This document shows, one piece after another, positions 1-64,000 of a DNA stretch of 64,000 nt. A program made the position numbers and the translations under genes. Positions within the stretch are counted from its first letter, which is position 1, and every line of letters begins with the position of its first letter. The stretch spans positions 1 through 64,000 of the forward strand of contig SVPR01000011.1 in the NCBI GenBank assembly GCA_015065785.1, read 5' to 3'. This stretch comes from Oscillospiraceae bacterium. Its GTDB lineage: Bacteria > Bacillota > Clostridia > Oscillospirales > Acutalibacteraceae. The notes beneath the pieces were generated by a model. That model did no database searches. It saw nothing but the letters and a program-made list of their open reading frames with translations, and was not told the origin of the DNA.

Positions 1-630
1 AAAGCAAATAGAGTTGTGAATAAAACAAAAATCTCTATTTTATGACACCTGTGAGCACGAAATTGAGCGAGTGAATTGAAAACAGAGTAAAGACCAGCAT
101 AGGAGAAAAAGACGGAATTTGGAACGAATTTGGGCAAATATACGAAAGCAGATGTTTGTCAGAGTGTGGTGATATTTCGGGCTGATTCAGAGGTATTTCG
201 CAACGGATTTATAGGCAGGAATAAGAAAAGGCTTTGCTAAAGTGCCTTTTCCAAAAACATCAGGCGGCGGTGCCACCTGTTTCAAGGGTTTTGACGATTT
301 TAGATGATTCGTAACCTTAAAACACCCGTTCCTTTGCTGAAATGAAAAAATAGCCATAAACACACAAAAATCAAGAAGTGTTTGGGTCTTTGTTGGAGGA
401 TTTTGTCAGATTTTGATCGTAAAAGATACCAAGCCGATCATTTAGTAGCTTGCTACTGAAAACTTCTTATCCAAAAGAAGTAAGAATAACGGTGTTAGCT
501 GTATAAAAAGCACCGAAGACAAACAACAAAGAAAAGGCACTGGAAACCCAGTACCTTTTCTAATGTATAAAAAGCAAACATCTAATAAAAAAGTTTTTGA
601 TATATTTGTAATTTTATTTATTTAATTAAT
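1..630. other. Gap without a supported gene
   Basis: No frame here has both a start with a ribosome binding site and a believable length. A G/C-rich imperfect hairpin lies around 262-282. A cleaner inverted repeat lies at 531-560 (GAAAAGGcACTGG against CCAGTaCCTTTTC), which could act as a terminator for something entering from the left. A minus-strand frame is open over roughly 40-220 but has no start codon with a Shine-Dalgarno sequence. Confidence 0.5.
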
Positions 631-1404
631 TTAACTAATTTTTTTAAGAAAGGAAGATTCCCACATTATTCCGCCATTTACTATTGTAGCTGTTTCGTAC
701 ATGGTATGATCAGAACCATCCCAATATAATGTGAAACTTATTGTAGAACCATTTACAGACCAACTTCCGTAACCATTATCATCATTGACGTTACACCTAT
801 GTGTAACAGTACCATTAGAACTAAATGAAAGAGATTCAGTAACTGTATCTAAACCATCAATGTAGGTCATTTGATAAACACCCACAACTTTTGTTTCTGG
901 TTTAACTAGTGCGCTTCCTTCTGTGCTTGAGCAAACACTGCATGTTTTTGGTTTGGAGTAGGTTGCAGCCTCCCAGGTATGACCATTGGGTTCACCTTCT
1001 GTTAACTTGCAGATAGAACATATTTTAGCTTCAGTACAAGTTGCATCAACCCATTTATGCTCAAGAACTTTTCCTTCTGTTTTTTTGCATATTGAACAAG
1101 TTTTTGGCTTTTTACAAGTTGCTTTAGTCCATGTGTGCCCATTGGGTTCTCCTGCTTCTTCTTCACATAGTTTACAAGTTAAGGGTTTTTCACAAGTTGC
1201 GGGTAACCATTCATGTTCACAAGGCTTAAATATGTAAATAGCGATTGCAAACATTGCGAACAGTAATATAAGAATACATATTTTAATTATTGTTGACCTT
1301 TTCGGAATATTTTTAAGTTTTTTTAACTTGTAACCACAATGTGGACATTTTTTAGCAGAATCACTTACCTCTTTGTTGCATTCAGGACATGTAATTAATG
1401 CCAT
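631..1404 (-). CDS. Zinc-ribbon membrane protein with repeated Cys-rich motifs
   Basis: The start is set at 1404 because GGAGGG lies 7 bases upstream of that ATG; the in-frame ATG at 1419 overlaps this site. The first 25 residues form a zinc ribbon (CPECNK ... CPHCGY). A single hydrophobic segment follows (IIKICILILLFAMFAIAIYIF). Then come four tandem units of about 26 residues with the pattern H-x-W-x3-C-x5-C-x2-C; in the fourth the first Cys has become Tyr. The C-terminal 80 residues look like a lipocalin-like beta barrel (GVYQMT, SFSSNGTVTH, YGSWSVNGS). The layout suggests a membrane-anchored, outward-facing protein. The repeats may bind metal, but this is inferred from Cys spacing only. 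Function unknown. Confidence 0.75.
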   Translation of the reverse strand: MALITCPECNKEVSDSAKKCPHCGYKLKKLKNIPKRSTIIKICILILLFAMFAIAIYIFKPCEHEWLPATCEKPLTCKLCEEEAGEPNGHTWTKATCKKPKTCSICKKTEGKVLEHKWVDATCTEAKICSICKLTEGEPNGHTWEAATYSKPKTCSVCSSTEGSALVKPETKVVGVYQMTYIDGLDTVTESLSFSSNGTVTHRCNVNDDNGYGSWSVNGSTISFTLYWDGSDHTMYETATIVNGGIMWESSFLKKIS

Positions 1405-1649
1405 TTTCTCACCCTCCATAATTAATTCAATAAAATTATATCATAAAACAGTTTTAAGTACAATTGTTTTTATTAATAGATGGAAAAATTTGATGTAAAC
1501 TTATAAACTAACATATCGGATTTTATTTAGTTGTGAAATCATAAAAATACTTTTTTAGGTATGTATAAAAAGCAATTCGTATATTCAAACTCTTGAAAAT
1601 GTATTTTACATAATATATAATTAAGTAAAATAATAATTAGGTGATTTTT

Positions 1650-1922
1650 ATGAACATAGAAATAAACAAAAAACTTGTACAATTATATTATGAAGAAAAA
1701 ATGAATATTAATTATTCGCTTGATTTTGTATTGAGTAGTTTGGATAAAACGAAGTGCCAAAAAGGTTTTAATATTCCTATTTATTTTGATGTTGAAGACG
1801 ATAAAATAAAAGTTGAGATCGACGAAGCAAATATTAATACCATCAGAAAAATATTTGGTGAGCCAGATAATATATTAATTGAAAAATTGCTTTGGATAGC
1901 ATTTTTATTCCCGGAGATTTAA
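1650..1922 (+). CDS. Hypothetical protein, first gene of a three-gene operon
   Basis: A 90-residue protein starting at the ATG at 1650, with AGGTGA 6 bases upstream; the in-frame GTG at 1641 is part of that binding site. It is acidic, mostly helical by composition, and has no membrane segment or signal peptide. I do not recognise the family. Its stop codon is one base from the next start (1924), so the two are almost certainly co-translated. AT content is very high, as in the two downstream genes, which suggests acquired DNA. Confidence 0.6.
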   Translation: MNIEINKKLVQLYYEEKMNINYSLDFVLSSLDKTKCQKGFNIPIYFDVEDDKIKVEIDEANINTIRKIFGEPDNILIEKLLWIAFLFPEI

Positions 1923-1923
1923 T

Positions 1924-3009
1924 ATGGATAGTTTTGATGTTATGTATGAAGATGCACTTTTGCAAGTTGAAATTGCCATTACTAACGAACTTAATAAAAC
2001 TGTAATTTTAGAGTCATTAGATGTTACCAATGCATTAAAAACTGAGTCAAGTTTGGATGCATGGGATTATTGTTATGCAATAGCTTGTGGTCTTGCTGGT
2101 GTATTTATATCAACAAGCGAAGATTTTGGAAAATATTTAGAAGAAATACATCAAGCAGCAAGTGGAAATAGTGGCGAGTATGATAAATTCCAATCATTTT
2201 TAGGCAGAGTTTTTCACCATGAGGGTGATCATATTGACCTTATTGATGGAACATTTAAAAATAGAAATGGTGAAAATGCATACGGCTTATTTCACAGACT
2301 TTTATGGGGTCACGATATATTTTCATTGAAATCAGATAATCCGTTTAGAATCATGTATGAACAGAAAGGGATATCTGGAGTGTTACAGGTTGTTAGGCAT
2401 CTATTAGCTGATACAACTTCAAAGCAAGGATTACCATTACCTGGGAGTTCTTTTTTTGATTATAAAAATGAGAAAAACAATACATCTAACTATTTAATAA
2501 AAATTGCGCAAAACCTTTCTAATGAAAGTACTGGTCTTAAGAACAATGCCCAGGAAATTTATTCTCATATGATGACAATTAGAGCGCAAGATGTAACTGC
2601 TGGTGTAGTTGTAAAAGGTGCAACAGATATTTATTTTAAAATTCGTGGTGTCAATGATAAAATTCGTTGTTTAGAAATACAATTAATTGCTTATTCAGTT
2701 AATTTTTTAGGCGAGGCTGTATTCGGTGCTTGTAAACAGAATGGTATTCCGTATATTAATGTTCCATTGGCAGGAATGATAGCAACAACATTTGCAAAGT
2801 TTTGTTATCAAGAAAACAAAGAAATTAAAAATTTAAATAACCACACTCAACTTTTGCACAATGCGGTAGACCGATTGGAAGATGATAAAACTGCAAGATT
2901 TATTTCTTTGCCAGTTATTGAAGATGCAGATAAGTTTTTGGAATTGAATGACAATGCAGATAAAAATATTGTTGAATTATTAGAATTTTTAGGTGATGAG
3001 AAAATATGA
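1924..3009 (+). CDS. Hypothetical 361-residue protein, core of a three-gene operon
   Basis: GGAG lies 7 bases before the ATG at 1924. The protein is soluble-looking. It has a His-rich segment near residues 97-125 (HHEGDH, then FHRLLWGHD) and a conserved-looking stretch HLLADTTSKQGLPLPGSS near residue 160. The second half is helical and contains a moderately hydrophobic segment (VPLAGMIATTFAKF). The clustered His and Asp residues could bind metal, but I cannot match them to a known hydrolase signature. It overlaps the next gene by four bases (ATGA). Function unknown; a compact accessory module such as a defence or stress system is possible but not shown. Confidence 0.65.
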   Translation: MDSFDVMYEDALLQVEIAITNELNKTVILESLDVTNALKTESSLDAWDYCYAIACGLAGVFISTSEDFGKYLEEIHQAASGNSGEYDKFQSFLGRVFHHEGDHIDLIDGTFKNRNGENAYGLFHRLLWGHDIFSLKSDNPFRIMYEQKGISGVLQVVRHLLADTTSKQGLPLPGSSFFDYKNEKNNTSNYLIKIAQNLSNESTGLKNNAQEIYSHMMTIRAQDVTAGVVVKGATDIYFKIRGVNDKIRCLEIQLIAYSVNFLGEAVFGACKQNGIPYINVPLAGMIATTFAKFCYQENKEIKNLNNHTQLLHNAVDRLEDDKTARFISLPVIEDADKFLELNDNADKNIVELLEFLGDEKI

Positions 3010-3515
3010 AAAAAGGTATAGCATTATTAATAGCAGGAATATCGGCAGTTTTTTCTTTCCTTTTTGGCTTCTTGGTTAGGCAACCTAAAATTAATAAAAC
3101 GAAAAAACAAATCGAATTGTTGCAATCCGATAATAGTAAATTGATTACTATGATAGATGACAGTAAAGATAAGTATCAAGAGTTATTGATTCAGCATAAA
3201 GCATTGAAAGCTATGCAAAGAAGAAAAAGAATAGTCTTAAATGAAAAAATTAGTGAAAACTTAATAATGCAATATGCCATTAGAGAGTATCTAATATTAC
3301 TATTAAAAAATGGTAGAGAGCATCTTGAACTTGAAAAAGATGAAGTTTCTTTCTTTAATTCTTTTGAAAAAGTAATCAATGGTGAAAAACTAACTAAACA
3401 AGATAAAACGAATGTTAAGAAATTTATTATTGAAAAATATCAGACTGAAATCAAGGAATTGAAAGAGTGTGAATATACAGAAACATTAGAAAGTATAAAC
3501 AAAGTCATAAAATAA
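3006..3515 (+). CDS. Hypothetical membrane-anchored coiled-coil protein
   Basis: A 169-residue protein whose ATG overlaps the stop of the preceding gene. Residues 5-26 form one transmembrane helix (IALLIAGISAVFSFLFGFLV). A charged stretch of about 100 residues with coiled-coil character follows (KTKKQIELLQSDNSKLITM and onward). This single-pass anchor plus coiled coil suggests a membrane partner for the 361-residue protein. The operon ends in a strong hairpin at 3545-3581. Family not recognised. Confidence 0.65.
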   Translation: MKKGIALLIAGISAVFSFLFGFLVRQPKINKTKKQIELLQSDNSKLITMIDDSKDKYQELLIQHKALKAMQRRKRIVLNEKISENLIMQYAIREYLILLLKNGREHLELEKDEVSFFNSFEKVINGEKLTKQDKTNVKKFIIEKYQTEIKELKECEYTETLESINKVIK

Positions 3516-3544
3516 AACTAGAAGTTAAAAATTAAGAGAAAAAT

Positions 3545-3590
3545 AACAGGTGACTTGAATCAATGATTCGAGCCACCTGTTATTTTATTT
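3545..3590 (+). terminator. Terminator of the three-gene operon
   Basis: Arms AACAGGTGACTTGAATCA and TGATTCGAGCCACCTGTT form an 18-bp stem with one A-C mismatch and one G-U pair. A T-rich tract follows (TATTTTATTTT). Confidence 0.8.
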
Positions 3591-3747
3591 TCCAGAGCTT
3601 GTTTAAGCATCTTTTCCAATTGGTTTTTGAACAAGGTTTAAGGCACGAAATTCACCCTGGAAAACAATAAGAAAAAATATCTGTAAAATTTCTATAAGTG
3701 GGCAAATTTGTGGTCAAAACGGTTAAATTGCGATTTCAGAAAAAAGT

Positions 3748-3784
3748 AAAAACCGCTGAAACCCAATGGTATCAACGGTTTTCG
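3748..3784 (-). terminator. Terminator downstream of the minus-strand tRNA genes
   Basis: Read on the minus strand, AAAACCGttGA pairs with TCAgCGGTTTTT and is followed by a T-rich run. It lies directly after the 3' end of tRNA-Arg. Confidence 0.6.
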
Positions 3785-3785
3785 A

Positions 3786-3862
3786 TGGCGCGCTGGAAGG
3801 GACTCGAACCCCTGACCTACTGGTTCGTAGCCAGTCACTCTATCCAACTGAGCTACCAGCGC
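3786..3862 (-). tRNA. tRNA-Arg(ACG)
   Basis: A 77-base cloverleaf on the minus strand: acceptor GCGCTGG/CCAGCGC, D arm AGCTCAGTTGG, anticodon loop CTACGAA (anticodon ACG), T arm GGTTCGAGTCC, encoded CCA. The ACG anticodon would be deaminated to ICG and read CGU/CGC/CGA. Confidence 0.97.
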
Positions 3863-3866
3863 AAAA

Positions 3867-3942
3867 TGGAGCGGATGACGAGGCTCGAACTCGCTACCTC
3901 CACCTTGGCAAGGTGGCGCTCTACCAGATGAGCTACATCCGC
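3867..3942 (-). tRNA. tRNA-Gly(GCC)
   Basis: A 76-base cloverleaf on the minus strand: acceptor GCGGATG/CATCCGC, anticodon stem CCACC/GGTGG, loop TTGCCAA (anticodon GCC), T loop TTCGAGC, encoded CCA. It sits 4 bases upstream of tRNA-Arg in the same transcript. Confidence 0.97.
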
Positions 3943-4137
3943 AAATGCAAGGCATATTATACATATAAAAAAAGGCATTGTCAAGGGTTTTTTCTTTAAA
4001 ATTCAAAAAACTTTCTATTTTTCAATATTTTTTAAAAAAAGGTATTGACAAACAGTTGCTTTCAAGTTATAATCATCGTGCTCAGTTGAGAGCGACATCA
4101 CTCTTTCAGCGGGTGAGTTTGTTGTTTTCATATATAT

Positions 4138-4214
4138 GGCGGAATAGCTCAGTTGGCTAGAGCGTCCGGTTCATACCCGGCAGGTCGTAGGTTCAAGTCC
4201 CACTTCCGCTACCA
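4138..4214 (+). tRNA. tRNA-Met(CAT), elongator type
   Basis: A 77-base cloverleaf with acceptor GGCGGAA/TTCCGCT (one G-U pair), anticodon loop TTCATAC (anticodon CAT) and encoded CCA. The first acceptor pair is G-U rather than the C-A mismatch of an initiator tRNA, so an elongator is preferred. The T stem GTAGG/CCCAC carries an A-C mismatch, which is unusual. A lysidine-modified tRNA-Ile2 also has a CAT anticodon and cannot be fully excluded. Confidence 0.9.
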
Positions 4215-4272
4215 AGTCAACTTTCTTACCTGCTGGAGTGTTAAATATAGAAGAGCTTGCTCTTCAAAATAT

Positions 4273-4347
4273 GGCCCGGTGGTCAAGCGGTTAAGACACC
4301 GCCCTTTCACGGCGGTAACACGAGTTCGATTCTCGTCCGGGTCACCA
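4273..4347 (+). tRNA. tRNA-Glu(TTC)
   Basis: A 75-base cloverleaf: acceptor GGCCCGG with CCGGGTC, anticodon stem CCGCC/GGCGG, loop CTTTCAC (anticodon TTC), T loop TTCGATT, encoded CCA. It follows tRNA-Met by 58 bases on the same strand. Confidence 0.96.
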
Positions 4348-4389
4348 AAACAAAAATCCGTTCTCGCAAGGGAATGGATTTTTGTTTTG
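4347..4389 (+). terminator. Terminator after tRNA-Glu
   Basis: AAAACAAAAATCCgTTCTC pairs with GGGAAtGGATTTTTGTTTT around a GCAA loop. A-rich and T-rich ends make it likely to work in both directions. Confidence 0.8.
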
Positions 4390-4390
4390 T

Positions 4391-4495
4391 ATTATTCATT
4401 TTTCATTATTCAATATTCATCATTCATTAAGAACGGATTTTCAATGAATAATGAATGATGAAATCGCTTGCGTTGATGAATAATGAAGATGTGGA
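4391..4495. repeat. Period-7 arrays (family-1 repeat, no core)
   Basis: 4391-4428 is a tandem array with a 7-base period (units ATTATTC, ATTTTTC, ATTATTC, AATATTC, ATCATTC). The inverted counterpart (AATGAAT, GATGAAA and so on) runs from 4444, with a small CGC-TT-GCG hairpin at 4463-4470. The CTATCATTT core seen in other copies is missing. The block fills the gap between tRNA-Glu and eutH. Confidence 0.7.
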
Positions 4496-4519
4496 ATATT
4501 TATAAAGGAAGTAATGCTT

Positions 4520-5593
4520 ATGGAACACGCACTATCAGTCACAATGGCGATTTTTGCTTTAATTGGTGCATTAGACAGAATGACGGGCAACCACTTGAAG
4601 TTAGGCGAAGAATTTGAAAAGGGCATACATACCATAGCGCCACTCACAATGTCAATGCTCGGTATGATTACAATTGCGCCTGCTTTGTCAGATTTACTCC
4701 TGCCTGTTATAAAGCCTGTTGCAAATATTTTAAGATTTGACCCGTCTGCAATAGCAGGTATAATTTTTGCAAACGATATGGGCGGTGCAGCACTTGCTGA
4801 CTCTGTTTGTGAAGATGCACTTTTGGGTTCATTCCACGGTCTTGTTGTTGCCTCTATGTTAGGTGCTACAATTTCATTTACAATTCCTGTTTCTATAAGC
4901 TCAATAAATAAAGAATTTCATAAAGATGTATTTTTAGGACTTCTCTGTGGCATTAGTACAATTCCTCTTGGTTGCTTTGTTTCGGGGCTTGCTATGGGAA
5001 TAAATGTGTTGACACTTATTTTAAATTTAGTACCGATTATTCTTTTCTCAGTAATTATTGTAGTCGGTCTTTTAAAAGTACCGGATATCTGCATAAAAAT
5101 ATTTGGTGTTTTAGGTAAAGCAATTTTAATTTTAGTTACAGTCGGTCTTGCAATTGGTATTTTGCAATATTTAACAGGTTGGATTATTTTAGAAAAAACA
5201 ACACCTATTAACGAGGGCTTTAAAACTATATTCCACATTGGCGTTGTGCTTTCCGGTACATTCCCACTCATAGCAATAATTTCAAAGCTTTTAAACAAGC
5301 CATTTAAAAAGTTAGGCGAAAAAACAGGGCTTGATGAAGCTTCTGTCTTAGGTTTTGTAGCAACACTTGCAAATAGTATTGCAACAATTGAAAGTGCCGA
5401 TAAAATGAACAGAAAGGGCAGGGTTTTGAATTTAGCATTCTGTGTTTCCGGTGCATTCGTTTTCGGCGACCACTTAGCGTTTACCCTCTCTTACAATGGT
5501 GAGCACATTTTAGCAGTTATTATAGGCAAACTCGTTGCAGGCGTTCTGGCAATTTTAATGGCAGGAGTTACAGTTAAGAAGATTAAAGTGTAA
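4520..5593 (+). CDS. eutH: EutH-like ethanolamine permease
   Basis: A polytopic membrane protein of 357 residues that resembles EutH through its length, with about ten hydrophobic segments and motifs such as MLGMITIAPAL, FANDMGGAALA and VFGDHLAFTL. EutH is thought to move ethanolamine across the cytoplasmic membrane for ammonia-lyase breakdown. The start at 4520 is preferred over the ATG at 4514 because AAGGAAG is too close to the latter. No other eut gene or microcompartment gene is near, so the protein may only scavenge ethanolamine or carry a related substrate. A family-1 repeat follows the stop codon directly. Confidence 0.85.
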   Translation: MEHALSVTMAIFALIGALDRMTGNHLKLGEEFEKGIHTIAPLTMSMLGMITIAPALSDLLLPVIKPVANILRFDPSAIAGIIFANDMGGAALADSVCEDALLGSFHGLVVASMLGATISFTIPVSISSINKEFHKDVFLGLLCGISTIPLGCFVSGLAMGINVLTLILNLVPIILFSVIIVVGLLKVPDICIKIFGVLGKAILILVTVGLAIGILQYLTGWIILEKTTPINEGFKTIFHIGVVLSGTFPLIAIISKLLNKPFKKLGEKTGLDEASVLGFVATLANSIATIESADKMNRKGRVLNLAFCVSGAFVFGDHLAFTLSYNGEHILAVIIGKLVAGVLAILMAGVTVKKIKV

Positions 5594-5599
5594 AAAATA

Positions 5600-5791
5600 G
5601 TTGAAAATTGAGAATTGAAAATTGAAAATTTCGGAACTGCGTTAGCATTATAATTGAATAAAAAATAGTTTATCCTATCATTTAAAGTTGGTTTTAGTAT
5701 CAACTAAAAATGATAGGATGATTTTTTGCAATTTTATAATCGGCTTTGCCCCTTAATTTTCAATTTTCAATTCTCAATTTTTAATTTCATT
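5600..5791. repeat. Family-1 palindromic repeat (complete)
   Basis: Left array TTGAAAA-type with period 7 (5600-5630), junction TTTCGG, hairpin AAC-TGC-GTT (5635-5643), then CATTATAAT. The core palindrome pairs TATCCTATCATTTAAAGTTG (5671-5690) with CAACTAAAAATGATAGGAT (5701-5719). On the right lie TATAAT, hairpin GGC-TTT-GCC (5752-5760) and the inverted array TTTTCAA (5763-5790). It lies between two convergent genes, so the core could serve as a bidirectional terminator. Confidence 0.85.
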
Positions 5792-6766
5792 TAATATTTC
5801 AACAAGCTTCTCAGCAATAATTTTATGCCCATCTCTGTCCGGGTGGAGTGGCTCAAGGGGTACCCAACCATCTGAATCTATAAAGAAAATATCTGTGTTG
5901 TTCTTTTTGTTGTAGTCCTTAATAAACTCACCTAATTCAGTGTGGAATGCGCCACAAAATGCAGAAAGTGAAATTATTTGAGATTCCGGATTCATTTTAA
6001 TAATTACATCCAAAAGCTTTTCGTAATTATCAAGATAATTTTCTAAGCTGCCACCACGGTCATTTGCACCGTGGTTAATTACTATATAATCACTATTTTT
6101 GTGAGTGATAGGGGAATTATGGAAATTATACGGATATGCTTCATCTGCTTTAGGCACAGCACCCATTCCCGAATGTGTAACACCTACTGCACCGTAGCCC
6201 ATAAATATTGGTCGTAAATTAAGCTTTTCAGCAGTAAGCCACGCATAAGTTGCAGTAACATCATCCTGATAAACTCTGTTGAATTGTCCGATAGAAAATT
6301 TATTTTCGCCGCTTTCGCCGTAATAATTTTCGTCAGTCAAAACGCCCTCTGTGATTGAGTCACCGACAAATTCAATGGTCTTTCTTGTATCTTCGTCAAT
6401 TTTAATTGGCGTGTCAGTAATAACACCGCAAAAAGAAATTTTGCTTTCAAGAGGACTGAACCATCGTCTGAATTCTTCAACTGTGCCTTTAAAAATAATT
6501 TTAACAGTATGCTCTTTATCTTCTTTTGTACGGATTTTTAAATAATTGTCAACCATTGCTTCGGTGTAATCGCCATTATCAATCTGCACCCAGAGATGCG
6601 GAAAAGGGTATTTGTTGTTATCGCAATTAAAAAGTGCAGTAGCAAGTGTACCTTTGAAGCAGAATTCTATGTAGCTACCTGTTGCAGTAGCAGTTGCGTA
6701 TTCTTTATTTTGTTTGTCCCATCTGCCTGTAAGACGGATTGACTCGTGGTTATAAGAAATTTTCAT
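5774..6766 (-). CDS. SGNH/GDSL-family carbohydrate esterase (CE2-like)
   Basis: A 330-residue protein without a signal peptide. The N-terminal 120 residues look like a beta-sandwich carbohydrate-binding region. The rest is an SGNH hydrolase: block I FVGDSITEG with the nucleophile Ser, block III INHGANDRG, and block V HPDRDGH with the catalytic Asp-x-x-His. This two-domain order is that of CE2 acetyl-xylan esterases, so removal of acetyl groups from plant glycans is the likely role; substrate is inferred. AAAGGA lies 9 bases before the ATG at 6766; the in-frame TTG at 6775 is less likely. A divergent promoter lies upstream. Confidence 0.85.
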   Translation of the reverse strand: MKISYNHESIRLTGRWDKQNKEYATATATGSYIEFCFKGTLATALFNCDNNKYPFPHLWVQIDNGDYTEAMVDNYLKIRTKEDKEHTVKIIFKGTVEEFRRWFSPLESKISFCGVITDTPIKIDEDTRKTIEFVGDSITEGVLTDENYYGESGENKFSIGQFNRVYQDDVTATYAWLTAEKLNLRPIFMGYGAVGVTHSGMGAVPKADEAYPYNFHNSPITHKNSDYIVINHGANDRGGSLENYLDNYEKLLDVIIKMNPESQIISLSAFCGAFHTELGEFIKDYNKKNNTDIFFIDSDGWVPLEPLHPDRDGHKIIAEKLVEILNEIKN

Positions 6767-6799
6767 ATTTTCCAATCCTTTATTAAAAACTATAAGATT

Positions 6800-6827
6800 A
6801 TTATAACTTTCAATATTTTAAAGTCAA
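6800..6827 (-). promoter_or_regulatory. Promoter of the SGNH esterase gene
   Basis: On the minus strand TTGACT, 16-base spacer, TATAAT. It sits back to back with the plus-strand promoter of the HelD-like gene. Confidence 0.65.
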
Positions 6828-6830
6828 CAC

Positions 6831-6859
6831 TTGATAGAGTGTTTTTCTTATGTTATAAT
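6831..6859 (+). promoter_or_regulatory. Promoter of the HelD-like gene
   Basis: TTGATA (6831-6836), 17-base spacer, TATAAT (6854-6859), about 37 bases before the binding site of the next gene. Confidence 0.7.
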
Positions 6860-6902
6860 TTATTTTTGGTAAAACTACATTTTTGAAAGGAAATTTCTTT
6901 AA

Positions 6903-9011
6903 ATGTTTTCAAAAGAAGAACAACAAGAACAGCTTTATTTTGAAAAAGTCAAAGGCTTTTTAAATAATGAAATAATCCGTCTTAAAGACCTTATTGTAAC
7001 CTACAAGGCACGGGTTAAGGCTCAGGGTGAAAAGTTTAATGAAGACAATCCTAATGGCGGAATGTATGCAGGCGTGGAGCTTACTGAGCTTCATTATGAA
7101 ATGGAGAATCAGATGCAGGAAACACTGAATGCGAGTTATGACATTCAGTTTTACGAAAAGCTTAAAAATGCACCGTATTTTGCAAGAGTTGACTTTACGC
7201 CAAACAGAACAGGCAGAAAGCAAGAAATATATATCGGTCTTAAAACTCTTCAGGAGCACGACACATATAACACCTTGGTTTGTGACTGGCGTGCACCTAT
7301 AGCTTCGCTTTTCTATGATGATTTTAATTCGAGTGATGCTTTTTTTAATGCGCCGTCAGGAGTAATTGAGGGTAAGCTTTCATTAAAAAGGCAATACAAA
7401 TTCAGGAATGGTGAATTAAAGGGCTTTGTTAACAGCGATATTAAAATTGATGATGATATTTTAAGAGATGTGCTTTCCGAAAACAGTCACGAGCATTTAA
7501 GAGTTATTGTTAATTCGATTCAGCGAGAGCAAAATAAAGCAATAAGATATTCTGACAGTAAAAACTTAATAGTTTATGGCCCTGCCGGTAGTGGTAAAAC
7601 CTCTGTCGGCTTCCACAGAATTGCATATCTTCTTTACAGAAACAGAAAAGAGCTTGTTTCTTCTGAAATAGTTATGTTTTCTAATAACGATATTTTTTCA
7701 AGCTATGTTGCGGATATCATTCCGGAGCTTGGCGAAATGCCAATTAACTATTCAAGCTTTTATAATATTTTTAAAGCGGAGCTTCCTGAATATTCTATAT
7801 TGGATTACTATGATTTGGCAAACAGCTTAATAGTAGGAAATGAAGAGCTTAAAAAGAGTGCAGTTTTAAAATATGATGAAAAATTCATTGATTTCTTAAA
7901 GGTACACGCAGAAAATTATCTGCCAACATTTGATGATGTAAAATTATTTGATGGAATTATAATTTCTAAAGATGAGATTTTAGACAGATATGTTTCAGAT
8001 AGTGAAAATGCACCATCTGCAAGGGCAGAAAGGCTTGTAAGCTTTGTGAATGGCGTAATAGATGAATATTTTATTGAGCATAGAGAAAAAATCTATGAAA
8101 CAATTGATTTGGAATCATCTATTGATGAAGACACAAGTAAGCTTTATAAAATGAAGCGCAGAGAGCTAAAGCACAATGTCGGCAGGAGTCTAAGAGCCTC
8201 TGTTTTAGCAGACCCTACAAGGATTTATCTTGATATTTTAGAAAAATATGTGAATATGGTCGGCGGTTTTGAAGATGTTTTAAAAGCTACCAGAGAAAAA
8301 ATAGAAAAGAATATTTTAGATTTCCCTGATGCTTTAGGAATTATCTTTACAAAGTGCGTAATGGGCGAAAGTGCTGTTTTAAATGGTGTAAAGCACATTT
8401 TAATTGACGAAGCACAAGACCTGAGTCTTTTACAGCACAGAATTATTTTAACAATGTTCCCGAAAGCAAAATACACACTTTTGTTAGACACAAACCAGGC
8501 AATTAACCCCGAAATAAATTCTGTGAGTGTAGAAAAATTAGCAGAGCTTTATAGTGCAAATTCACTTTATCTTAACAGAAGCTACCGTTCAACAGAAGAA
8601 ATCAACAAGCTGGCTATTTCGCTTTTACCTCAGGAAAAAGCTTATGATATTTTCTCGAGAAACGGTGACGAGGTGCAATATAAAGCAGGTGAAAATGCTT
8701 TGAAGGAAGAAATTAAAAGCTTAAGTGAAAAAAGCTCATCTGTTGCAATTATTACAAAGACAATAGAAGAGGCACGAGAGCTTCATAAGGCTTTAATTAA
8801 AGATTTTCCTGATATTCGTCTTTGTGATAATAAATCCTGCGTGTTAAGCGAAGCGCCAATAATTATGCCTTTAGTTTTAACAAAGGGTCTTGAATTTGAC
8901 AGCGTAATAGTGTTTAATAAGGGTAAAGGCTTTATGGGTGAACAAAACAAACCATATCTTTATATGGCAGTCACAAGAGCGTTACACAGATTAAGCATTA
9001 TAGAATTATAA
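6903..9011 (+). CDS. HelD-like RNA polymerase-recycling ATPase (UvrD-like helicase fold)
   Basis: A 702-residue superfamily 1 ATPase. It has an N-terminal coiled-coil arm (EEQQEQLYFEKVKGFLNNEI), Walker A GPAGSGKTS near residue 227, Walker B HILIDEAQD near residue 500 and the C-terminal motif VAVTRALHRL. The long N-terminal region before Walker A, with DWRAPIASLFY, fits HelD, which removes stalled RNA polymerase from DNA, better than UvrD or PcrA. Start ATG 6903 has AAAGGAAA upstream. The next gene starts 22 bases after the stop and is probably co-transcribed. Function is inferred from the family. Confidence 0.88.
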   Translation: MFSKEEQQEQLYFEKVKGFLNNEIIRLKDLIVTYKARVKAQGEKFNEDNPNGGMYAGVELTELHYEMENQMQETLNASYDIQFYEKLKNAPYFARVDFTPNRTGRKQEIYIGLKTLQEHDTYNTLVCDWRAPIASLFYDDFNSSDAFFNAPSGVIEGKLSLKRQYKFRNGELKGFVNSDIKIDDDILRDVLSENSHEHLRVIVNSIQREQNKAIRYSDSKNLIVYGPAGSGKTSVGFHRIAYLLYRNRKELVSSEIVMFSNNDIFSSYVADIIPELGEMPINYSSFYNIFKAELPEYSILDYYDLANSLIVGNEELKKSAVLKYDEKFIDFLKVHAENYLPTFDDVKLFDGIIISKDEILDRYVSDSENAPSARAERLVSFVNGVIDEYFIEHREKIYETIDLESSIDEDTSKLYKMKRRELKHNVGRSLRASVLADPTRIYLDILEKYVNMVGGFEDVLKATREKIEKNILDFPDALGIIFTKCVMGESAVLNGVKHILIDEAQDLSLLQHRIILTMFPKAKYTLLLDTNQAINPEINSVSVEKLAELYSANSLYLNRSYRSTEEINKLAISLLPQEKAYDIFSRNGDEVQYKAGENALKEEIKSLSEKSSSVAIITKTIEEARELHKALIKDFPDIRLCDNKSCVLSEAPIIMPLVLTKGLEFDSVIVFNKGKGFMGEQNKPYLYMAVTRALHRLSIIEL

Positions 9012-9033
9012 TATTATAAGACAGGTGAAAAAT

Positions 9034-10398
9034 ATGCTTGAAAAGCTTATAGCATTTATTATGAGTATTTTATCAGTTTTCAGCGGATTTATGTTTAAAA
9101 ATTATGATACCGATTTTGAGATTTCAGCAGGTGGAATAAATACAAATGGTACTGTAACAATCACGGAAAAAACAGAACTCGCAGTAAAAGACTATGGCAA
9201 AAAATTCAACTATTACGGCATAAAATATATTTCAGATGCTTATTTGAAATGTACGCTTCATTATGTTGTAAAGGGTGAAGAGGTAACCGAGGATTTCTTT
9301 TTAGAGCCAGCAAAAAAAACAACAGTATTTTATAGCTTTATTGATAATGCTTTAGATAAGGTGAAAGCTGAAGATTTTACTGAATTAACAGTTGAGCCAC
9401 TAAATAGTGAAAAAGCGAATTTTGAAATTTTAGCTTCAAATGTATTTTTACGGGAAGTACCCAAGCAAGAGATTTTTATTGAAACTGAAAAATTCAAGCT
9501 CGGTGTAGATTTACTCTGGGGCGGTGCGCTTTCTTATCTTGAAGATTTAGACTCAGATGTTGAGGCTGTTAAGGTTAACGGAAAAATTAAAGTCGATTCA
9601 AATGCTTCAGACCGTTATGATACAAGTGCTGTAAACAAAAATGTTAACTTAATTAACCGTAACGACACAGGACGACTTGTTCAGCAGTCTTATTACGGTA
9701 CTGTGGGAGCACCTTATGAGCCGGGCAATTATATGGGTAACACCTGGAACTACAACCCTGTTCAGGGTGGTAACCAATATAATGAAAACAGTAAAATTGT
9801 TGACATTAAATGTACTGATACTGAAATTTATGTAAAATGCAGACCGCTCGACTGGGCAAAATCAAAAGAATATATTACACCATCTTATATGGAAGCATGG
9901 TACAGAATTGAAAATAATAATGTTCATGTGAAGTGCAGATTTACAGATTTTTCCGGCTACCCTGCAACACCAAGAACACAGGAATTACCTGCATTCTATT
10001 GCATTGAGCCGCTTAACACATTTGTTTATTACGATGGTGTAGAGCCTTTCTCAAAGGAGAATAAACTTATAACTAATAATAAATTAGGTTTCTGGCCGGA
10101 TGAGGGTTACCCGAATTTCACTTCAGTTGAGCAGTGGTCAGCATATCGTGGAGAATTTTCTGATAGCTTCGGTATTGGTCTTTATATGCCGACTCACGAC
10201 ACATTCTTAACAGGTGTATTCGCTCGTGGTGAAACAACTGAAAAAGACCCGTCAAAAGCAGGACCTACTTCTTATATTGCGGTAGTTAAGGATTATGTTT
10301 TTGAAAGCTTTAAACCGAAAGAATATGATTATTATATTTCAACAGGCACAACTGATGAAATAAGAAATAATTTTAAAGAAATAAGTGACTTGGTATGA
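9034..10398 (+). CDS. Secreted beta-sandwich protein of unknown function
   Basis: The ATG at 9034 is preferred because AGGTGA lies just upstream and includes the alternative GTG at 9025. Residues 1-21 resemble a signal peptide or anchor (LIAFIMSILSVFSGFMF). The mature part is rich in beta strands and aromatic residues and includes GGALSYLEDLD and NRNDTGRLVQQSYYG. Such motifs recall carbohydrate-active proteins of the galactose mutarotase-like or lyase type, and the neighbouring esterase would fit a glycan role. I cannot name the family. It overlaps the following GNAT gene by four bases. Confidence 0.65.
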   Translation: MLEKLIAFIMSILSVFSGFMFKNYDTDFEISAGGINTNGTVTITEKTELAVKDYGKKFNYYGIKYISDAYLKCTLHYVVKGEEVTEDFFLEPAKKTTVFYSFIDNALDKVKAEDFTELTVEPLNSEKANFEILASNVFLREVPKQEIFIETEKFKLGVDLLWGGALSYLEDLDSDVEAVKVNGKIKVDSNASDRYDTSAVNKNVNLINRNDTGRLVQQSYYGTVGAPYEPGNYMGNTWNYNPVQGGNQYNENSKIVDIKCTDTEIYVKCRPLDWAKSKEYITPSYMEAWYRIENNNVHVKCRFTDFSGYPATPRTQELPAFYCIEPLNTFVYYDGVEPFSKENKLITNNKLGFWPDEGYPNFTSVEQWSAYRGEFSDSFGIGLYMPTHDTFLTGVFARGETTEKDPSKAGPTSYIAVVKDYVFESFKPKEYDYYISTGTTDEIRNNFKEISDLV

Positions 10399-10925
10399 TA
10401 GACTTAAAACCGGTAACCGACGAAAGCTTTTCTTCTGTTTATAAAAAGCTTATTGATGCTTTCCCTTATGAAGAAAGACGCGATGAAGCTGACGAGAAAA
10501 AGTGCTTTTTAAAATCACAATTTAATTTTTGTGAGATTACTGATAACGGCGAGAGTGTCGGTCTGATTGCGTTCTGGGTTTTTAAGGAATTTCTGTTTGT
10601 TGAGCATATTGCAATAAATAAAGAAATCCGTGGAAAAGGCTACGGCTCAAAGACATTTGAATTGTTGAAATCGCAATATGAATTACCGATTATTTTAGAA
10701 GCAGAATCACCTGAAACCGAAATGCAAAAGAAAAGAATCAAGTTTTATGAAAATTTAGGTTTCAAAGTAAATTCTTACAGTTACACACAACCGTCATATC
10801 ATAATGGCGAAAGCGTACCGCTTTTAATTCTTAGTTTCCCGGAACTTCTTAGTGAAAGTGAGTTTGAGGAGTTTTTCAAAACAACAAGAAGATTTGTTTA
10901 TGAAGTGCTGAATGCTGAGTGCTGA
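10395..10925 (+). CDS. GNAT-family N-acetyltransferase
   Basis: A 176-residue protein with the GNAT acetyl-CoA motif A near residue 78 (IRGKGYGSKTFELL) and the C-terminal FYENLGFKV strand-helix. It would transfer an acetyl group to a small molecule or protein; the substrate is not evident. Its ATG overlaps the stop of the upstream gene. The last codons (VLNAEC, stop) are encoded by a 7-base repeat array (GTGCTGA units), so the original C terminus may have been replaced by repeat sequence. Confidence 0.82.
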   Translation: MIDLKPVTDESFSSVYKKLIDAFPYEERRDEADEKKCFLKSQFNFCEITDNGESVGLIAFWVFKEFLFVEHIAINKEIRGKGYGSKTFELLKSQYELPIILEAESPETEMQKKRIKFYENLGFKVNSYSYTQPSYHNGESVPLLILSFPELLSESEFEEFFKTTRRFVYEVLNAEC

Positions 10926-11075
10926 GTGCTGAATTTCGGAACTGCGTTGGCAATTATAATTCGGAATGCGTAATGCGTAATTCGGAATTGAAGGGTCTGC
11001 GACGCAATTATAATTAAATAACAAAAGATAAGTTCTATCATTTAAAGTTTATGTTAACTAAAAATGATAGAACTT
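10905..11075. repeat. Family-1 repeat, two nested left arms plus core
   Basis: First array GTGCTGA/ATGCTGA (10905-10932), TTTCGG, hairpin AAC-TGC-GTT (10940-10948), GGCAATTATAAT. A second, unrelated array AATGCGT/AATTCGG (10960-10988) is followed by GTC-TGC-GAC (10995-11003) and CAATTATAAT. The core pairs AAGTTCTATCATTTAAAGTT (11030-11049) with AACTAAAAATGATAGAACTT (11056-11075). The right arm is replaced by a family-2 element. Confidence 0.85.
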
Positions 11076-11083
11076 GTTGATTT

Positions 11084-11362
11084 TAGCAAAGCTATACCTT
11101 CTTTGAAAAGAAGGGGGACCATTCGTAACACAAATTATATTCCATAATATTTTTTAAAGCGTGTAGCAAAGTTATTTTCAAAATTCAAGTTAAAACGGAA
11201 TGGTGGAAAATTGATATAAAAATACGCTTTAGCGTACGGACACGAGGTTAATATTATCAATACCCCCAACCTCATTGCCTTGCACTACCGTGCATTTTAA
11301 TATCAATTCTCCACCACGCTTACGCGCGGTCCCCCTCTTTTTCAAACGAGGTCGAGCTTCGC
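11084..11362. repeat. Family-2 palindromic repeat (two inverted halves)
   Basis: Left half: CCTTCTTtgaAAAGAAGG, GGGACC, long-range stem ACCATTC/GGAATGGT, GAAAATTGATATAAAAAT, hairpin ACGC-TTTA-GCGT. The right half is the inverse: TGCACTACCGTGCA, TTTTAATATCAATTCTCC, stem ACCACGCTTACGCGCGGT, CCCCTC, TTTTTCAAACGAGG. Corresponding stems differ in sequence but remain paired. Together with the flanking family-1 cores, this fills the 511-base gap between the GNAT and XRE genes. Confidence 0.8.
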
Positions 11363-11374
11363 AATCATTAAAAT

Positions 11375-11422
11375 TATCCTATCATTTAGAGTTGAGTTAA
11401 TGTCAACTAAAAATGATAGGAT
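11375..11422. repeat. Family-1 core palindrome
   Basis: ATCCTATCATTTAGAGTTGA (11375-11394) pairs with TCAACTAAAAATGATAGGAT (11403-11422). No arrays adjoin it. It lies 15 bases past the stop of the minus-strand XRE gene and may terminate it. Confidence 0.8.
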
Positions 11423-11436
11423 TTGTTTTGAAGTGT

Positions 11437-11637
11437 TCATTCATCTATAAATATCATTATATCCTGAACCTTACAGTGTAAAATTTTACACAAATCATCA
11501 ATTGTAACTGTGCTTAAAGGTTTGTTGTGTTTTAATCTATCTAAAAGACTACGACTTATGTTGTAGTCTTTTATTAATTTATAAGTTGTCATATTATTCT
11601 TTTTTAGTGTTTCATAAAAAGGCTCAAATGAAATCAT
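11437..11637 (-). CDS. Small XRE/Cro-type DNA-binding protein
   Basis: A 66-residue protein that is almost only a helix-turn-helix: TTYKLIKDYNISRSLLDRLK followed by TVTIDDLCKILHCKVQDIM, typical of the stand-alone Cro/YozG-like group. AGGGGTGA precedes the ATG at 11637. It would bind DNA as a dimer; targets are unknown. It is divergently arranged with the small Cys-containing protein at 11770, sharing a 132-base upstream region. Confidence 0.85.
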   Translation of the reverse strand: MISFEPFYETLKKNNMTTYKLIKDYNISRSLLDRLKHNKPLSTVTIDDLCKILHCKVQDIMIFIDE

Positions 11638-11769
11638 AAAATCACCCCTAACAATATGTTAGAGTGTTGTCTTTCTATTGACAATTGTCGATATAACGAG
11701 TATAATTTTCTTGATGTTTGATTTGGATTAGTTTTCCTTAAAAATTTTAAAATATGTATAGGTGATATT

Positions 11770-11961
11770 ATGTTTTGTGCAAATAAATTTTGTGTTTTTA
11801 ATAGAATTGGGCATTGCAGTAAATTGCAGATTGAACTTGATGCTACCGGGCATTGCAAGAGTTACATTTATGTTAATATAAGTAATGAGGAACTTGAAAA
11901 ATTAAAAGTTGCTCCGGATGACGAAGCGATAAAACGAATAATTGAAGAGGGGAGATTTTAG
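11770..11961 (+). CDS. Small Cys-containing protein
   Basis: A 63-residue protein with AGGTGA 6 bases before its ATG. The first half holds Cys at positions 3, 8, 16 and 29 (FCANKFCVF, GHCSK, GHCKSY), a spacing that could bind a metal ion. The rest is a short charged helix. Such small proteins are common in clostridia without known function. The next gene follows 21 bases later. Confidence 0.65.
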   Translation: MFCANKFCVFNRIGHCSKLQIELDATGHCKSYIYVNISNEELEKLKVAPDDEAIKRIIEEGRF

Positions 11962-11982
11962 TAATTGATTTCGGAGAGTGAA

Positions 11983-12228
11983 ATGAATATTTTTGAGATA
12001 TATTACACTGCGGTTGCAAATAAATATGACACAGATTTTGATGGAGCAAAAGGAATTATTGCAAAGTTTATAAAAAACCTGAAAAAAGAAATAGATGAGT
12101 CAGATGACGAAGAAGTAAAAATTTTGTGGAATGAAGAATTCAGGGGTGAAGAATATCCCGATGTAGAAGATTTTCTTGCCGTGATTTTTCTGTTTGGTGA
12201 CAACCCATTTATACCGAAAAAGAAATAA
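11983..12228 (+). CDS. Small acidic hypothetical protein
   Basis: An 81-residue protein. The ATG at 11983 has GGAG 7 bases upstream; the in-frame TTG at 11965 has nothing. Strongly acidic in the middle (DESDDEEVK) with a basic end (FIPKKK). No recognisable domain. Probably co-transcribed with the Cys-containing gene upstream. A family-1 core directly follows the stop. Confidence 0.6.
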   Translation: MNIFEIYYTAVANKYDTDFDGAKGIIAKFIKNLKKEIDESDDEEVKILWNEEFRGEEYPDVEDFLAVIFLFGDNPFIPKKK

Positions 12229-12237
12229 GCAGAAAAT

Positions 12238-12312
12238 ATCCTGTCACTTAAGTTTTTGAAAAACATTAAATGACAGGATTTCTGTTTCCTGTTTCCTGTT
12301 TCCTGCTTTCTG
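12238..12312. repeat. Family-1 repeat, variant core plus right array
   Basis: ATCCTGTCACTTAAGTTTTT pairs with AAACATTAAATGACAGGAT. Compared with the usual ATCCTATCA/TGATAGGAT, the A-T pair has become G-C on both arms, a compensatory change. Array TTCCTGT with period 7 follows (12284-12312). Confidence 0.8.
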
Positions 12313-12318
12313 AAACAT

Positions 12319-12594
12319 TCAATTATCCTGCAAATCAGCCGCAGGAATATCATTTTCTAAATTATCTCTTGCAAGGTCTGTGTCAATTGCCCCATAAGCT
12401 TCTGAAATCGGTTTTTCTTCTTTAAATGGTTTTGTGTGAAAAACTTTTTGGTTTGCGCCGGTCGTACCTGCAATAATCGGGTTTGCTTGTGTCTTGCCAC
12501 TTTTTGCCTTGCCTTGAATTTCAGGCACAGGTGGTACATCGTTTCGTTTTTCTGTATGAGTTCTCTCAGGTCTTTTCATTCCTCTTTTAGCCAT
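12319..12594 (-). CDS. Small Pro/Lys-rich hypothetical protein
   Basis: A 91-residue protein starting at the ATG at 12594 (MAKRGMKR), preceded by GGAGTGA; the in-frame GTG at 12603 lies inside that site. It is basic, proline-rich and apparently disordered (NDVPPVPEIQGKAK), with an acidic end. No membrane segment. Function unknown. The gene ends next to a family-1 repeat. Confidence 0.65.
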   Translation of the reverse strand: MAKRGMKRPERTHTEKRNDVPPVPEIQGKAKSGKTQANPIIAGTTGANQKVFHTKPFKEEKPISEAYGAIDTDLARDNLENDIPAADLQDN

Positions 12595-12663
12595 AATATT
12601 CACTCCAATGAATAAATTTACTTATATTATAACCGGTGAGATGTGGAATATGAGTTGCAAAAT

Positions 12664-12925
12664 TAATTGAAAATTGAAAGTTGAAAATTGAAAATTTCGG
12701 GGCTACGCCGTAATTATAATAATTGGTTATAACAATTAATTGGTTTGTTCATTTATGCTAATGACAAATAGTAAGAATTAAATATTAAGATAAAAAATTC
12801 TATCATTTTTAGTTTAGAGCAAACTTTAAATGATAGAATTTCTCATTTTTATTGATAATTAAATTATAATCAAACGCGAAGCGTTTCCGAAATTTTCAAT
12901 TTTCAACTTTCAATTTTCAATTAAA
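12664..12925. repeat. Family-1 palindromic repeat (complete)
   Basis: Left array ATTGAAA (12664-12692), TTTCGG, hairpin GGC-TAC-GCC (12701-12709), GTAATTATAAT. The core pairs AATTCTATCATTTTTAGTTT with AAACTTTAAATGATAGAATT (about 12796-12840). On the right, ATTATAATC, hairpin AAACGC-GAA-GCGTTT (12872-12886), CCGAAA and array TTTTCAA (12889-12923). It fills the 348-base gap before the LysRS stop codon. Confidence 0.88.
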
Positions 12926-12942
12926 ATACATTCCGAAGCTTA

Positions 12943-14967
12943 TCACTTGATTTGAGTACCCGCCGGCACGCAATCCGGTAAAAATACTACCTGACAACCG
13001 CAAGCGCCGTTTGTTGCCGCTAAGAGCATACCCTGACTTTCAACACCTGCAATTCTTGCTGGCTCAAGGTTTGCAACAACAATAATTTTCTTGCCGACTA
13101 ATTGTTCACAGGTGTATTCGCTCTTGATAGATGAAACAATAACTCTGTTTTCGCCACTGCCATCATCAAGTGTGAGCTTTAAGCAGCTGTGAGATTTTCT
13201 TATTTCCTGTGCTTTAACTATTTCGCAAACACGAAGGTCTAATTTGCAGAAATCGTCAATAGAAATGCTATCCTCAGAGAATGGAACAAATGCATCCGGC
13301 TCGCCGTAAATGTGCTTATCTTCATTCTCTACAACCTCTTCTACAACAGGAGCTTTTGCTTCTTCCTCTGTTTTTGGGTAAGAGAAGTCAAGAAGACCAA
13401 CATATTTTTGTGGGTCAATAGCGAAAAGGAATAAGTAAAGTCTTGGACCTTTTTCTTTGTCAATAAGAAGCTTGTAAACATTTTTGAAGAATGTACCCTG
13501 AATTGCTTTAAGAGCTTTTTCGTCAAGGTCAGTGCCGTGAACTTCCTTAGGAATAGCGTAGAGCTTTTTGTTAAGCTCATCAAGGTCGTAACCGCCCTCT
13601 TTAATGAAGTTAAATAAAAGCTCAACTTCTTTTTTAGCATTGTCGTCAAGTGTTTCGTAAACTTCCCAGTTTCTTAATGTTCTGAGTCTGTTAACGCTTT
13701 CAGGTGCACAGTGCTCAAGCCAATATTTAGCTCTTTCGAGTCTGTCAGCGAATTGTTCATATTTGTAAGGTGTGTCAATCTTCTCAAATACTGTTTCAAG
13801 CATAGGAATATTGAAGTCAACAACTGAGCCTAACTGAACGAGGTGACCCATTGGAACAGTTTCTAATACTCTGTCGCCAACGGTTGTGTTGTACATAATT
13901 GCTTTTTCATTATCATTAGCAGTACCGTTTTTAACATTGTTGTACATCTTGTCAAATTCAAAGTACTGACGAAGAATACCATCATCAAAGCAGAAATCGA
14001 ACGCTTTAAGAGGCTCTGTTTTTGAGTAAAGCCAGAGAATAACCTCAGGTTGATAAATTTTTAAAAGTGTATCAGGTGTTAAGTTAAGACCTGAAGAGCC
14101 TGACATTTTACCTGTTGTACCTTTAATACCAATGAATTCATAGCCCTGGAAAATAGGTGGCTCGTAACCGAAGATTTTCTTTGCAATATCTTTACTTGTG
14201 TCGTAGCTACCGTGAGGACTTGCGTGGTCCTTTCCGCCCGGCTCAAAGTCAACACCTTCATACATCCAGCGCATAGGCCAGTCAATTTTCCAAGCCAATT
14301 TGCAGTTGAAATCCTTTGTGAAGTCAAATGTGCCTTTGTGACCGCAAGCACAGGAATATTCTGCAACTGTACAGTCATCTGAAAGTGAATGTACCTTAGT
14401 TGTGTCCTTACCGCATTCAGGGCAGTATATGTTAATTGGGTAATAAGCTTCTCTTTCACCCGGCTGTGCCTCTTGTGTACGGTGGCTGTCTAAAATATCA
14501 AAAATCTCGCCACGGTGTTTTAAAGCGTGAAGAATATGCTCTGTATATTTACCGCTTCTGTACATCTCTGCCTGATGTCTGTAATCCATATCAATACCGA
14601 ATTTAACAATAGATGTTTCAAATTCGTTTTCGAAATATTCTGCATAAGTTTTAAATTCAGGTGCATCAGTGAATGGATTTTTAACATCAACATAAGGACA
14701 GCCGATGTATTTTTCCATATCGCTGTCAACAGCCGCAACATTTACAGGAACTTTTCTGAGACGGTCAAACTCATCCCATGAGAAAAGTAATCTTGCTTTT
14801 TTTCCTTTTTTTCTTAACGCTCTTACTACAAAATAGCTTGTAGCAATATCACGGAAGTTACCAATATGAATTGAGCCTGATGGGCTGATACCGGCAGCAC
14901 AAACATATTCTTCTTTATTAGGATTTCGTCTTATAATTCTTTCAGCAATTTCTTCTGACCAATGCAT
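12943..14967 (-). CDS. lysK: Class I lysyl-tRNA synthetase with C-terminal tRNA-binding domain
   Basis: A 674-residue cytosolic enzyme that charges tRNA-Lys. It is the class I type: the HIGH motif appears as SGSIHIGN near residue 32 and KMSKS as KMSGSSG near residue 287. Two Cys pairs (CPECGK, CACGHKG) around residues 180-206 suggest a zinc site. The final 105 residues form an EMAP/Trbp111-type tRNA-binding domain (LDLRVCEIVKAQEI, VANLEPARIAGVESQGMLLA). Known class I LysRS proteins are about 500-530 residues, so this tail is an addition more typical of bacterial MetRS. Most bacteria use the unrelated class II LysS. MetRS is rejected because the Rossmann core matches LysK. Confidence 0.9.
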   Translation of the reverse strand: MHWSEEIAERIIRRNPNKEEYVCAAGISPSGSIHIGNFRDIATSYFVVRALRKKGKKARLLFSWDEFDRLRKVPVNVAAVDSDMEKYIGCPYVDVKNPFTDAPEFKTYAEYFENEFETSIVKFGIDMDYRHQAEMYRSGKYTEHILHALKHRGEIFDILDSHRTQEAQPGEREAYYPINIYCPECGKDTTKVHSLSDDCTVAEYSCACGHKGTFDFTKDFNCKLAWKIDWPMRWMYEGVDFEPGGKDHASPHGSYDTSKDIAKKIFGYEPPIFQGYEFIGIKGTTGKMSGSSGLNLTPDTLLKIYQPEVILWLYSKTEPLKAFDFCFDDGILRQYFEFDKMYNNVKNGTANDNEKAIMYNTTVGDRVLETVPMGHLVQLGSVVDFNIPMLETVFEKIDTPYKYEQFADRLERAKYWLEHCAPESVNRLRTLRNWEVYETLDDNAKKEVELLFNFIKEGGYDLDELNKKLYAIPKEVHGTDLDEKALKAIQGTFFKNVYKLLIDKEKGPRLYLFLFAIDPQKYVGLLDFSYPKTEEEAKAPVVEEVVENEDKHIYGEPDAFVPFSEDSISIDDFCKLDLRVCEIVKAQEIRKSHSCLKLTLDDGSGENRVIVSSIKSEYTCEQLVGKKIIVVANLEPARIAGVESQGMLLAATNGACGCQVVFLPDCVPAGTQIK

Positions 14968-15070
14968 TTTATCACTCTTTTTCTATGAATATTTTGTTTT
15001 TATACAATCAACATAGTATTTTACAATAAATGTAAGATTATGTCAATCAAAAAAGCCCTTAAATCTACAA

Positions 15071-16510
15071 TTACTTACAGTTTTCCAATACTTTGAGTAA
15101 AATTTTAAAAATTCTTTCAGTAGAAGAAACAGAAAGTCTTTCTTTTACTGTGTGAACATCGAACATATCAGGGCCTATTGAAATGCAGTCAAAGTCTTTT
15201 ATTTTTGATGCAAAAACACCACATTCAAGTCCCGCGTGGATTGCTTCTACTTTAAGTGCTTTACCTGTTTCGTTTTCGTAAACCTCTTTATAAAGCTTCT
15301 GAAGTGTAGAATTATTGTTGAATTCCCAAGACGGATATTTATCAGAAACAGAAAACTCACAAGGTAAACACTCAAAAAATGCAGAAAGCTTTTCTTCTAA
15401 AGCATTCATTGTAGTTTCCTTGTTGCTTCTTAAAGAAATGTGCATTTTTATATTGCGTTCATCTGTTTCAAGAATACCCAGATTAAGTGAGGTTTCAACA
15501 AGTCCTTGAATTTCTGCACTCATATCTATTACACCATTTGGAACACAGGCTAAAGCGTAAATAACAGCATATGCACTCTCGTTACTTATAGCGCTGAATG
15601 TGCCATTTTCAAGTGGTTTTATTTGATAGGTGAAGTCGGGCTCTCTGACTGAAAGCTCGTTTTTTATAACTTCAAGATATTCAGTTGCTTCTTTTATAAA
15701 TTCGTCTTTGTTATTTGCACAAAGTCTTATTTTTGTAAGATTTGTAATTGCATTTGTTTTGTTGCCACCATCAACGCTTAATAAATCAAAGCCTGTTGAT
15801 TTTAAGTGGTTTAAAACACGACCTGCTAAAATGTTGGAATTAACTCTGCCTTTGTCAATTTCAATTCCTGAGTGACCGCCCAGAAGACCTTTCAGGGTTA
15901 ATTCAATTTCTGTTCCTGTTACAGTTTCCCTCTCAAAGTTAAAGAATACTTTAAAATCACTGCCACCTGCACAGGAAACTGTCATTGTGTCCTCTTCTTC
16001 GGAGTCAATGTTAATCATTTTTTTACCACTTAATACTGATGTGTCAAGTTTTGTTGCACCAATCATACCAGTTTCTTCATCTGTTGTAAAAACTGCTTCA
16101 ATTGGCGGGTGAGCGTAGGTGTCACTTTCAAGAATTGCTAAAACACAAGCTACTGCAATTCCGTTATCTGCACCGAGAGTGGTGTTTTTTGCCTTTATAA
16201 AATCACCATCAACAAAAATATCTAAAGCATCCTTTGAAAAGTCAATGGTGTTGTCTTCAGTCTTCTGACAAACCATATCTAAATGACCTTGTAAAATAAC
16301 AGGCTCTGCATCCTTTAAATGCTTCGTTCCGTTTTTATAAATAACTACATTGTTTGCATCGTCACGATAATATCTGAGGTTGTGTTCTTTTGCAAAATTC
16401 ACACAGAACGAAGCGATTTTGTCAGTATCACCTGAGCCGTGTGGGATTTTTGTTATTTTATGGAAATAATAAAATACTCTTTCGGGTTGTAAATTTTTAA
16501 GCTGTGACAT
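15071..16510 (-). CDS. pepD: Aminoacyl-histidine dipeptidase (peptidase M20)
   Basis: A 479-residue cytosolic metallopeptidase that resembles PepD, which cleaves Xaa-His dipeptides and other short peptides. Metal-binding and catalytic residues are visible: H76 in QGHLDMV, D115 in LGADNGIAV, E145-E146 in TTDEETGM, plus GLLGGHSG of the dimerisation region. The ATG at 16510 has AAAGGA 8 bases upstream; earlier in-frame codons would run into nadE. It lies 23 bases after the nadE stop, so the two are likely co-transcribed. Confidence 0.9.
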   Translation of the reverse strand: MSQLKNLQPERVFYYFHKITKIPHGSGDTDKIASFCVNFAKEHNLRYYRDDANNVVIYKNGTKHLKDAEPVILQGHLDMVCQKTEDNTIDFSKDALDIFVDGDFIKAKNTTLGADNGIAVACVLAILESDTYAHPPIEAVFTTDEETGMIGATKLDTSVLSGKKMINIDSEEEDTMTVSCAGGSDFKVFFNFERETVTGTEIELTLKGLLGGHSGIEIDKGRVNSNILAGRVLNHLKSTGFDLLSVDGGNKTNAITNLTKIRLCANNKDEFIKEATEYLEVIKNELSVREPDFTYQIKPLENGTFSAISNESAYAVIYALACVPNGVIDMSAEIQGLVETSLNLGILETDERNIKMHISLRSNKETTMNALEEKLSAFFECLPCEFSVSDKYPSWEFNNNSTLQKLYKEVYENETGKALKVEAIHAGLECGVFASKIKDFDCISIGPDMFDVHTVKERLSVSSTERIFKILLKVLENCK

Positions 16511-16533
16511 AAAAAAGTCCTTTCGATATAGCT

Positions 16534-17271
16534 TTACGGCTCGTAGTTGAATACGGGCATAAGCTCTAATTTGAATTGATTTATTCTGTGAAGATAATCT
16601 ATTCTCTCTTTTGTCTTTTCGTCTTCGCAAATGCCTGTTCTTATATATTTATCTAACACAGCATAAGTGAAGCCTAAATTATCTTCATCGGTTTTGCCCT
16701 GGAGTCCGTCAATAGGTGTTTTTTCAACGAATTTGTCGGGGAGTCCTAAGGCTTTACCCACTGCCTTAACCTCCTGAACAGTAAGCTTTGACAAGGGTGA
16801 AAAATCACCAACGCTGTCACCATAACGGGTTGAGTAACCGACCCAATCCTCTGAAAGATTACAGGTGTTTGCAACTCTGCCGTTTACACTCTGACTGACT
16901 GCATAAACACAAGCCATTCTGAGCCTTGGCGGAAGATTTGTAATTGCCTGAGTCGAAAGCTCAACATTGTTATTTTTGAATTCATTCAAGAAGCCATTAT
17001 AGGCATCTTTAATATTTATTGTTACAGATTTTATTCCTAAAAATTCAACAAGTGCTTCTGAAACATCAATGTCAAATTGTTCGCCGTTTGGCATAAGCAC
17101 ACCAACGACATTTTCTTTTCCTAAGGCTTCTACTAAAAGTGCGGCAACAACAGAGCTGTCTTTACCTCCTGAAATTCCTAAAACACCTTTACAGCCCTTG
17201 CCGTTTTCGTTGAACCAGTTTTTTATCCATTCTACAATATCATTTTTTACTTTTTCTGCATTAAAATCCAT
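16534..17271 (-). CDS. nadE: NAD+ synthetase, ammonia-dependent
   Basis: A 245-residue N-type ATP pyrophosphatase. SGGKDS at residues 34-39 is the signature loop; STRYGDSVGDFSPLSKLT and the GLQGKTDEDNLGF stretch match NadE. It turns deamido-NAD+ into NAD+ using ATP and ammonia. There is no N-terminal glutaminase domain, so free ammonia would be used. The gene is divergent from galT, with promoters in the 142-base gap. Confidence 0.92.
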   Translation of the reverse strand: MDFNAEKVKNDIVEWIKNWFNENGKGCKGVLGISGGKDSSVVAALLVEALGKENVVGVLMPNGEQFDIDVSEALVEFLGIKSVTINIKDAYNGFLNEFKNNNVELSTQAITNLPPRLRMACVYAVSQSVNGRVANTCNLSEDWVGYSTRYGDSVGDFSPLSKLTVQEVKAVGKALGLPDKFVEKTPIDGLQGKTDEDNLGFTYAVLDKYIRTGICEDEKTKERIDYLHRINQFKLELMPVFNYEP

Positions 17272-17350
17272 AATTTTCTCCTGAAATTAAAATTACTTTA
17301 ATATATTACCTATTTATTGTATTATTTTCAATATTATTTACAAAAAATTG

Positions 17351-17379
17351 TTGAAAGAATCGAAAAAAATTACTATAAT
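17351..17379 (+). promoter_or_regulatory. Promoter of galT
   Basis: TTGAAA (17351-17356), 17-base spacer, TATAAT (17374-17379). Confidence 0.65.
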
Positions 17380-17413
17380 AATGTTATCTATTTTTAAAAT
17401 GGGGTTTTGTGGT

Positions 17414-18913
17414 ATGACAATCAGTATATTAGTAAAATCTTTAGTTGCTTATTTAGAAAAAGAAGGCTTGATTTTAAGCGAAGATAAAATCTGGGCAACT
17501 AATAAAATTTTAGAGGTTTTAAAGCTTTCTTCTATTGATGAAGATGCAAAAGCAGAAAATATAGACCTTGAAGAAATTTTAAAGGGTATTTTAGATTACG
17601 CTTGTGAAAACGGTCTTTGTGAGGATTCAGTTGTTTACAGAGATTTGTTCGATACAAAAATTATGGGTGCGGTGCTTCCTCGTCCGTCTGAAGTAATTAA
17701 GACATTTAAAGAAAAATATGCGTCTTCACCTGAAAAGGCAACTGAATATTATTATCATCTTTCAAGAAAAAGTGATTACATAAGAGAATATCGTGTTAAA
17801 AACGATATGAAATGGGTTACACCTACACCTTATGGTGATATTGATATTACAATTAACCTTTCAAAGCCTGAAAAAGACCCTAAGGCTATTGCGGCCGCGG
17901 CTAAAATGGAGGCTTCGTCATATCCTGCCTGTCTTCTTTGTAAAGAAAATGAGGGCTACAGCGGTAGAGTTAATCACCCGGCAAGACAAAATCACAGAAT
18001 TATTCCTGTTAATTTAGACGGTGACGATTATTTCTTACAGTATTCACCTTATGTTTATTATAACGAGCATTGTATTGTGTTTGACAGCAGACATATACCA
18101 ATGAAAATAAGCGAAAAAGGCTTCAGAAGACTTTTCTCATTCATAAAGCAATTCCCGCATTATTTTATTGGCTCAAATTCAGATTTACCAATTTCAGGTG
18201 GCTCAATTCTTACACACGAGCATTTCCAGGGCGGTAATTATACATTCGCAATGGCAAGAGCAGAAATTGAAACAGAGCTTGAATTTAACGGCTTCAGTGA
18301 TATTGAAGCAGGTATTGTTAAATGGCCTATGTCTGTAATCAGACTTAAGGGCACTGATACTGACAGACTTTCAACTCTCGCAGGTAAAATTCTTTCAGTG
18401 TGGCGTGACTATAGTGACAGTGATGCATTTATTATTTCAAAAACAGAAGACGGTGTACCTCATAACACAATTACACCAATTACCCGTTTCAGAGATGGCA
18501 AATATGAAATTGATTTAGTTTTAAGAAATAATATCACAACCGAGGAATGCCCTGACGGATTTTATCATCCGCACCCTGAATTCCATAACATCAAAAAAGA
18601 GAATATTGGTCTTATTGAGGTTATGGGTCTTGCAGTTTTACCTGCTCGTCTTAAAACAGAAATGCAGATGTTAAAAACAGCAATTCTCAATGGTGAAGAT
18701 ATTAAATCGGATGAAGCTATAAGCAAACACGCTTCATGGGCAGAAAAATACATTTTGTCACAAAATGTAACAGAAGAAAATTGCGATGAAATAATAAGAA
18801 ATGCAATTGGCACGACATTCATTCAGATTCTTGAGCAATGTGGTGTTTATGAGCGAAACGAAACAGGCAAACAGCAATTTTTAAGATTTGTGGATAGCGT
18901 TAACCAAAACTGA
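17414..18913 (+). CDS. galT: UDP-glucose-hexose-1-phosphate uridylyltransferase, class II
   Basis: A 499-residue protein of the Firmicute GalT class II family (about 490-510 residues). It swaps UMP between UDP-glucose and galactose-1-phosphate in the Leloir pathway. Visible motifs: YGDIDITINLSKPEKDP, GRVNHPARQNHR, and HEHFQGG near residue 268, which carries the active-site histidines. The start at 17414 (MTISILVKSLV) fits the family; upstream ATGs at 17381 and 17399 have no better binding site and lie close to the -10 box. No galK or galE is nearby. Confidence 0.9.
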   Translation: MTISILVKSLVAYLEKEGLILSEDKIWATNKILEVLKLSSIDEDAKAENIDLEEILKGILDYACENGLCEDSVVYRDLFDTKIMGAVLPRPSEVIKTFKEKYASSPEKATEYYYHLSRKSDYIREYRVKNDMKWVTPTPYGDIDITINLSKPEKDPKAIAAAAKMEASSYPACLLCKENEGYSGRVNHPARQNHRIIPVNLDGDDYFLQYSPYVYYNEHCIVFDSRHIPMKISEKGFRRLFSFIKQFPHYFIGSNSDLPISGGSILTHEHFQGGNYTFAMARAEIETELEFNGFSDIEAGIVKWPMSVIRLKGTDTDRLSTLAGKILSVWRDYSDSDAFIISKTEDGVPHNTITPITRFRDGKYEIDLVLRNNITTEECPDGFYHPHPEFHNIKKENIGLIEVMGLAVLPARLKTEMQMLKTAILNGEDIKSDEAISKHASWAEKYILSQNVTEENCDEIIRNAIGTTFIQILEQCGVYERNETGKQQFLRFVDSVNQN

Positions 18914-18973
18914 TATAGAGGGCGGGAACTAAAATGTTCTCGCCGACTCAATTTATTTCAAGGGGTGACTTTC

Positions 18974-20845
18974 TTGAAGAAAAGAAAAAAGAATTTAACC
19001 AAAGTAGCAAAGCTACCGGTATTTATATTATTTATTATATGCTTTATATTTATTGGCTTGCTTCAAAGTGAAAAGGCTATTCCTATTTATGAGCAATTAG
19101 GGCAGATGTCATTATTTTTAATGTGCATATATTTCTTTATTATTTTGTTTGAATTTATAAGCAGACAGCTTAACAAAATCGGTGAAGCAGATATTAAAGA
19201 AGAAAATAATGAAGTTACAGAAGAGCAAGTTGCTTTGAAGGAAGAAGAAAAAAGCAAATTTAAAAAAGTTTTTTCTAAGTTTTCCTCTAAGAAAAAAGAA
19301 AAAGACAACTCTGAAAAGAAATTTAAATTCAAAAGAATTGCGCTTATTACAACAGAGGTTTTATATGTAATAATTCAGGTTTTCTTTATTGTTAATATGG
19401 CAATAAGCTCATTTTCTCTGAATTTGCAGATTCTGAGCAAGCAAGAGCACGAGTACACATTCGGTAATATAGGTGTTCTTGCAGTACTTGCAATTTGTCT
19501 TTTTGTGTATAGAAGCTTTATTTTGCAGAAATCAGAAAGAAAAGCGAGTAAAACAGTTTCAACAATATTCTTTACAATCGGCGGAATGTCAATTTTTTAC
19601 ATAGGAATTGCAGTTTTAAATATCATTCTCGAAATGGATTTCTGTGATGTTGCGTTCTGGTTTTACAGAATCTGTTCTATCTATTTAGCACTCGTGTTAG
19701 TGTTCGATATTTTTATTACTGTAATAAAGAAAGAAACCTTAAAAGACTTTAATTACGATTTTTATTTGCCAAAGCTCAAACGCAATAAAAATGGTGAAGC
19801 TGGCAGTAAAAAAAGCCTTTTAGATACATTGGAGGAGCATACGGGGATTTCGCTTAAATCTCTCTGGAGTCTTAAATATGTTGGTGAAATTTTACCCGCT
19901 GCTGTTTTAGCGATTATTGCAGTGTTATTTATTTCAACCTGTGTTTATAAGGTAGAGCCTTATGAGCAGGCGGCGGTTTATCGTTTTGGCTCATTAGGGA
20001 CAAATTCAATTAAAAGCGAGGGGCTTCACTTTAAGTTGCCCTGGCCTGTTGAAAAAGCAGAAATATATGAGGTTCAGCGTGTTCAGAATATGACAATTGG
20101 CTATGAGGCTAATGACACAATGGATAATATGTGGACAGAATCTCATTCAGTTGAAGAATATAAGCTTTTAACAGGTAACGGAAATGAGCTTGTTTCTGTT
20201 AATATAAAGCTGGTTTATAAAATTGATGATTTATACACTTATATAACAAAAAGCTCGTCACCTGAGTCAATTCTTAGTTCAAAAGCTTACGAGTTTATGA
20301 TGAATAAAACCAATTCAACTAATTTGGATACAATTTTAAGCGTTGACAGAACAGGACTTTCAAATGAGCTTTTAAAGGCACTCAACAGCTACACTAAAGA
20401 ATATAATGTTGGTTTAACAGTAGAAGAGGTAATAGTTGAAAGCATACACCCACCGGTTGAGCTTTCAGGTGTTTACCAATCTGTTGTAAGTGCGGATGTA
20501 AAGAAAACAACAACAATTACAAATGCAGAGGCGCAGGCACAGTCACTTATTTTAGATGCCGAAAAGGATGCAAAAACAGTCGTTATTACTGCTAAAGAAA
20601 ATCAGACCACAAAGGTGGCAGATGCAACTCAGGAGATGGAAGTTTATTTAGCGGCACTTGAGGCATATAAAAAGAGTCCTAAATCATTTGAGCTCAGTAA
20701 ATATCTTGATACCTACGAAAAGGTAATAGGTGGCAGAAAGGTTTATGTATTTTCACCTAACATTGATTCTGAGCTTTCACAGTATATTATAAATTCATCA
20801 GGCAATAGCGGTGAAGAAATTGCCGTTATTGAAGCGGAGGAATAA
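18974..20845 (+). CDS. SPFH (HflK-like) protein with long multi-pass N terminus
   Basis: The start is taken as the TTG at 18974, 5 bases after AGGGGTGA; the GTG at 18965 lies inside that site. The 623-residue protein has about seven hydrophobic segments in its first 330 residues with a Lys/Glu-rich loop between the second and third. An SPFH/band-7 domain follows (KVEPYEQAAVYRFGSL, GLHFKLPWP), then a coiled coil (AEAQAQSLILDAEKDAK). Classical HflK has only one membrane segment, so the N-terminal domain is unusual. It is the first of three SPFH genes co-transcribed with a P-type ATPase. A membrane scaffold for that ATPase or for a protease is plausible but not shown. Confidence 0.8.
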   Translation: MKKRKKNLTKVAKLPVFILFIICFIFIGLLQSEKAIPIYEQLGQMSLFLMCIYFFIILFEFISRQLNKIGEADIKEENNEVTEEQVALKEEEKSKFKKVFSKFSSKKKEKDNSEKKFKFKRIALITTEVLYVIIQVFFIVNMAISSFSLNLQILSKQEHEYTFGNIGVLAVLAICLFVYRSFILQKSERKASKTVSTIFFTIGGMSIFYIGIAVLNIILEMDFCDVAFWFYRICSIYLALVLVFDIFITVIKKETLKDFNYDFYLPKLKRNKNGEAGSKKSLLDTLEEHTGISLKSLWSLKYVGEILPAAVLAIIAVLFISTCVYKVEPYEQAAVYRFGSLGTNSIKSEGLHFKLPWPVEKAEIYEVQRVQNMTIGYEANDTMDNMWTESHSVEEYKLLTGNGNELVSVNIKLVYKIDDLYTYITKSSSPESILSSKAYEFMMNKTNSTNLDTILSVDRTGLSNELLKALNSYTKEYNVGLTVEEVIVESIHPPVELSGVYQSVVSADVKKTTTITNAEAQAQSLILDAEKDAKTVVITAKENQTTKVADATQEMEVYLAALEAYKKSPKSFELSKYLDTYEKVIGGRKVYVFSPNIDSELSQYIINSSGNSGEEIAVIEAEE

Positions 20846-20847
20846 AA

Positions 20848-21732
20848 ATGAAGATTAAAAAGATTTATAAATGGCTTTTTGCACTTTTACTTGTAGTAAT
20901 TATTGGTGTATTCGGCTTTACATTTACAGTAAAAGAGGGCTCTTGTGCTATTGTTTCTCGTTTTGGTGAGGTAAGGGCAGTTTATATGGAGTCAGGACTT
21001 CATTTTAAATTGCCATATCCTTTTGAAAATGTTTACACTTACGACACAAGAAGTCAATATATGGATTCAGGCTACACAGAAACACTTACAAATGATAAGA
21101 AAAATGTTATTTTACAAACTTATCTTGTATGGCATATTGAAGATGCGATGAAATTCTACACAAGTGTAGGCGACAACGAAAAGGCAGAAAAATATCTTAA
21201 TGACTTGACAGCAAATGTTAAAAATGGTGTTATGGGTAATTATGAACTTTCTGCATTGGTTTCAACAGATTTAGAAAATATTAAAATAAACGAAATTTCA
21301 GACCTTATTGAAAAATCAGTAGCAGAAAATGCTCTTAAGGATTACGGAATTCAAGTAGAAACTGTTAAAATTAAAAGACTTGCACTTCCTACAAATAATA
21401 TTGAGAGTGTATTTGAGCAAATGATTGCCGACAGAGAAAAGCAGGTTACAAAGCTTATTTCAGAGGGCGAAAGAGATGCCGCAATTATTATGAGTGAAGC
21501 AAATGCAAAGGCTGCTGAGATTTTAGCGAATGGTAAATTAGAGGCAGCAGAAATTGATGCGGAAACCGAACGAAAGGTTGCAGAAATTTACGGCGATGCT
21601 TACGATAAGAATTCTGAATTGTTTATATTCCTTAAAAAGCTTATTGCACTTGAAAATTCAGTTAGTGAAGATACAGTAGTAATTATGAAAAGTGAAGATT
21701 CACCATTTGATATAATTGACGAATTGCAATAA
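20848..21732 (+). CDS. SPFH protein, HflC-like
   Basis: A 294-residue protein with one N-terminal membrane helix (WLFALLLVVIIGVFGFTF), the SPFH domain (VKEGSCAIVSRFGEV, GLHFKLPYPFE) and an Ala/Glu-rich coiled coil (EANAKAAEILANGKLEAAE). It is close to HflC in length and order. HflC pairs with HflK around FtsH in other bacteria; no ftsH is present here. It starts 2 bases after the preceding stop, so coupled translation is likely. Confidence 0.85.
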   Translation: MKIKKIYKWLFALLLVVIIGVFGFTFTVKEGSCAIVSRFGEVRAVYMESGLHFKLPYPFENVYTYDTRSQYMDSGYTETLTNDKKNVILQTYLVWHIEDAMKFYTSVGDNEKAEKYLNDLTANVKNGVMGNYELSALVSTDLENIKINEISDLIEKSVAENALKDYGIQVETVKIKRLALPTNNIESVFEQMIADREKQVTKLISEGERDAAIIMSEANAKAAEILANGKLEAAEIDAETERKVAEIYGDAYDKNSELFIFLKKLIALENSVSEDTVVIMKSEDSPFDIIDELQ

Positions 21733-21743
21733 CGGAGGCAAAA

Positions 21744-22700
21744 ATGAAAAATAAAAGTATTGAAATTTTTGAAACCATAATGCATTCCGTTATGAAATAT
21801 TTCAAATGGGTTGTTGTTGGTTCGGTAGCACTTATTGTGCTGACGGGTGTCTATAAGGTTGACAGCAACGAGGTTGCAGTTGTGCTTCGTTTTGGCAAGC
21901 TTGTAGGTACAACTACCGAAGAGCAGATTAAAGACCCCGGTTTGCATCTGGCGTTTCCTTATATTATTGATGAGGTTATTAAGGTGCCTGTTGAAACAGT
22001 TCAGGAAATAACTGTTGAAACTCATTACAGTGCTGACACAGCAATTAACCGAAACATTAAAACAGGCGGTTATGTTATTACAGGTGACAGTAATCTTGTT
22101 TTAATAAGAAGCGTTGTTAAATATAAGGTCAGTGACCCTGTAAGATATGCACTTTATATAAACGAAATAAATGAAATGGTTACAGGTGTAGTAAGTGGCG
22201 AAACAGTGCCACTTGTTACCTCAATGCCTGTTGACAGTGTGCTTACTACTGAAAAGACAAAGCTTTCAGGTGATTTAAAGAAAAATGTTCAGGAAGTATT
22301 GAACGAGCTTGATTGCGGTATTACAATTACTAATATTGAGCTTACAAATGTTATTCCACCTAATGAAACAAAGGACGCATTTGATGCAGTTAATACAGCA
22401 TCAGTTAAAAAGCAGACTCTCATTCAGGAGGCGAATGATTACACAGAATCAAAAATTCCTAAAGCACAGGCGGATTCTGATTCACTGGTAAGTGAAGCAA
22501 AGAAAAATCAATCTGAAAAAATTGCCAAGGCTAACGATGAGGTTGCTGAATTTAATGGCTTATATGAGCAATATAAGGCAAATCCTGAGGTAGTTAAAAA
22601 CGGCGTGTTCAGAAGCAGAGTCAGCAAGGTTTTAAAGGATGCAGGTGCTACAATTATTGTTCCTGATGGTGAAGAGGGAGCAAAGGTAATTCTTCCATAA
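21744..22700 (+). CDS. Third SPFH protein, HflK-like
   Basis: A 318-residue protein with a membrane helix near residues 22-41 (WVVVGSVALIVLTGVY), an SPFH domain (VDSNEVAVVLRFGKLVG, DPGLHLAFPY, NIELTNVIPPNETKDAF) and a coiled-coil tail. NVIPPNETKDAF resembles the HflK signature. Ribosome binding site GGAGG lies 7 bases before the ATG. Having three different SPFH paralogues in a row suggests they form one mixed ring or cage rather than a simple HflK/HflC pair. Confidence 0.85.
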   Translation: MKNKSIEIFETIMHSVMKYFKWVVVGSVALIVLTGVYKVDSNEVAVVLRFGKLVGTTTEEQIKDPGLHLAFPYIIDEVIKVPVETVQEITVETHYSADTAINRNIKTGGYVITGDSNLVLIRSVVKYKVSDPVRYALYINEINEMVTGVVSGETVPLVTSMPVDSVLTTEKTKLSGDLKKNVQEVLNELDCGITITNIELTNVIPPNETKDAFDAVNTASVKKQTLIQEANDYTESKIPKAQADSDSLVSEAKKNQSEKIAKANDEVAEFNGLYEQYKANPEVVKNGVFRSRVSKVLKDAGATIIVPDGEEGAKVILP

Positions 22701-22710
22701 GAGGTAGATT

Positions 22711-24600
22711 ATGAAAAAAATTAACAATATGGTTGAGAATTCTGTTAAAGAGTATTCTCAGAGCTATATATCAGACAAAGAAAAGAATAAGCTGAAAAAA
22801 GATATTGTTGAAGCTGTTTCTGCAATAGTATTCCTTTTAGCAGGTTATATCTATGGCAAATTCTTCCCTAATCAACAAGTAATTCAAGGAATTATTTATT
22901 TAATAGGTGTTGCTATAATCGGTATTCCTGTATTTGTAACAGCTGTTAAAGGCTTTTTGCAAAAGGATATTAACTCATCAATGGAAATTTTAGTTTCTAT
23001 TGCAATTCTTGTTTCGGTTTTAGACGGTCAATATGTTTTAGCGGGATTTATTCCGATAATTTTAACACTCGTTCACTTTTTAGAAGAAAAGAGCATTATG
23101 GGTGGCCGAGATGCTATTGAGGGACTTAAAAAGCTTCAGGCAGATACTGCAATAATTCTCGTTGATGGTGAGGAAAAAGAAGTAGATGCAAAAGCCCTCA
23201 AAAAGGATGACTTGATTCTCGTGAAGCCGGGTATGGCACTGCCTATTGACGGTGTTGTTGTCAGCGGTATTTCTAATATGGACCAGAAGTCATTGACAGG
23301 TGAGGCACTTCCTAAAGAGGTTAAGGCAGGCGACTCTGTTTTTGCAGGTACTACCAACATTGACGGTCTTTTAACAGTAAAGGTAACAAAGCCATATTCT
23401 GACACATCGTTCCAAAAAATAGTTGAGCTTTTGGAGGGTGCAGAAAATATGACTGTGCCTGAAACTCAGATTGTTGACAAATTTATGGCTTATTACTTGC
23501 CGATTGTTTTAGTTGTTGCTACTTTAATGTGGCTTTTTACAAAGGATATAAGCAAGGCTATTGCAATTCTTGTTGTAAGCTGTCCGTGTGGATATATGTT
23601 AGTGTCTTCCGCACCGATTATTGCCGCATTGGCAAGTGCTACAAAACGCGGTATTCTTATTAAAAACCCGTCATTTATTGAAAAATTAACTGATGTTGAT
23701 TATTTTGTTTTTGATAAAACAGGTACAATTACAAACGGTACTCTTGAAGCGGTGGATTTCTTACTCGAAAATGCAGAGTCAAAAGAAGAGCTTATAAAAA
23801 CTGCTGCCTCAGTTGCACACGGCTCATTGCATCCGACTTCAAAATCAATTATGGCACTTTGCAGTGATATTGAATACGACAAGGATTTTGAAATTACTGA
23901 AATTGTCGGTAATGGCGTTAAGGGTGTAAAAAATGGCGACGAGGTTATAGTCGGTAATTCAAGATATATTTCTTCTTTAGGCCTGACTCTTCCCGAAAAC
24001 CAGGAGAATCAGGGTACATTAAGCTGGGTTGTTAAAAATAACGCTGTTTTAGGTGCTATTGTTTTCCGAGATGTTTTAAGAGAAGATGCAAACGACACCA
24101 TTAAAGATTTAAGAGCATTAGGCGTTAATGAGATAACAGTGCTTACAGGTGATAATGCTTTGGAAGCAAAGCGTGTAATGGCAGATGCCGACATTGACAC
24201 AATGTTCAGCGAGCTTTTACCTGAGCAAAAATTAGAAAAGGTGAGAGAGGCACAAAAAAATCACATTGTTGCAGTTGTTGGTGACGGCATAAACGACTCC
24301 CTGGCTCTTTCAGAAGCAGATGTCGGAATCGCAATGGGCGCTATGGGCTCAGACACGGCAATTCAGAGTGCAGATATTTCTCTTATGAATAACTCACTCG
24401 GCAATTTACCTTTTGTTATTGAGCTTTCAAGAAAAACAAAGGCTACAATTTATCAGAACATTATAATTGCTTTTTCTATAAGCTTTATTATGATGCTCCT
24501 CGCAGCAACAGGAATTGTAACACCTATTGTCGGTGCGTTTTTACATAATATAGGGGCGTTTGTGATTTTAATTAATAGTGGAAAGATAACAAAAAAATAA
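22711..24600 (+). CDS. Heavy-metal-type (P1B) P-type ATPase
   Basis: A 629-residue membrane transporter. Motifs in order: LTGEALPKE (actuator, about residue 195), SCPCGYML (metal-binding CPC helix, about 290), DKTGTITNG (phosphorylated Asp, about 335), SLHPTSKSI (P1B His-Pro), GDGINDSLAL (about 523). It uses ATP to move a transition metal, usually outward. There is no N-terminal metal-binding domain, and the CPC motif is followed by Gly-Tyr, not the usual Ala-Leu, so metal type is uncertain. Co-transcription with three SPFH genes is the striking part. A 7-base repeat array starts at the stop codon. Confidence 0.88.
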   Translation: MKKINNMVENSVKEYSQSYISDKEKNKLKKDIVEAVSAIVFLLAGYIYGKFFPNQQVIQGIIYLIGVAIIGIPVFVTAVKGFLQKDINSSMEILVSIAILVSVLDGQYVLAGFIPIILTLVHFLEEKSIMGGRDAIEGLKKLQADTAIILVDGEEKEVDAKALKKDDLILVKPGMALPIDGVVVSGISNMDQKSLTGEALPKEVKAGDSVFAGTTNIDGLLTVKVTKPYSDTSFQKIVELLEGAENMTVPETQIVDKFMAYYLPIVLVVATLMWLFTKDISKAIAILVVSCPCGYMLVSSAPIIAALASATKRGILIKNPSFIEKLTDVDYFVFDKTGTITNGTLEAVDFLLENAESKEELIKTAASVAHGSLHPTSKSIMALCSDIEYDKDFEITEIVGNGVKGVKNGDEVIVGNSRYISSLGLTLPENQENQGTLSWVVKNNAVLGAIVFRDVLREDANDTIKDLRALGVNEITVLTGDNALEAKRVMADADIDTMFSELLPEQKLEKVREAQKNHIVAVVGDGINDSLALSEADVGIAMGAMGSDTAIQSADISLMNNSLGNLPFVIELSRKTKATIYQNIIIAFSISFIMMLLAATGIVTPIVGAFLHNIGAFVILINSGKITKK

Positions 24601-24658
24601 TGCAGAATGCAGAGTGCAGAATGCAGAATTTCGGGACCTGCGGTCGGCGATTATAATG
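24601..24658. repeat. Family-1 repeat, left arm only
   Basis: Array TGCAGAA/TGCAGAG with period 7 begins at the base after the ATPase stop codon. TTTCGG, hairpin GACC-TGC-GGTC (24635-24645) and GGCGATTATAAT follow. No core or right arm. Confidence 0.85.
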
Positions 24659-24685
24659 TTGGCAAGGGGAGTTTAAAGAAATATA

Positions 24686-25135
24686 ATGAAAAAAGATTCA
24701 ATAGATTCTTTATTTAATACAGTATTTAAAGCAATATTCGTCGGTTTTATAGAAAGTATTGGTTTATTGGTAACGGTACAAATTGCTGTTTGTTTACTGA
24801 ATATAAGTTTTTTGCCGTACAGTTCATTAATTGTTGCAACTGTAATTACAGTAATATTGGCGTTTTTCTACTCTAAATTATTGCAAAAAATTAAATCGAA
24901 AAGAGAAGTAACCATATTTTCACTAATGAGCTTTTTTAGCTTAATAGACTTCTATTTCCTTTGGTGTGCGTTAGATTTATATATCCCTTTTGATGTGTTG
25001 CCGGGAAATAAACTCGACGCTTCAGGCGATGTAGGTATAATATTGCTTTTGATGTGGTTTATATTTTCTTATCTCATAACTCGTATAGTAGCACTAATAA
25101 AATTTCTTAAACAAAATCCAAAATTAAAAAGATAA
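24686..25135 (+). CDS. Small four-helix membrane protein, unknown
   Basis: A 149-residue protein with about four membrane segments (AIFVGFIESIGLLVTVQIAV, YSSLIVATVITVILAFFY, VTIFSLMSFFSLIDFYFLW, VGIILLLMWFIFSYLITRI) and basic ends. GGGGAG lies about 14 bases before the ATG, which is far. No family recognised. It stands alone, ending in the terminator at 25141. Confidence 0.6.
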   Translation: MKKDSIDSLFNTVFKAIFVGFIESIGLLVTVQIAVCLLNISFLPYSSLIVATVITVILAFFYSKLLQKIKSKREVTIFSLMSFFSLIDFYFLWCALDLYIPFDVLPGNKLDASGDVGIILLLMWFIFSYLITRIVALIKFLKQNPKLKR

Positions 25136-25140
25136 TAAAA

Positions 25141-25174
25141 AACACCATATTCTCTGAACAGAGTTTATGGTGTT
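25141..25174 (+). terminator. Terminator of the four-helix membrane protein
   Basis: AACACCATA pairs with TATGGTGTT, with an inner CTCT/AGAG stem, followed by TAATCTTTTTT. Confidence 0.75.
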
Positions 25175-25275
25175 TAATCTTTTTTATAAGCTTCTTTTTC
25201 ATTTGTTAAAAACAATATATAATCAACAGAGGTGTTATAAAATTCTGCTAATTTTACCGTGCAAAAAATTTTTTA
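25174..25275 (-). pseudogene. Remnant of an XRE-family regulator gene
   Basis: Read on the minus strand the sequence encodes KLAEFYNTSVDYILFLTNE, the typical end of an XRE repressor (compare the general pattern KLAxFYNTSVDYLLGLT), then KEAYKKD and a stop. The helix-turn-helix half and a start codon are absent; an in-frame stop and an AT-rich palindrome lie just upstream. An intact XRE gene on the other strand at 25368 may be its relative or replacement. Confidence 0.7.
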
Positions 25276-25293
25276 ACTCATTTTGAGTTAAAA
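25271..25293. promoter_or_regulatory. Palindromic operator-like site
   Basis: Perfect 10-base arms TTTTAACTCA and TGAGTTAAAA separated by TTT. It lies between the XRE remnant and the intact XRE gene, a common place for an autoregulatory operator. Assigning the binding protein is inference. Confidence 0.5.
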
Positions 25294-25367
25294 TCACCAC
25301 TTTATAAAAATATAAGTTATAATGCCATTAGAGCAGCTACTCTAATTTTTTGAAATGTGGTGATACT

Positions 25368-25598
25368 ATGATATATAACAATTCGATTTCTGTTGAATTC
25401 AACAATTTTTGTGAGAATGTAAAAAAACTAAGAGTTGAAAACAATCTGACTAAAAAGACTATGGCTGAAAAACTAAATGTTAGTGCAAGAACAATCCGTA
25501 TGCTTGAAAATCATCAAATCCCAGCCACTTTAACAGTCGAATTTGTATTCAAAATAATACGCACTTTCAATGTAGATGGTGCTGATTTATTCAAATAG
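25368..25598 (+). CDS. XRE-family transcriptional regulator
   Basis: A 76-residue helix-turn-helix protein: KKLRVENNLTKKTMAEKLNV, SARTIRMLENHQIP, then an amphipathic dimerisation part. The ATG at 25368 is chosen because GGTGA lies 5 bases upstream; the TTG at 25350 precedes that site. It may bind the palindrome at 25271. A family-1 core lies 19 bases past the stop. Confidence 0.82.
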   Translation: MIYNNSISVEFNNFCENVKKLRVENNLTKKTMAEKLNVSARTIRMLENHQIPATLTVEFVFKIIRTFNVDGADLFK

Positions 25599-25617
25599 AA
25601 AACAAAACCACAAAAAA

Positions 25618-25700
25618 ATCCTATCATTTTCGTAGATTGAAATGATAGGATTTTTTATTTGTTATAACACTTGCAACTTGCATACTTGCAACTTGCAACT
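25618..25700. repeat. Family-1 repeat, short core plus array
   Basis: The core AATCCTATCATTTT pairs with AAATGATAGGATT around a short loop (25617-25652). TGTTATAAC and a mostly 7-base array ACTTGCA (25672-25698, one unit has an extra base) follow. On the minus strand the array begins within the dnaJ stop codon. Confidence 0.82.
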
Positions 25701-26865
25701 ACTTTTTCTTCTTCTTCCCAAAAATTCCGCCCTTTTCCTCAGGTTTAACATCTTTGCCACCTGATTCTTTGTTGAATTCTTTGAGAAGCTCTTTTTGCTT
25801 ATCAGTAAGATTTTTCGGAATAACAACATTGATTTTTACAAGCTGGTCACCGCGTCTTGTGCCGTTAACAACCTGAATACCCTTGCCTTTGAGCTTAAAT
25901 ACATCGCCAGGCTGTGTACCTGCAGGAATACTGTATTTAACCTGACCATCAAGAGTAGGAACTGTTAATTCATCACCTAAAGCGGCCTGAACAATAGAAA
26001 CATCTACCTCGCACCATACATTGTAGCCATCTCTCTGGAAGAACGGATGTGGTTTTAATGAAACTGCGACTCTCAAGTCACCGCTTGGGCCACCGTTTAA
26101 GCCACGGTTACCCTCGCCACGAACTGTGAACATCTGACCATCGTCAATACCAGCAGGGATTGCGATGTCTTTCTTTATTGGTCGTCTGATTCTGCCTGCA
26201 CCCTTACATTTGTTACAAGGAGTAGGGTTATAAGTACCTTTACCGCCACACTTCGGACATTGCTTTTGTGTTGAAATAACACCAAAAGGAGTGCGTTGTT
26301 GTGAAGTAATCTGACCGCGTCCGTTACATTCAGGACAGGTTTGTGAAGATGTACCTTTAGCCGCACCGCTACCGGCACATTCGTCACAGGTTTCTATTCT
26401 TGGGAATTCAACATTTTTAGTGCAACCCTTAGCTGCCTCTTCAAATGTTAAAGAAACTGTAATCTGAATATCATTACCGCGTCTTGGTGCATTAGGATTT
26501 GAACGGGATGAAGCACCACCGCCAAAGCCACCACCGAAGAATGAACCGAAAATATCGCCTAAATCGAATTCCATTCCATCGCCAAAGCCGAAGCCACCGA
26601 AACCGCCTGCGCCGCCCTGACCTGCACCATAGCTTGGGTCAACGCCTGCAAAGCCGAAACGGTCATATTTTTCTTTCTTGCCTGGGTCAGAAAGAATTTC
26701 GTAAGCTTCGTTTACTTCTTTGAATTTTGTTTCAGCCTCTTTGTTGTCAGGATTTAAGTCCGGGTGATATTTTTTGGCAAGCTGACGGTATGATTTTTTA
26801 ATTTCATCAGCCGAAGCACCCTTGGAAAGTCCAAGGACTTCATAATAATCTCTTTTATCTGCCAT
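25699..26865 (-). CDS. dnaJ: Chaperone DnaJ
   Basis: A 388-residue Hsp40 co-chaperone that delivers clients to DnaK and stimulates its ATPase. Domains in order: J domain with the HPD motif (KKYHPDLN), Gly/Phe-rich linker, zinc-binding region with four CxxCxGxG repeats ([32 protein letters not shown]), C-terminal client-binding beta domains and a Lys-rich tail. It is last in the hrcA-grpE-dnaK-dnaJ operon, 68 bases after dnaK with a strong hairpin in between. Confidence 0.98.
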
Positions 26866-26890
26866 AATAAAGCCTTTCTACATATCTTTT

Positions 26891-26919
26891 GGCAACAGAG
26901 TTTTTAAAACTCTGTTGCC
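26891..26919 (-). other. Strong intercistronic hairpin between dnaK and dnaJ
   Basis: GGCAACAGAGTTTT pairs perfectly with AAAACTCTGTTGCC. On the transcribed strand no U-run follows, so it looks more like an RNA-processing or mRNA-stability structure than a terminator. It could lower dnaJ output relative to dnaK. Confidence 0.6.
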
Positions 26920-26933
26920 TGAATGATTTTAAA

Positions 26934-28805
<1,872 letters not shown>

Positions 28806-28822
28806 TTATTTTAGTTTATTTT

Positions 28823-29371
28823 TTATTGAGTTATCTGAACACTTGCGAATCTTAACACACGGTCGCCCATTTTGTAGCCTTTTTCAAATACTGCTGAAAT
28901 AGTATTTTCTGGTAAATCAGGGTTTTCCGTAGTCATAACCGCATTGTGTATTTCCGGATTAAATTCTTCACCGACTTCACCGAATGAAACAACATCCAAT
29001 TTATTAAAAATATCCTTTAATTGATTGTATGTCATTTCTATGCCTTTTCTGTACGCTTCAATGTCATCAGTTTTATTATCTATCGCTCTGTCAAAATTAT
29101 CAATAACAGGGAGAAGAAGTGCTAATGTACCAGCTTTAGAATCATTGTAAGCAGATTCTTTTTCTCTTTGTGAGCGTTTTCTGAAGTTATCATATTCAGC
29201 AAGAACTCTCATATATGAATCTTTAGTGTCTGCTAACTCTTTTTCTAACTTTTCTTTTTCTGCCACTAAAGCATCAGTCTTTTTGTCTGATTTTTTAGCT
29301 TTTTTTGTTTCCTTTGTTTCTTTTGAAGAATCGTTTTGTTCTTCATTTAAGATTTTTTCTTCAGTTGCCAT
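28823..29371 (-). CDS. grpE: GrpE nucleotide exchange factor
   Basis: A 182-residue protein with a charged, disordered N terminus (NEEQNDSSKETKETKKAKK), a long helix for dimerisation (LEKELADTKDSYMRVLAEYD, NFRKRSQRE) and a C-terminal beta domain (FNPEIHNAVMTTENPD, GYKMGDRVLR). It releases ADP from DnaK. It sits 8 bases after the hrcA stop in the heat-shock operon. Confidence 0.97.
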   Translation of the reverse strand: MATEEKILNEEQNDSSKETKETKKAKKSDKKTDALVAEKEKLEKELADTKDSYMRVLAEYDNFRKRSQREKESAYNDSKAGTLALLLPVIDNFDRAIDNKTDDIEAYRKGIEMTYNQLKDIFNKLDVVSFGEVGEEFNPEIHNAVMTTENPDLPENTISAVFEKGYKMGDRVLRFASVQITQ

Positions 29372-29379
29372 AATTTACC

Positions 29380-30405
29380 TCACTCAAGTGTTTCTGAAAG
29401 CAGGTTTCCAATAACGCCTGCTAAATATTTAATGCTTGGAATAAGCCTTGCATAATCAATTCTTGTTGGCCCGATTATTCCGATAGAGCCACTGTCACGG
29501 TCACCAACTGTGTATTTTGAGAAGATAGTTGCTGAATTGCGAAGCTCTTTAAAAGCATTTTCTTCACCGATTGAAACGGTTAATGGCTTTTTGTGAGCTG
29601 TAAGAAGTGTTTTAATAGGTGCTTCTCTGTGTAAAAAGTCCATAAGCTCGAACGCATCGAGTGATAATTCAGGGTGATTTAAAATATTTGATTGACCGTT
29701 GAAGTGTAGCTCAGTAGATTTTACTGAGTTGCATAAATCTGCCACACCGCAAAGAAGAGGGGACATAACAAACACTTTATCACCCAAAGAAGCAACAAGC
29801 GTCTGAATAAACGGAATATCAATATTAGAAACAGAATTACCTAAAAAGTAGGTTTGCATTATGTTGTAAAAAACCTCTGCGACCTCTACTGTGATTTCAC
29901 TATCAGTACGGACTACCATGCTTTTTAAAATACCTGATGTTGCAAGAAGAACAACCATAGCGGTTTTACTGCTTAATGGTACTAATTCAACTCTCTTTAT
30001 AAGAGCTTCACTGTCAGACGGTGAAGAAGAAACAGCAACACAGTTTGTAAGCTCTGAAAGAATGCTTCCGGCTTTTTCTAAAAGCTGGTCAGGCTCACCT
30101 GAATACGCTTGAAGCCAGGTTTTTATTCTTTCCTGCTCTTCGTGACCTAATTCATATTTGGTCATTAAGTTGTCAACATAATAACGATATCCGAGCTGAG
30201 ATGGTGCTCTGCCGGCAGAGGTGTGTGGCTGAATTAAAAAGCCGAGCTCAACTAAATCTGCCATATCGTTTCTTATTGTTGCAGATGAAACTGAGTTACC
30301 CATTGCACTCTGGAGTGTTTTTGAGCCAACAGGTTCACCTGTTGCAATGTAGCTTTCAATGATTAACGCTAAAATCTTTTGTTTGCGTTCAGATAAAGTC
30401 GGCAC
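29380..30405 (-). CDS. hrcA: Heat-inducible transcription repressor HrcA
   Basis: A 341-residue repressor that binds CIRCE and is kept folded by the GroE chaperonin. N-terminal winged helix LSERKQKILALIIESYIATG and SSATIRNDMADLVELGFL are characteristic, as is HTSAGRAPSQLGYRYYVD. The start is placed at the GTG at 30405 (VPTLSERK), 8 bases after AGGAAAGGG; the open frame reaches 30468 but would then overlap the half-site of the operator. Confidence 0.95.
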   Translation of the reverse strand: MPTLSERKQKILALIIESYIATGEPVGSKTLQSAMGNSVSSATIRNDMADLVELGFLIQPHTSAGRAPSQLGYRYYVDNLMTKYELGHEEQERIKTWLQAYSGEPDQLLEKAGSILSELTNCVAVSSSPSDSEALIKRVELVPLSSKTAMVVLLATSGILKSMVVRTDSEITVEVAEVFYNIMQTYFLGNSVSNIDIPFIQTLVASLGDKVFVMSPLLCGVADLCNSVKSTELHFNGQSNILNHPELSLDAFELMDFLHREAPIKTLLTAHKKPLTVSIGEENAFKELRNSATIFSKYTVGDRDSGSIGIIGPTRIDYARLIPSIKYLAGVIGNLLSETLE

Positions 30406-30461
30406 ATCACACACCCTTTCCTGCAATGTAGCAATTCGTTTTAAACAGTGCTTTTTACTTT

Positions 30462-30498
30462 TTAGCACTCGTTAGCACTTTAAACACGAGAGTGCTAA
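30462..30498 (-). promoter_or_regulatory. CIRCE operator with an extra half-site
   Basis: TTAGCACTT (30472-30480), 9-base spacer, GAGTGCTAA (30490-30498): this matches the CIRCE consensus with one mismatch. A further perfect half-site TTAGCACTC lies at 30462-30470, so two nested spacings are possible. It lies between promoter and hrcA start. Confidence 0.95.
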
Positions 30499-30665
30499 CT
30501 CTGTTAATAATATACATCTGTTTTTCCCATTTGTCAACCTATTATTCAAATTTTTTTGTAAATAGTTTGTGAATAGACTGTTTAAAAATCAAGTTTAGTT
30601 GCATAAATTATTTCTTTATGGTAAAATATAGAATATATTAAATATGGTATAGAAAGGCAGACACT

Positions 30666-31634
30666 ATGAAATTATCACTCGTTGTTCCGTGCTATAATGA
30701 AGAGGCGAATGTAAAACGCTTTTTTAATGAAGTTAATAATGTGTTTTTGTGTAATGTTGATGATTACGAGTTTGTTTTTATCAATGACGGAAGTAAAGAT
30801 AAAACTTATGATAATTTAAAAGAGATTTATGAAGAAAATTCTGCTTACAATATTCAGGTGTTGTCTTTCAGTCGTAATTTTGGCAAGGAATCTGCTATTT
30901 ATGCAGGGCTTAAAGCCGCAAAGGGTGATTATGTCTGCATAATAGATGCTGATTTACAGCAACGCCCTGAGGTAGTTTTAAAAATGCTTTCTGAAATTGA
31001 AGCGGATGACAGTATTGACTGTGTTGCGGCTTACCAGGAGGAGCGAAACGAGGGCGCGCTTCTTACTAAATTTAAATCTGCATTTTATACAATTATAAAT
31101 AAATTAGCAGAGGTTGATTTTGTAAATGGCGCTTCTGACTTCAGACTCTTAAACAGAAAAATGGTAGATGCAGTTCTTTCAATGAGCGAATATCACCGCT
31201 TTTCAAAAGGTATATTCAGTTGGGTAGGCTTTAATACTAAATATATAGCTTATGAAGCAGAAGAAAGAGAATACGGCGAAAGCAAATGGAGCTTTTTGAA
31301 GCTCTTTAAATATGCAATTGACGGAATTGTTGCATTCTCAACATTGCCTTTAAGACTTTCAATTGCCGCCGGCTTTATAACTGCAGTTATTTCAATTATA
31401 TATTTAGTAGTTGTCATTCTTCAGAAGCTCATAGAGGGAATTGATGTCCCCGGTTACGCTACTATAATAGTATTGATATTATTTTTAGGCGGTATGCAGC
31501 TTTTCTGCTTAGGTATCTTAGGCGAGTATTTAGCAAAGGTTTATGTTCAGACTAAAAACAGACCGCTTTACATTTTGAAGGAGCATTTGGGGAAAGAGAA
31601 TAAGAATGAAAACGATTACTACGATTTTCAATAA
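30666..31634 (+). CDS. Family 2 glycosyltransferase, GtrB/DPM1-like
   Basis: A 322-residue enzyme with an N-terminal GT-A domain (LVVPCYNEEANVKRFF, DADLQQRPEV with the metal-binding DAD) and two C-terminal membrane helices near residues 235 and 270. Such enzymes transfer a sugar from a nucleotide donor to undecaprenyl phosphate at the membrane. The following gene encodes a GtrA-like flippase, the usual partner, and overlaps by 29 bases. Confidence 0.9.
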   Translation: MKLSLVVPCYNEEANVKRFFNEVNNVFLCNVDDYEFVFINDGSKDKTYDNLKEIYEENSAYNIQVLSFSRNFGKESAIYAGLKAAKGDYVCIIDADLQQRPEVVLKMLSEIEADDSIDCVAAYQEERNEGALLTKFKSAFYTIINKLAEVDFVNGASDFRLLNRKMVDAVLSMSEYHRFSKGIFSWVGFNTKYIAYEAEEREYGESKWSFLKLFKYAIDGIVAFSTLPLRLSIAAGFITAVISIIYLVVVILQKLIEGIDVPGYATIIVLILFLGGMQLFCLGILGEYLAKVYVQTKNRPLYILKEHLGKENKNENDYYDFQ

Positions 31635-32091
31635 ATATAAAGAAATTGTAACATATATTATATTTGGTGTTCTTACAACACTTGTGAATTTTTTTGCGTT
31701 CTGGCTTTTTACAAAAATATTTGGTGAGGACCTTTATTTAGTAAATAATGCTATTGCGTGGGTAGTTGGCGTTGTATTTGCTTATGTTACAAATAAACTT
31801 TTTGTGTTTGAGTCAAAAAGCTGGGATTTAAAACTCATAACTAAAGAGATTACAGGATTTTTAGGTGCGAGAATATTCAGTTTTTTAGTAGAAGAGGGCG
31901 GAATGCTTTTATTTATTTCCGTTTTAGGCTTTGGTGAAAAATCCTTAACACTTTTAGGTGTTACAATAACAGGGCAGTTTATAGTTAAAATTTTACTTGC
32001 AGTTATTGTGGTTGTGCTTAATTATGTGTTTAGTAAGTTTTTTATATTCAGGAAACAGGAAGCAGGAAACAGGAAACAGGAAACAGAATAA
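31606..32091 (+). CDS. GtrA-like membrane protein
   Basis: A 161-residue protein with four membrane helices (YIIFGVLTTLVNFFAFWLF and onward) and the TNKLFVFES and FSKFFIFR motifs of the GtrA family, which is thought to flip lipid-linked sugars. Its last residues (RKQEAGNRKQETE) are encoded by the 7-base array AGGAAAC, so the C terminus has been extended by repeat sequence. Confidence 0.87.
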   Translation: MKTITTIFNKYKEIVTYIIFGVLTTLVNFFAFWLFTKIFGEDLYLVNNAIAWVVGVVFAYVTNKLFVFESKSWDLKLITKEITGFLGARIFSFLVEEGGMLLFISVLGFGEKSLTLLGVTITGQFIVKILLAVIVVVLNYVFSKFFIFRKQEAGNRKQETE

Positions 32092-32205
32092 TAAAAACAA
32101 AATTATCCTATCATTTTCAGTTGATGTTAAAATCAATTTTGAATGATAGGATAATTTCAATTTTGCGAAGCACTGTTTCCTGCTTTCTGCTTCCTGTTTT
32201 CTGAA
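32051..32205. repeat. Family-1 repeat (arrays AGGAAAC around core)
   Basis: Array AACAGGA/AGCAGGA with period 7 (32047-32088) lies inside the end of the GtrA gene. The core pairs AATTATCCTATCATTTTCAG with a matching ATTTTGAATGATAGGATAATT (32099-32157). The inverted array TTTCCTGC/TTCCTGT lies at 32175-32203. The small triloop hairpin is missing except for a possible TGCGAAGCA on the right. Confidence 0.82.
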
Positions 32206-32211
32206 AAAATA

Positions 32212-32243
32212 AAAACCACTGGTTAAACCAGTGGTTTTGTATT
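32212..32243. terminator. Bidirectional terminator between gtrA-like and rpmA genes
   Basis: AAAACCACTGG, loop TTAAA, CCAGTGGTTTT, with A-rich and T-rich flanks on both sides. Confidence 0.85.
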
Positions 32244-32249
32244 TTTTTC

Positions 32250-32534
32250 TTATTGCTCTACTGTGTAAACACTAACCTTTTTACGGTCTTTGCCAAGGCG
32301 TTCAAAACGAACCTGGCCGTCAACAAGAGCGAATAATGTGTCATCCTTACCCTTACCAACATTTGTGCCTGGGTGGATTTTTGTACCTCTTTGTCTTACA
32401 AGGATGTTACCTGCAAGAACGTGTTGACCGTCTGCACGCTTAGCACCAAGTCTTTTAGACTCTGAATCACGGCCGTTACGTGTAGAACCCATACCTTTTT
32501 TATGAGCAAATAATTGGATATTAATCTTAAGCAT
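32250..32534 (-). CDS. rpmA: 50S ribosomal protein L27
   Basis: A 94-residue ribosomal protein. It carries the Firmicute N-terminal extension [14 protein letters not shown], which the protease Prp removes after LQLF/IQLF to expose the functional terminus near the peptidyl-transferase centre. The gene for Prp lies directly upstream, 3 bases away. Confidence 0.98.
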
Positions 32535-32537
32535 TCG

Positions 32538-32852
32538 TTACACCTCCATAAGTGTTTCTACAAAGTCGGGATATTGCTCCTGTAAACCATCTAAATGGAT
32601 TTTCAAGCCGAGCAAAATATCCTTTGTGATATGTCTTTGTTCCTTTTTTACTGTAAGCTTCATTCTTCCGTCACTTACTTCGATTTTTGCGTTTACCTTC
32701 AGAACCTCTGTTATGGTGTTTGCTACCATATAAGCGGCTGAAGAAACTGAGGCACAGACAATGTCTTCGCCCTCTTCAGCAAAACCTGAGTGACCGGTAA
32801 TTAAAAAGCCGTAAGGAACATCTGAGTCAAAATAAAAAGTTGCTTTTGTCAT
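32538..32852 (-). CDS. prp: Ribosomal-processing cysteine protease Prp
   Basis: A 104-residue protease that matures L27. The catalytic His is in GHSGFAEEG (residue 20) and the catalytic Cys in EDIVCASVS (residue 33). It lies between rplU and rpmA, the standard Firmicute order, overlapping the rplU stop codon (TAATG). Confidence 0.95.
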   Translation of the reverse strand: MTKATFYFDSDVPYGFLITGHSGFAEEGEDIVCASVSSAAYMVANTITEVLKVNAKIEVSDGRMKLTVKKEQRHITKDILLGLKIHLDGLQEQYPDFVETLMEV

Positions 32853-33163
32853 TACGCATTGATAGCTGAGATTTCAACCTTTGTATATGGTTGTCTATGA
32901 CCCATCTTGCGCTTTTCATTTTTCTTTGGTTTGTAAGTAGCAACAACAATCTTCTTGCCTTTGCCGTTCTTAATAACCTTTGCGCCAACAGAAGCACCGT
33001 CCACATATGGAGCGCCAACCTTAATGCCGTCTTCTGCGCCGATTGCGATAACCTTATCAAAAGTTATCTCTGCGTCAGCTTCAACGTCGAGCTTTTCGAT
33101 GAAAATAACATCGCCATTCTCAACCTTGTATTGCTTTCCGCCTGTTTCAATGATTGCGTACAT
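32852..33163 (-). CDS. rplU: 50S ribosomal protein L21
   Basis: A 103-residue ribosomal protein ([18 protein letters not shown], ending [15 protein letters not shown]). The ATG at 33163 is the family start with AGCAGG upstream; the open frame continues to 33205 without biological meaning. First gene of rplU-prp-rpmA. Confidence 0.97.
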
Positions 33164-33260
33164 AGTTTTTACCTGCTTTCTTTCAGTCTCGCTAACAAGG
33201 CACACGCGTGTGTTTGTGAGGACATACCTCGCCCTTAATATGCGGCAAAAGGTATTTTAG
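33164..33260 (-). promoter_or_regulatory. Candidate L21 leader RNA
   Basis: The roughly 95 bases before rplU contain potential stems on the minus strand (GAGGTATGTCCTC, CACACGCGTGTG). Firmicutes often carry an autoregulatory L21 leader here. I cannot confirm the consensus by eye; a covariance-model search would decide. Confidence 0.35.
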
Positions 33261-33325
33261 CAGAAAGGGGGAAGTTTGTCAAGGGTTTGTTAGTAATTAT
33301 TTGTGGTGAAATTATTTTTATTTAA

Positions 33326-33530
33326 TGCAGGATGCAGAGTGCAGAATGCAGAATTTTGGAAGGCTTCGCCTTGATTATATTTTAATATGGATAAAAATAA
33401 CTACATTCTATCATTTTAAGTCAGTTTTATTACCAACTCAAAATGATAGAATGTAGCTTTCTCTTACAATATTATAATAGCGTCGCAGACCCTCAATTCT
33501 GCATTCTGCACTCTGCATTCTGCATTTTTC
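33326..33530. repeat. Family-1 palindromic repeat (complete, array GCAGAAT)
   Basis: Left array TGCAGAG/TGCAGAA (33326-33353), hairpin AAGGC-TTC-GCCTT (33360-33372), GATTATA. The core pairs CTACATTCTATCATTTT with AAAATGATAGAATGTAG (33401-33457). ATTATAATA, GTC-GCA-GAC (33482-33490) and the inverted array ATTCTGC/ACTCTGC (33497-33525) follow. It fills most of the 365-base gap between rplU and the pseudouridine synthase and touches the latter's stop codon. Confidence 0.9.
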
Positions 33531-34410
33531 AATAGTCTCCCAATTCCTTTTTAATATCTCCCGCCAACTCTGCCACAAAGCACATCTTTTCATTCCTCGT
33601 CGGGTGAATGAATTCTGCTTTTCCACAATGAAGACCGGGGCGGGAGAGATTTTCTGTAACTTCTCCACCATACATATCGTCACCGATAAGTGCAAAACCA
33701 ATTGAAGAAAAATGCACTCTTATCTGGTGAGTTCTGCCTGTTTCTATATTTACCTTTAATAATGCTCTGTCACCATTTCTTTTTTCAACCTGCCAATGTG
33801 TAGTAGCAGGTAAAGCATCTTCTCTCGTGGTGGAAACGGCTCTGAGAGTTTTATTCGGGTCAGGTCGGTAAATCGGCGTGTCAATAGTGCCTGTGTCAGA
33901 AATATCGCCTTTTACAAGTGCATAATATGTTTTTTCTATTTTACCGTTTAATCTGTAAGCAGAAAGTGAGTTTTTTGCAAATACAATAACACCGGAGGTG
34001 CCTTTGTCAAGTCTGCCTATTGCTCTGCCCGCTGCTTCACTTCCGCCATTTTTTATAATGTAATTAGCAACACCATTTGCAAGTGTTCCGTTCGGGTGTC
34101 GTCTTGTAGGGTGGGCAGAAATTCCTGCAGGCTTATTTAAAACTAAAATATCTTCGTCTTCGTAAATAATATCTAAATCCATTTCACAAAGAAGTGGTGG
34201 AGTGGATTTTTCAGGTATTCTGATTGTAACAATTTCATTTTCAAAAACATTATCAATCATTCTTACAATTCTGTCATTTGCAGTAACTGAACCGTAAGTG
34301 TGACGGAGTGACTGAACAATTTTTGTAGAAAGCTTTAAATGCCCCTTTAAAAAATGAAGAAGAGGCCTTTCTGAGTATTCTTCCGGTACTGTGTACTCTA
34401 AAATTCTCAT
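33529..34410 (-). CDS. RluA-family RNA pseudouridine synthase
   Basis: A 293-residue enzyme with an N-terminal S4-like RNA-binding region (LLHFLKGHLKLSTKIVQSLR) and the RluA catalytic domain: ILVLNKPAGISAHPT, then GRLDKGTSGVIVFAKN, where the Asp of RLD is the catalytic residue, and TGRTHQIRVHFSSIG. It isomerises uridine in rRNA or tRNA; the exact site cannot be told from sequence. Two pairs of palindromic motifs lie upstream (34441-34613). Confidence 0.9.
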   Translation of the reverse strand: MRILEYTVPEEYSERPLLHFLKGHLKLSTKIVQSLRHTYGSVTANDRIVRMIDNVFENEIVTIRIPEKSTPPLLCEMDLDIIYEDEDILVLNKPAGISAHPTRRHPNGTLANGVANYIIKNGGSEAAGRAIGRLDKGTSGVIVFAKNSLSAYRLNGKIEKTYYALVKGDISDTGTIDTPIYRPDPNKTLRAVSTTREDALPATTHWQVEKRNGDRALLKVNIETGRTHQIRVHFSSIGFALIGDDMYGGEVTENLSRPGLHCGKAEFIHPTRNEKMCFVAELAGDIKKELGDY

Positions 34411-34440
34411 AAAAGCCTCCTTGTTTTTGTTTTAACAAAC

Positions 34441-34462
34441 TGTATATACAAGTGTATATACA
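34441..34462. promoter_or_regulatory. Tandem palindromes upstream of the pseudouridine synthase gene
   Basis: Two perfect 10-base palindromes TGTATATACA, separated by AG, lie 30-50 bases upstream of the start codon on the side of transcription. This looks like a cooperative operator. Confidence 0.5.
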
Positions 34463-34499
34463 TAGTTTGAAAATCAAAATTGTTCATAACTTTGTCAAT

Positions 34500-34613
34500 G
34501 TAAAGTCAGTTACTTTACTCGTTTTTTGTCAAAATAGAAATATTTTTGTGTTCCGGCTCAACTTATAAACAAAATTGACAGAGTTTTGAACAAAGTAAAG
34601 TAAGTCACTTTAC
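34500..34613. promoter_or_regulatory. Pair of GTAAAGT-N5-ACTTTAC operator-like sites
   Basis: GTAAAGT-cagtt-ACTTTAC at 34500-34518 and GTAAAGT-aagtc-ACTTTAC at 34595-34613. Arms are identical, spacers differ and the centres are 95 bases apart. A TTGACA-like box on the minus strand lies next to the first. The arrangement suggests a repressor that could loop DNA; its identity is unknown. Confidence 0.5.
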
Positions 34614-34683
34614 AAATTATGACAATTTGTAAATGTATAAAATTTTTGCTGTTTTTGCAAATGATTGCAATTTTTGTTGATTA

Positions 34684-35499
34684 TTATACAATAGCAAATT
34701 CGGATATTTTTCTGTCTTTGAAAATAGCAACTGATTTAAAGCCGGCTTCTCTTGCAATATCATACGCTTTATCAATATTAACACCGATTCTTTCAGCGTA
34801 GTGTGAGTCAGAGCCAACAGAAATTAACTTGCCGCCTAATTCTTTATATCTTTTTATTGTATCTAAATCAGGTGATGGCTTGTTAATCGGGTATTTAAGA
34901 CCGCCCATATTGATTTCTAAAGCCTTGTCCTTTTCGGCACAGAGCTTTAAAAGCTCATCAACCTTATTTTTGTATTTATTAATATCTTCAACATAACCGC
35001 AGATATTATAAATGTATCTGAAAGGATATGTAATGTGAGCTAAAATTTCAAAGTTACCCCATTCGAGCATTTTTATGAGCTCATCAAAATACTCATTCAT
35101 TGTCGCCTCAATGTCAATTCCGTCGAAGCTTTTCCAGAAATAAAAGTCCTCTTGTTCTCTTAAATTGTGAATTGAGCCGATAACAACATCGTAGTTATGC
35201 GAATCAATAATCTGTTGTGCCAATTCCGGAATATAGTGAGGTTGTGCAAGCTCAATCCCTTTTAAAACATTTATCTGACCTTTTAATTTTTCACTGACCT
35301 CTGAAACATCTTTAAAGCTGTTTTCTACAACCTTGTCATAATTATCTTTATAAAAATAATCCACTTCGCAATGGTCTGTAAATGCAACTGTGTGAATTTT
35401 ATTGTCACGGGCAGTTTCTGCCATAAATAACGCCTCGTGATTACCGTCAGGGGAGTTTATTGTGTGAGTGTGTAAGTCGATAATTGCGATATTATTCAT
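34684..35499 (-). CDS. PHP-domain phosphatase, histidinol-phosphatase (HisJ/HisK)-like
   Basis: A 271-residue metal-dependent hydrolase: LHTHTINSPDG (metal ligands), AFTDHCEVDYF, KGIELAQ, IGSIHNL, LAHITYP, SVGSDSHY. These match the HisJ/HisK group that dephosphorylates histidinol phosphate in histidine synthesis. No his genes are nearby, so another phosphate ester is possible. AGGATGG lies before the ATG at 35499. Confidence 0.85.
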   Translation of the reverse strand: MNNIAIIDLHTHTINSPDGNHEALFMAETARDNKIHTVAFTDHCEVDYFYKDNYDKVVENSFKDVSEVSEKLKGQINVLKGIELAQPHYIPELAQQIIDSHNYDVVIGSIHNLREQEDFYFWKSFDGIDIEATMNEYFDELIKMLEWGNFEILAHITYPFRYIYNICGYVEDINKYKNKVDELLKLCAEKDKALEINMGGLKYPINKPSPDLDTIKRYKELGGKLISVGSDSHYAERIGVNIDKAYDIAREAGFKSVAIFKDRKISEFAIV

Positions 35500-35519
35500 A
35501 ATTTTCCATCCTGTTATAT

Positions 35520-35615
35520 TTTACAGGAAACAGGAAACAGAAAGCAGGAAACAGGATTAAATTGGCAGGTGTATAATCCTAGTCCCTAGTTCCTAGTCCC
35601 TAGTCCCTGAATTTT
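35520..35615. repeat. Two period-7 arrays without core
   Basis: Array ACAGGAA (35523-35553) and a second, unrelated array CCTAGTC/CCTAGTT (35578-35610), separated by a GTGTATAAT segment like the ATTATAAT of other copies. No core palindrome. Confidence 0.75.
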
Positions 35616-35751
35616 AATTACAGTTTCCTATTTTATCACAAACTTCTAAAAAATAATATAGCAAAATAAAAGAAAAAACTTTATTTAATTTTAATAATAT
35701 GGTAAAATACAACTAATTTGTAGAAAAAGTGCTTTAAAGGCAGGTTTAAAA

Positions 35752-36633
35752 ATGAAGTTAACTTATAACGCATACGCAAAAATAAATTTAATATTAGATG
35801 TTACAGGGGTTAAGCAAAACGGCTACCACACACTTTTTACTGTAATGCAGTCAATAGGCTTAAAGGATGTAATATCAGTTGAAAAAACAAAAGGTGAAAA
35901 AATAACAATTTCTTGCACAGATGAGAGTGTACCGACAGATTCTAAAAATATTGTATATAAATGTGCAGTGAAATTTTTTGAGCATTTTAGAATTGAAAAG
36001 AATAAGGGCGTTCACATTCATATAGAAAAGAATATTCCACACGAAGCTGGTCTTGGTGGCGGTAGTGCCGATGGTGCCGCAGTTTTAGTTGCACTTAATG
36101 AGATTTTTAACACAAACGCAAGTAAAAGAACGCTTATGTTTATCGGTGGTAAGGTCGGTGCAGATATTCCATTCTGTATTGTGGGCGGTACTGCTCTCTG
36201 TCAGGATATCGGCACAGTTGTTGCACCACTTCCTGATATAGATGAATGTAGCATTGTAGTTGTAAAGCCTGAAAGTGGCAGTTCAACGGTTAAAGCGTAT
36301 GATGCAATTGACGAAATGGGCGAAAGAATGAAGCACACTAAAAACAACGAAATGTTAGAGCTGCTTTTAGAAGAGAATTTTAAAGAAGCCTTAAAATACT
36401 GCGACAATGTTTTTGAACAGGTTATTGAAGTTCCCGACAGGGCAGATATTAAGCATATTTTAAGAAAAAATAATTCGAGTGCCGCTTGTATGTCAGGCTC
36501 AGGCTCTGCAATTTTTGGCATTTTCTTTTCAAAGGAAGATGCAGAAAACGCTAAAAAAGAATTAGAAAAGAAATATAGTAAGGTATATTTATGTGACGGA
36601 AAAACAAGTGGTGTAGAAAAAAGTCAAGAATAA
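35752..36633 (+). CDS. ispE: 4-diphosphocytidyl-2-C-methyl-D-erythritol kinase
   Basis: A 293-residue GHMP kinase of the MEP isoprenoid pathway. It phosphorylates CDP-methylerythritol at the 2-hydroxyl. Motifs: YAKINLILDVTGVKQNGYH, the ATP-binding HEAGLGGGSADGAA, VGADIPFCI and MSGSGSAIFGIF. Length and start are standard. It ends shortly before the terminator hairpin that also contains the spoIIR binding site. Confidence 0.96.
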   Translation: MKLTYNAYAKINLILDVTGVKQNGYHTLFTVMQSIGLKDVISVEKTKGEKITISCTDESVPTDSKNIVYKCAVKFFEHFRIEKNKGVHIHIEKNIPHEAGLGGGSADGAAVLVALNEIFNTNASKRTLMFIGGKVGADIPFCIVGGTALCQDIGTVVAPLPDIDECSIVVVKPESGSSTVKAYDAIDEMGERMKHTKNNEMLELLLEENFKEALKYCDNVFEQVIEVPDRADIKHILRKNNSSAACMSGSGSAIFGIFFSKEDAENAKKELEKKYSKVYLCDGKTSGVEKSQE

Positions 36634-36660
36634 ATTAAAAAATTGAATAAATAAAAAAAG

Positions 36661-36700
36661 ACCGCCAATAATTCATTTGCAACGAATGAAAGGCGGTTTT
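36661..36700 (+). terminator. Terminator of ispE overlapping the spoIIR ribosome binding site
   Basis: ACCGCC...ATTCATT pairs with AATGAA...GGCGGT followed by TTTT. The 3' arm AAAGGCGG is also the only Shine-Dalgarno-like sequence for the ATG at 36705. Confidence 0.7.
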
Positions 36701-36704
36701 ATTT

Positions 36705-37349
36705 ATGGAATTTTATACATACAATGCATTTAAACAAAAAAGGGATAAAAATTTTTTAATAGCGTTAGTTATAGCATTCACTCTTTACTGTGCATTTTCA
36801 ATTACTTATTTTGCATCTGTTTCGGGCGAAATAAGAGAAAGTGTAGTAAGACTTCACATTTTAGCCGATAGTGACAGAGAAATTGACCAGCAGGTAAAAT
36901 TAAAGGTGCGAGATGCACTTTTAGAAAAAAATACAGAATTACTTTCAGAAAAAGTAACTCCCGAAAACGCTGAAGAGTATTTTGAAAGCTCAAAGGAAGA
37001 ATTAGAGCAATGTGCAAATGAAGTTTTAAAAGAAAACGGCTTCGATTATAAAGCAACAATCACTTTGGGTGAAGAATATTACACCACAAGAGCTTATGAA
37101 GATTTAACATTCCCTGCAGGGACTTACACATCAGTAAAAGTAGTTTTAGGTAGCGGAGAGGGTAAAAATTGGTGGTGCGTAATGTTTCCACCACTCTGTG
37201 TTCCCGTTGCAAATGGTGGTTTAGAAAACGATGACGGCGTTAATTTAGAAGAATATTTAGATAAAGATGGGAAAAGAATAGTTTCTTCCAAAGGTAAATT
37301 TAAAGCTGAATTTAAAATTGTTGAGCTGTATGAGAGGCTTTTTAAATAA
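36705..37349 (+). CDS. spoIIR: Stage II sporulation protein R
   Basis: A 214-residue protein that resembles SpoIIR, the forespore signal that activates the protease SpoIIGA and thus pro-sigma-E in the mother cell. It has an N-terminal membrane or signal segment (FLIALVIAFTLYCAFSITYF), the motif VVRLHILADSDREIDQQVKLKVRDALL and WWCVMFPPLC. Its presence points to an endospore former. The 3' arm of the upstream hairpin includes its binding site, so translation may depend on hairpin opening. Confidence 0.94.
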   Translation: MEFYTYNAFKQKRDKNFLIALVIAFTLYCAFSITYFASVSGEIRESVVRLHILADSDREIDQQVKLKVRDALLEKNTELLSEKVTPENAEEYFESSKEELEQCANEVLKENGFDYKATITLGEEYYTTRAYEDLTFPAGTYTSVKVVLGSGEGKNWWCVMFPPLCVPVANGGLENDDGVNLEEYLDKDGKRIVSSKGKFKAEFKIVELYERLFK

Positions 37350-37372
37350 TTAACCTCATTCCTAAAAATATG

Positions 37373-37420
37373 AAAAAATCAATAGTTTTTGGATTGTATT
37401 CCGAAAACTATTGATTTTTT
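37373..37420. terminator. Terminator of spoIIR
   Basis: AAAAAATCAATAGTTTTTGG pairs with CCGAAAACTATTGATTTTTT; symmetrical, so it may work on both strands. Confidence 0.8.
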
Positions 37421-37460
37421 GTGAGTTTTTGGTATAATGGTAGTAATTGGAGGTGTTGGC

Positions 37461-38666
37461 ATGATTGTTGAAAGAAACGAATATTTGAATAAACTTATAG
37501 CATTTAAAGATAAGAAACTTATAAAAATAGTTACCGGTATCCGCCGTTGTGGAAAATCAACACTATTAAAATTATATCAGGACTGGCTCAAACAGAATGG
37601 CGTAAAGGAAACGCAGATAATATCAATAAATTTTGAAGACATTGATTATGAAGAACTTACTGATTATAAAAAACTATATAAATTTTTAAAAGAGCGCTTG
37701 TCAGAAAATGAAACTACCTATATTTTTCTTGATGAAGTTCAGCATATTGAGGATTTCCCGAAAGTTGTGGATAGTCTTTATATAAAGGAAAATGTAGATA
37801 TTTATATTACAGGTTCTAATGCTTATATGCTTTCGACTGAAATAGCAACTTTTATATCAGGGAGATATGTACAAATAGAAATGTTACCCTTGTCTTTTAA
37901 AGAATATATGAAAAGCACAGGTAGCATGAATGATCGTGGTGTAAAATATATTGAATATCTTCAAAACAGCTCATTTCCATATACACTCGAATTGAAAGGT
38001 CAGCCTGAGGAAATTCGCGATTATCTTGAAAGCCTTTATAACACTATAGTTGTAAAAGATATAGTGAACAGGAAAAAAATAACCGATACAATGATGCTGA
38101 AAAGTGTTTTGAGATTTGTGTTTGATAATATAGGTAGCCCATTATCGTCTAAAAAGATAGCGGACACATTGACATCCAACGGAAGAAAAACGGATTCTAA
38201 AACAGTTGAAAAATATCTTGAAGCGTTAACCGAAAGTTATATTATCTATCAGGCTCAGAGGTATAACATAAAGGGGAAACAATATCTGAAAACTCTCGAA
38301 AAATATTATGTTGTAGATGCAGGACTGAGGTATATGCTTATTGGTTCAAAACAAGCAGATGCAGGACATATTTTAGAAAATGTTGTTTACCTTGAATTGT
38401 TAAGACGCGGTTATAATGTATATGTAGGTAAAGTCGGGGAATTTGAAGTCGATTTTGTTGCACAAAATAGTAAAGGTACTATTTATTATCAAGTGGCATT
38501 AACAGTGCGTGACGAAAAAACACTTGAGAGAGAATTAAGACCATTGAAATCAATAAAAGACCATTATCCAAAGGTTATATTAACACTTGATGAGGATCCG
38601 GAAACTCATTACGACGGAATAAGGAGAATAAATGCAAGAGACTGGCTTCTTGGCTTGACTGACTAA
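37461..38666 (+). CDS. AAA_14/DUF4143 ATPase
   Basis: A 401-residue protein with an N-terminal AAA domain (Walker A GIRRCGKSTLL, Walker B TYIFLDEVQ) and a C-terminal DUF4143 region of restriction-endonuclease-like fold (GHILENVVYLELLRRGY, GEFEVDFVA). Such proteins are common, often horizontally moved, and their role is unknown. The ATG at 37461 is chosen because GGAGGTG lies 6 bases upstream; the ATG at 37437 lies at the end of a TATAAT box. Confidence 0.88.
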   Translation: MIVERNEYLNKLIAFKDKKLIKIVTGIRRCGKSTLLKLYQDWLKQNGVKETQIISINFEDIDYEELTDYKKLYKFLKERLSENETTYIFLDEVQHIEDFPKVVDSLYIKENVDIYITGSNAYMLSTEIATFISGRYVQIEMLPLSFKEYMKSTGSMNDRGVKYIEYLQNSSFPYTLELKGQPEEIRDYLESLYNTIVVKDIVNRKKITDTMMLKSVLRFVFDNIGSPLSSKKIADTLTSNGRKTDSKTVEKYLEALTESYIIYQAQRYNIKGKQYLKTLEKYYVVDAGLRYMLIGSKQADAGHILENVVYLELLRRGYNVYVGKVGEFEVDFVAQNSKGTIYYQVALTVRDEKTLERELRPLKSIKDHYPKVILTLDEDPETHYDGIRRINARDWLLGLTD

Positions 38667-38718
38667 AAGGTGATATATTGTCTGAATTTTAAAATGATAA
38701 GATTGTAGGTGTAGATGC

Positions 38719-38753
38719 AAAAAACGAGTAGGGGATTTCCCTGCTCGTTTTTT
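38719..38753. terminator. Bidirectional terminator
   Basis: AAAAAACGAGTAGGGG and CCCTGCTCGTTTTTT form the stem. It separates the convergent AAA ATPase and membrane protein genes. Confidence 0.85.
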
Positions 38754-38764
38754 ATGGTCTTAAA

Positions 38765-39175
38765 TCATTCGCCACATCTTACAAAGCATTTGACTGTGCA
38801 AGCAGTTGCAGTGAAAATATAAGAAAGGAATGCTGCTAAAGCACCTGTGATAATAGCACCTATGATACTTGTAGCCACAAATGGAATTGCTAAAAGAACT
38901 ACTGATAAAAGAAGTGTTCCTAAAATACCTGTGAGTACTGCAGAAATTGTCGCTGAAACACAAGAAGAACAAATTCGTTGTCCCCACAGTGCAGTAGCAA
39001 TAAGTGTTGCTAAAAGGAAAAAAACAGCAATACCGAAAGCAATAATAAGCAAAACAGGTGTTATGGTAATAACTCCCGTTATGCGAAGAAATGCTACGAT
39101 AATGCCAATAACAATACTTGAAATGGCTGCAAATAATAAGCAGTCTCTTTTACATTCGCAATTAAAAATTGTCAT
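38765..39175 (-). CDS. Small Cys-containing four-helix membrane protein
   Basis: A 136-residue protein with Cys residues at both ends (FNCECKRDC; CTVKCFVRCGE) and in the middle (ICSSCVS), and four hydrophobic segments. The ATG at 39175 follows AGGGGTGAA; the upstream in-frame ATG does not fit. Families like this are common in clostridia without assigned function. Confidence 0.7.
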   Translation of the reverse strand: MTIFNCECKRDCLLFAAISSIVIGIIVAFLRITGVITITPVLLIIAFGIAVFFLLATLIATALWGQRICSSCVSATISAVLTGILGTLLLSVVLLAIPFVATSIIGAIITGALAAFLSYIFTATACTVKCFVRCGE

Positions 39176-39247
39176 ATATTCACCCCTTAACAATATATGT
39201 AATAAAGTTGCTTGGGGTGATTATTGGAAATGATGTTATATAAAAAT

Positions 39248-39299
39248 GTAACAACCCTTAGCTCATGTTTTTTCAAACATCCGAACTAAGGGTTGTTAC
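39248..39299. terminator. Large hairpin upstream of the Cys-rich membrane protein
   Basis: GTAACAACCCTTAG and CTAAGGGTTGTTAC form a 14-bp perfect outer stem, with an inner ATGTTT/AAACAT stem. No clear U-run on the plus strand. Role uncertain. Confidence 0.6.
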
Positions 39300-39468
39300 T
39301 GTTCACTTTTTGTATCTAACATCATTTTCTTTTACCTCTTCTTTCTACAGATTTTGTCAGGCGTCTTCCTGAATGTTAAAGCTTTAAACATTTTTGGTTT
39401 TTGTTTTGTTCTTTAAATTTTTAAGGTTTCGCCATCGGCTTGTTAAAAGCCAAGGATTGATGTTCAGT

Positions 39469-39637
39469 ACATTGTAACCACACTTTCAAATTTTAAAATC
39501 TGAATTATAGTTTTTTAATACATCGGAACCACACTTTCAAATTTTTTCGTTTTTTGAATTTCTGGATTTTAGTACATCGGAACCACACTTTCTTTTTTGT
39601 TTTTGTGTTTTACTGTGGCATCGGACTCACCCTTCCT
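39469..39637. repeat. Imperfect tandem repeat, about 52-base period
   Basis: Four copies of a 20-base block close to TACATCGGAACCACACTTTC start near 39470, 39522, 39574 and 39619; the first reads TACATTGTAACC and the last is degraded (GGCATCGGACTCACCCTTCC). Spacers are AT-rich and partly similar (AAATTTT, TTTTTGAATTT). It lies within a 694-base gap. No cas gene is present. Confidence 0.75.
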
Positions 39638-39760
39638 TTGTCTATATAGTAGCATACAAAAAAGCGCTTTGCAATACGCAAAAATCTACAAAGTTAAAGG
39701 CTTTGCTATGGCTAAAACAGAGAGAATAATCATTCACCAGAACGACTTTTTCAAAAGTTA

Positions 39761-39790
39761 TTGACAACGGATAATTTAATATGTTATTCT
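39761..39790 (+). promoter_or_regulatory. Promoter of the VWA-LRR-MoxR operon
   Basis: TTGACA (39761-39766), 18-base spacer, TATTCT (39785-39790). Predicted transcription would start just before the leader hairpin at 39800. Confidence 0.65.
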
Positions 39791-39799
39791 AAAAGGGTA

Positions 39800-39825
39800 G
39801 TCGGTCAAAAGAACCGACCTTTTTT
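39800..39825 (+). terminator. Leader terminator or attenuator before the VWA gene
   Basis: GTCGGT, loop CAAAAGA, ACCGAC, then CTTTTTT. It sits between the promoter and the first gene, so most transcripts could stop here unless read through. Confidence 0.6.
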
Positions 39826-39869
39826 GCTTTTTAGACTGATTTTAAAACTTTGAAAGGAGTGAATATTTT

Positions 39870-41276
39870 ATGGAAAAAACTAAAACTGAAATTTTAGCAG
39901 ACGAAATTTTATTAAAAGCCAAAACTGAATTAACAGGAAGTATTCACTCTCTTATAAGAGCTATAAATGCATTAGAGTTTGTACCTACAAATGAAGAGGA
40001 TGTTTTCACCAATGCAAAAAGCCTTTTTTATAATCCTAATTACATACTTTTAAGATTTAAAGAAAATACCTGTTCTGTCAACAGAGTGTTGCTTCACTCA
40101 ATTCTTCACTGTATGCTTCTTCACCCGTTTAATATTGATTTTAAAGACACTTCCCTCTGGAATTTAGCAACAGATATCTGTGTTGAAAATACAATAAACA
40201 GCTGGCGTCTTTCCTGCACTAAGCACGAAAAGGATGTAATGCAGAATGCAGTGATAAATGAAATTTCAAAAAATGTAAAGCACTTATCGGCAGAAAATAT
40301 ATACTACTATTTAAAGGGTGCAGAAATTTCTGAAGAAGCTCTCAAAATGTATTCTGAATTGTTTTCTGACGATGTTCACAAAATCTGGTACAAAAACAAA
40401 AATTTTGCGTTTTTTGAATTTAGTGATGACGAAGAAACTGTTGAAGCAAGGTCAATTTATAAAATGGCAGATAACAGACAGGGTCTTTCCAATAAATCAA
40501 ACGACAAAATAATGCGTGATGCTGTAAATAACGCCGCTAAAGAAGAAAAGGAAGAATGGCGTAAGGTAACACCGACAGTTGTCAGTGATGTTGAAGCCTT
40601 AAAAAAACAAGGGCTTATGTCAGGTGTCGATACTCAGGTTTTAAAAGGCGTTAATAACGATAAATATGATTACAGTAAATTCTTAAAAAAGTTTATTTCA
40701 CTTAACGAAACTATGGAAATAAACGACGATGAATTTGACTATATCTTTTATACTTACGGCTTGAAGATGTATTCAAATATGCCGATAATTGAGCCACTTG
40801 AGTATGTGGAAAGCTTAAAGGTCAAAAAGCTTTTTATTGCTATTGATACTTCCGGCTCTGTAAAGGGAAATATAGTTGAGAATTTTATAGAAAAGACTTA
40901 TAATATATTAAAGTCAACCGATTTCTTTTCTTGTAAAACAGAAATTCACATTATTCAGTGTGACTCTGAAATTAAAGAAATTAAAATTCTTCACGATGAA
41001 AAGGAATTGGAAGAATATATTAAAAATCTTTCTTTAAAAGGCTTCGGCGGTACAGATTTCAGACCTGTTTTTCAGTATGTTGATGAAATTTTCACTTCTT
41101 CACAACAAAATGAGGTTAATGGTCTTATATACTTTACTGACGGTGAGGGCGTTTACCCGAAGCAGATGCCGAAGTTTAAATCTGTGTTTGTAATAAATGA
41201 TAGTTGTTTTGACAAATCAAAAATGCCTTTGTGGGCAACACCATTGTTTATTGATGATAATGATTTGATAAGGTGA
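39870..41276 (+). CDS. VWA-like/DUF2201 putative metallopeptidase-type protein
   Basis: A 468-residue cytosolic protein. The N-terminal part resembles the DUF2201 putative metallopeptidase domain (LHSILHCMLLHP, WNLATDICVENTINS), although the HExxH motif is reduced to HSILH, so peptidase activity is doubtful. The C-terminal part is a VWA-like domain with a MIDAS start (FIAIDTSGSV) and FGGTDFRPVF. VWA proteins of this kind pair with MoxR ATPases to remodel protein complexes; such an ATPase is two genes downstream. GGAG lies 10 bases before the ATG. Confidence 0.88.
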   Translation: MEKTKTEILADEILLKAKTELTGSIHSLIRAINALEFVPTNEEDVFTNAKSLFYNPNYILLRFKENTCSVNRVLLHSILHCMLLHPFNIDFKDTSLWNLATDICVENTINSWRLSCTKHEKDVMQNAVINEISKNVKHLSAENIYYYLKGAEISEEALKMYSELFSDDVHKIWYKNKNFAFFEFSDDEETVEARSIYKMADNRQGLSNKSNDKIMRDAVNNAAKEEKEEWRKVTPTVVSDVEALKKQGLMSGVDTQVLKGVNNDKYDYSKFLKKFISLNETMEINDDEFDYIFYTYGLKMYSNMPIIEPLEYVESLKVKKLFIAIDTSGSVKGNIVENFIEKTYNILKSTDFFSCKTEIHIIQCDSEIKEIKILHDEKELEEYIKNLSLKGFGGTDFRPVFQYVDEIFTSSQQNEVNGLIYFTDGEGVYPKQMPKFKSVFVINDSCFDKSKMPLWATPLFIDDNDLIR

Positions 41277-41280
41277 TAAT

Positions 41281-42531
41281 TTGAAGATAAAAAACGGTGT
41301 TTTGGTTTTTAAGAAAAAGAAAACTAAAATAAATGAATATAGCTACAATGAAAATCTTGTGCAACTGAAATTATCCGATAGGGTTAAAGTGATTTCACGA
41401 ATGGCTTTTTCAGGTTGCAGAAATTTACAGACAGTTATATTCAACGAAAACTTGCAAGAAATAGGTTATGAAGCATTTTACAACTGTGTTTCATTAGAAG
41501 AAGCAATAATTCCGGATGCGTTAAAATTATTGGGCGAAGCAGCCTTTATGGATTGTCGTAATCTTAAAAAAGTAGTTTTGCCACCAATAAAGGTGCTACC
41601 TAAAAATCTATTTAAAGGGTGCTTTAATTTAGAAGAAATAGTAATTCCCGACACAGTCGAGGTTATTGAAGAGGGTTGTTTTCACAGCTGTACAAAATTA
41701 AAGCAGATTACATTCAGTAAAAATCTTAAAGAAATTAAAGAGTATGCCTTTAAACGCTGTCAGGCGCTTGAAAGTGTAGTGTTCCCTGAAAGCCTTAAAA
41801 TAATAGGCGACAAAGCGTTTGAGGATTCAAAAGAATTAAAATTTGTCAAGTTTAACAGCGATTTAGAATATCTTGGCAAAGCAGTTTTTCACAACAGAGT
41901 TTATGATGAATACAAAATAAAAGGTACAGCCTTTTGCTCGTCTTTTACATCTAAAGATGATTTAGAAAATTGTATAACAGTAAGCATTCCCAAAACTATT
42001 GATTATCTTGCATTAGGCTTTGAGGGCGTTTTGCCCTTTGCTTACAGAGGCAGAAATAAAACCTGCCCGAATCATGTGTTGGAGCTGGAAAAAGAGCAGG
42101 TAAAAGTGTTTATGAGCAGTGCCTATTACTCTTATACTGATGACAGTGATTACATAATAAAAAATAACGAGTTTGATTTTGAAAAGTATGACAGTCAATT
42201 AGAAAAGGCAGAAGAAACAGAAAAGCCTTTTGTTGCAGCATTCAGACTTGCATATCCAAAAGAGCTGAATGAGCAAAAAGAAAAGCAATATCATAGATTA
42301 ATAAACGGCTACGAAAAAGATGTCGCAATTTTTGCTATTGAAGTTAATGATGAAAAAGTGTTATCATACTTATTGGAGAATTTTTATTTCGATACGGAAT
42401 TCTGTGCTACGCTTTATAGTCTTTCGGCTAAAAAAGGATATAGCAACCTACAGGAAGCTGTGTCGCTCAAAAAGAAAAAAACTGCTTTTTCTGAAACAGA
42501 AGATTTATTAAACGATTTACTTTTAGTGTGA
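41281..42531 (+). CDS. BspA-type leucine-rich repeat protein (LRR_5)
   Basis: A 416-residue protein starting at TTG 41281, 6 bases after AAGGTGA. About seven repeats of the BspA type follow (AFSGCRNLQTVIFNENLQEI, FYNCVSLEEAIIPDALKLLG, CFHSCTKLKQITFSKNLKEI). No signal peptide, so unlike most BspA proteins it should stay in the cytoplasm. The C-terminal 130 residues are helical. Its place between a VWA protein and a MoxR ATPase suggests that it selects or binds the client. Confidence 0.87.
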   Translation: MKIKNGVLVFKKKKTKINEYSYNENLVQLKLSDRVKVISRMAFSGCRNLQTVIFNENLQEIGYEAFYNCVSLEEAIIPDALKLLGEAAFMDCRNLKKVVLPPIKVLPKNLFKGCFNLEEIVIPDTVEVIEEGCFHSCTKLKQITFSKNLKEIKEYAFKRCQALESVVFPESLKIIGDKAFEDSKELKFVKFNSDLEYLGKAVFHNRVYDEYKIKGTAFCSSFTSKDDLENCITVSIPKTIDYLALGFEGVLPFAYRGRNKTCPNHVLELEKEQVKVFMSSAYYSYTDDSDYIIKNNEFDFEKYDSQLEKAEETEKPFVAAFRLAYPKELNEQKEKQYHRLINGYEKDVAIFAIEVNDEKVLSYLLENFYFDTEFCATLYSLSAKKGYSNLQEAVSLKKKKTAFSETEDLLNDLLLV

Positions 42532-42540
42532 GGATGTATT

Positions 42541-43947
42541 ATGAATATTAAAGACGCTACAAAGCATATTAAAAATACTATTACGGCGTATCTTGAAAAA
42601 GAAGAAAACGGCGAATTTACTATTCCCGTTAATAAGCAACGCCCGATTTTCCTTTATGGCCCACCCGGTATTGGTAAAACTGCGGTTATGGAGCAGATTG
42701 CTAAGGAAATGAAAATAGGCATTGTGTCTTATTCTATGACACACCACACCCGTCAGAGTGCCTTGGGCTTGCCATTTATTAAAACCCGCACATTCGGCGG
42801 AGTAGAATATGATGTTTCAGAATTTACAATGAGTGAAATTCTTTCAGATGTTTATTCATACATTGAAAGAACAGGTCACAAGCAAGGCATTTTATTTTTA
42901 GACGAAATAAACTGCGTTTCTGAAACACTTGCACCGTCAATGCTGAGATTTTTACAATATAAAACCTTTGGCTCACACGCTGTGCCTGATGGTTGGGTAA
43001 TTGTTGCGGCAGGTAACCCACCTGAATATAACAAATCAGTTAAAGAATATGACATTGCAACTCTCGACAGAATTCAGAAAATCGAAATTCAGTCAGACTA
43101 TGATGTGTGGAGAGATTATGCGGTAAATGAAAAGGTTCACCCGTCAATTATTACATATCTTGATGCAAAGCCTACTGATTTCTATATTATTGAAAATACT
43201 CCTGACGGAAAGCAGTTTGTTACTGCAAGAGGCTGGGAGGATTTATCAAGACTTATGTATTCTTTTGAGAAAAAGGATATTGAAATAGATGCTGAATTTA
43301 TTTCTCAGTATATCCAGGTTCCTACAGTTGCTATGGATTTTTCTGACTTTTATAAAACATTTAAAAGGATGAGCGAAATGTGTTCACCTAAGGATGTTTT
43401 AAACGGGACTATTGACGAGAGCTTTAAAGAAAAATTAAATAATGCAGGAATAGAAGAAAAATTAGGCTTTATAAATCTTTTATCTAACAGCATAAATGAA
43501 GAACTTGAAAACTGCATAGAAAAAAATGCAGAAATTAAAGAGGCAGTAAAATTTTTAAAGGGTAATGAAATTATGACATTATCTAAAGAGGATGCAGTTA
43601 AAGTTTTAAGCAATAGTGCTTCTCTGAAAATACTTTCTGAAATGAAAGCTGTTTTAGAAAAAGAAGAGCTTTCTGTAAAAGAAATAGTAGAAAAAGAATT
43701 GAAAAAGCAGATAGAGGAATTAAAATCGGCGGTTGCTACTTCACAAAAAATGCTTTCTAACGGTAGTAGGTTTATTTATGAAGCCTTGGGCGAGTCACCG
43801 GAGTTAAAAATCTTTTCTTCTAACATCACAAGAAATGATTGCTCTGCACAATTTTTAATTGGCTTTGGCTGTGATGAATTTTCAGAAATTACAAAAACAA
43901 AGAAAAGCGACGAAGCACTTCTGAGCGAGCTTAATAATTTGTTGTAA
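42541..43947 (+). CDS. MoxR-family AAA+ ATPase
   Basis: A 468-residue AAA+ protein: Walker A GPPGIGKTAV, Walker B GILFLDEINCV, sensor-1 region VIVAAGNPPEYN and arginine finger region DIATLDRIQKIE. A coiled coil lies near residues 350-405. MoxR proteins work with VWA partners as chaperones for complex assembly, and here the VWA gene is in the same operon. Confidence 0.92.
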   Translation: MNIKDATKHIKNTITAYLEKEENGEFTIPVNKQRPIFLYGPPGIGKTAVMEQIAKEMKIGIVSYSMTHHTRQSALGLPFIKTRTFGGVEYDVSEFTMSEILSDVYSYIERTGHKQGILFLDEINCVSETLAPSMLRFLQYKTFGSHAVPDGWVIVAAGNPPEYNKSVKEYDIATLDRIQKIEIQSDYDVWRDYAVNEKVHPSIITYLDAKPTDFYIIENTPDGKQFVTARGWEDLSRLMYSFEKKDIEIDAEFISQYIQVPTVAMDFSDFYKTFKRMSEMCSPKDVLNGTIDESFKEKLNNAGIEEKLGFINLLSNSINEELENCIEKNAEIKEAVKFLKGNEIMTLSKEDAVKVLSNSASLKILSEMKAVLEKEELSVKEIVEKELKKQIEELKSAVATSQKMLSNGSRFIYEALGESPELKIFSSNITRNDCSAQFLIGFGCDEFSEITKTKKSDEALLSELNNLL

Positions 43948-44017
43948 AATTTAAAATTTTATGATACAATAGTTATAGAAAAATAAATCTTTTCAGATTT
44001 TCAAGGGAGGTATCAGT

Positions 44018-44635
44018 ATGTCAAAGATTATTACAATCAGTCGTGAATTCGGTTCAGGTGGCAGAGAGTTAGGTAAGCGCCTTGCAGAAGAGCTTAACAT
44101 TCCTTGCTATGACTACCAGATAATCGAAATGGTTGCAGAAAAGCAGGGGCTTGATAAAGATTATGTTGAAAATGCTTCTGAAAGAGATATCAGAGCATTT
44201 TATCCGACAACTATCGGTGTAAGATTTTCTACCTCAACATTCTTTATTAACCAGTCAGTTGAGCTTTTTACAGAGCAGACAAAGGTTATAAGAGAGTTAG
44301 CAAGTAAAGGCGACTGCGTAATAGTTGGTCGCTGTGCTGATGTTCTTCTTAATAACGAAAATCTTTTAAATATTTTTGTTTACGCTGATAAAGAGTCAAA
44401 AATCAGGCGTTGTCAGGAAAGGGCAAAGCCGGGCGAAGCTCTCACTGAAAAAGATATTGAAAAGAAAATGAAAGAAATTGACAAGGGCAGAGCTGACCTC
44501 AGAAAAATGCTCGCAGATACACAATGGGGCGACAAAGAGGGCTATCATCTTATGATAAACACTTCCGGTAAAGAGATTAAATCATTAGTTACGGGACTTG
44601 CGGAGTATGCGAGAGCATATTTTGGCGAAGACTGA
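44018..44635 (+). CDS. Cytidylate-kinase-like protein
   Basis: A 205-residue P-loop kinase (ISREFGSGGRELGKRLAEEL; LID-like GRCADVLL and RRCQERAKPGE). It belongs to the cytidylate kinase-like family, which differs from CMK; the substrate is not established. GGGAGG lies 7 bases before the ATG. It may be in the same transcript as the MoxR gene, 70 bases upstream, although TATACAA-like promoter elements are possible in the gap. Confidence 0.85.
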   Translation: MSKIITISREFGSGGRELGKRLAEELNIPCYDYQIIEMVAEKQGLDKDYVENASERDIRAFYPTTIGVRFSTSTFFINQSVELFTEQTKVIRELASKGDCVIVGRCADVLLNNENLLNIFVYADKESKIRRCQERAKPGEALTEKDIEKKMKEIDKGRADLRKMLADTQWGDKEGYHLMINTSGKEIKSLVTGLAEYARAYFGED

Positions 44636-44644
44636 TGTCTTCGT

Positions 44645-44940
44645 TGAATGCTGAATGCTGAGTTTTTAATTGAAAATGGAAAATTGAAAATTGAAAATTT
44701 CGGGGCTACGCCGTAATTATAATAATTAGTTATAATGGTAAACCGACTTTTTCATTTATACTAATTACAAATTTTAAGACTTGAAAAAAGAATTCTATCA
44801 TTTTTAGTTTATATAAAACTTCAAATGATAGAATTTCTTGCTTTTATGGATAACTATTACAATTGCCGACCGCAGGTCCCACAATTTTCAATTTTCCATT
44901 TTCAATTCAAAATAGCATTCTGCATTCAGGAAACCCTGTT
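44645..44940. repeat. Family-1 palindromic repeat (complete, double arrays)
   Basis: Short array ATGCTGA (44647-44663), array ATTGAAA (44669-44699), TTTCGG, GGC-TAC-GCC (44704-44712), GTAATTATAAT. The core pairs AATTCTATCATTTTTAGTTT with AAACTTCAAATGATAGAATT (44790-44836). On the right are ATTGCC, GACC-GCA-GGTC (44868-44878), array TTTTCAA, then GCATTCTGCATTC and CCTGTTTCCTAATTCCTG remnants. The rest of the 568-base gap to gdhA is AT-rich promoter sequence. Confidence 0.88.
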
Positions 44941-45203
44941 TCCTAATTCCTGAACTGTGCATATAATAAATTGTGCATAAAAAGGTTGTTTCCCGTGAAA
45001 AAGTGAATAATAATTCACTGAAAAAGCTCGAAAATTGTAATATTTTGCCTATATTTTGCAAAAAAAGTTTGTTTTGTTCACACTTATTTTTATTCAATGT
45101 TACAATATTACAAAACTTAAGCAGAAATTTGTTGCAATTTGACTAAAACGGGTATAAAATAAGCGGGTAAAAAAATTTATTCTATTTTAAGGGGTAATTT
45201 GAA

Positions 45204-46547
45204 ATGAGTTATGTTCAAAGAGTAATTGACGATGTAGCAAAAAAACATGCTAACGAGCCGGAGTTCGTTCAGACAGTTACAGAAGTTTTAACTTCATTAG
45301 AGCCTGTTATTGAGCAAAATCCGGAATACGAAAAGTATTCATTACTTGAAAGAATTGTTGAGCCTGAAAGACAAATCACTTTCAGAGTTACCTGGACAGA
45401 TGACAAGGGTAAGGTACATGTAAACACAGGTTACCGTGTTCAGTTCAACGGTGCAATCGGTCCTTATAAAGGTGGTCTTCGTTTCCACCCATCAGTTTAT
45501 TCAGGTATTATGAAATTCCTTGCTTTCGAGCAGACATTCAAAAACAGCTTAACAGGTCTTCCAATCGGTGGCGGTAAAGGTGGCTCTGACTTCGACCCAA
45601 GAGGTAAGAGCGATATGGATATTCTTCGTTTCTGCCAGAGCTTTATGACAGAGCTTTACAGACACATTGGTCCTGATGTTGATGTTCCTGCTGGTGATAT
45701 TGGCGTTGGTGCTCGTGAAATCGGTTACCTTTACGGTCAATACAGAAGAATTAAGGGTGCTTTCAAAAACGGTGTTCTTACAGGTAAAGGTCTTTCTTAC
45801 GGTGGTTCTTTAGTTAGACCAGAAGCAACAGGCTACGGTGCTACTTATTATGCAGTTGAAGTTTTCAAACACTTCGGCGAAGATATTAAAGGTAAAACAT
45901 TTGCTCTTTCAGGCTTTGGTAATGTTGCTTGGGGTGCTGCAAAGAAAATTGCTGAACTCGGCGGTAAGGTTGTTACAATTTCAGGTCCTGACGGCTATGT
46001 TTACGATAAAGACGGTATTACAACAGACGAAAAAATCGAGTATATGCTCGAAATGCGTGCTTCAGGTCGTGACAAGGTTCAGGATTACGCAGACAAATTC
46101 GGTTGCGAATTCTTCCCAGGACAGAAGCCTTGGGGCGTAAAGGTTGATGTTGCAATGCCTTGCGCTACACAGAACGAAATCAATATGGACGAAGCAAAGA
46201 AATTAGTTGCAAACGGCGTTCAGTACTACATTGAAGTTGCTAATATGCCAACTACAAACGATGCTTTAGAATATCTTAAAGAAAATGTAAAGGTTGTTGC
46301 TCCATCAAAAGCAGTTAACGCTGGTGGTGTTGCAGTTTCTGCGCTCGAAATGGGTCAGAACTCAATGAGATACAACTGGACTGCTGAAGAAGTTGACGCA
46401 AGACTTCAACAGATTATGAAAGATATTCACGACCATTCTGCAGCAGCTGCTGAAAGATACGGCCTTGGTTATGACCTCGTTGCAGGTGCTAACATTGCAG
46501 GCTTTATTAAAGTTGCAGACGCTATGATGGCACAGGGCATTATCTAA
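45204..46547 (+). CDS. gdhA: Glutamate dehydrogenase (probably NADP-linked)
   Basis: A 447-residue hexameric-type enzyme that makes glutamate from 2-oxoglutarate and ammonia. Motifs: GGLRFHPSVYSGIMKFLAFE, PIGGGKGGSDFDPRGKSD with the catalytic Lys, VPAGDIGVGAREIGYLYGQY, and the Rossmann ALSGFGNVAWGA. Sequence and length fit the anabolic small GDH. Codons are biased towards GCT, GGT and CTT, as in highly expressed genes. GGGG lies 10 bases before the ATG. A large composite repeat follows the stop. Confidence 0.97.
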   Translation: MSYVQRVIDDVAKKHANEPEFVQTVTEVLTSLEPVIEQNPEYEKYSLLERIVEPERQITFRVTWTDDKGKVHVNTGYRVQFNGAIGPYKGGLRFHPSVYSGIMKFLAFEQTFKNSLTGLPIGGGKGGSDFDPRGKSDMDILRFCQSFMTELYRHIGPDVDVPAGDIGVGAREIGYLYGQYRRIKGAFKNGVLTGKGLSYGGSLVRPEATGYGATYYAVEVFKHFGEDIKGKTFALSGFGNVAWGAAKKIAELGGKVVTISGPDGYVYDKDGITTDEKIEYMLEMRASGRDKVQDYADKFGCEFFPGQKPWGVKVDVAMPCATQNEINMDEAKKLVANGVQYYIEVANMPTTNDALEYLKENVKVVAPSKAVNAGGVAVSALEMGQNSMRYNWTAEEVDARLQQIMKDIHDHSAAAAERYGLGYDLVAGANIAGFIKVADAMMAQGII

Positions 46548-46548
46548 T

Positions 46549-46930
46549 TCGGAATGCGGAATGCGTAATTCGGAATTGAAGCGAAATGCTGAGTGCTGAA
46601 TGCTGAATTTTTAATTGAAAATGGAAAATTGAAAATTGAAAATTTCGGAAGGCTTCGCCTTGATTATAATTATTAGTCAATAAAAACAACAAGTTCTATC
46701 ATTTTTAGTTTACGAAAAACTTTAAATGATAGAACTTTTTATTTTTAGTAAATATATAATTGCCAACGCAGTTCCGGAATTCTGCACTCAGCACTCAGCA
46801 CACAGCATTCTTTTAATTGCCAACGCAGTTCCGAAATTCTGCACTCAGCACTCAGCACTCAGCATTCTTTTAATTGCCGACCGCAGGTCCCGAAATTTTT
46901 AATTTTTAATTCTTAATTTTTAATTCAAAA
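46549..46930. repeat. Family-1 composite repeat with several nested arms
   Basis: The left side has three different arrays in series: AATGCGG/AATGCGT, ATGCTGA and ATTGAAA. Then TTTCGG, AAGGC-TTC-GCCTT (46649-46661), GATTATAAT and the core AAGTTCTATCATTTTTAG with CTTTAAATGATAGAACTT (46691-46737). The right side has three arms: AAC-GCA-GTT (46765-46773) plus array CACTCAG, AAC-GCA-GTT (46822-46830) plus the same array, GACC-GCA-GGTC (46879-46889) plus array TTTTTAA. Confidence 0.9.
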
Positions 46931-47030
46931 TAGCCCTCTCCATTTTTGCTTTAACGACACTCTGTTTGTTTCTTGTTAATTTCACTAAAATTATAGCGTC
47001 AATTTTGTTAATCTGTCCCTGTTTGTTTTG

Positions 47031-47059
47031 TTGACATTTAAGGAAATTTATTGTAAAAT
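47031..47059 (+). promoter_or_regulatory. Promoter of the large secreted dockerin-like protein
   Basis: TTGACA (47031-47036), 17-base spacer, TAAAAT (47054-47059). Consensus spacing and a perfect -35 suggest strong expression. Confidence 0.75.
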
Positions 47060-47065
47060 TGAGTT

Positions 47066-47441
47066 AACCATAAGGTTGGGGTAATGGGGCAATTCTGCTT
47101 ATTTGATGGTATTTTTATACTATTATATATAAGCTGGCTGCGAAATCCCTTTTGCCTGACAATGTGGTTAGCAAAGTTTTTACTTTTCTTCTGTACTGAT
47201 TTGGTCAGGTTCAGTCTTTAGTTAAAGTTTAAAGTTTGCATTCACTTATTTGTTAGGTTCCGCTTTTTTTAAAAAAAAGGGGAATCGCGGCGACAACGAG
47301 TTGTTCGGGTAATTCACCTTTAAATTATCCGAAGGCGACCCAAAGCCTTGTTACAACTGGTGCGTGGTTGTAACGGACAATTCATTAACGCACGCGTATT
47401 TTTGTATTGGCGTACTAAAAATATGATGGAGGAAAAACTTT
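47066..47441 (+). promoter_or_regulatory. Long structured 5' leader
   Basis: About 375 bases separate the promoter from the start codon. The leader has several strong stems: TTCCGCTTTTTTT with AAAAAAAAGGGGAA (47259-47284), CGGGTAATT with AAATTATCCG (47308-47332), AAGGC with AGCCTT (47333-47349), and GTTACAAC with GTTGTAAC (47350-47373). No matching riboswitch class is recognised by eye. No coding frame is evident. Confidence 0.55.
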
Positions 47442-50400
47442 ATGAAACAATCAAAAAAATTGTTAAGCATCTTTTTAGCAATACTTATGTTAATCGGTTC
47501 ATTTTCTGTAGTCGGTAACGCTGCTCTTGCTAAAAATGAAATCGCTTATGACTCAATCGATAACCCAGCTTTGACTCATGAGCAGGTTGCAGAGGTTATT
47601 CTCGACCTTCTTGATAATGATATTATGCCTGGTCTTGGTGTTATTGAAATTCCGGTTCTCGGTAACCTTAACTTATCATCTATTGACAGTGCTTTCTCAA
47701 GTATTGTTAACCTTTTAGGTAACTGGTTGCTCGGTCTTCTTGCTGGTGGCGATGCACAAACACTTATTGATAACAGAACAAAACTCTGTGTTAACGGCAA
47801 TAAGAATGACCCTTATTCTCGTGCTGATGGTGACTTAGAAGTAGTTTATGCTCTTCTTGACTTCGTTGGCTGCGATGCAGTTTCAAGCGTTCTTAAAAAA
47901 GCTCCTAAGGGTATTCTTACTTCTGATGGTATTAACATCGGTGGTCTTAACGGTCTTGTTGGTGGTCTTGTTGACCTCGGCAGTATCAACGATATTCTTA
48001 CAGATATCCCTGGTTTCCTTGGTAAAACAGTATTTGATATGCTCCTTTACGGTTCATATCCTTATCAGACTTGGGATACTGAAACTCAAGGCTTACCTGC
48101 TGAAGCAAATACACTTGATGCTATTGTTAACACAGCTCTCAAGAACTTCCTTACAGTTCCACAGGATTATGACAATATTCCTGTTTTAGATGCTTCAGGA
48201 CATAAACAATATGATGCAGAAGGCAATCTCATCACTACAAGAGTATGGGATATGGATTCTGTAGTTATTAACAAATCAAGAGAAGCTACTATTAACTCAC
48301 TTGATTTAACAATCGGTAACAACTCAATCTTCGGTCTTGTAGACAAACTTCTTCAATTTGCTTATGAAGATTTTGGTACAGTTGTTCTTAACCACGACGT
48401 TAAGAAAATCTTTATGGAAGCAATGGAAGTTGACTTTGTAGAAGTTACAGATGCAGAAGAAATTAAAAAGATTAAGGCTGACGCTGACTACATTGATGTA
48501 GAAAAAGATGGCGTTGATGTTTCAAGCGTTAAAAACTTCTTCTGCAACGCTCAGATGTGGGAAGTAGATGGCGTTTGGTACTTCAGAGATTATGTTAGAC
48601 ATGAAGTAGGCGTTGACGCTGATGGTGACCCTGTGGTTGAGCCATATCATCGTTATCAACGCGCTGAAGCTTATAATGCAAACGATCTTTATTACATCTT
48701 CAACTGGGATTATGAACTTACAGCTCAAACACTTAACTTTAATGCAATGCTTAAGCCTGTTTCAGAAGGTGGCTACGGTTCAATCATCGGTTGTCTTAAC
48801 CACATTATCCACGTTATTTTCGAAGCTGCTATTGATACTACATACCTCAACTCAATGGGTATTGTAAGCATTGACCAGCTCTGGGCTGACGGTGGTAATG
48901 ATAAGTTCAATGAAAACTTAATGGCAACAGCTAAGTTCCTTCTTAAGAACTTTACATTCCAATTCTTTGGTAGAAATTCTCAATATGTTGACCTTGATAC
49001 ATTACAAGCAAGTGATGCTTTCAAAGCTAAGATTGATTCATTCGGCAACGATGCTACTGGTAGAGAAGGTCTTATAGCTTACATGCTTCTTCCTTTCTTA
49101 GGCGATGCATTACCACAGCTTGTTTATGATCTTGATATGTTTACACCAGGTCTTCAGATTGAACAGGTTGCTGCTCTTCTCGTAAGAGAATTCCTTTCAG
49201 ACCTTACACCACAGGTTAACTATGATGACCAAATCTTTGTTGATGCTACTCTCAAAACAGGCAGAACATTCCAGACAAAAACATCAGCTCAATGGTTTGA
49301 ACTCATTCTTAATATGGGTCTTGATTTAGCTGCTGTTTATCTTGATAATATTTCAAACTTCAATGTAAGCTTACAAACACTTCAAACAATTAAAGGCTAC
49401 GCTGTTTCAGCAGGCAAACCTGCATGGATGGGCGTTCTCGAAGAAATTGTTGACTGGGCTGTAAACTATGTTGGTAGTGGTTCAATCAGTGTTCTTAAAG
49501 GCTTTGAGCCAGATACACTTGGTGCTAAGAGATGTGTTGTTTCTTACAATGATAAGAATGATACTGTATCACTTCAAAACAACTTTGCAGGTAATGCATT
49601 CACAATTCTTTCAACAGCTCTTAACAACCTTCTTCCACTTGGTCTTCTTTGCAATGTATCTTCAGATGCATATGCACTTGATGTTGAAAAATTATTCAAC
49701 AGAATTATTGATGTTATTGATGACCTTGACCTTGAAGTTCTTCTTGCTACATTTGGTAGAAACGGCAGAGCAGATAACATCTTAACATCCACCAATATAG
49801 GTAAACAAATTCTTAACCTTGTTAATAAAATTCTTGCTTGCGTATTTGGTAGAAACCTTTTAGCTATTTCTGACTCAAACACACTTGCAAATATTCTTAC
49901 AGACGATAATCTTGGTAATACAATTAAGAATCTCTTAATGGGTCTTAATGAAAGAAAACGCTCTATTCTTCCTGCAGCTCTTCCTGTAGTTGCTGTATTT
50001 GTTGAAGACTGGGGTGCAGAACAAGGTTTACGCTCACCAGAGCTTTCATTAGAAAGTACTACAAGAGCTGATGCCGGTAATCTTTCTTACGATTTAACAA
50101 TTAGTAACGGTTCAAGAGGCTGGTGGCGTGGTTACATGCAAAACGGCACTCGTGTTCAAGACGAACAATACAGCTACAATGTTACATCTATAACATCATT
50201 ACAGGGTGTTACAATTGGTGCTGGCGGTACTGGTGATTTACCTTTCGGTTCTAAGAAAACAATTAAACTTACAGGTTCTGTTCCAACATCAGGTCTTTCT
50301 GACCGTATCGATGTTTCTTACACAGTTAAAGACGAAGATGGCAAATTAATGAATAATGGTAGAGCATATACAAAATCCTACTACACATATTTCTCATACG

Positions 50401-52436
50401 ATGATTCATTAATAATGAATGAACGCCATGGTTCATATTTGACACAAGATCAGAATGCTGATATGCCTAAATATCTTTACTATGCTGAAGAAGATCTTGG
50501 AAGTCTCAGTTCAAATGCATGCTTTACTTACTACTACGGTGGTAGCCTTGCTACAAGAACTGGTAAGGTAAAACCATCTGGTACAACCACACAAAATGGT
50601 ATTACACTTAACGCAATTTCAACCAGTGCTAAGGCTTCTGGTTCAGCAACAGCTCCATTCTCATTTAATCCTAATAACTATACAAGTGTTGGTCATGCAG
50701 GTGCTGCTTATACTTTCAGCTATGACTTAGACAACAACTCTAAGTCTGAAAGTTACACAACAACTATCTTTGTATATAGTGGTGCAGATTTTTCACAGCT
50801 TGCAGATTTAGTTGACCACGAAACTTCATTAGCTCGTAACCCAAGTTCTTATAAAGATCAGAATGCATACACCACATACTTAATTGCTCTTGCAGATGCT
50901 ATGGCAATAGTATATAACCCAAGAGTTGATGGTAACTTCTGGACAAATGCTTACGATCGTTATGTAACACTTGAGGCTGCTGTTGAAGCTCTTGAAGCTA
51001 CTGAAATGACTCCAGAAGAACAGCTTGCTGCAGGCGGCGACTCAATCGACGCTGGCGTTGTTACTCTTGAAGCTCAGCTTGAAGCTCTTCAGACTTCTCT
51101 TAATGGTAAAGATTACAGAACATATATGCTTTACAGATGGGATCGCCTCAAATCTGCAAGAAACGATGCTAACTACATCGTTAACCTTCAGAAAGAAGTT
51201 AGAGCAGGTGTTCCAACTAAGAAGTTCACTTACATCGATATTTCTCAGGCAGAACTTGAAGCTCTCGCAGCTAAAGATGCTAAATATGGTAATTATGTAA
51301 AAGCTCTTCTTGTTGACTTAACTGAAGATGAACTTGTAGCTGCAGAACAGAGTTATGTTGAAAAACAAGAACATTATTACTCATATACAGGTATTGATGT
51401 TGAACAGATGTCTAACCTTCTTACAAGAATGTCTGGTCGTCTTTATCCTCGTGATGGTGGCGTAGTTAACACATACCTTTCAAAAGAAATCGAATCTGCA
51501 AAAGCAGAAATCGGTTCAACAAATACTAAGGGCTACTCAACTCGTAGCTGGGACGCTTACGCTGAAGCTCTTTCAGGTGCACAAACAGCTATGACAAGCG
51601 ATTCTCAAGACGTAATCTTCGCTGCTAAGTATGCTCTTCAGGTTGCTCGTAACAACTTAAGATTAACTACTGAAGAGGCTGATTACACAGAACTTGAATC
51701 ACTCATTGAACAAGCACAATGGATTTTCAACAACGCTTCAATGTACAAAAATACAAATGTTGAGTTTGGTAAACTCCTTGCTGCTTACGGTCATGAAATT
51801 GATGGTGTAAATCTCTTCCCAGGTACTGCTCTCGACACAAATGCTAAGTCTTATGATGAGGGTGACCAAGAAGAAGTTGATGACGCTGCTTATGAACTTA
51901 AGAAAGCTCTTGCAAGAATGGAATTCAAAGGTGCTTCTTACAATGGCGACACAACTGTTGGTGATAAAGAACTTATCACAGGTCGTGTTGACGAAGATGG
52001 TAACCACATTACTGAAACAGTAAGAACTGCTACTATTAGTGCTAAGTCACTTCTTGAAAGTGTTGTTGCTAAGTACAAAGGTTCAACTGCAACAGGCGCT
52101 GGTTCAAACGAAGTTATGATTTCATTCGACGATAGCTATTCAGTTTCTGATACAAACAAGAATAAGTTTGTTGGTACAGGCGCTACAATTACAATCTATA
52201 CAAAAGCAAACGGCGTTACAATTCCTCTTTCAACAATTAAAGTTGTTGTTGACGGTGATGTAACAGGTGACGGTGTTATCGATGTTCTTGACTGTATGAT
52301 TATTGAGCTTGCCGCTACTGATAATACTTCACTCACTGGTGCTTACCATGCAGCTGGTAACCTTGATCTCGATGCAGAACAAGCAATTACTGTTGAAGAC
52401 CTCGGTGCAGTTGCAAACCTTGCAAAAGCAGGCTGA
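47442..52436 (+). CDS. Very large secreted protein with FIVAR-like and dockerin-like regions
   Basis: A 1664-residue secreted protein. Residues 1-30 form a signal peptide (LLSIFLAILMLIGSFSVVGN, cut near NAALA). Most of the protein is unrecognised, with helical repeats in the first 850 residues and beta-rich parts near 880-1120. FIVAR-like helical modules lie near 1190-1240, 1345-1405 and 1410-1500 (TRSWDAYAEALSGAQ). The end is a type I dockerin-like pair of calcium loops: GDVTGDGVIDVLDCMI near 1605 and GNLDLDAEQAITVEDL near 1645. It probably binds a cohesin-like partner outside the cell; two cohesin-like proteins are encoded next door. Codon bias suggests high expression. Confidence 0.82.
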   Translation: MKQSKKLLSIFLAILMLIGSFSVVGNAALAKNEIAYDSIDNPALTHEQVAEVILDLLDNDIMPGLGVIEIPVLGNLNLSSIDSAFSSIVNLLGNWLLGLLAGGDAQTLIDNRTKLCVNGNKNDPYSRADGDLEVVYALLDFVGCDAVSSVLKKAPKGILTSDGINIGGLNGLVGGLVDLGSINDILTDIPGFLGKTVFDMLLYGSYPYQTWDTETQGLPAEANTLDAIVNTALKNFLTVPQDYDNIPVLDASGHKQYDAEGNLITTRVWDMDSVVINKSREATINSLDLTIGNNSIFGLVDKLLQFAYEDFGTVVLNHDVKKIFMEAMEVDFVEVTDAEEIKKIKADADYIDVEKDGVDVSSVKNFFCNAQMWEVDGVWYFRDYVRHEVGVDADGDPVVEPYHRYQRAEAYNANDLYYIFNWDYELTAQTLNFNAMLKPVSEGGYGSIIGCLNHIIHVIFEAAIDTTYLNSMGIVSIDQLWADGGNDKFNENLMATAKFLLKNFTFQFFGRNSQYVDLDTLQASDAFKAKIDSFGNDATGREGLIAYMLLPFLGDALPQLVYDLDMFTPGLQIEQVAALLVREFLSDLTPQVNYDDQIFVDATLKTGRTFQTKTSAQWFELILNMGLDLAAVYLDNISNFNVSLQTLQTIKGYAVSAGKPAWMGVLEEIVDWAVNYVGSGSISVLKGFEPDTLGAKRCVVSYNDKNDTVSLQNNFAGNAFTILSTALNNLLPLGLLCNVSSDAYALDVEKLFNRIIDVIDDLDLEVLLATFGRNGRADNILTSTNIGKQILNLVNKILACVFGRNLLAISDSNTLANILTDDNLGNTIKNLLMGLNERKRSILPAALPVVAVFVEDWGAEQGLRSPELSLESTTRADAGNLSYDLTISNGSRGWWRGYMQNGTRVQDEQYSYNVTSITSLQGVTIGAGGTGDLPFGSKKTIKLTGSVPTSGLSDRIDVSYTVKDEDGKLMNNGRAYTKSYYTYFSYDDSLIMNERHGSYLTQDQNADMPKYLYYAEEDLGSLSSNACFTYYYGGSLATRTGKVKPSGTTTQNGITLNAISTSAKASGSATAPFSFNPNNYTSVGHAGAAYTFSYDLDNNSKSESYTTTIFVYSGADFSQLADLVDHETSLARNPSSYKDQNAYTTYLIALADAMAIVYNPRVDGNFWTNAYDRYVTLEAAVEALEATEMTPEEQLAAGGDSIDAGVVTLEAQLEALQTSLNGKDYRTYMLYRWDRLKSARNDANYIVNLQKEVRAGVPTKKFTYIDISQAELEALAAKDAKYGNYVKALLVDLTEDELVAAEQSYVEKQEHYYSYTGIDVEQMSNLLTRMSGRLYPRDGGVVNTYLSKEIESAKAEIGSTNTKGYSTRSWDAYAEALSGAQTAMTSDSQDVIFAAKYALQVARNNLRLTTEEADYTELESLIEQAQWIFNNASMYKNTNVEFGKLLAAYGHEIDGVNLFPGTALDTNAKSYDEGDQEEVDDAAYELKKALARMEFKGASYNGDTTVGDKELITGRVDEDGNHITETVRTATISAKSLLESVVAKYKGSTATGAGSNEVMISFDDSYSVSDTNKNKFVGTGATITIYTKANGVTIPLSTIKVVVDGDVTGDGVIDVLDCMIIELAATDNTSLTGAYHAAGNLDLDAEQAITVEDLGAVANLAKAG

Positions 52437-52482
52437 TTAAGCACTGAGCAATTTTAAAAAATTCAAAATTAAATAACTAATT

Positions 52483-52523
52483 AAAGGTTTGCCCCAATCT
52501 TCAGGGGTTGGGGCAAACACCTT
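52483..52523 (+). terminator. Terminator of the large dockerin-like gene
   Basis: AAAGG-TTTGCCCCAA pairs with TTGGGGCAAA-CACCTTT, followed by TTTATTTTT. Confidence 0.85.
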
Positions 52524-52580
52524 TGTTTATTTTTGCTAAAACTTTTTCTGTTGATTTTATAAAATTTTTGTGTTTTGCTA

Positions 52581-52609
52581 TTGAAATTCAGAAGATTTTA
52601 TATTAAAAT
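52581..52609 (+). promoter_or_regulatory. Promoter of the secreted-protein/peptide operon
   Basis: TTGAAA (52581-52586), 17-base spacer, TAAAAT (52604-52609), about 90 bases before the start codon. Confidence 0.65.
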
Positions 52610-52698
52610 AGAAAAATGTTGCAAAGGTTATCTTTAATTTTCGTGAAAATTTTTCACTTAAGGAAAGAGAATTAAATAGTCTTTAAGGAGGCAAACAA

Positions 52699-53823
52699 AT
52701 GTCTAAATCAAGAAAAATTCTTGGTGCCCTTCTTGCTGTTGTAATGGTTCTTAGTGTTCTTAGCATTTCTGCTTTTGCTGCAGGAGCTACAAGCTATGAA
52801 GACTTAGAAAATGACCCATTAGCAGCAAACTATTCTCAGACTTGGGCACTCGGCACACCTAGTGGTTCCGATTCAACATACACTGTTGATGTTCTTCTTA
52901 CAACTAACTATAATGTTGGTCCTGTTTCTTTTAAACTTGAAGGTGTTACATCAATCGTTGAAATTGAAGTAAAAGACGGTTACTACAAGGATGCTACTCT
53001 TGCCGACAAGGCAAATTCAGGCCTTATTCTTATGGTTCCTGATACTAGCTCTACAGTTGTAAGTAAAGAAGCTTCAGGTACTATTGCTACTATTACTTAC
53101 ACAACAAACGCTGCAGGTGGCGTAGTTTCAATCGCTAATGACCCTAAAAATGCAAACAATCCAAACGGTACACTTGTTGCGGCTCGTGCTACAGCAGCTA
53201 CAATTAACGTTTCTGACTTTGTAGTTGGTCAACCAAAAGTTACTGTTACAGGTCCTGGCGCAACACCACCAGCTGGAGATGCTGACCTTGAATTAAAATC
53301 AGGTGTTACAGGCATAGTTGTTGATTCAAGTAAAACATTCGCTGGTTCATACGATGGCGTTGTTTATGGCTTTAACCAAACTGCTAACAACACATTCAAA
53401 AATGCAAATTACATCAAAAACGCTTTAGAAGCTACAAGTGATGTTGACTTAGTAATTCGTGCTTCAGACGGCGGTACTGCTGCAACAGGTAACTACGGTA
53501 CTGGTTCTACTATTACTGTTTTAAATGCAGATGGTTCTACTGCAAAGGTTTATGCTGTTTGTATTTTCGGTGATGTTGATGGTAATGGTCTTATTAACAC
53601 AGCTGATGCTAACGCAGTTAAAGCTTCTGTTAATAATACTAAGATTCCAAACAACTCAATTCAAAGACTTGCTGCTAACGCTCAAAACGTTAACAATGCA
53701 ACTATGATGCACAACATCGTTACAGGTGATGCTTCTGCAATTAAGGCTCATATCGGTGGTACAAAGCTTAATATGGCTGCTCTTGCAGAAAGACATAATT
53801 CCTTTAACAATAATTATCAATAA
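52699..53823 (+). CDS. Secreted protein with cohesin-like and dockerin-like regions
   Basis: A 374-residue protein with a signal peptide (ILGALLAVVMVLSVLSISAFA). Residues 40-170 resemble a cohesin-type beta sandwich (STYTVDVLLTTNYNVGPVSF). A Pro/Gly linker follows near 190. The end carries one clear calcium loop (FGDVDGNGLINTADANAV) and a second, degraded one, as in dockerins. The protein could both bind and be bound, giving chain-like assembly; this is inference. AAGGAGG lies 8 bases before the ATG. First gene of an operon with 53843 and two short peptides. Confidence 0.78.
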   Translation: MSKSRKILGALLAVVMVLSVLSISAFAAGATSYEDLENDPLAANYSQTWALGTPSGSDSTYTVDVLLTTNYNVGPVSFKLEGVTSIVEIEVKDGYYKDATLADKANSGLILMVPDTSSTVVSKEASGTIATITYTTNAAGGVVSIANDPKNANNPNGTLVAARATAATINVSDFVVGQPKVTVTGPGATPPAGDADLELKSGVTGIVVDSSKTFAGSYDGVVYGFNQTANNTFKNANYIKNALEATSDVDLVIRASDGGTAATGNYGTGSTITVLNADGSTAKVYAVCIFGDVDGNGLINTADANAVKASVNNTKIPNNSIQRLAANAQNVNNATMMHNIVTGDASAIKAHIGGTKLNMAALAERHNSFNNNYQ

Positions 53824-53842
53824 TTAAAAGGAGAAAATTAAC

Positions 53843-54952
53843 ATGAAAACATCTAAAAGAATTTTAGGTGTAATCCTTACACTTGTTATGCTTGTTAATG
53901 TTTTTGCTGTTAGCGTTTTTGCGGCTTATCCAGATGATTCTGCTTGTGCTCTTATCGTTACAACAGACAAAACAAACTATGCACCAGGCGATGAGGTTAT
54001 ACTTACAATTTCTACAAAAGCGACATCTGAAGTAGGTCCTATGCTTCTTACAGGTCAATACGAGCTTGGTTACAACTCAGCTGGCTTAGAGCCATATGTA
54101 GAAGGTAACTATACTCTTGAAGGACACGGCTTTGCAGCAGACCCTTATTTCAGTGCAGCTTACGACTCTTCAATGTCACAGGTTATTTACAGTGAAACAA
54201 CAATCGCTAACGGTGGTACTGTTACTGCTGATATGGGTTGGGATGAAGTTATCCTTTATTGTGTAGCTGATAACAACTCTATTGATAAGGATTGTGCTAA
54301 TGAAGCAGCTACTCTCTTCACTGTAAAAATGAAGATTCCTGCAGATGCTCAAGATGGCACATACACAATCGGTTTCAACCGCGATGGTTATGAAACTAAC
54401 TACACAGCATATGCAACAGACCGTAACACAGGTGGTCTTTACGGTAATGATGGTTCAGCTTATGGCAAAACTTATTTATATGATTTTGGTGTAGCTACTT
54501 ATACTGTTGGTAATTCTGCTCCAGCTCCAACTGTTACAGTTGATAACATTTCAACTCAGGTTCAATGGCAGAGCAAAGATGCTGGTCTTATGAGAGTTGC
54601 TTTCCGTGGTAACATCAAGGGCTATACTCCATCATTTGCTACAGGTTCAACAACAGAAATCGCTGACATTACAGAAATGGGTGTTGTTTACTCAAAGAGC
54701 AACGCTAACCCAACTGTTGGTGGCGCTAACTGTACAGCTGCTCCTGCTTGGACAATTTACGACTTCACAACAGGTGGTTATTTCTTCCGCGCAGTTGTTG
54801 GCAATTATCCTTATGATAATGGCGAAACACTTTACGCAAACGCATACATCGTTATTAACGGCCAGACAATCACAGCTGCAAATGGTGCAACTCAGACAAC
54901 AGGTGCTGCTGAATACGCAAGAGCAGTTGCTCTCGGCATGGCTGCGAAATAA
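53843..54952 (+). CDS. Secreted cohesin-like protein
   Basis: A 369-residue protein with a signal peptide (ILGVILTLVMLVNVFAVSVF). Residues 35-225 resemble a cohesin fold (TDKTNYAPGDEVILTISTKA, ... LFTVKMKIPADAQDGTYTIG). The C-terminal 130 residues form another beta-rich region without a recognised family. The stop codon is 2 bases before the first short peptide gene, so translation is probably coupled. Codon bias is strong. It may be the partner for the dockerin-like ends of the two upstream proteins. Confidence 0.75.
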   Translation: MKTSKRILGVILTLVMLVNVFAVSVFAAYPDDSACALIVTTDKTNYAPGDEVILTISTKATSEVGPMLLTGQYELGYNSAGLEPYVEGNYTLEGHGFAADPYFSAAYDSSMSQVIYSETTIANGGTVTADMGWDEVILYCVADNNSIDKDCANEAATLFTVKMKIPADAQDGTYTIGFNRDGYETNYTAYATDRNTGGLYGNDGSAYGKTYLYDFGVATYTVGNSAPAPTVTVDNISTQVQWQSKDAGLMRVAFRGNIKGYTPSFATGSTTEIADITEMGVVYSKSNANPTVGGANCTAAPAWTIYDFTTGGYFFRAVVGNYPYDNGETLYANAYIVINGQTITAANGATQTTGAAEYARAVALGMAAK

Positions 54953-54954
54953 TT

Positions 54955-55113
54955 ATGATGAACAAATATATTTCACCAGAATTAAAGCTTATTGAATTTG
55001 ATTTGCTCGATGTTTTAACTAACTCTTCAGTTGTTACAACAGCCCCCGGTGGTAGCATCAATATTGGTGGCTCCGGCGGAGACGGGTACATTGATTTCGA
55101 TGATATTCTGTGA
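54955..55113 (+). CDS. Short peptide with YxxPxL leader, candidate RiPP-like precursor
   Basis: A 52-residue peptide beginning MMNKYISPELKLIEFDLLDV. The YISPEL segment matches the YxxPxL recognition motif of lasso-peptide leaders. After DVLTNS the sequence changes to VVTTAPGGSINIGGSGGDG and ends in an acidic YIDFDDIL. There is no signal peptide and no Cys. It starts 2 bases after a secreted-protein gene. The next gene encodes a peptide with the same first half. A separate operon 1.2-4 kb downstream encodes an RRE protein, a kinase and a protease. Confidence 0.7.
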   Translation: MMNKYISPELKLIEFDLLDVLTNSSVVTTAPGGSINIGGSGGDGYIDFDDIL

Positions 55114-55143
55114 TAAATATAATCTTGAAAGGAGAAATAACTC

Positions 55144-55257
55144 ATGGTTAATTACACAAAACCTGAACTCGAAATTACAGAGTTCGAATTAGTTGATGTT
55201 CTTACTATCTCCATTCAAACTGACGGTCCTGATGCTGAATACGGCGATTGGTATTGA
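55144..55257 (+). CDS. Second short peptide with YxxPxL leader, candidate RiPP-like precursor
   Basis: A 37-residue peptide with AAAGGAGA 8 bases upstream. Its first half (NYTKPELEITEFELVDVLT) aligns without gaps with that of the preceding peptide (KYISPELKLIEFDLLDVLT), while the second half (ISIQTDGPDAEYGDWY) is unrelated. This conserved-leader, variable-end arrangement is typical of modified-peptide precursors. The operon ends at the terminator at 55291. Confidence 0.7.
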   Translation: MVNYTKPELEITEFELVDVLTISIQTDGPDAEYGDWY

Positions 55258-55290
55258 TTGAGAAGTAGGGAATAAACAGATCCCTTTACG

Positions 55291-55321
55291 GCCTGCTACA
55301 TTCGTGTAGCAGGCTTTTGTT
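55291..55321 (+). terminator. Terminator of the secreted-protein/peptide operon
   Basis: GCCTGCTACA, loop TTCG, TGTAGCAGGC, then TTTTGTTTT. A second small stem TTTTGCC-GTCA-GGCAAAA follows at 55321-55338. Confidence 0.92.
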
Positions 55322-55388
55322 TTGCCGTCAGGCAAAACCTTTTATTTTTAACCTATTGAATTAGGGTGGGGATTATGTTAAAATAAAC

Positions 55389-55465
55389 TAAGAATTAAGT
55401 ATTAAGAATTGAGAATTTCGGGACCTGCGGTCGGCATTATAAGAAGTGCGACGCAATTATAATAT
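55389..55465. repeat. Family-1 repeat, left arm only
   Basis: Array AATTAAG/TATTAAG with period 7 (55385-55415), TTTCGG, GACC-TGC-GGTC (55422-55432), GGCATTATAA, then GTGCGACGCAATTATAAT. No core palindrome. Confidence 0.8.
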
Positions 55466-55480
55466 CGATGTATTAAATTG

Positions 55481-55566
55481 TAGCGAAGCCAGACCTCCTT
55501 TGAAAAGGAGGGGGACCGCGCGTAAGCGTGGTGGAGAATTGATATTAAAATGCACGCAAGTGCAAG
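55481..55566. repeat. Family-2 half-element upstream of the DUF559 gene
   Basis: AGACCTCCTTTGAAAAGGAG, GGGGACC, stem ACCGCGCGTAAGCGTGGT, GGAGAATTGATATTAAAA, hairpin GCAC-GCAA-GTGC. It ends just before the ribosome binding site of the DUF559 gene. Confidence 0.82.
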
Positions 55567-55578
55567 GAAGTGAATTAG

Positions 55579-56007
55579 TTGAATAATAATCATTTACCAA
55601 GGAATAAACAATTAACTGGTTTTGCTAAAGCAATGCGAAAAAATCCAACAGATGAAGAAAAGAAAATCTGGTATGGTTTATTAAGATATATAACCCCGAA
55701 ATTTCACAGACAAAAAATTATCGGAAATTATATTGCAGATTTTTATTGTCATAAATTAAAACTTGTTATAGAAATTGATGGTGGGCAGCATAATTCCGAT
55801 GAAAATTTAATATATGACAAAATTCGTACAGAGTATATGAATGAATTCGGTTACAAGGTATTAAGACTTTCAAATAATGATATAACTTACGATTTTAAAA
55901 ATGTTTCTGTTTATATATTAGATTATTGTAAAAATAAATGTAAGCAGTTAGGCTTGGATTTTGAGTTTAATCCCGAAAGGAAACTGAAAAGTAAAATAGA
56001 AGAATGA
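55579..56007 (+). CDS. DUF559 (Vsr-like) endonuclease-domain protein
   Basis: A 142-residue protein starting at TTG 55579, with AAGGAAG about 9 bases upstream. It has the DUF559 pattern: RKNPTDEEKKIWYGLL, FHRQKIIGNYIADFYCHKLK and LVIEIDGGQHN, where Asp, Glu and Gln/His would form a restriction-endonuclease-like (Vsr/PD-ExK) site. A DNA-nicking activity is likely from the fold but not proven. The gene is enclosed by family-2 repeats on both sides, suggesting that it travels with or mobilises them. Confidence 0.85.
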   Translation: MNNNHLPRNKQLTGFAKAMRKNPTDEEKKIWYGLLRYITPKFHRQKIIGNYIADFYCHKLKLVIEIDGGQHNSDENLIYDKIRTEYMNEFGYKVLRLSNNDITYDFKNVSVYILDYCKNKCKQLGLDFEFNPERKLKSKIEE

Positions 56008-56015
56008 GCTGAATT

Positions 56016-56317
56016 TTAGCGAAGCCGACCTTCTTTGAAAAGAAGGGGGACCATTCTTCACAGAAGTTCAATAAAATTATTAAATGTTTAAGCGAGTAGT
56101 AAATTTAATTAAATAATAAATTAAAACGGAATGGTGGAAAATTGATATTAAGATACGCTTTAGCGTAAGGCTCTTTATATAATAGTAAATTTCAAATGAA
56201 ATAAAAAACTTATTGTAATGGTGAGTTTTCGCCTTGCACTATCATGCATTCTAATATCAATTCTCCACCAAGCAGAGCTTGGTCCCCCTCCTTTTCAAAG
56301 GAGGTTTGGCTTCGCTC
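56016..56317. repeat. Family-2 palindromic repeat (two inverted halves)
   Basis: Left: GACCTTCTTTGAAAAGAAG, GGGGACC, ACCATTC with GGAATGGT, GAAAATTGATATTAAGAT, ACGC-TTTA-GCGT. Right, inverted: TGCACTATCATGCA, TAATATCAATTCTCC, ACCAAGC-AGA-GCTTGGT, CCCCCTCC, TTTTCAAAGGAGG. Stems differ from the other copies but stay paired. It fills the 340-base gap between the DUF559 and HprK-like genes. Confidence 0.85.
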
Positions 56318-56347
56318 ATGGCAACTTATAAATGAAAAGGAAAAAAT

Positions 56348-57046
56348 ATGAAATTAAAAGTCGCAGATTTAATCGTCGAAGTAACCCCAAAATATGAACT
56401 TTTGAAAACCCGTTCGGTTCCTTATATTTATAACGGAGAGAAAGAGCCGGACATTGTTATTCCGTTAAGCGAACAATTTTTTATTGACAGACAAAAAGAA
56501 AATCCGCATTTATCGCTTGATGAGTGTGAATATATTTTCACAGGCTCTTGCTTCTACACCGAAATTGTAAAATTCGACGGTGTAATGCTTCACGCATCTG
56601 CTGTGCAATATGAAAATTTTGCTTACCTCTTTTCTGCCGATTCAGGCACAGGCAAATCTACCCACACTCATTTGTGGCTTAAAAAATTCCCCGGTGCAGA
56701 AATTTTAAACGACGACAAACCCGCAATAAGATGTATAGATGGTAAATATTATGCTTTCGGCACACCCTGGAGTGGTAAATATGATGAAAGCGTTAACACA
56801 ATGACAGAAATTGCAGGAATAACTTTTCTTTCCCGTGGCGAAGCTAATGAAATTACAAGGGTTACAGGCGAAGATGTTATGATTGACTTTTTAAATCAGA
56901 CTGTACGCCCCGGTAAAAAAGATTATATGATTTCTTTTATGGAAACATTAGATAAAATTCTCAGTGATGTTCCTGTTTTCCGTCTGAAATGCAACATTTC
57001 ACCCGAAGCAGTTGAAACATCCTACAACGCAATGAAAAGGAGTTAA
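56348..57046 (+). CDS. HprK-related kinase
   Basis: A 232-residue protein with the P-loop of HPr kinase relatives (SADSGTGKSTHTHLW near residue 97) and the following LNDDKPAIR and FGTPWSGK segments. It lacks the N-terminal half of true HprK. Such short kinases occur in RiPP clusters; in paeninodin-type lasso clusters one phosphorylates the C-terminal Ser of the precursor. The gene is followed 2 bases later by a PqqD-like gene. AAAAGGA lies 7 bases before the ATG. Confidence 0.85.
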   Translation: MKLKVADLIVEVTPKYELLKTRSVPYIYNGEKEPDIVIPLSEQFFIDRQKENPHLSLDECEYIFTGSCFYTEIVKFDGVMLHASAVQYENFAYLFSADSGTGKSTHTHLWLKKFPGAEILNDDKPAIRCIDGKYYAFGTPWSGKYDESVNTMTEIAGITFLSRGEANEITRVTGEDVMIDFLNQTVRPGKKDYMISFMETLDKILSDVPVFRLKCNISPEAVETSYNAMKRS

Positions 57047-57048
57047 AA

Positions 57049-57318
57049 ATGAAGCTTAGTGAAAATTTTGTTTTAAAGACAATTGCAGGTGCAACAGTTG
57101 TAATGCCGGTAGGTGAAGCGGTGAGCAAGGTCAACGGAATGATTAAGCTTAACCCGACAGCAAAAATAATCTGGGAAGCACTTGAGGAAAATAAAGATTT
57201 TGACGGTATTTTAGAAGCAATGAAAAATAACTTTAAAGATGTTGATGAAGCAACACTCAAAGAAGATATAAATTATTTTTTAGACAGGCTTCGTAAATAC
57301 GAAATTTTAATTGATTGA
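57049..57318 (+). CDS. PqqD-like RRE (peptide-recognition) protein
   Basis: An 89-residue PqqD-family protein: FVLKTIAGATVVMPVGEAV forms the beta hairpin and LNPTAKIIWEALEENKDFD the winged-helix start. In PQQ, lasso and other RiPP systems this fold holds the precursor leader. AAGGAG lies 7 bases before the ATG. Because two peptides with YxxPxL leaders are encoded 2 kb upstream, this protein is the best candidate to bind them. Confidence 0.88.
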   Translation: MKLSENFVLKTIAGATVVMPVGEAVSKVNGMIKLNPTAKIIWEALEENKDFDGILEAMKNNFKDVDEATLKEDINYFLDRLRKYEILID

Positions 57319-57319
57319 T

Positions 57320-57787
57320 ATGAATAACAAGGTAACTATGCAAGAGCTTCTTCCTTTTATAGAAGAAGCTTTTAAGAATAATAAAACATTCACCATTCCG
57401 ATTACAGGAACAAGTATGCTCCCACTTTTAGTGCAGGGGCGGGATACTGTTACACTTAAAAAGTGTGAAGAGCCTCTTAAAAAAGGTGATTTGCCATTAT
57501 ACAGAAGAAACGACGGCACATTTGTGCTTCACCGAATTGTAGAGGTCAATTCTGACGGTAGTTTTACAATGTGTGGCGACAACCAATTTTTAAAAGAGCG
57601 TGGAATTACTTCTTCACAGATAATAGGCGTTGTTTCAGAAATCACCCGTGACGGTAAAACCTTTTCTGTAACCGATGAAAAATATCAGAAATATGTAAAA
57701 AGAGGACTTTCGCTTATAAATGTGCGGTATCCGTATAAGAGGTTGAGATATGCAGCTTCTAAGATTAAATTAAGAATTAAGAAATAG
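57320..57787 (+). CDS. S24/S26-family peptidase with Ser/His site (SipW/Sec11-like)
   Basis: A 155-residue protein. The Ser is in TGTSMLPLL and a His stands in place of the usual Lys in FVLHRIVEV, as in SipW and Sec11-type signal peptidases. GDLPLYRRNDG between them fits the family. Unlike signal peptidases it has no clear membrane segment at either end, so it may act in the cytoplasm. The ATG at 57320 starts one base after the PqqD-like stop; no separate binding site is visible, so coupled translation is likely. A role in leader removal is inference. Confidence 0.82.
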   Translation: MNNKVTMQELLPFIEEAFKNNKTFTIPITGTSMLPLLVQGRDTVTLKKCEEPLKKGDLPLYRRNDGTFVLHRIVEVNSDGSFTMCGDNQFLKERGITSSQIIGVVSEITRDGKTFSVTDEKYQKYVKRGLSLINVRYPYKRLRYAASKIKLRIKK

Positions 57788-58376
57788 GAAACAGGAAGCA
57801 GTCCTCCCTGAATTGAAAATTGAAAGTTGAAAATTGAAAATTGAGGAACGCTACGCGTTGATTATAATTGCTTTCGCTAAAAATAAACTTGATATATCAT
57901 TTAAGGTGAATTATATGAGAGAAAATATAATAGAAACTAAAAGTTTCAGCTTTGCAATCCGAGTTGTTAAATTACATAAGTATTTAACCGAAAACAAAAA
58001 AGAGTATGTTTTATCAAAGCAATTACTTCGTAGTGGAACAAGTATTGGTGCAAATGTTACAGAATCGCAAAACGCACAGAGTAATCTTGATTTTATAAAT
58101 AAAATGAGTATAGCTTTAAAAGAAACAAGTGAAACGAAATATTGGCTTCGTTTATTAAATGCAACAGATTATTTAACAGACGAAGAATCAAAATCAATAA
58201 TGGCAGATTGTATAGAAATAGAAAATATTTTGGTTAAGATAATAAAAACCTCAAAAGAAAAACAGGAACAAAAATAAAGTTAAAAAGAAAAGAAAGTTTT
58301 AAAAATTGCGAAGCTTTATAATCAAGTCCGCAGGACTTCCGAAATTTTCAATTTTCAACTTTCAATTTTCAATTAA
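57785..58376. repeat. Family-1 repeat enclosing a four-helix-bundle gene
   Basis: The left side has a short array GGAAACA/GGAAGCA at the stop codon of the peptidase gene, array ATTGAAA (57811-57843), hairpin AACGC-TAC-GCGTT (57847-57859), GATTATAAT, and TATATCATTTAAGGTG, which matches the left half of the core. The gene follows. The right side has TTATAATC, AAGTCC-GCA-GGACTT (58324-58338), CCGAAA and array TTTTCAA (58341-58373). The right core half is missing. Confidence 0.85.
57915..58277 (+). CDS. Four-helix-bundle protein (S23/bAvd-like)
   Basis: A 120-residue protein of the family first seen in 23S rRNA intervening sequences (FSFAIRVVKLHKYLTENKKE, LLRSGTSIGANVTESQNA, DFINKMSIALKETSETKYWL). 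Related proteins form ring-shaped pentamers and bind nucleic acid; bAvd works with reverse transcriptase in diversity-generating retroelements, but no such enzyme is visible here. The ATG at 57915 has AAGGTGA 5 bases upstream. Upstream in-frame codons lie within the repeat. The gene is placed exactly where other family-1 copies have only the loop of the core. Confidence 0.88.
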   Translation: MRENIIETKSFSFAIRVVKLHKYLTENKKEYVLSKQLLRSGTSIGANVTESQNAQSNLDFINKMSIALKETSETKYWLRLLNATDYLTDEESKSIMADCIEIENILVKIIKTSKEKQEQK

Positions 58377-58393
58377 AAAGGCGGGAGACTTTT

Positions 58394-59575
58394 ATGCCAA
58401 ACACTACCGAAATAACCAAACAAAAGACTGCTTCTTGCCTTGATACAGGCGAAAAGCTGATTAAAATAATTGAGGGGATAATCAATGACAAAAAGGCAGA
58501 TATTCCCGAAAACACAGATTTTGAAAGAATTTTAAAGCTTTCTTATGCCCACAGAATAAGCGGATTTGTAGCACACGGTGCAAGCAAATATAACTTGGAG
58601 GAAGCTCTCTTAAATAAATTTAACGCGGAGCTTTTTAAAACTGCAGCAAGGCACACGGCTCAGGAGAGAGAGGTCGCGGAGCTTTCCCGTGAATTTTCAG
58701 ATGCCCAAATTGAGCATTGCTTTTTAAAGGGTATAAAAATTTCTTCTCTTTACGATGTGCCGGAAATGCGTTTTATGCTTGATATTGATGTTTTTGTTAA
58801 TCCCGAAAAATTCGAGGATGCAATTGCAGTAATGGAAAAACGCGGATACGAAAAAATTTCAACCGACGAAAAGGACTGTTCTCTGAGCAAAAAACCGTTT
58901 TTAAATGTGGATTTACACAGAGAGTTAAAATATGATTTCGATTTAGGCTACGAGTTTTATAAAAATGTTTATTCTCGACTTGTGCCTGTAAATAATTCTT
59001 ACGAAAAAACAATGACGAAGGAAGAATTTTATGTTTATCTTCTTTCGCACACTGCGCACCACTTTGCTACAGCAGGCACAGGAATCAAAAGTGTAATTGA
59101 CCACTACTATATTATGAAAAATCTTGTGCCACAATGCAACGAGGAGCTTTTAAATAAATATTTAGAAGAAAGCGGTCTTAAAGACTTTAACGAAAGCTTT
59201 TCAAAGCTTACAAGAGTCTGGTTTATGGGCGAAAATGGTGACGAGGTTACCGACAAAATGACCGAATATATTATTTTAAGCGGTGCTTATGGTACTGATA
59301 TTAACTACTATGTAAACGGTGTTCTGAGAATGGGTATGAGCGAAAGTAAAAAAGATTACTTCCTCAAAAGACTTTTCCCGAAATACGAAACAATGTGTTA
59401 CAGATATCCGGTTTTAAAGAAAAGCAAGGCTTTACTCCCTGTGTTCTGGGGGATAAGAATTTTAAGCTCAACTACACAGGCGGGCCGAATTAAAAACGAG
59501 GCAAGCGGTATTTCAGGTGTCGAGGAAGATAATAAGCAGAAACAAGACAAATTCCTGAAAAATGTCGGATTGTAA
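58394..59575 (+). CDS. Nucleotidyltransferase-family protein (NTP_transf_5)
   Basis: A 393-residue protein. Residues 100-150 hold the family motif (HCFLKGIKISSLYDVPEMRF, then MLDIDVFV with the metal-binding Asp pair). A long helical C-terminal half follows. Members occur next to HprK-like and PqqD-like genes in lasso-peptide and related clusters of Firmicutes. The substrate is unknown. GGGAG lies 9 bases before the ATG. It would have formed one operon with 56348-57787 before the four-helix-bundle element came in. Confidence 0.82.
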   Translation: MPNTTEITKQKTASCLDTGEKLIKIIEGIINDKKADIPENTDFERILKLSYAHRISGFVAHGASKYNLEEALLNKFNAELFKTAARHTAQEREVAELSREFSDAQIEHCFLKGIKISSLYDVPEMRFMLDIDVFVNPEKFEDAIAVMEKRGYEKISTDEKDCSLSKKPFLNVDLHRELKYDFDLGYEFYKNVYSRLVPVNNSYEKTMTKEEFYVYLLSHTAHHFATAGTGIKSVIDHYYIMKNLVPQCNEELLNKYLEESGLKDFNESFSKLTRVWFMGENGDEVTDKMTEYIILSGAYGTDINYYVNGVLRMGMSESKKDYFLKRLFPKYETMCYRYPVLKKSKALLPVFWGIRILSSTTQAGRIKNEASGISGVEEDNKQKQDKFLKNVGL

Positions 59576-59591
59576 ATTTTTTAAAAACCTC

Positions 59592-59621
59592 TTGTAGAAA
59601 CCATATAACTTGTGTTATAAT
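59592..59621 (+). promoter_or_regulatory. Promoter of the Wzz/BY-kinase gene
   Basis: TTGTAG, 18-base spacer, TATAAT (59616-59621), about 35 bases before the binding site GGGGTGA. Confidence 0.6.
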
Positions 59622-59671
59622 ATCCGTCGGTATGTTCAGAATATATTTTATATAAGGTCGGGGTGAATTAA

Positions 59672-61210
59672 ATGGCTTACGAAGAAAAGACAAGCTATGA
59701 AGACGATACCAGTCTATATTCCTTTTTGAAATTAATGACCATTCTTATTAAAAAATGGTGGGCAGTTCTTATTTGTATGCTCGCTTTTGGTCTTCTTGGT
59801 TTCGTTTTCTCAAGATTTACTTATACAGAGCAGTATTCTTCACAAATTATTTTCAACGTTTCCAATAAGGATAAGGATATTGCAGGCTCAGCTTCACTTT
59901 ATGTTACTCAATCGGACGCACAGGCTTCTGGTATGATTGCTAACAACTTTAAAAATCTTGTTGAAAACGGTAACGACTTTGTTTCTTTGATTCAGAGAAA
60001 TCTTAAAGAGAAAACAGGCAAAACTTATGACAAAAAATATCTTATCAGATTGATTGATGTTTCTCTTCTTACAGACGGTACGCTGGTTTATATTACTGTT
60101 ACTTCTGATGACAAAGAATTAGCAAGCTCTGTTTCAAATGCAATTAAAGATACTTACAGTGAATTTACAACTAATGTTTTCCCGACTGCTAACTTTACTG
60201 TTGCCGATAATCCTACACCAGCAGAGCTTCAGTCGGACACTTCAATGTTTATTTATACCCTCGCAGGTATTGTTTTTGGTGCTATTTTAGCAATTTTAAT
60301 TTTAGTTGTTCAAAGTAAAATAAAAAACATCTTGCTTTCAAGTGAAGATATTCAGAACAGATACGGCGTTAACATTATGGCTATCGTTTCAAAGATTGAT
60401 GTTAAAAAAGCTGGAATTTCAAGGCTTCTTATCACTGACAGAAATGTTGGTCTTCCATTCATTGAAACATTTAAGCTTATAAGAACCAAGCTTGAGTCAA
60501 CAAAGCTCAAAAAAGGTTATTCTGTTTTCGCAGTTACAAGCTCTACTGAAAGTGAAGGCAAAACTACCTGCTCAGCGAACATTGCACTTTCACTTGCAAA
60601 GAGTGGTAAATCAGTTATTCTTATTGATGCTGACTTAAGGCGTCCCGCTGTTTGTAAAACTCTTGGCATTACTCTCGACGGTGACCGTGGTATTTATGAA
60701 ATCGTAAGCGGTCAGAAGACCTTTGATGAAGCTGTTAAATATGTTGAAAGATATAATCTTTATCTTCTTATTTCTGATACTCAGACAGTAGATCCATCTG
60801 AAGTTCTTGCTTCAAAGGGTATGGAGGCTATTATTGAAGAGGCAAGAAAGAATTTTGACTATGTTGTAGTTGACTGTCCACCTGCTGGCGTTGTTGCCGA
60901 TGCAGCGATTATTGCAAACTACGCCGATTCAATTATTTTCGTTGCTTCTGAGGGTAAGGTTTCTCTTTCTCAGGTTGAGTACGCTTTATCTGACCTTATG
61001 ACTACAAAGTCAGATATTCTCGGTTGTATTTATAACTACGCTGATCCAAAATTCCTTTCGCTCGGCTCACACCGTGGCGGTGGTTATTTTGCAGGAGCTT
61101 ATGCCGTTTCGCACAAGGCGGGTAACGGTTATGCAAATTCTTATGCTATGAGTTACTCAAGAAGTCAGAATGCTTCTAATTCATCAGGCAGACGCGGTAA
61201 TTCAAAATAA
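59672..61210 (+). CDS. Wzz-type chain-length protein fused to BY-kinase (Wzc/CpsCD-like)
   Basis: A 512-residue membrane protein. The Wzz domain has membrane helices near residues 34-53 and 196-216 with an outside loop between. The cytoplasmic tyrosine kinase has Walker A SSTESEGKTT near residue 290, Walker A' VILIDADLRRP and Walker B DYVVVDCPP. A Tyr-rich tail (YFAGAYAVSH, YANSYAMSYS) is the likely autophosphorylation cluster. Such proteins control chain length and export of surface polysaccharide. In most Firmicutes the two parts are separate proteins, so the single-chain form is notable. No polymerase genes are visible in the window. Confidence 0.92.
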   Translation: MAYEEKTSYEDDTSLYSFLKLMTILIKKWWAVLICMLAFGLLGFVFSRFTYTEQYSSQIIFNVSNKDKDIAGSASLYVTQSDAQASGMIANNFKNLVENGNDFVSLIQRNLKEKTGKTYDKKYLIRLIDVSLLTDGTLVYITVTSDDKELASSVSNAIKDTYSEFTTNVFPTANFTVADNPTPAELQSDTSMFIYTLAGIVFGAILAILILVVQSKIKNILLSSEDIQNRYGVNIMAIVSKIDVKKAGISRLLITDRNVGLPFIETFKLIRTKLESTKLKKGYSVFAVTSSTESEGKTTCSANIALSLAKSGKSVILIDADLRRPAVCKTLGITLDGDRGIYEIVSGQKTFDEAVKYVERYNLYLLISDTQTVDPSEVLASKGMEAIIEEARKNFDYVVVDCPPAGVVADAAIIANYADSIIFVASEGKVSLSQVEYALSDLMTTKSDILGCIYNYADPKFLSLGSHRGGGYFAGAYAVSHKAGNGYANSYAMSYSRSQNASNSSGRRGNSK

Positions 61211-61221
61211 TAAAAATTCAG

Positions 61222-61256
61222 AGCACTCTTACATTTTTATGTAAGAGTGCTTTTTT
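61222..61256 (+). terminator. Terminator of the Wzz/BY-kinase gene
   Basis: AGCACTCTTACAT pairs with ATGTAAGAGTGCT around a T loop, then TTTTTT. Confidence 0.92.
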
Positions 61257-61467
61257 GTGCTGGAAACAAGAAAGAATTCCGGATATTTCCAAAACGCATA
61301 GAAAAACAGGCAGATTGTGAGATGTAATTGTTTTAGTTGTGAACAATTTGTAAACAGTTATTTATTTTAAAGAATAAAAATGCGGTGTAATTAAGCAAAA
61401 CATTACTTTTTTGTAGCATTTCGACAAAAATCGAAAGACAATTTTTACATAAAATCTAAAAAAAAGA

Positions 61468-61496
61468 TTGATTATTTACAACAGTTGTAGTATGAT
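61468..61496 (+). promoter_or_regulatory. Promoter of the PilP-like/secretin-like pair
   Basis: TTGATT (61468-61473), 17-base spacer, TATGAT (61491-61496). The 5' leader would be about 165 bases. Nothing else is seen in the 453-base gap except AT-rich sequence. Confidence 0.5.
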
Positions 61497-61663
61497 AAGG
61501 AATGAGATATACTCAGATAGGTGTATTATGCCCAAAATTCAAAGTTAATTTGGATATTTTTAACACATTTTATGAGTAGAAATATAGTAAATGTATATAC
61601 CGACACATTTACAGGAATATAAAAATTCAGTAATTTTCTTACGAGAATTCGGAGGCTTTATTT

Positions 61664-62182
61664 ATGGCGCTTGAGTTAACAAGAAAAGGCGGTAACAACA
61701 AGGAACCGAAACCGCAAATAAACATTCTTCCTAAAATTGAGGAGTTTTTCCAGAAAAACCCGATAATGAAAATCGTTATTCCGGTTATCGGATTTTTGAT
61801 AATAGTTGCGATATTCTTATTGATTGTGTTTGGAGATAAGGTTCTTACAGAAAAGCCTGACGCAAGCACAGGAGTACAGAATCCAAACTCTAATGTTATT
61901 GAGGTGCTTCCCGGTGGTAACGATATTACCGACGAGAAGGTGCTTGAAATAATCAATAAAAACCCGCTTTCAGCAGATATACTTTCCACTGCGAAATATA
62001 CAGGCTACGCAAGTGGCTCAAGCGGTCTTAAAACAGCACTTATTGAAATAGGTTCACAGAAAGACATTCTAGTGCTTTCGATTGGTGAAACTGTTGGCGA
62101 GTCAAGCTGGGAAATTATTGAAATCAACGAAGACTATGTGCTATTAAAAGCAGGTAACGCTACTAAAAAGCTTACCAAATAA
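61664..62182 (+). CDS. Single-pass membrane protein, PilP/GspC-like
   Basis: A 172-residue protein with a basic cytoplasmic start, one membrane helix near residues 35-57 (IVIPVIGFLIIVAIFLLIVF), a Pro/Asn linker and a small C-terminal domain. The last 70 residues (LIEIGSQKDILVLSIGETVG, WEIIEINEDYVLLKAG) resemble the HR domain of PilP or GspC, which touches a secretin. The match is by pattern only. GGAGG lies 8 bases before the ATG. The next gene encodes a secretin-N-like protein, which supports the idea. Confidence 0.6.
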   Translation: MALELTRKGGNNKEPKPQINILPKIEEFFQKNPIMKIVIPVIGFLIIVAIFLLIVFGDKVLTEKPDASTGVQNPNSNVIEVLPGGNDITDEKVLEIINKNPLSADILSTAKYTGYASGSSGLKTALIEIGSQKDILVLSIGETVGESSWEIIEINEDYVLLKAGNATKKLTK

Positions 62183-62264
62183 ACTTGAAAATTACTTATT
62201 AAATTTATAGATTACAAGATATGTTACATATCAAAACTGGTCTTTTACTAGGAGGACAACTGAG

Positions 62265-64000
62265 ATGAAATTTAAAAATCAAGCATTGAAAACAATAAGC
62301 ATGTTTGCACTCGTACTCATTTTACTTATGGGTGCCGTGCTTCCGATGTCTGCTGCAGGTAGTGCACCTGACGAATATATGGCTACATATACAGTTAAAT
62401 CAGGCGACACACTTTCTTCTATTGCGGCAAAATATGGTGTTACTGTTGCAAGCATCGTAAAGGAAAATGATATTTCTGCTTCTGCAACACTTTACGCAGG
62501 TCAGACTCTTCACATTCCGGGAGCAACATCTGTTCACGAGGACTCAACAACATCTTTTGGCTCTTCAAGCACAATTACTGCTGAATTTAAAAATGCTGAC
62601 TTGGTTGGTGTTCTTGAAACAATTCTTGCACACACAGGCTACACAATGATTTTTAAAGGTAACACAACAACTGTTACTATCAGTCTTCCTGGCGTTTCTC
62701 CGCTTACTGCGATTGACTATGTTCTTCGTATGGTTGATATGACATATATCAAGCACGATAATATTATTTATGTTGGTAACGCATCAACCCTTAATGCAAG
62801 CTTTGCAGATAAGCAAGCGCTTACAAAGTTCAATGTTAAATATATCTCAGTTGAAACTCTTATGTCACAGCTTTCAACCCTTGGTGTATCTGCAACACTC
62901 GTAAAAATGGAAAACAATAACCGTGATTTCTGGCTTACAGGCACACCAATGCAATTAGCAAAAGTAAAAGACCTTATTAAAACACTTGATATTAAAAAGC
63001 ATGTTACAACAGGTAGTGGTGCTATCAGCTCAAGCCTCACAGCTATTGAATTAAAGCATATTCCTGCAAGTGAATTCAGCTCACTTCTTTCAACACTCGG
63101 TCTTCACGCCGGTATTACAATGACAGCTCACCCAATGACACTTTATGTTTATGTTTCAGGTGATGCTCTTAACGATATTATGAAAATCAAAAAGCTTGTT
63201 GACTTTGAGGATGTAAATGCAGAGGTTCCTTCAACAGGCACAGGCGAAGAGGGCGAAGACGCTACAAATAAAGACGAAAATAACAATACAAATACAGATA
63301 ATAAAAACGAAAATGAAAATGAAAACGGAAACGGAAACGGTGGCACAGCTTCAGATGTTATAATCAGCGACGGCGAAACATCACTCGTTAAGCTTACACT
63401 TCAGTACATAAACAAGGCTGCTGCTCAGAACATCCTTTCAACATTCGGTTACAAGGTAGATGTTCTTGGTCTTGCCCTTTATGAGAAAATTCTCTGGCTC
63501 CGTGGTGAAACTGAAGAAGTTGATGAGGCTATTGAACAAATTAAGCAACACGATATTTCAGGCAACAACACTGAAAAGGTTTCATTTACTTACGATTTAC
63601 AGAATATCGTTGCTTCAGAGCTTCAGAACAAGATTGGTAATATGGATATTGAGGGCGTTGAATTCTACTTCGGTTCTTACCCTGAACTTACAAAATCAAT
63701 TATTGTTTACTGTCCTGCAAATCAGGTTGAAAATGTTAAGAATGTTATAGCAACACTTGACAGTAACCTCGGTAAAATGTATTACCCAATTGCTACTATC
63801 ACTTCTGATGAAGAACTTCAGGCTCTTGCAACAAAAGAGGCACTCGTTGTTAAATTCCTTAACAATCCTGGTATTACAATTGATTCATTCATTGTTTCAG
63901 AAGACCTTGACCCAACTGCAGAAGGTGTTAAATACATCGTTTATGTTTGCGAATCACCTGAAAACATTGATTTGATTTCAAATATGTGGGCAACAATCGG
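62265..64000 (+). CDS. Secreted LysM protein with secretin N-like repeats (partial)
   Basis: Starts at ATG 62265 with GGAGG 9 bases upstream and is open to the window end (at least 578 residues). A signal peptide (MFALVLILLMGAVLPMSAAG) is followed by a LysM domain near 42-88 (YTVKSGDTLSSIAAKYGVTV, LYAGQTLHIPG). Next is an STN/N0-like unit (ADLVGVLETILAHTGYTMIF), then repeated secretin N1-like units (FNVKYISVETLMSQLSTLGV; IELKHIPASEFSSLLSTLGL; LQYINKAAAQNILSTFGYKV). An Asp/Asn/Glu-rich linker lies near 325-360. Whether a secretin barrel follows cannot be seen. Such domains normally belong to outer-membrane pores, so their use in a monoderm is odd. Confidence 0.8.
   Translation, partial: MKFKNQALKTISMFALVLILLMGAVLPMSAAGSAPDEYMATYTVKSGDTLSSIAAKYGVTVASIVKENDISASATLYAGQTLHIPGATSVHEDSTTSFGSSSTITAEFKNADLVGVLETILAHTGYTMIFKGNTTTVTISLPGVSPLTAIDYVLRMVDMTYIKHDNIIYVGNASTLNASFADKQALTKFNVKYISVETLMSQLSTLGVSATLVKMENNNRDFWLTGTPMQLAKVKDLIKTLDIKKHVTTGSGAISSSLTAIELKHIPASEFSSLLSTLGLHAGITMTAHPMTLYVYVSGDALNDIMKIKKLVDFEDVNAEVPSTGTGEEGEDATNKDENNNTNTDNKNENENENGNGNGGTASDVIISDGETSLVKLTLQYINKAAAQNILSTFGYKVDVLGLALYEKILWLRGETEEVDEAIEQIKQHDISGNNTEKVSFTYDLQNIVASELQNKIGNMDIEGVEFYFGSYPELTKSIIVYCPANQVENVKNVIATLDSNLGKMYYPIATITSDEELQALATKEALVVKFLNNPGITIDSFIVSEDLDPTAEGVKYIVYVCESPENIDLISNMWATI

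Follow-up and report, generated by a model that had tools for sequence, protein, structure and literature searches.

Triloop hairpins as probable inner parts of the ends of a small mobile element associated with S23 (PF05635) genes and inverted heptamer arrays

Triloop hairpins scattered between the genes of a 64-kb stretch of DNA (64,000 nucleotides, referred to as the window) probably make up the inner half of each end of a small mobile element associated with S23 (PF05635) proteins. The association joins two puzzles: heptameric repeats, familiar for decades, have to our knowledge no known source, and we know of no activity, catalysis or function of S23 proteins, for which at least two structures have been solved. 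It makes both the origin of heptamer repeats and the role of S23 testable, and would also help to explain the location of intervening sequences (IVSs) in rRNA and the covariation of hairpin repeats. A link between PF05635 and heptamers outside rRNA was not found among the top-ranked matches of a limited survey of open-licence literature.

A self-complementary stem was found at all 18 positions cited in the earlier note, and the pattern TTTCGGN{8,20}ATTATAAT gave 114 matches in the 2.24-Mb genome of the window and 2 with the reversed control, so that the scattered hairpins reported there are real. The flanks given there, TTTCGG and ATTATAAT, were both exact at only seven of the 18 (5635, 10940, 12701, 12872, 24635, 44704, and 46649); at the others one or both sides deviated, for example TTGAGG at 57847, TTCCGG at 46765, ATTATAAG at 55422, and TTTATAAT at 58324, and the hairpins at 46822 and 46879 had only AATTA as inner flank. 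The proposed search of relatives gave 26-33 matches (control, 0-3) in each of four genomes of the same genus (G001, G002, G018, and G021), 0-17 in the remaining genomes of the genus, and 0-6 (controls, 0-5) in other genera. Comparison of the window with Rfam at the gathering score yielded four tRNAs only, with no rRNA and no family for the hairpin.

Within one genome the stem types are few and discrete, with many copies each (AAC.TGC.GTT, AAGTCC.TGC.GGACTT, GGC.TAC.GCC, GACC.TGC.GGTC, and others), and the hairpins form two classes, class I with a TGC loop and then GGC, and class II as the other end type. Each end consists, read inward, of four to five heptamers, TTTCGG, the triloop hairpin, and ATTATAAT, and an element of about 0.19-0.6 kb has two such ends, inverted with respect to each other (Table 1). 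The view of a free-standing single hairpin was replaced by this two-ended element. The usual composite has one class I end and one class II end; this was the case in 35 of 38 composites (38 of the 41 composite rows were used and three were dropped), compared with a mean of 19.1 and a maximum of 31 in 20,000 random pairings.

Table 1. Hairpin copies and the PF05635 gene in the window (z, fold z score)
Feature	Position	Strand	Details
Gene-less composite	5601..5787	.	heptamer arms 5601-5628 and 5755-5787; TTTCGG 5629-5634; class I AAC.TGC.GTT from 5635; core hairpin; class II GGC.AAA.GCC (minus strand) 5742-5750; fold -70.6 kcal/mol, z -12.7
Tandem class I cassettes	10901..11085	+	AAC.TGC.GTT, GTC.TGC.GAC, then core hairpin
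Long-core composite	12665..12922	.	ends GGC.TAC.GCC and AAACGC.TTC.GCGTTT, both class II; heptamer arms identical, 36/36 bases; z -12.9
Single class I cassette	24599..24657	+	GACC.TGC.GGTC; between two co-directional genes; also in G021
Composite	33324..33526	.	class II AAGGC.TTC.GCCTT and class I GTC.TGC.GAC; ACATTC-type core; z -16.3
Long-core composite	44668..44907	.	ends GGC.TAC.GCC and GACC.TGC.GGTC; 12 further places in the same genome, 89-95% identity
Composite	46613..46925	.	AAGGC.TTC.GCCTT end, core, three tandem class I cassettes opposite; cassette unit 57 bp; tandem repeat 46757-46897
Single class I cassette	55389..55443	+	GACC.TGC.GGTC; adjoins DUF559 gene
Gene-bearing element	57811..58374	.	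class II hairpins AACGC.TAC.GCGTT and AAGTCC.TGC.GGACTT around PF05635 gene; 32-bp heptamer arms, same sequence at both ends; z -6.8
PF05635 (23S_rRNA_IVP / S23) ORF	57903..58277	+	Pfam match 57921-58235, E 6.7e-28, above Pfam cut-off; likely ATG at 57915 (read by eye)

In most copies the sole content is an AT-rich, terminator-like core hairpin, and the core pattern of these gene-less copies occurs 98 times in the genome of the window and is present in 6 of 60 genomes, every one in this genus. Single cassettes without a core made up 29 of 105 modules by regular expression, a count that includes some with a changed core that the expression missed. The heptamer ends were at least 80% identical without gaps in 8 of 30 composites, and many composites had unlike or shifted heptamers. 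Orthologous sites hold different modules; the site of the first composite in Table 1, for instance, carries other hairpin types in G018, G001, and G002. The computed fold of the gene-bearing copy combines a long stem, made of the heptamers, with a four-way junction on which the hairpins are side arms; in the predicted folded single strand, the heptamer arms would form a stem of ~32 bp, the ATTATAAT regions would pair inside it, and the hairpins would protrude at the junction. The earlier note mentions neither the heptamer arrays preceding each hairpin nor the division into two classes, and it passes over both the core hairpin that separates paired copies and the gene that one copy contains.

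Stem covariation was scored separately for the two classes. Class I stems of 4 bp (n=7) were 100% paired with all four pairs changed on both sides, and class II stems (n=10) were 100% paired with double-sided change in four of five pairs; neither score was reached by any of 500 shuffles, and for class II the numbers of pairs and of pair types were not above those of the shuffles. Since pairing was kept through genuine double changes, a folded strand is important now or was so when the stems first formed. To this extent the selection on structure claimed earlier is partly supported; the hairpin is not, however, an independent structured RNA, and because a few discrete stem types were copied many times, the 17-20 copies cannot be counted as that many independent events. 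Pairing may also be renewed without selection, if template switching in replication re-perfects quasi-palindromes and a few founder types are then copied. Strong palindromes invite such switching, and both the few stem types with many copies each and the AAC.TGC.GTT stems, which at 3 bp would be weak alone, are consistent with it. On the other hand, the loop class, GG ahead of the stem, and GGC or G behind it are near-constant amid the stem changes, which suggests a recognised shape, and template switching leaves the pairing of class I with class II ends unexplained; we consider it a possible but rather unlikely source of the covariation.

Two PF05635 copies lie between heptamer-hairpin ends in the genome of the window, the one in Table 1 and one at G000:C10:109425, which has a class II and a class I end and whose insert is missing from G015. 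For the association test, inverted period-7 arrays were sought within 300 bp on both sides of each gene. Such arrays surrounded 24 of 65 PF05635 genes from the genus, family, and order and none of 92 other ORFs (94 less two PF05635 genes), 22 of 24 PF05635 genes on plasmids and none of 56 control genes, and 16 of 27 PF05635 genes in a sample of the phylum; they were also often found around PF05635 genes in other bacterial phyla, with matching units on both sides. The period-7 test was failed by 41 of the 65 genes, and by the score applied, 33 of the 65 and three of the eight assessable genes of the window's genome had no inverted repeat. When flanks were swapped between genes, units matched in 11 of 780 cases and, within genomes, in 9 of 296; the counts were 32 of 288 on plasmids and 0 of 216 in the phylum sample. 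The match of the heptamer unit is specific to the partner flank of the same gene and far commoner there than between genes. Hairpins flanked a PF05635 gene on both sides in only 8 of 70 cases by script, one of them (L275) doubtful, and are therefore a local elaboration. Among 50,697 phage records, two had tblastn matches to the PF05635 protein.

The PF05635 gene might be a mere passenger, with some unknown host or element enzyme moving the element or with heptamer arrays serving as insertion hot spots, an account to which we give a minority weight. The family is without known catalytic function, and the window also holds heptamer arrays without hairpins; moreover, the gene-bearing insert at 57.8 kb is missing at that site in G018 and G021, where the heptamers are still present, so that loss is as possible as absence. 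Against this, agreement of the heptamer unit is far commoner across the two sides of one gene than from gene to gene, and the arms at 57.8 kb agree even in a variant third heptamer; the arms thus appear to travel with the element. A DUF559 gene carries a repeat of another kind.

It is also conceivable, with a low probability, that the host owns the composites and uses them as two-way transcription terminators or stabilisers of 3' ends, with their stems kept paired by selection on the RNA fold and their spread due to ordinary duplication and gene conversion. Among 101 classified modules, 43 were convergent, 54 tandem, and only two divergent, and the AT-rich core (mean, -21 kcal/mol) shows the features of an intrinsic terminator, namely a stable hairpin and then a T tract (at least five T in the nine bases that follow the stem); by raw counts, 55 of 64 strands show the tract, and 23 of 32 cores show it on both. 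In addition, G015 has a short stretch resembling a plain terminator by eye at one site where its relatives have a composite, and G002 has a lone core at a gene end. These features belong to the core only. Core-less single cassettes exist, heptamer arms and paired end classes would be superfluous for a terminator, and the link between heptamers and PF05635 extends past the genus to which the core is confined; a terminator-only reading leaves the copies in which such ends flank a PF05635 gene unexplained.

Movement by known enzymes was also considered. REP/BIME sequences moved by RAYT, a Y1 transposase, are likewise many-copy intergenic hairpins, and Y1 transposases of RAYT size are encoded in the window's genome (261 aa) and in G018 (249 aa). 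These genes are flanked by a GGGGACGGTTC-type repeat and not by TTTCGG hairpins, none of which were seen beside Y1 genes at six loci matching PF01797 (two of the six ORFs resemble other proteins), and cassette-rich G001 (genome ~82% complete) gave no PF01797 match; a RAYT origin is accordingly most improbable. The earlier note had also raised decay products of one insertion sequence end; the hairpins are indeed parts of element ends, and no ordinary insertion sequence with such ends was found when the transposase family PF01797 was searched. For a MITE of a DDE insertion sequence, a target-site duplication and a parent transposase with matching ends would be expected; two Nostoc sites showed no such duplication. 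Retrotransposition, in which a reverse transcriptase from a diversity-generating retroelement or intron of the same cell would work with S23 in the role of Avd, is improbable. Avd of diversity-generating retroelements has a four-helix-bundle fold, as has S23, and homology of Avd and PF05635 is noted in excerpts of PMC10053308, although Avd ranked below some unrelated bundles in Foldseek. RVT_1 was found in only four of 22 genomes of this genus, and not in G000 (83.6% complete), G001 (82%), G018, G020, or G007, some of which are incomplete; dependence on reverse transcriptase was rejected with these counts.

The elements resemble 23S rRNA IVSs (e.g. of Coxiella and Leptospira) in the S23/PF05635 gene and in terminal inverted repeats forming a long stem. 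According to PMC4990558, inverted repeats of 28 bp belong to the Coxiella IVS together with an S23 gene, beside which lie GACAGAT heptamers, and Coxiella S23p seems not to be made in vivo. Heptamers are found here too, and the replacement of a small target loop described for such IVSs would be a further likeness. The present elements lie between or inside protein genes; in this genome they have ends with hairpins, and the core of the gene-less copies recurs many times. As the gene-bearing element of the window is flanked by protein genes and is not inside an rRNA gene, it is described as IVS-like and not as an rRNA IVS.

For the S23-associated element, the following course is proposed. The S23 protein, related to Avd in fold, would bind the folded strand and help host enzymes to copy the element to new sites, where target DNA would be replaced rather than duplicated. 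The lack of a clean target-site duplication at the two Nostoc sites weighs against movement. Gene-less copies would be non-autonomous and would persist at the 3' ends of genes because of a core that may act as a two-way terminator, and RNase III should cut the long stem in the transcript, as in 23S rRNA IVSs. Such IVS-like elements outside rRNA, presumably mobile, would be one origin of the heptamer repeats that have lacked an explanation in cyanobacteria and other groups. More broadly, and with confidence falling somewhat short of an even balance, S23 (PF05635) proteins may define a class of mobile elements, observed here in five phyla, whose boundaries are inverted heptamer arrays and, in some lineages, a four-way junction with hairpins. 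The class would have ribosomal IVSs, the heptamer repeats of cyanobacteria, and the hairpin SDRs as members or footprints, and an S23 pentamer would recognise the folded single strand and promote copying with no need for its own DDE, Y1, or reverse-transcriptase enzyme.

Cyanobacterial STRRs are tandem intergenic heptamers with several unit types per genome, a form also present here, and Nostoc SDRs are hairpins of 21-27 nt with compensatory changes inside heptamer arrays. SDR4-6 of Nostoc were reportedly described by Elhai et al. in 2008 as tiny hairpins with compensatory changes, often within heptamer arrays. Covarying hairpins adjoin heptamers in the present genome, which may be a likeness; the lineage is another one, and in the present element two classes of hairpin are paired, one class to an end. 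The TAACTGA repeats of Beggiatoaceae and GGGAATC repeats of Xanthomonas are, like STRRs, intergenic heptamer arrays. In excerpts of the sources, the Xanthomonas repeats often form inverted pairs, they and the Nostoc repeats are 'generally' without mobile-element association (PMC4692102), and for the spread of TAACTGA 'no mechanism is evident' (PMC4679880). Compared with these repeats, for which those excerpts name no carrier, the present arrays are tied to PF05635 genes. At a Nostoc PF05635 locus (L336), a 40-nt inverted repeat bears a hairpin, as read by eye.

The earlier note described a self-complementary triloop hairpin between TTTCGG and ATTATAAT; the hairpin was confirmed at all 18 cited sites in the window, whereas both flanks were exact at 7 of these sites and deviated on one or both sides at the rest. 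The pattern TTTCGGN{8,20}ATTATAAT gave 114 matches in the 2.24-Mb genome of origin (G000; reversed control, 2), and in a 60-genome set that includes G000 it gave 26-33 matches in each of the comparison genomes G001, G002, G018 and G021, 0-17 in the remaining same-genus genomes and 0-6 in other genera (controls, 0-5). Comparison of the window with Rfam returned tRNAs only, with no family match to the hairpin.

A heptamer array and then TTTCGG or a variant come before each hairpin, and ATTATAAT usually follows it. Among 135 distinct inserts in the heptamer context, across the loci examined, 65 opened with a perfect stem of 3 bp or more (shuffled inserts, 6.8%); in this list some hairpins are counted twice, shifted by one base, and many of the 70 stemless inserts are such shifted readings. 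Class I hairpins consist of GG, a 3-4-bp stem (AAC, GTC, GACC, GGCC, GTGC, GCAC, GACT or AACC), a TGC loop and the returning stem, followed by GGC or GC; class II hairpins have mostly longer stems (AAGGC, AAGTCC, AACGC, AAACGC, GGC, GGCGC, GGCAC and others) and TGC, TAC, TTC, TTT or AAA loops, followed by G or GT. The hairpins are real and their stems covary, as had been proposed. With sequences chosen as examples of distinct stems, and independent events far fewer than copies, all four pairs of class I (7 sequences) varied on both sides and were 100% paired, with a score reached by 0 of 500 shuffles. For class II (10 sequences, trimmed to the inner 5 bp), four of five pairs varied on both sides and the score was likewise reached by 0 of 500 shuffles, although the 'pairs' and 'types' measures did not exceed those of shuffles.

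These hairpins stand at the ends of a two-ended element, and copies bearing a gene of the S23/IVS protein family (PF05635) have such ends. After removal of two chance matches inside genes from 107 modules in the G000 sequence examined, 76 of the remaining 105 had the core hairpin CTATCATTT...AAATGATAG within 330 bp, 63 with an inverted partner too, and the modules scored as coreless include some with a slightly altered core. The core pattern occurred 98 times in G000; the 6 genomes that have it, out of 60, belong to the same genus (control, 0). Composites (two facing ends and a core) were detected by script (41), and 38 were kept for the end-class test after exclusion of L007, in which an upstream tandem cassette had been picked, and of L020 and L177:1650, in which spurious hairpins had been picked. 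Class I and class II ends were joined in 35 of the 38 (random pairing: mean 19.1, maximum 31 in 20,000), with stem classes assigned by list after the pairing had been noticed and with a few rows mutually orthologous (L156 is the window's own 46.6-kb copy). Judged by eye, core orientation mostly tracks the end classes, with L224 and L008 as exceptions.

Predicted folding was much stronger than that of shuffled sequences for three gene-less window composites (z -12.7, -12.9 and -16.3) and for the gene-bearing element at 57.8 kb (z -6.8). The predicted fold of the latter has an outer stem of 32 bp, the two hairpins, and an inner stem formed by the two ATTATAAT regions, which together make a four-way junction. 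The outer stem and core are common to the other three folded copies, for which the junction is predicted differently; among the gene-less folds, the triloop hairpin forms an arm only in the 33-kb copy.

Six of the 107 modules fell within called ORFs. By raw counts on crude ORF calls, 101 classified modules comprised 43 between convergent, 54 between co-directional and 2 between divergent genes, and 2 without a neighbour. For 69 of 100 modules the heptamer side faced the 3' end of a gene, at a median of 58 bp from the stop. Of 32 distinct cores, 23 resemble terminators on both strands, and the core may function as a terminator.

Coordinates of elements, orthologous sites and neighbouring features (window positions unless a genome or locus is named)
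Position	Feature	Observation
5594-5773	Composite	Also in G021 (near-identical), G018, G001 and G002 (hairpin, heptamers or core swapped for others); 37-bp stretch in its place in G015
12282, 25669, 32049, 35523, 35578	Further heptamer arrays	Without TTTCGG hairpin
44600-45000	Composite	Flanking gene order oppositely oriented in G018, G001 and G021
55579-56007 (region 55400-56200)	DUF559 gene	Strong inverted repeats with own hairpins, CCTCCTTTGAAAAGGAGGGGGACC...GGTGGAG
57811-58374	Gene-bearing element	
57787-58394	Site of gene-bearing insert (by eye)	Heptamers only in G018 and G021; one end beside another repeat in G001; different composite in G002; nothing in G015
G000:C10:109425	PF05635 element	No counterpart in G015; G021 contig stops there; at the same gene end, other composites in G001 and G018, core alone in G002
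L202 (G000:C9:31500-38500), L203, L204 (GGGGACGGTTC type); L207 (TAGGGGCTAGGC type)	RAYT-like Y1 transposase genes	Own flanking repeats
L274, L303, L179 4180-4560	PF05635 genes or sites	Constant 8-9-mer (ATATCGCA or TATTTCACA) tandem units alternating with varying hairpins

The opposite gene orientation around the 44600-45000 composite places a rearrangement breakpoint at or near the element. On plasmids, an element lies inside a cytosine methyltransferase reading frame in three Nostoc records, where the gene lacks roughly 0.3 kb, and the frame is intact in three others; at a cas2-cas1 junction, two plasmids carry an element that a third lacks, and the cas1 end differs. At these sites the element seems to have replaced sequence instead of being inserted with duplication, and IVSs are described in PMC4990558 as replacing small loops of 23S rRNA; a later deletion at the Nostoc sites may also account for the gaps. 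The element is presumably mobile, with a putative role for the PF05635 protein and predicted cutting by RNase III. The plasmid PF05635 genes of L326, L325, L323 and L340 lie within defence operons, in the cas2/cas1, hsdS/hsdR and drmD/pglX gaps.

PF05635 genes are linked broadly and partner-specifically to inverted heptamer arrays. Inverted repeats were scored between the 300-bp flanks of each gene, with period 7 required; 70 of 138 matches were taken, from most of the listed loci and from further stretches mainly of G000, G001, G002, G018, G021, G007 and G020, and 64 with both flanks, plus one gene formerly among the controls, gave 65. Arrays were found at 24 of the 65 (32 without the period condition), and at 2 of 94 small-ORF controls, both PF05635 genes by position (L209, L190), leaving 0 of 92 (Fisher 3e-11). 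Inverted repeats lacking period 7 were present at five further controls: the DUF559 gene of the window, the ORFs that seem to occupy its orthologous positions in L191 and L192, an ORF of L176 and an ORF adjacent to the L204 RAYT. Exchanging left and right flanks between genes abolished most of the signal, here as on plasmids and in the phylum sample. A plasmid tblastn search gave 25 records with a PF05635 match (11 from Nostoc), and 22 of 24 loci scored (record H20 left out) passed, in hosts including Cyanobacteriota, Bacteroidota, Spirochaetota, Chloroflexota and Bacillota; these loci are not independent, because many are related Nostoc plasmids. The failures were L336, whose 40-nt inverted repeat is perfect and bears a hairpin, and L345, which scored 12 with period 7; 0 of 56 control CDS in 49-kb stretches of two plasmids passed, one having a strong repeat without period 7. 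In a phylum sample (27 of 44 matches outside G000 and G049), 16 of 27 genes passed and 19 had any inverted repeat, two failing genes lying under the Pfam cut-off; one genome contributed two copies, L365 and L376, that share identical flanking repeats. Arrays of 11-base rather than 7-base period were seen at L364 and L366.

In the Coxiella IVS (PMC4990558), the inverted repeats are 28 bp long, and three GACAGAT heptamers, or two in some strains, lie upstream of the S23 gene. rRNA IVSs lie inside rRNA, whereas the window element does not. Heptamers are reported without a carrier in MacGregor 2015 (PMC4679880) and, for Xanthomonas and Nostoc, in PMC4692102, and searches of limited reach found no literature linking PF05635 genes with heptamer arrays outside rRNA. 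Neither a RAYT (PF01797) nor the reverse transcriptase of a diversity-generating retroelement was found for the element. Repeats resembling those of the window DUF559 gene flank ORFs in L191 and L192, and perhaps represent a parallel family of small elements.
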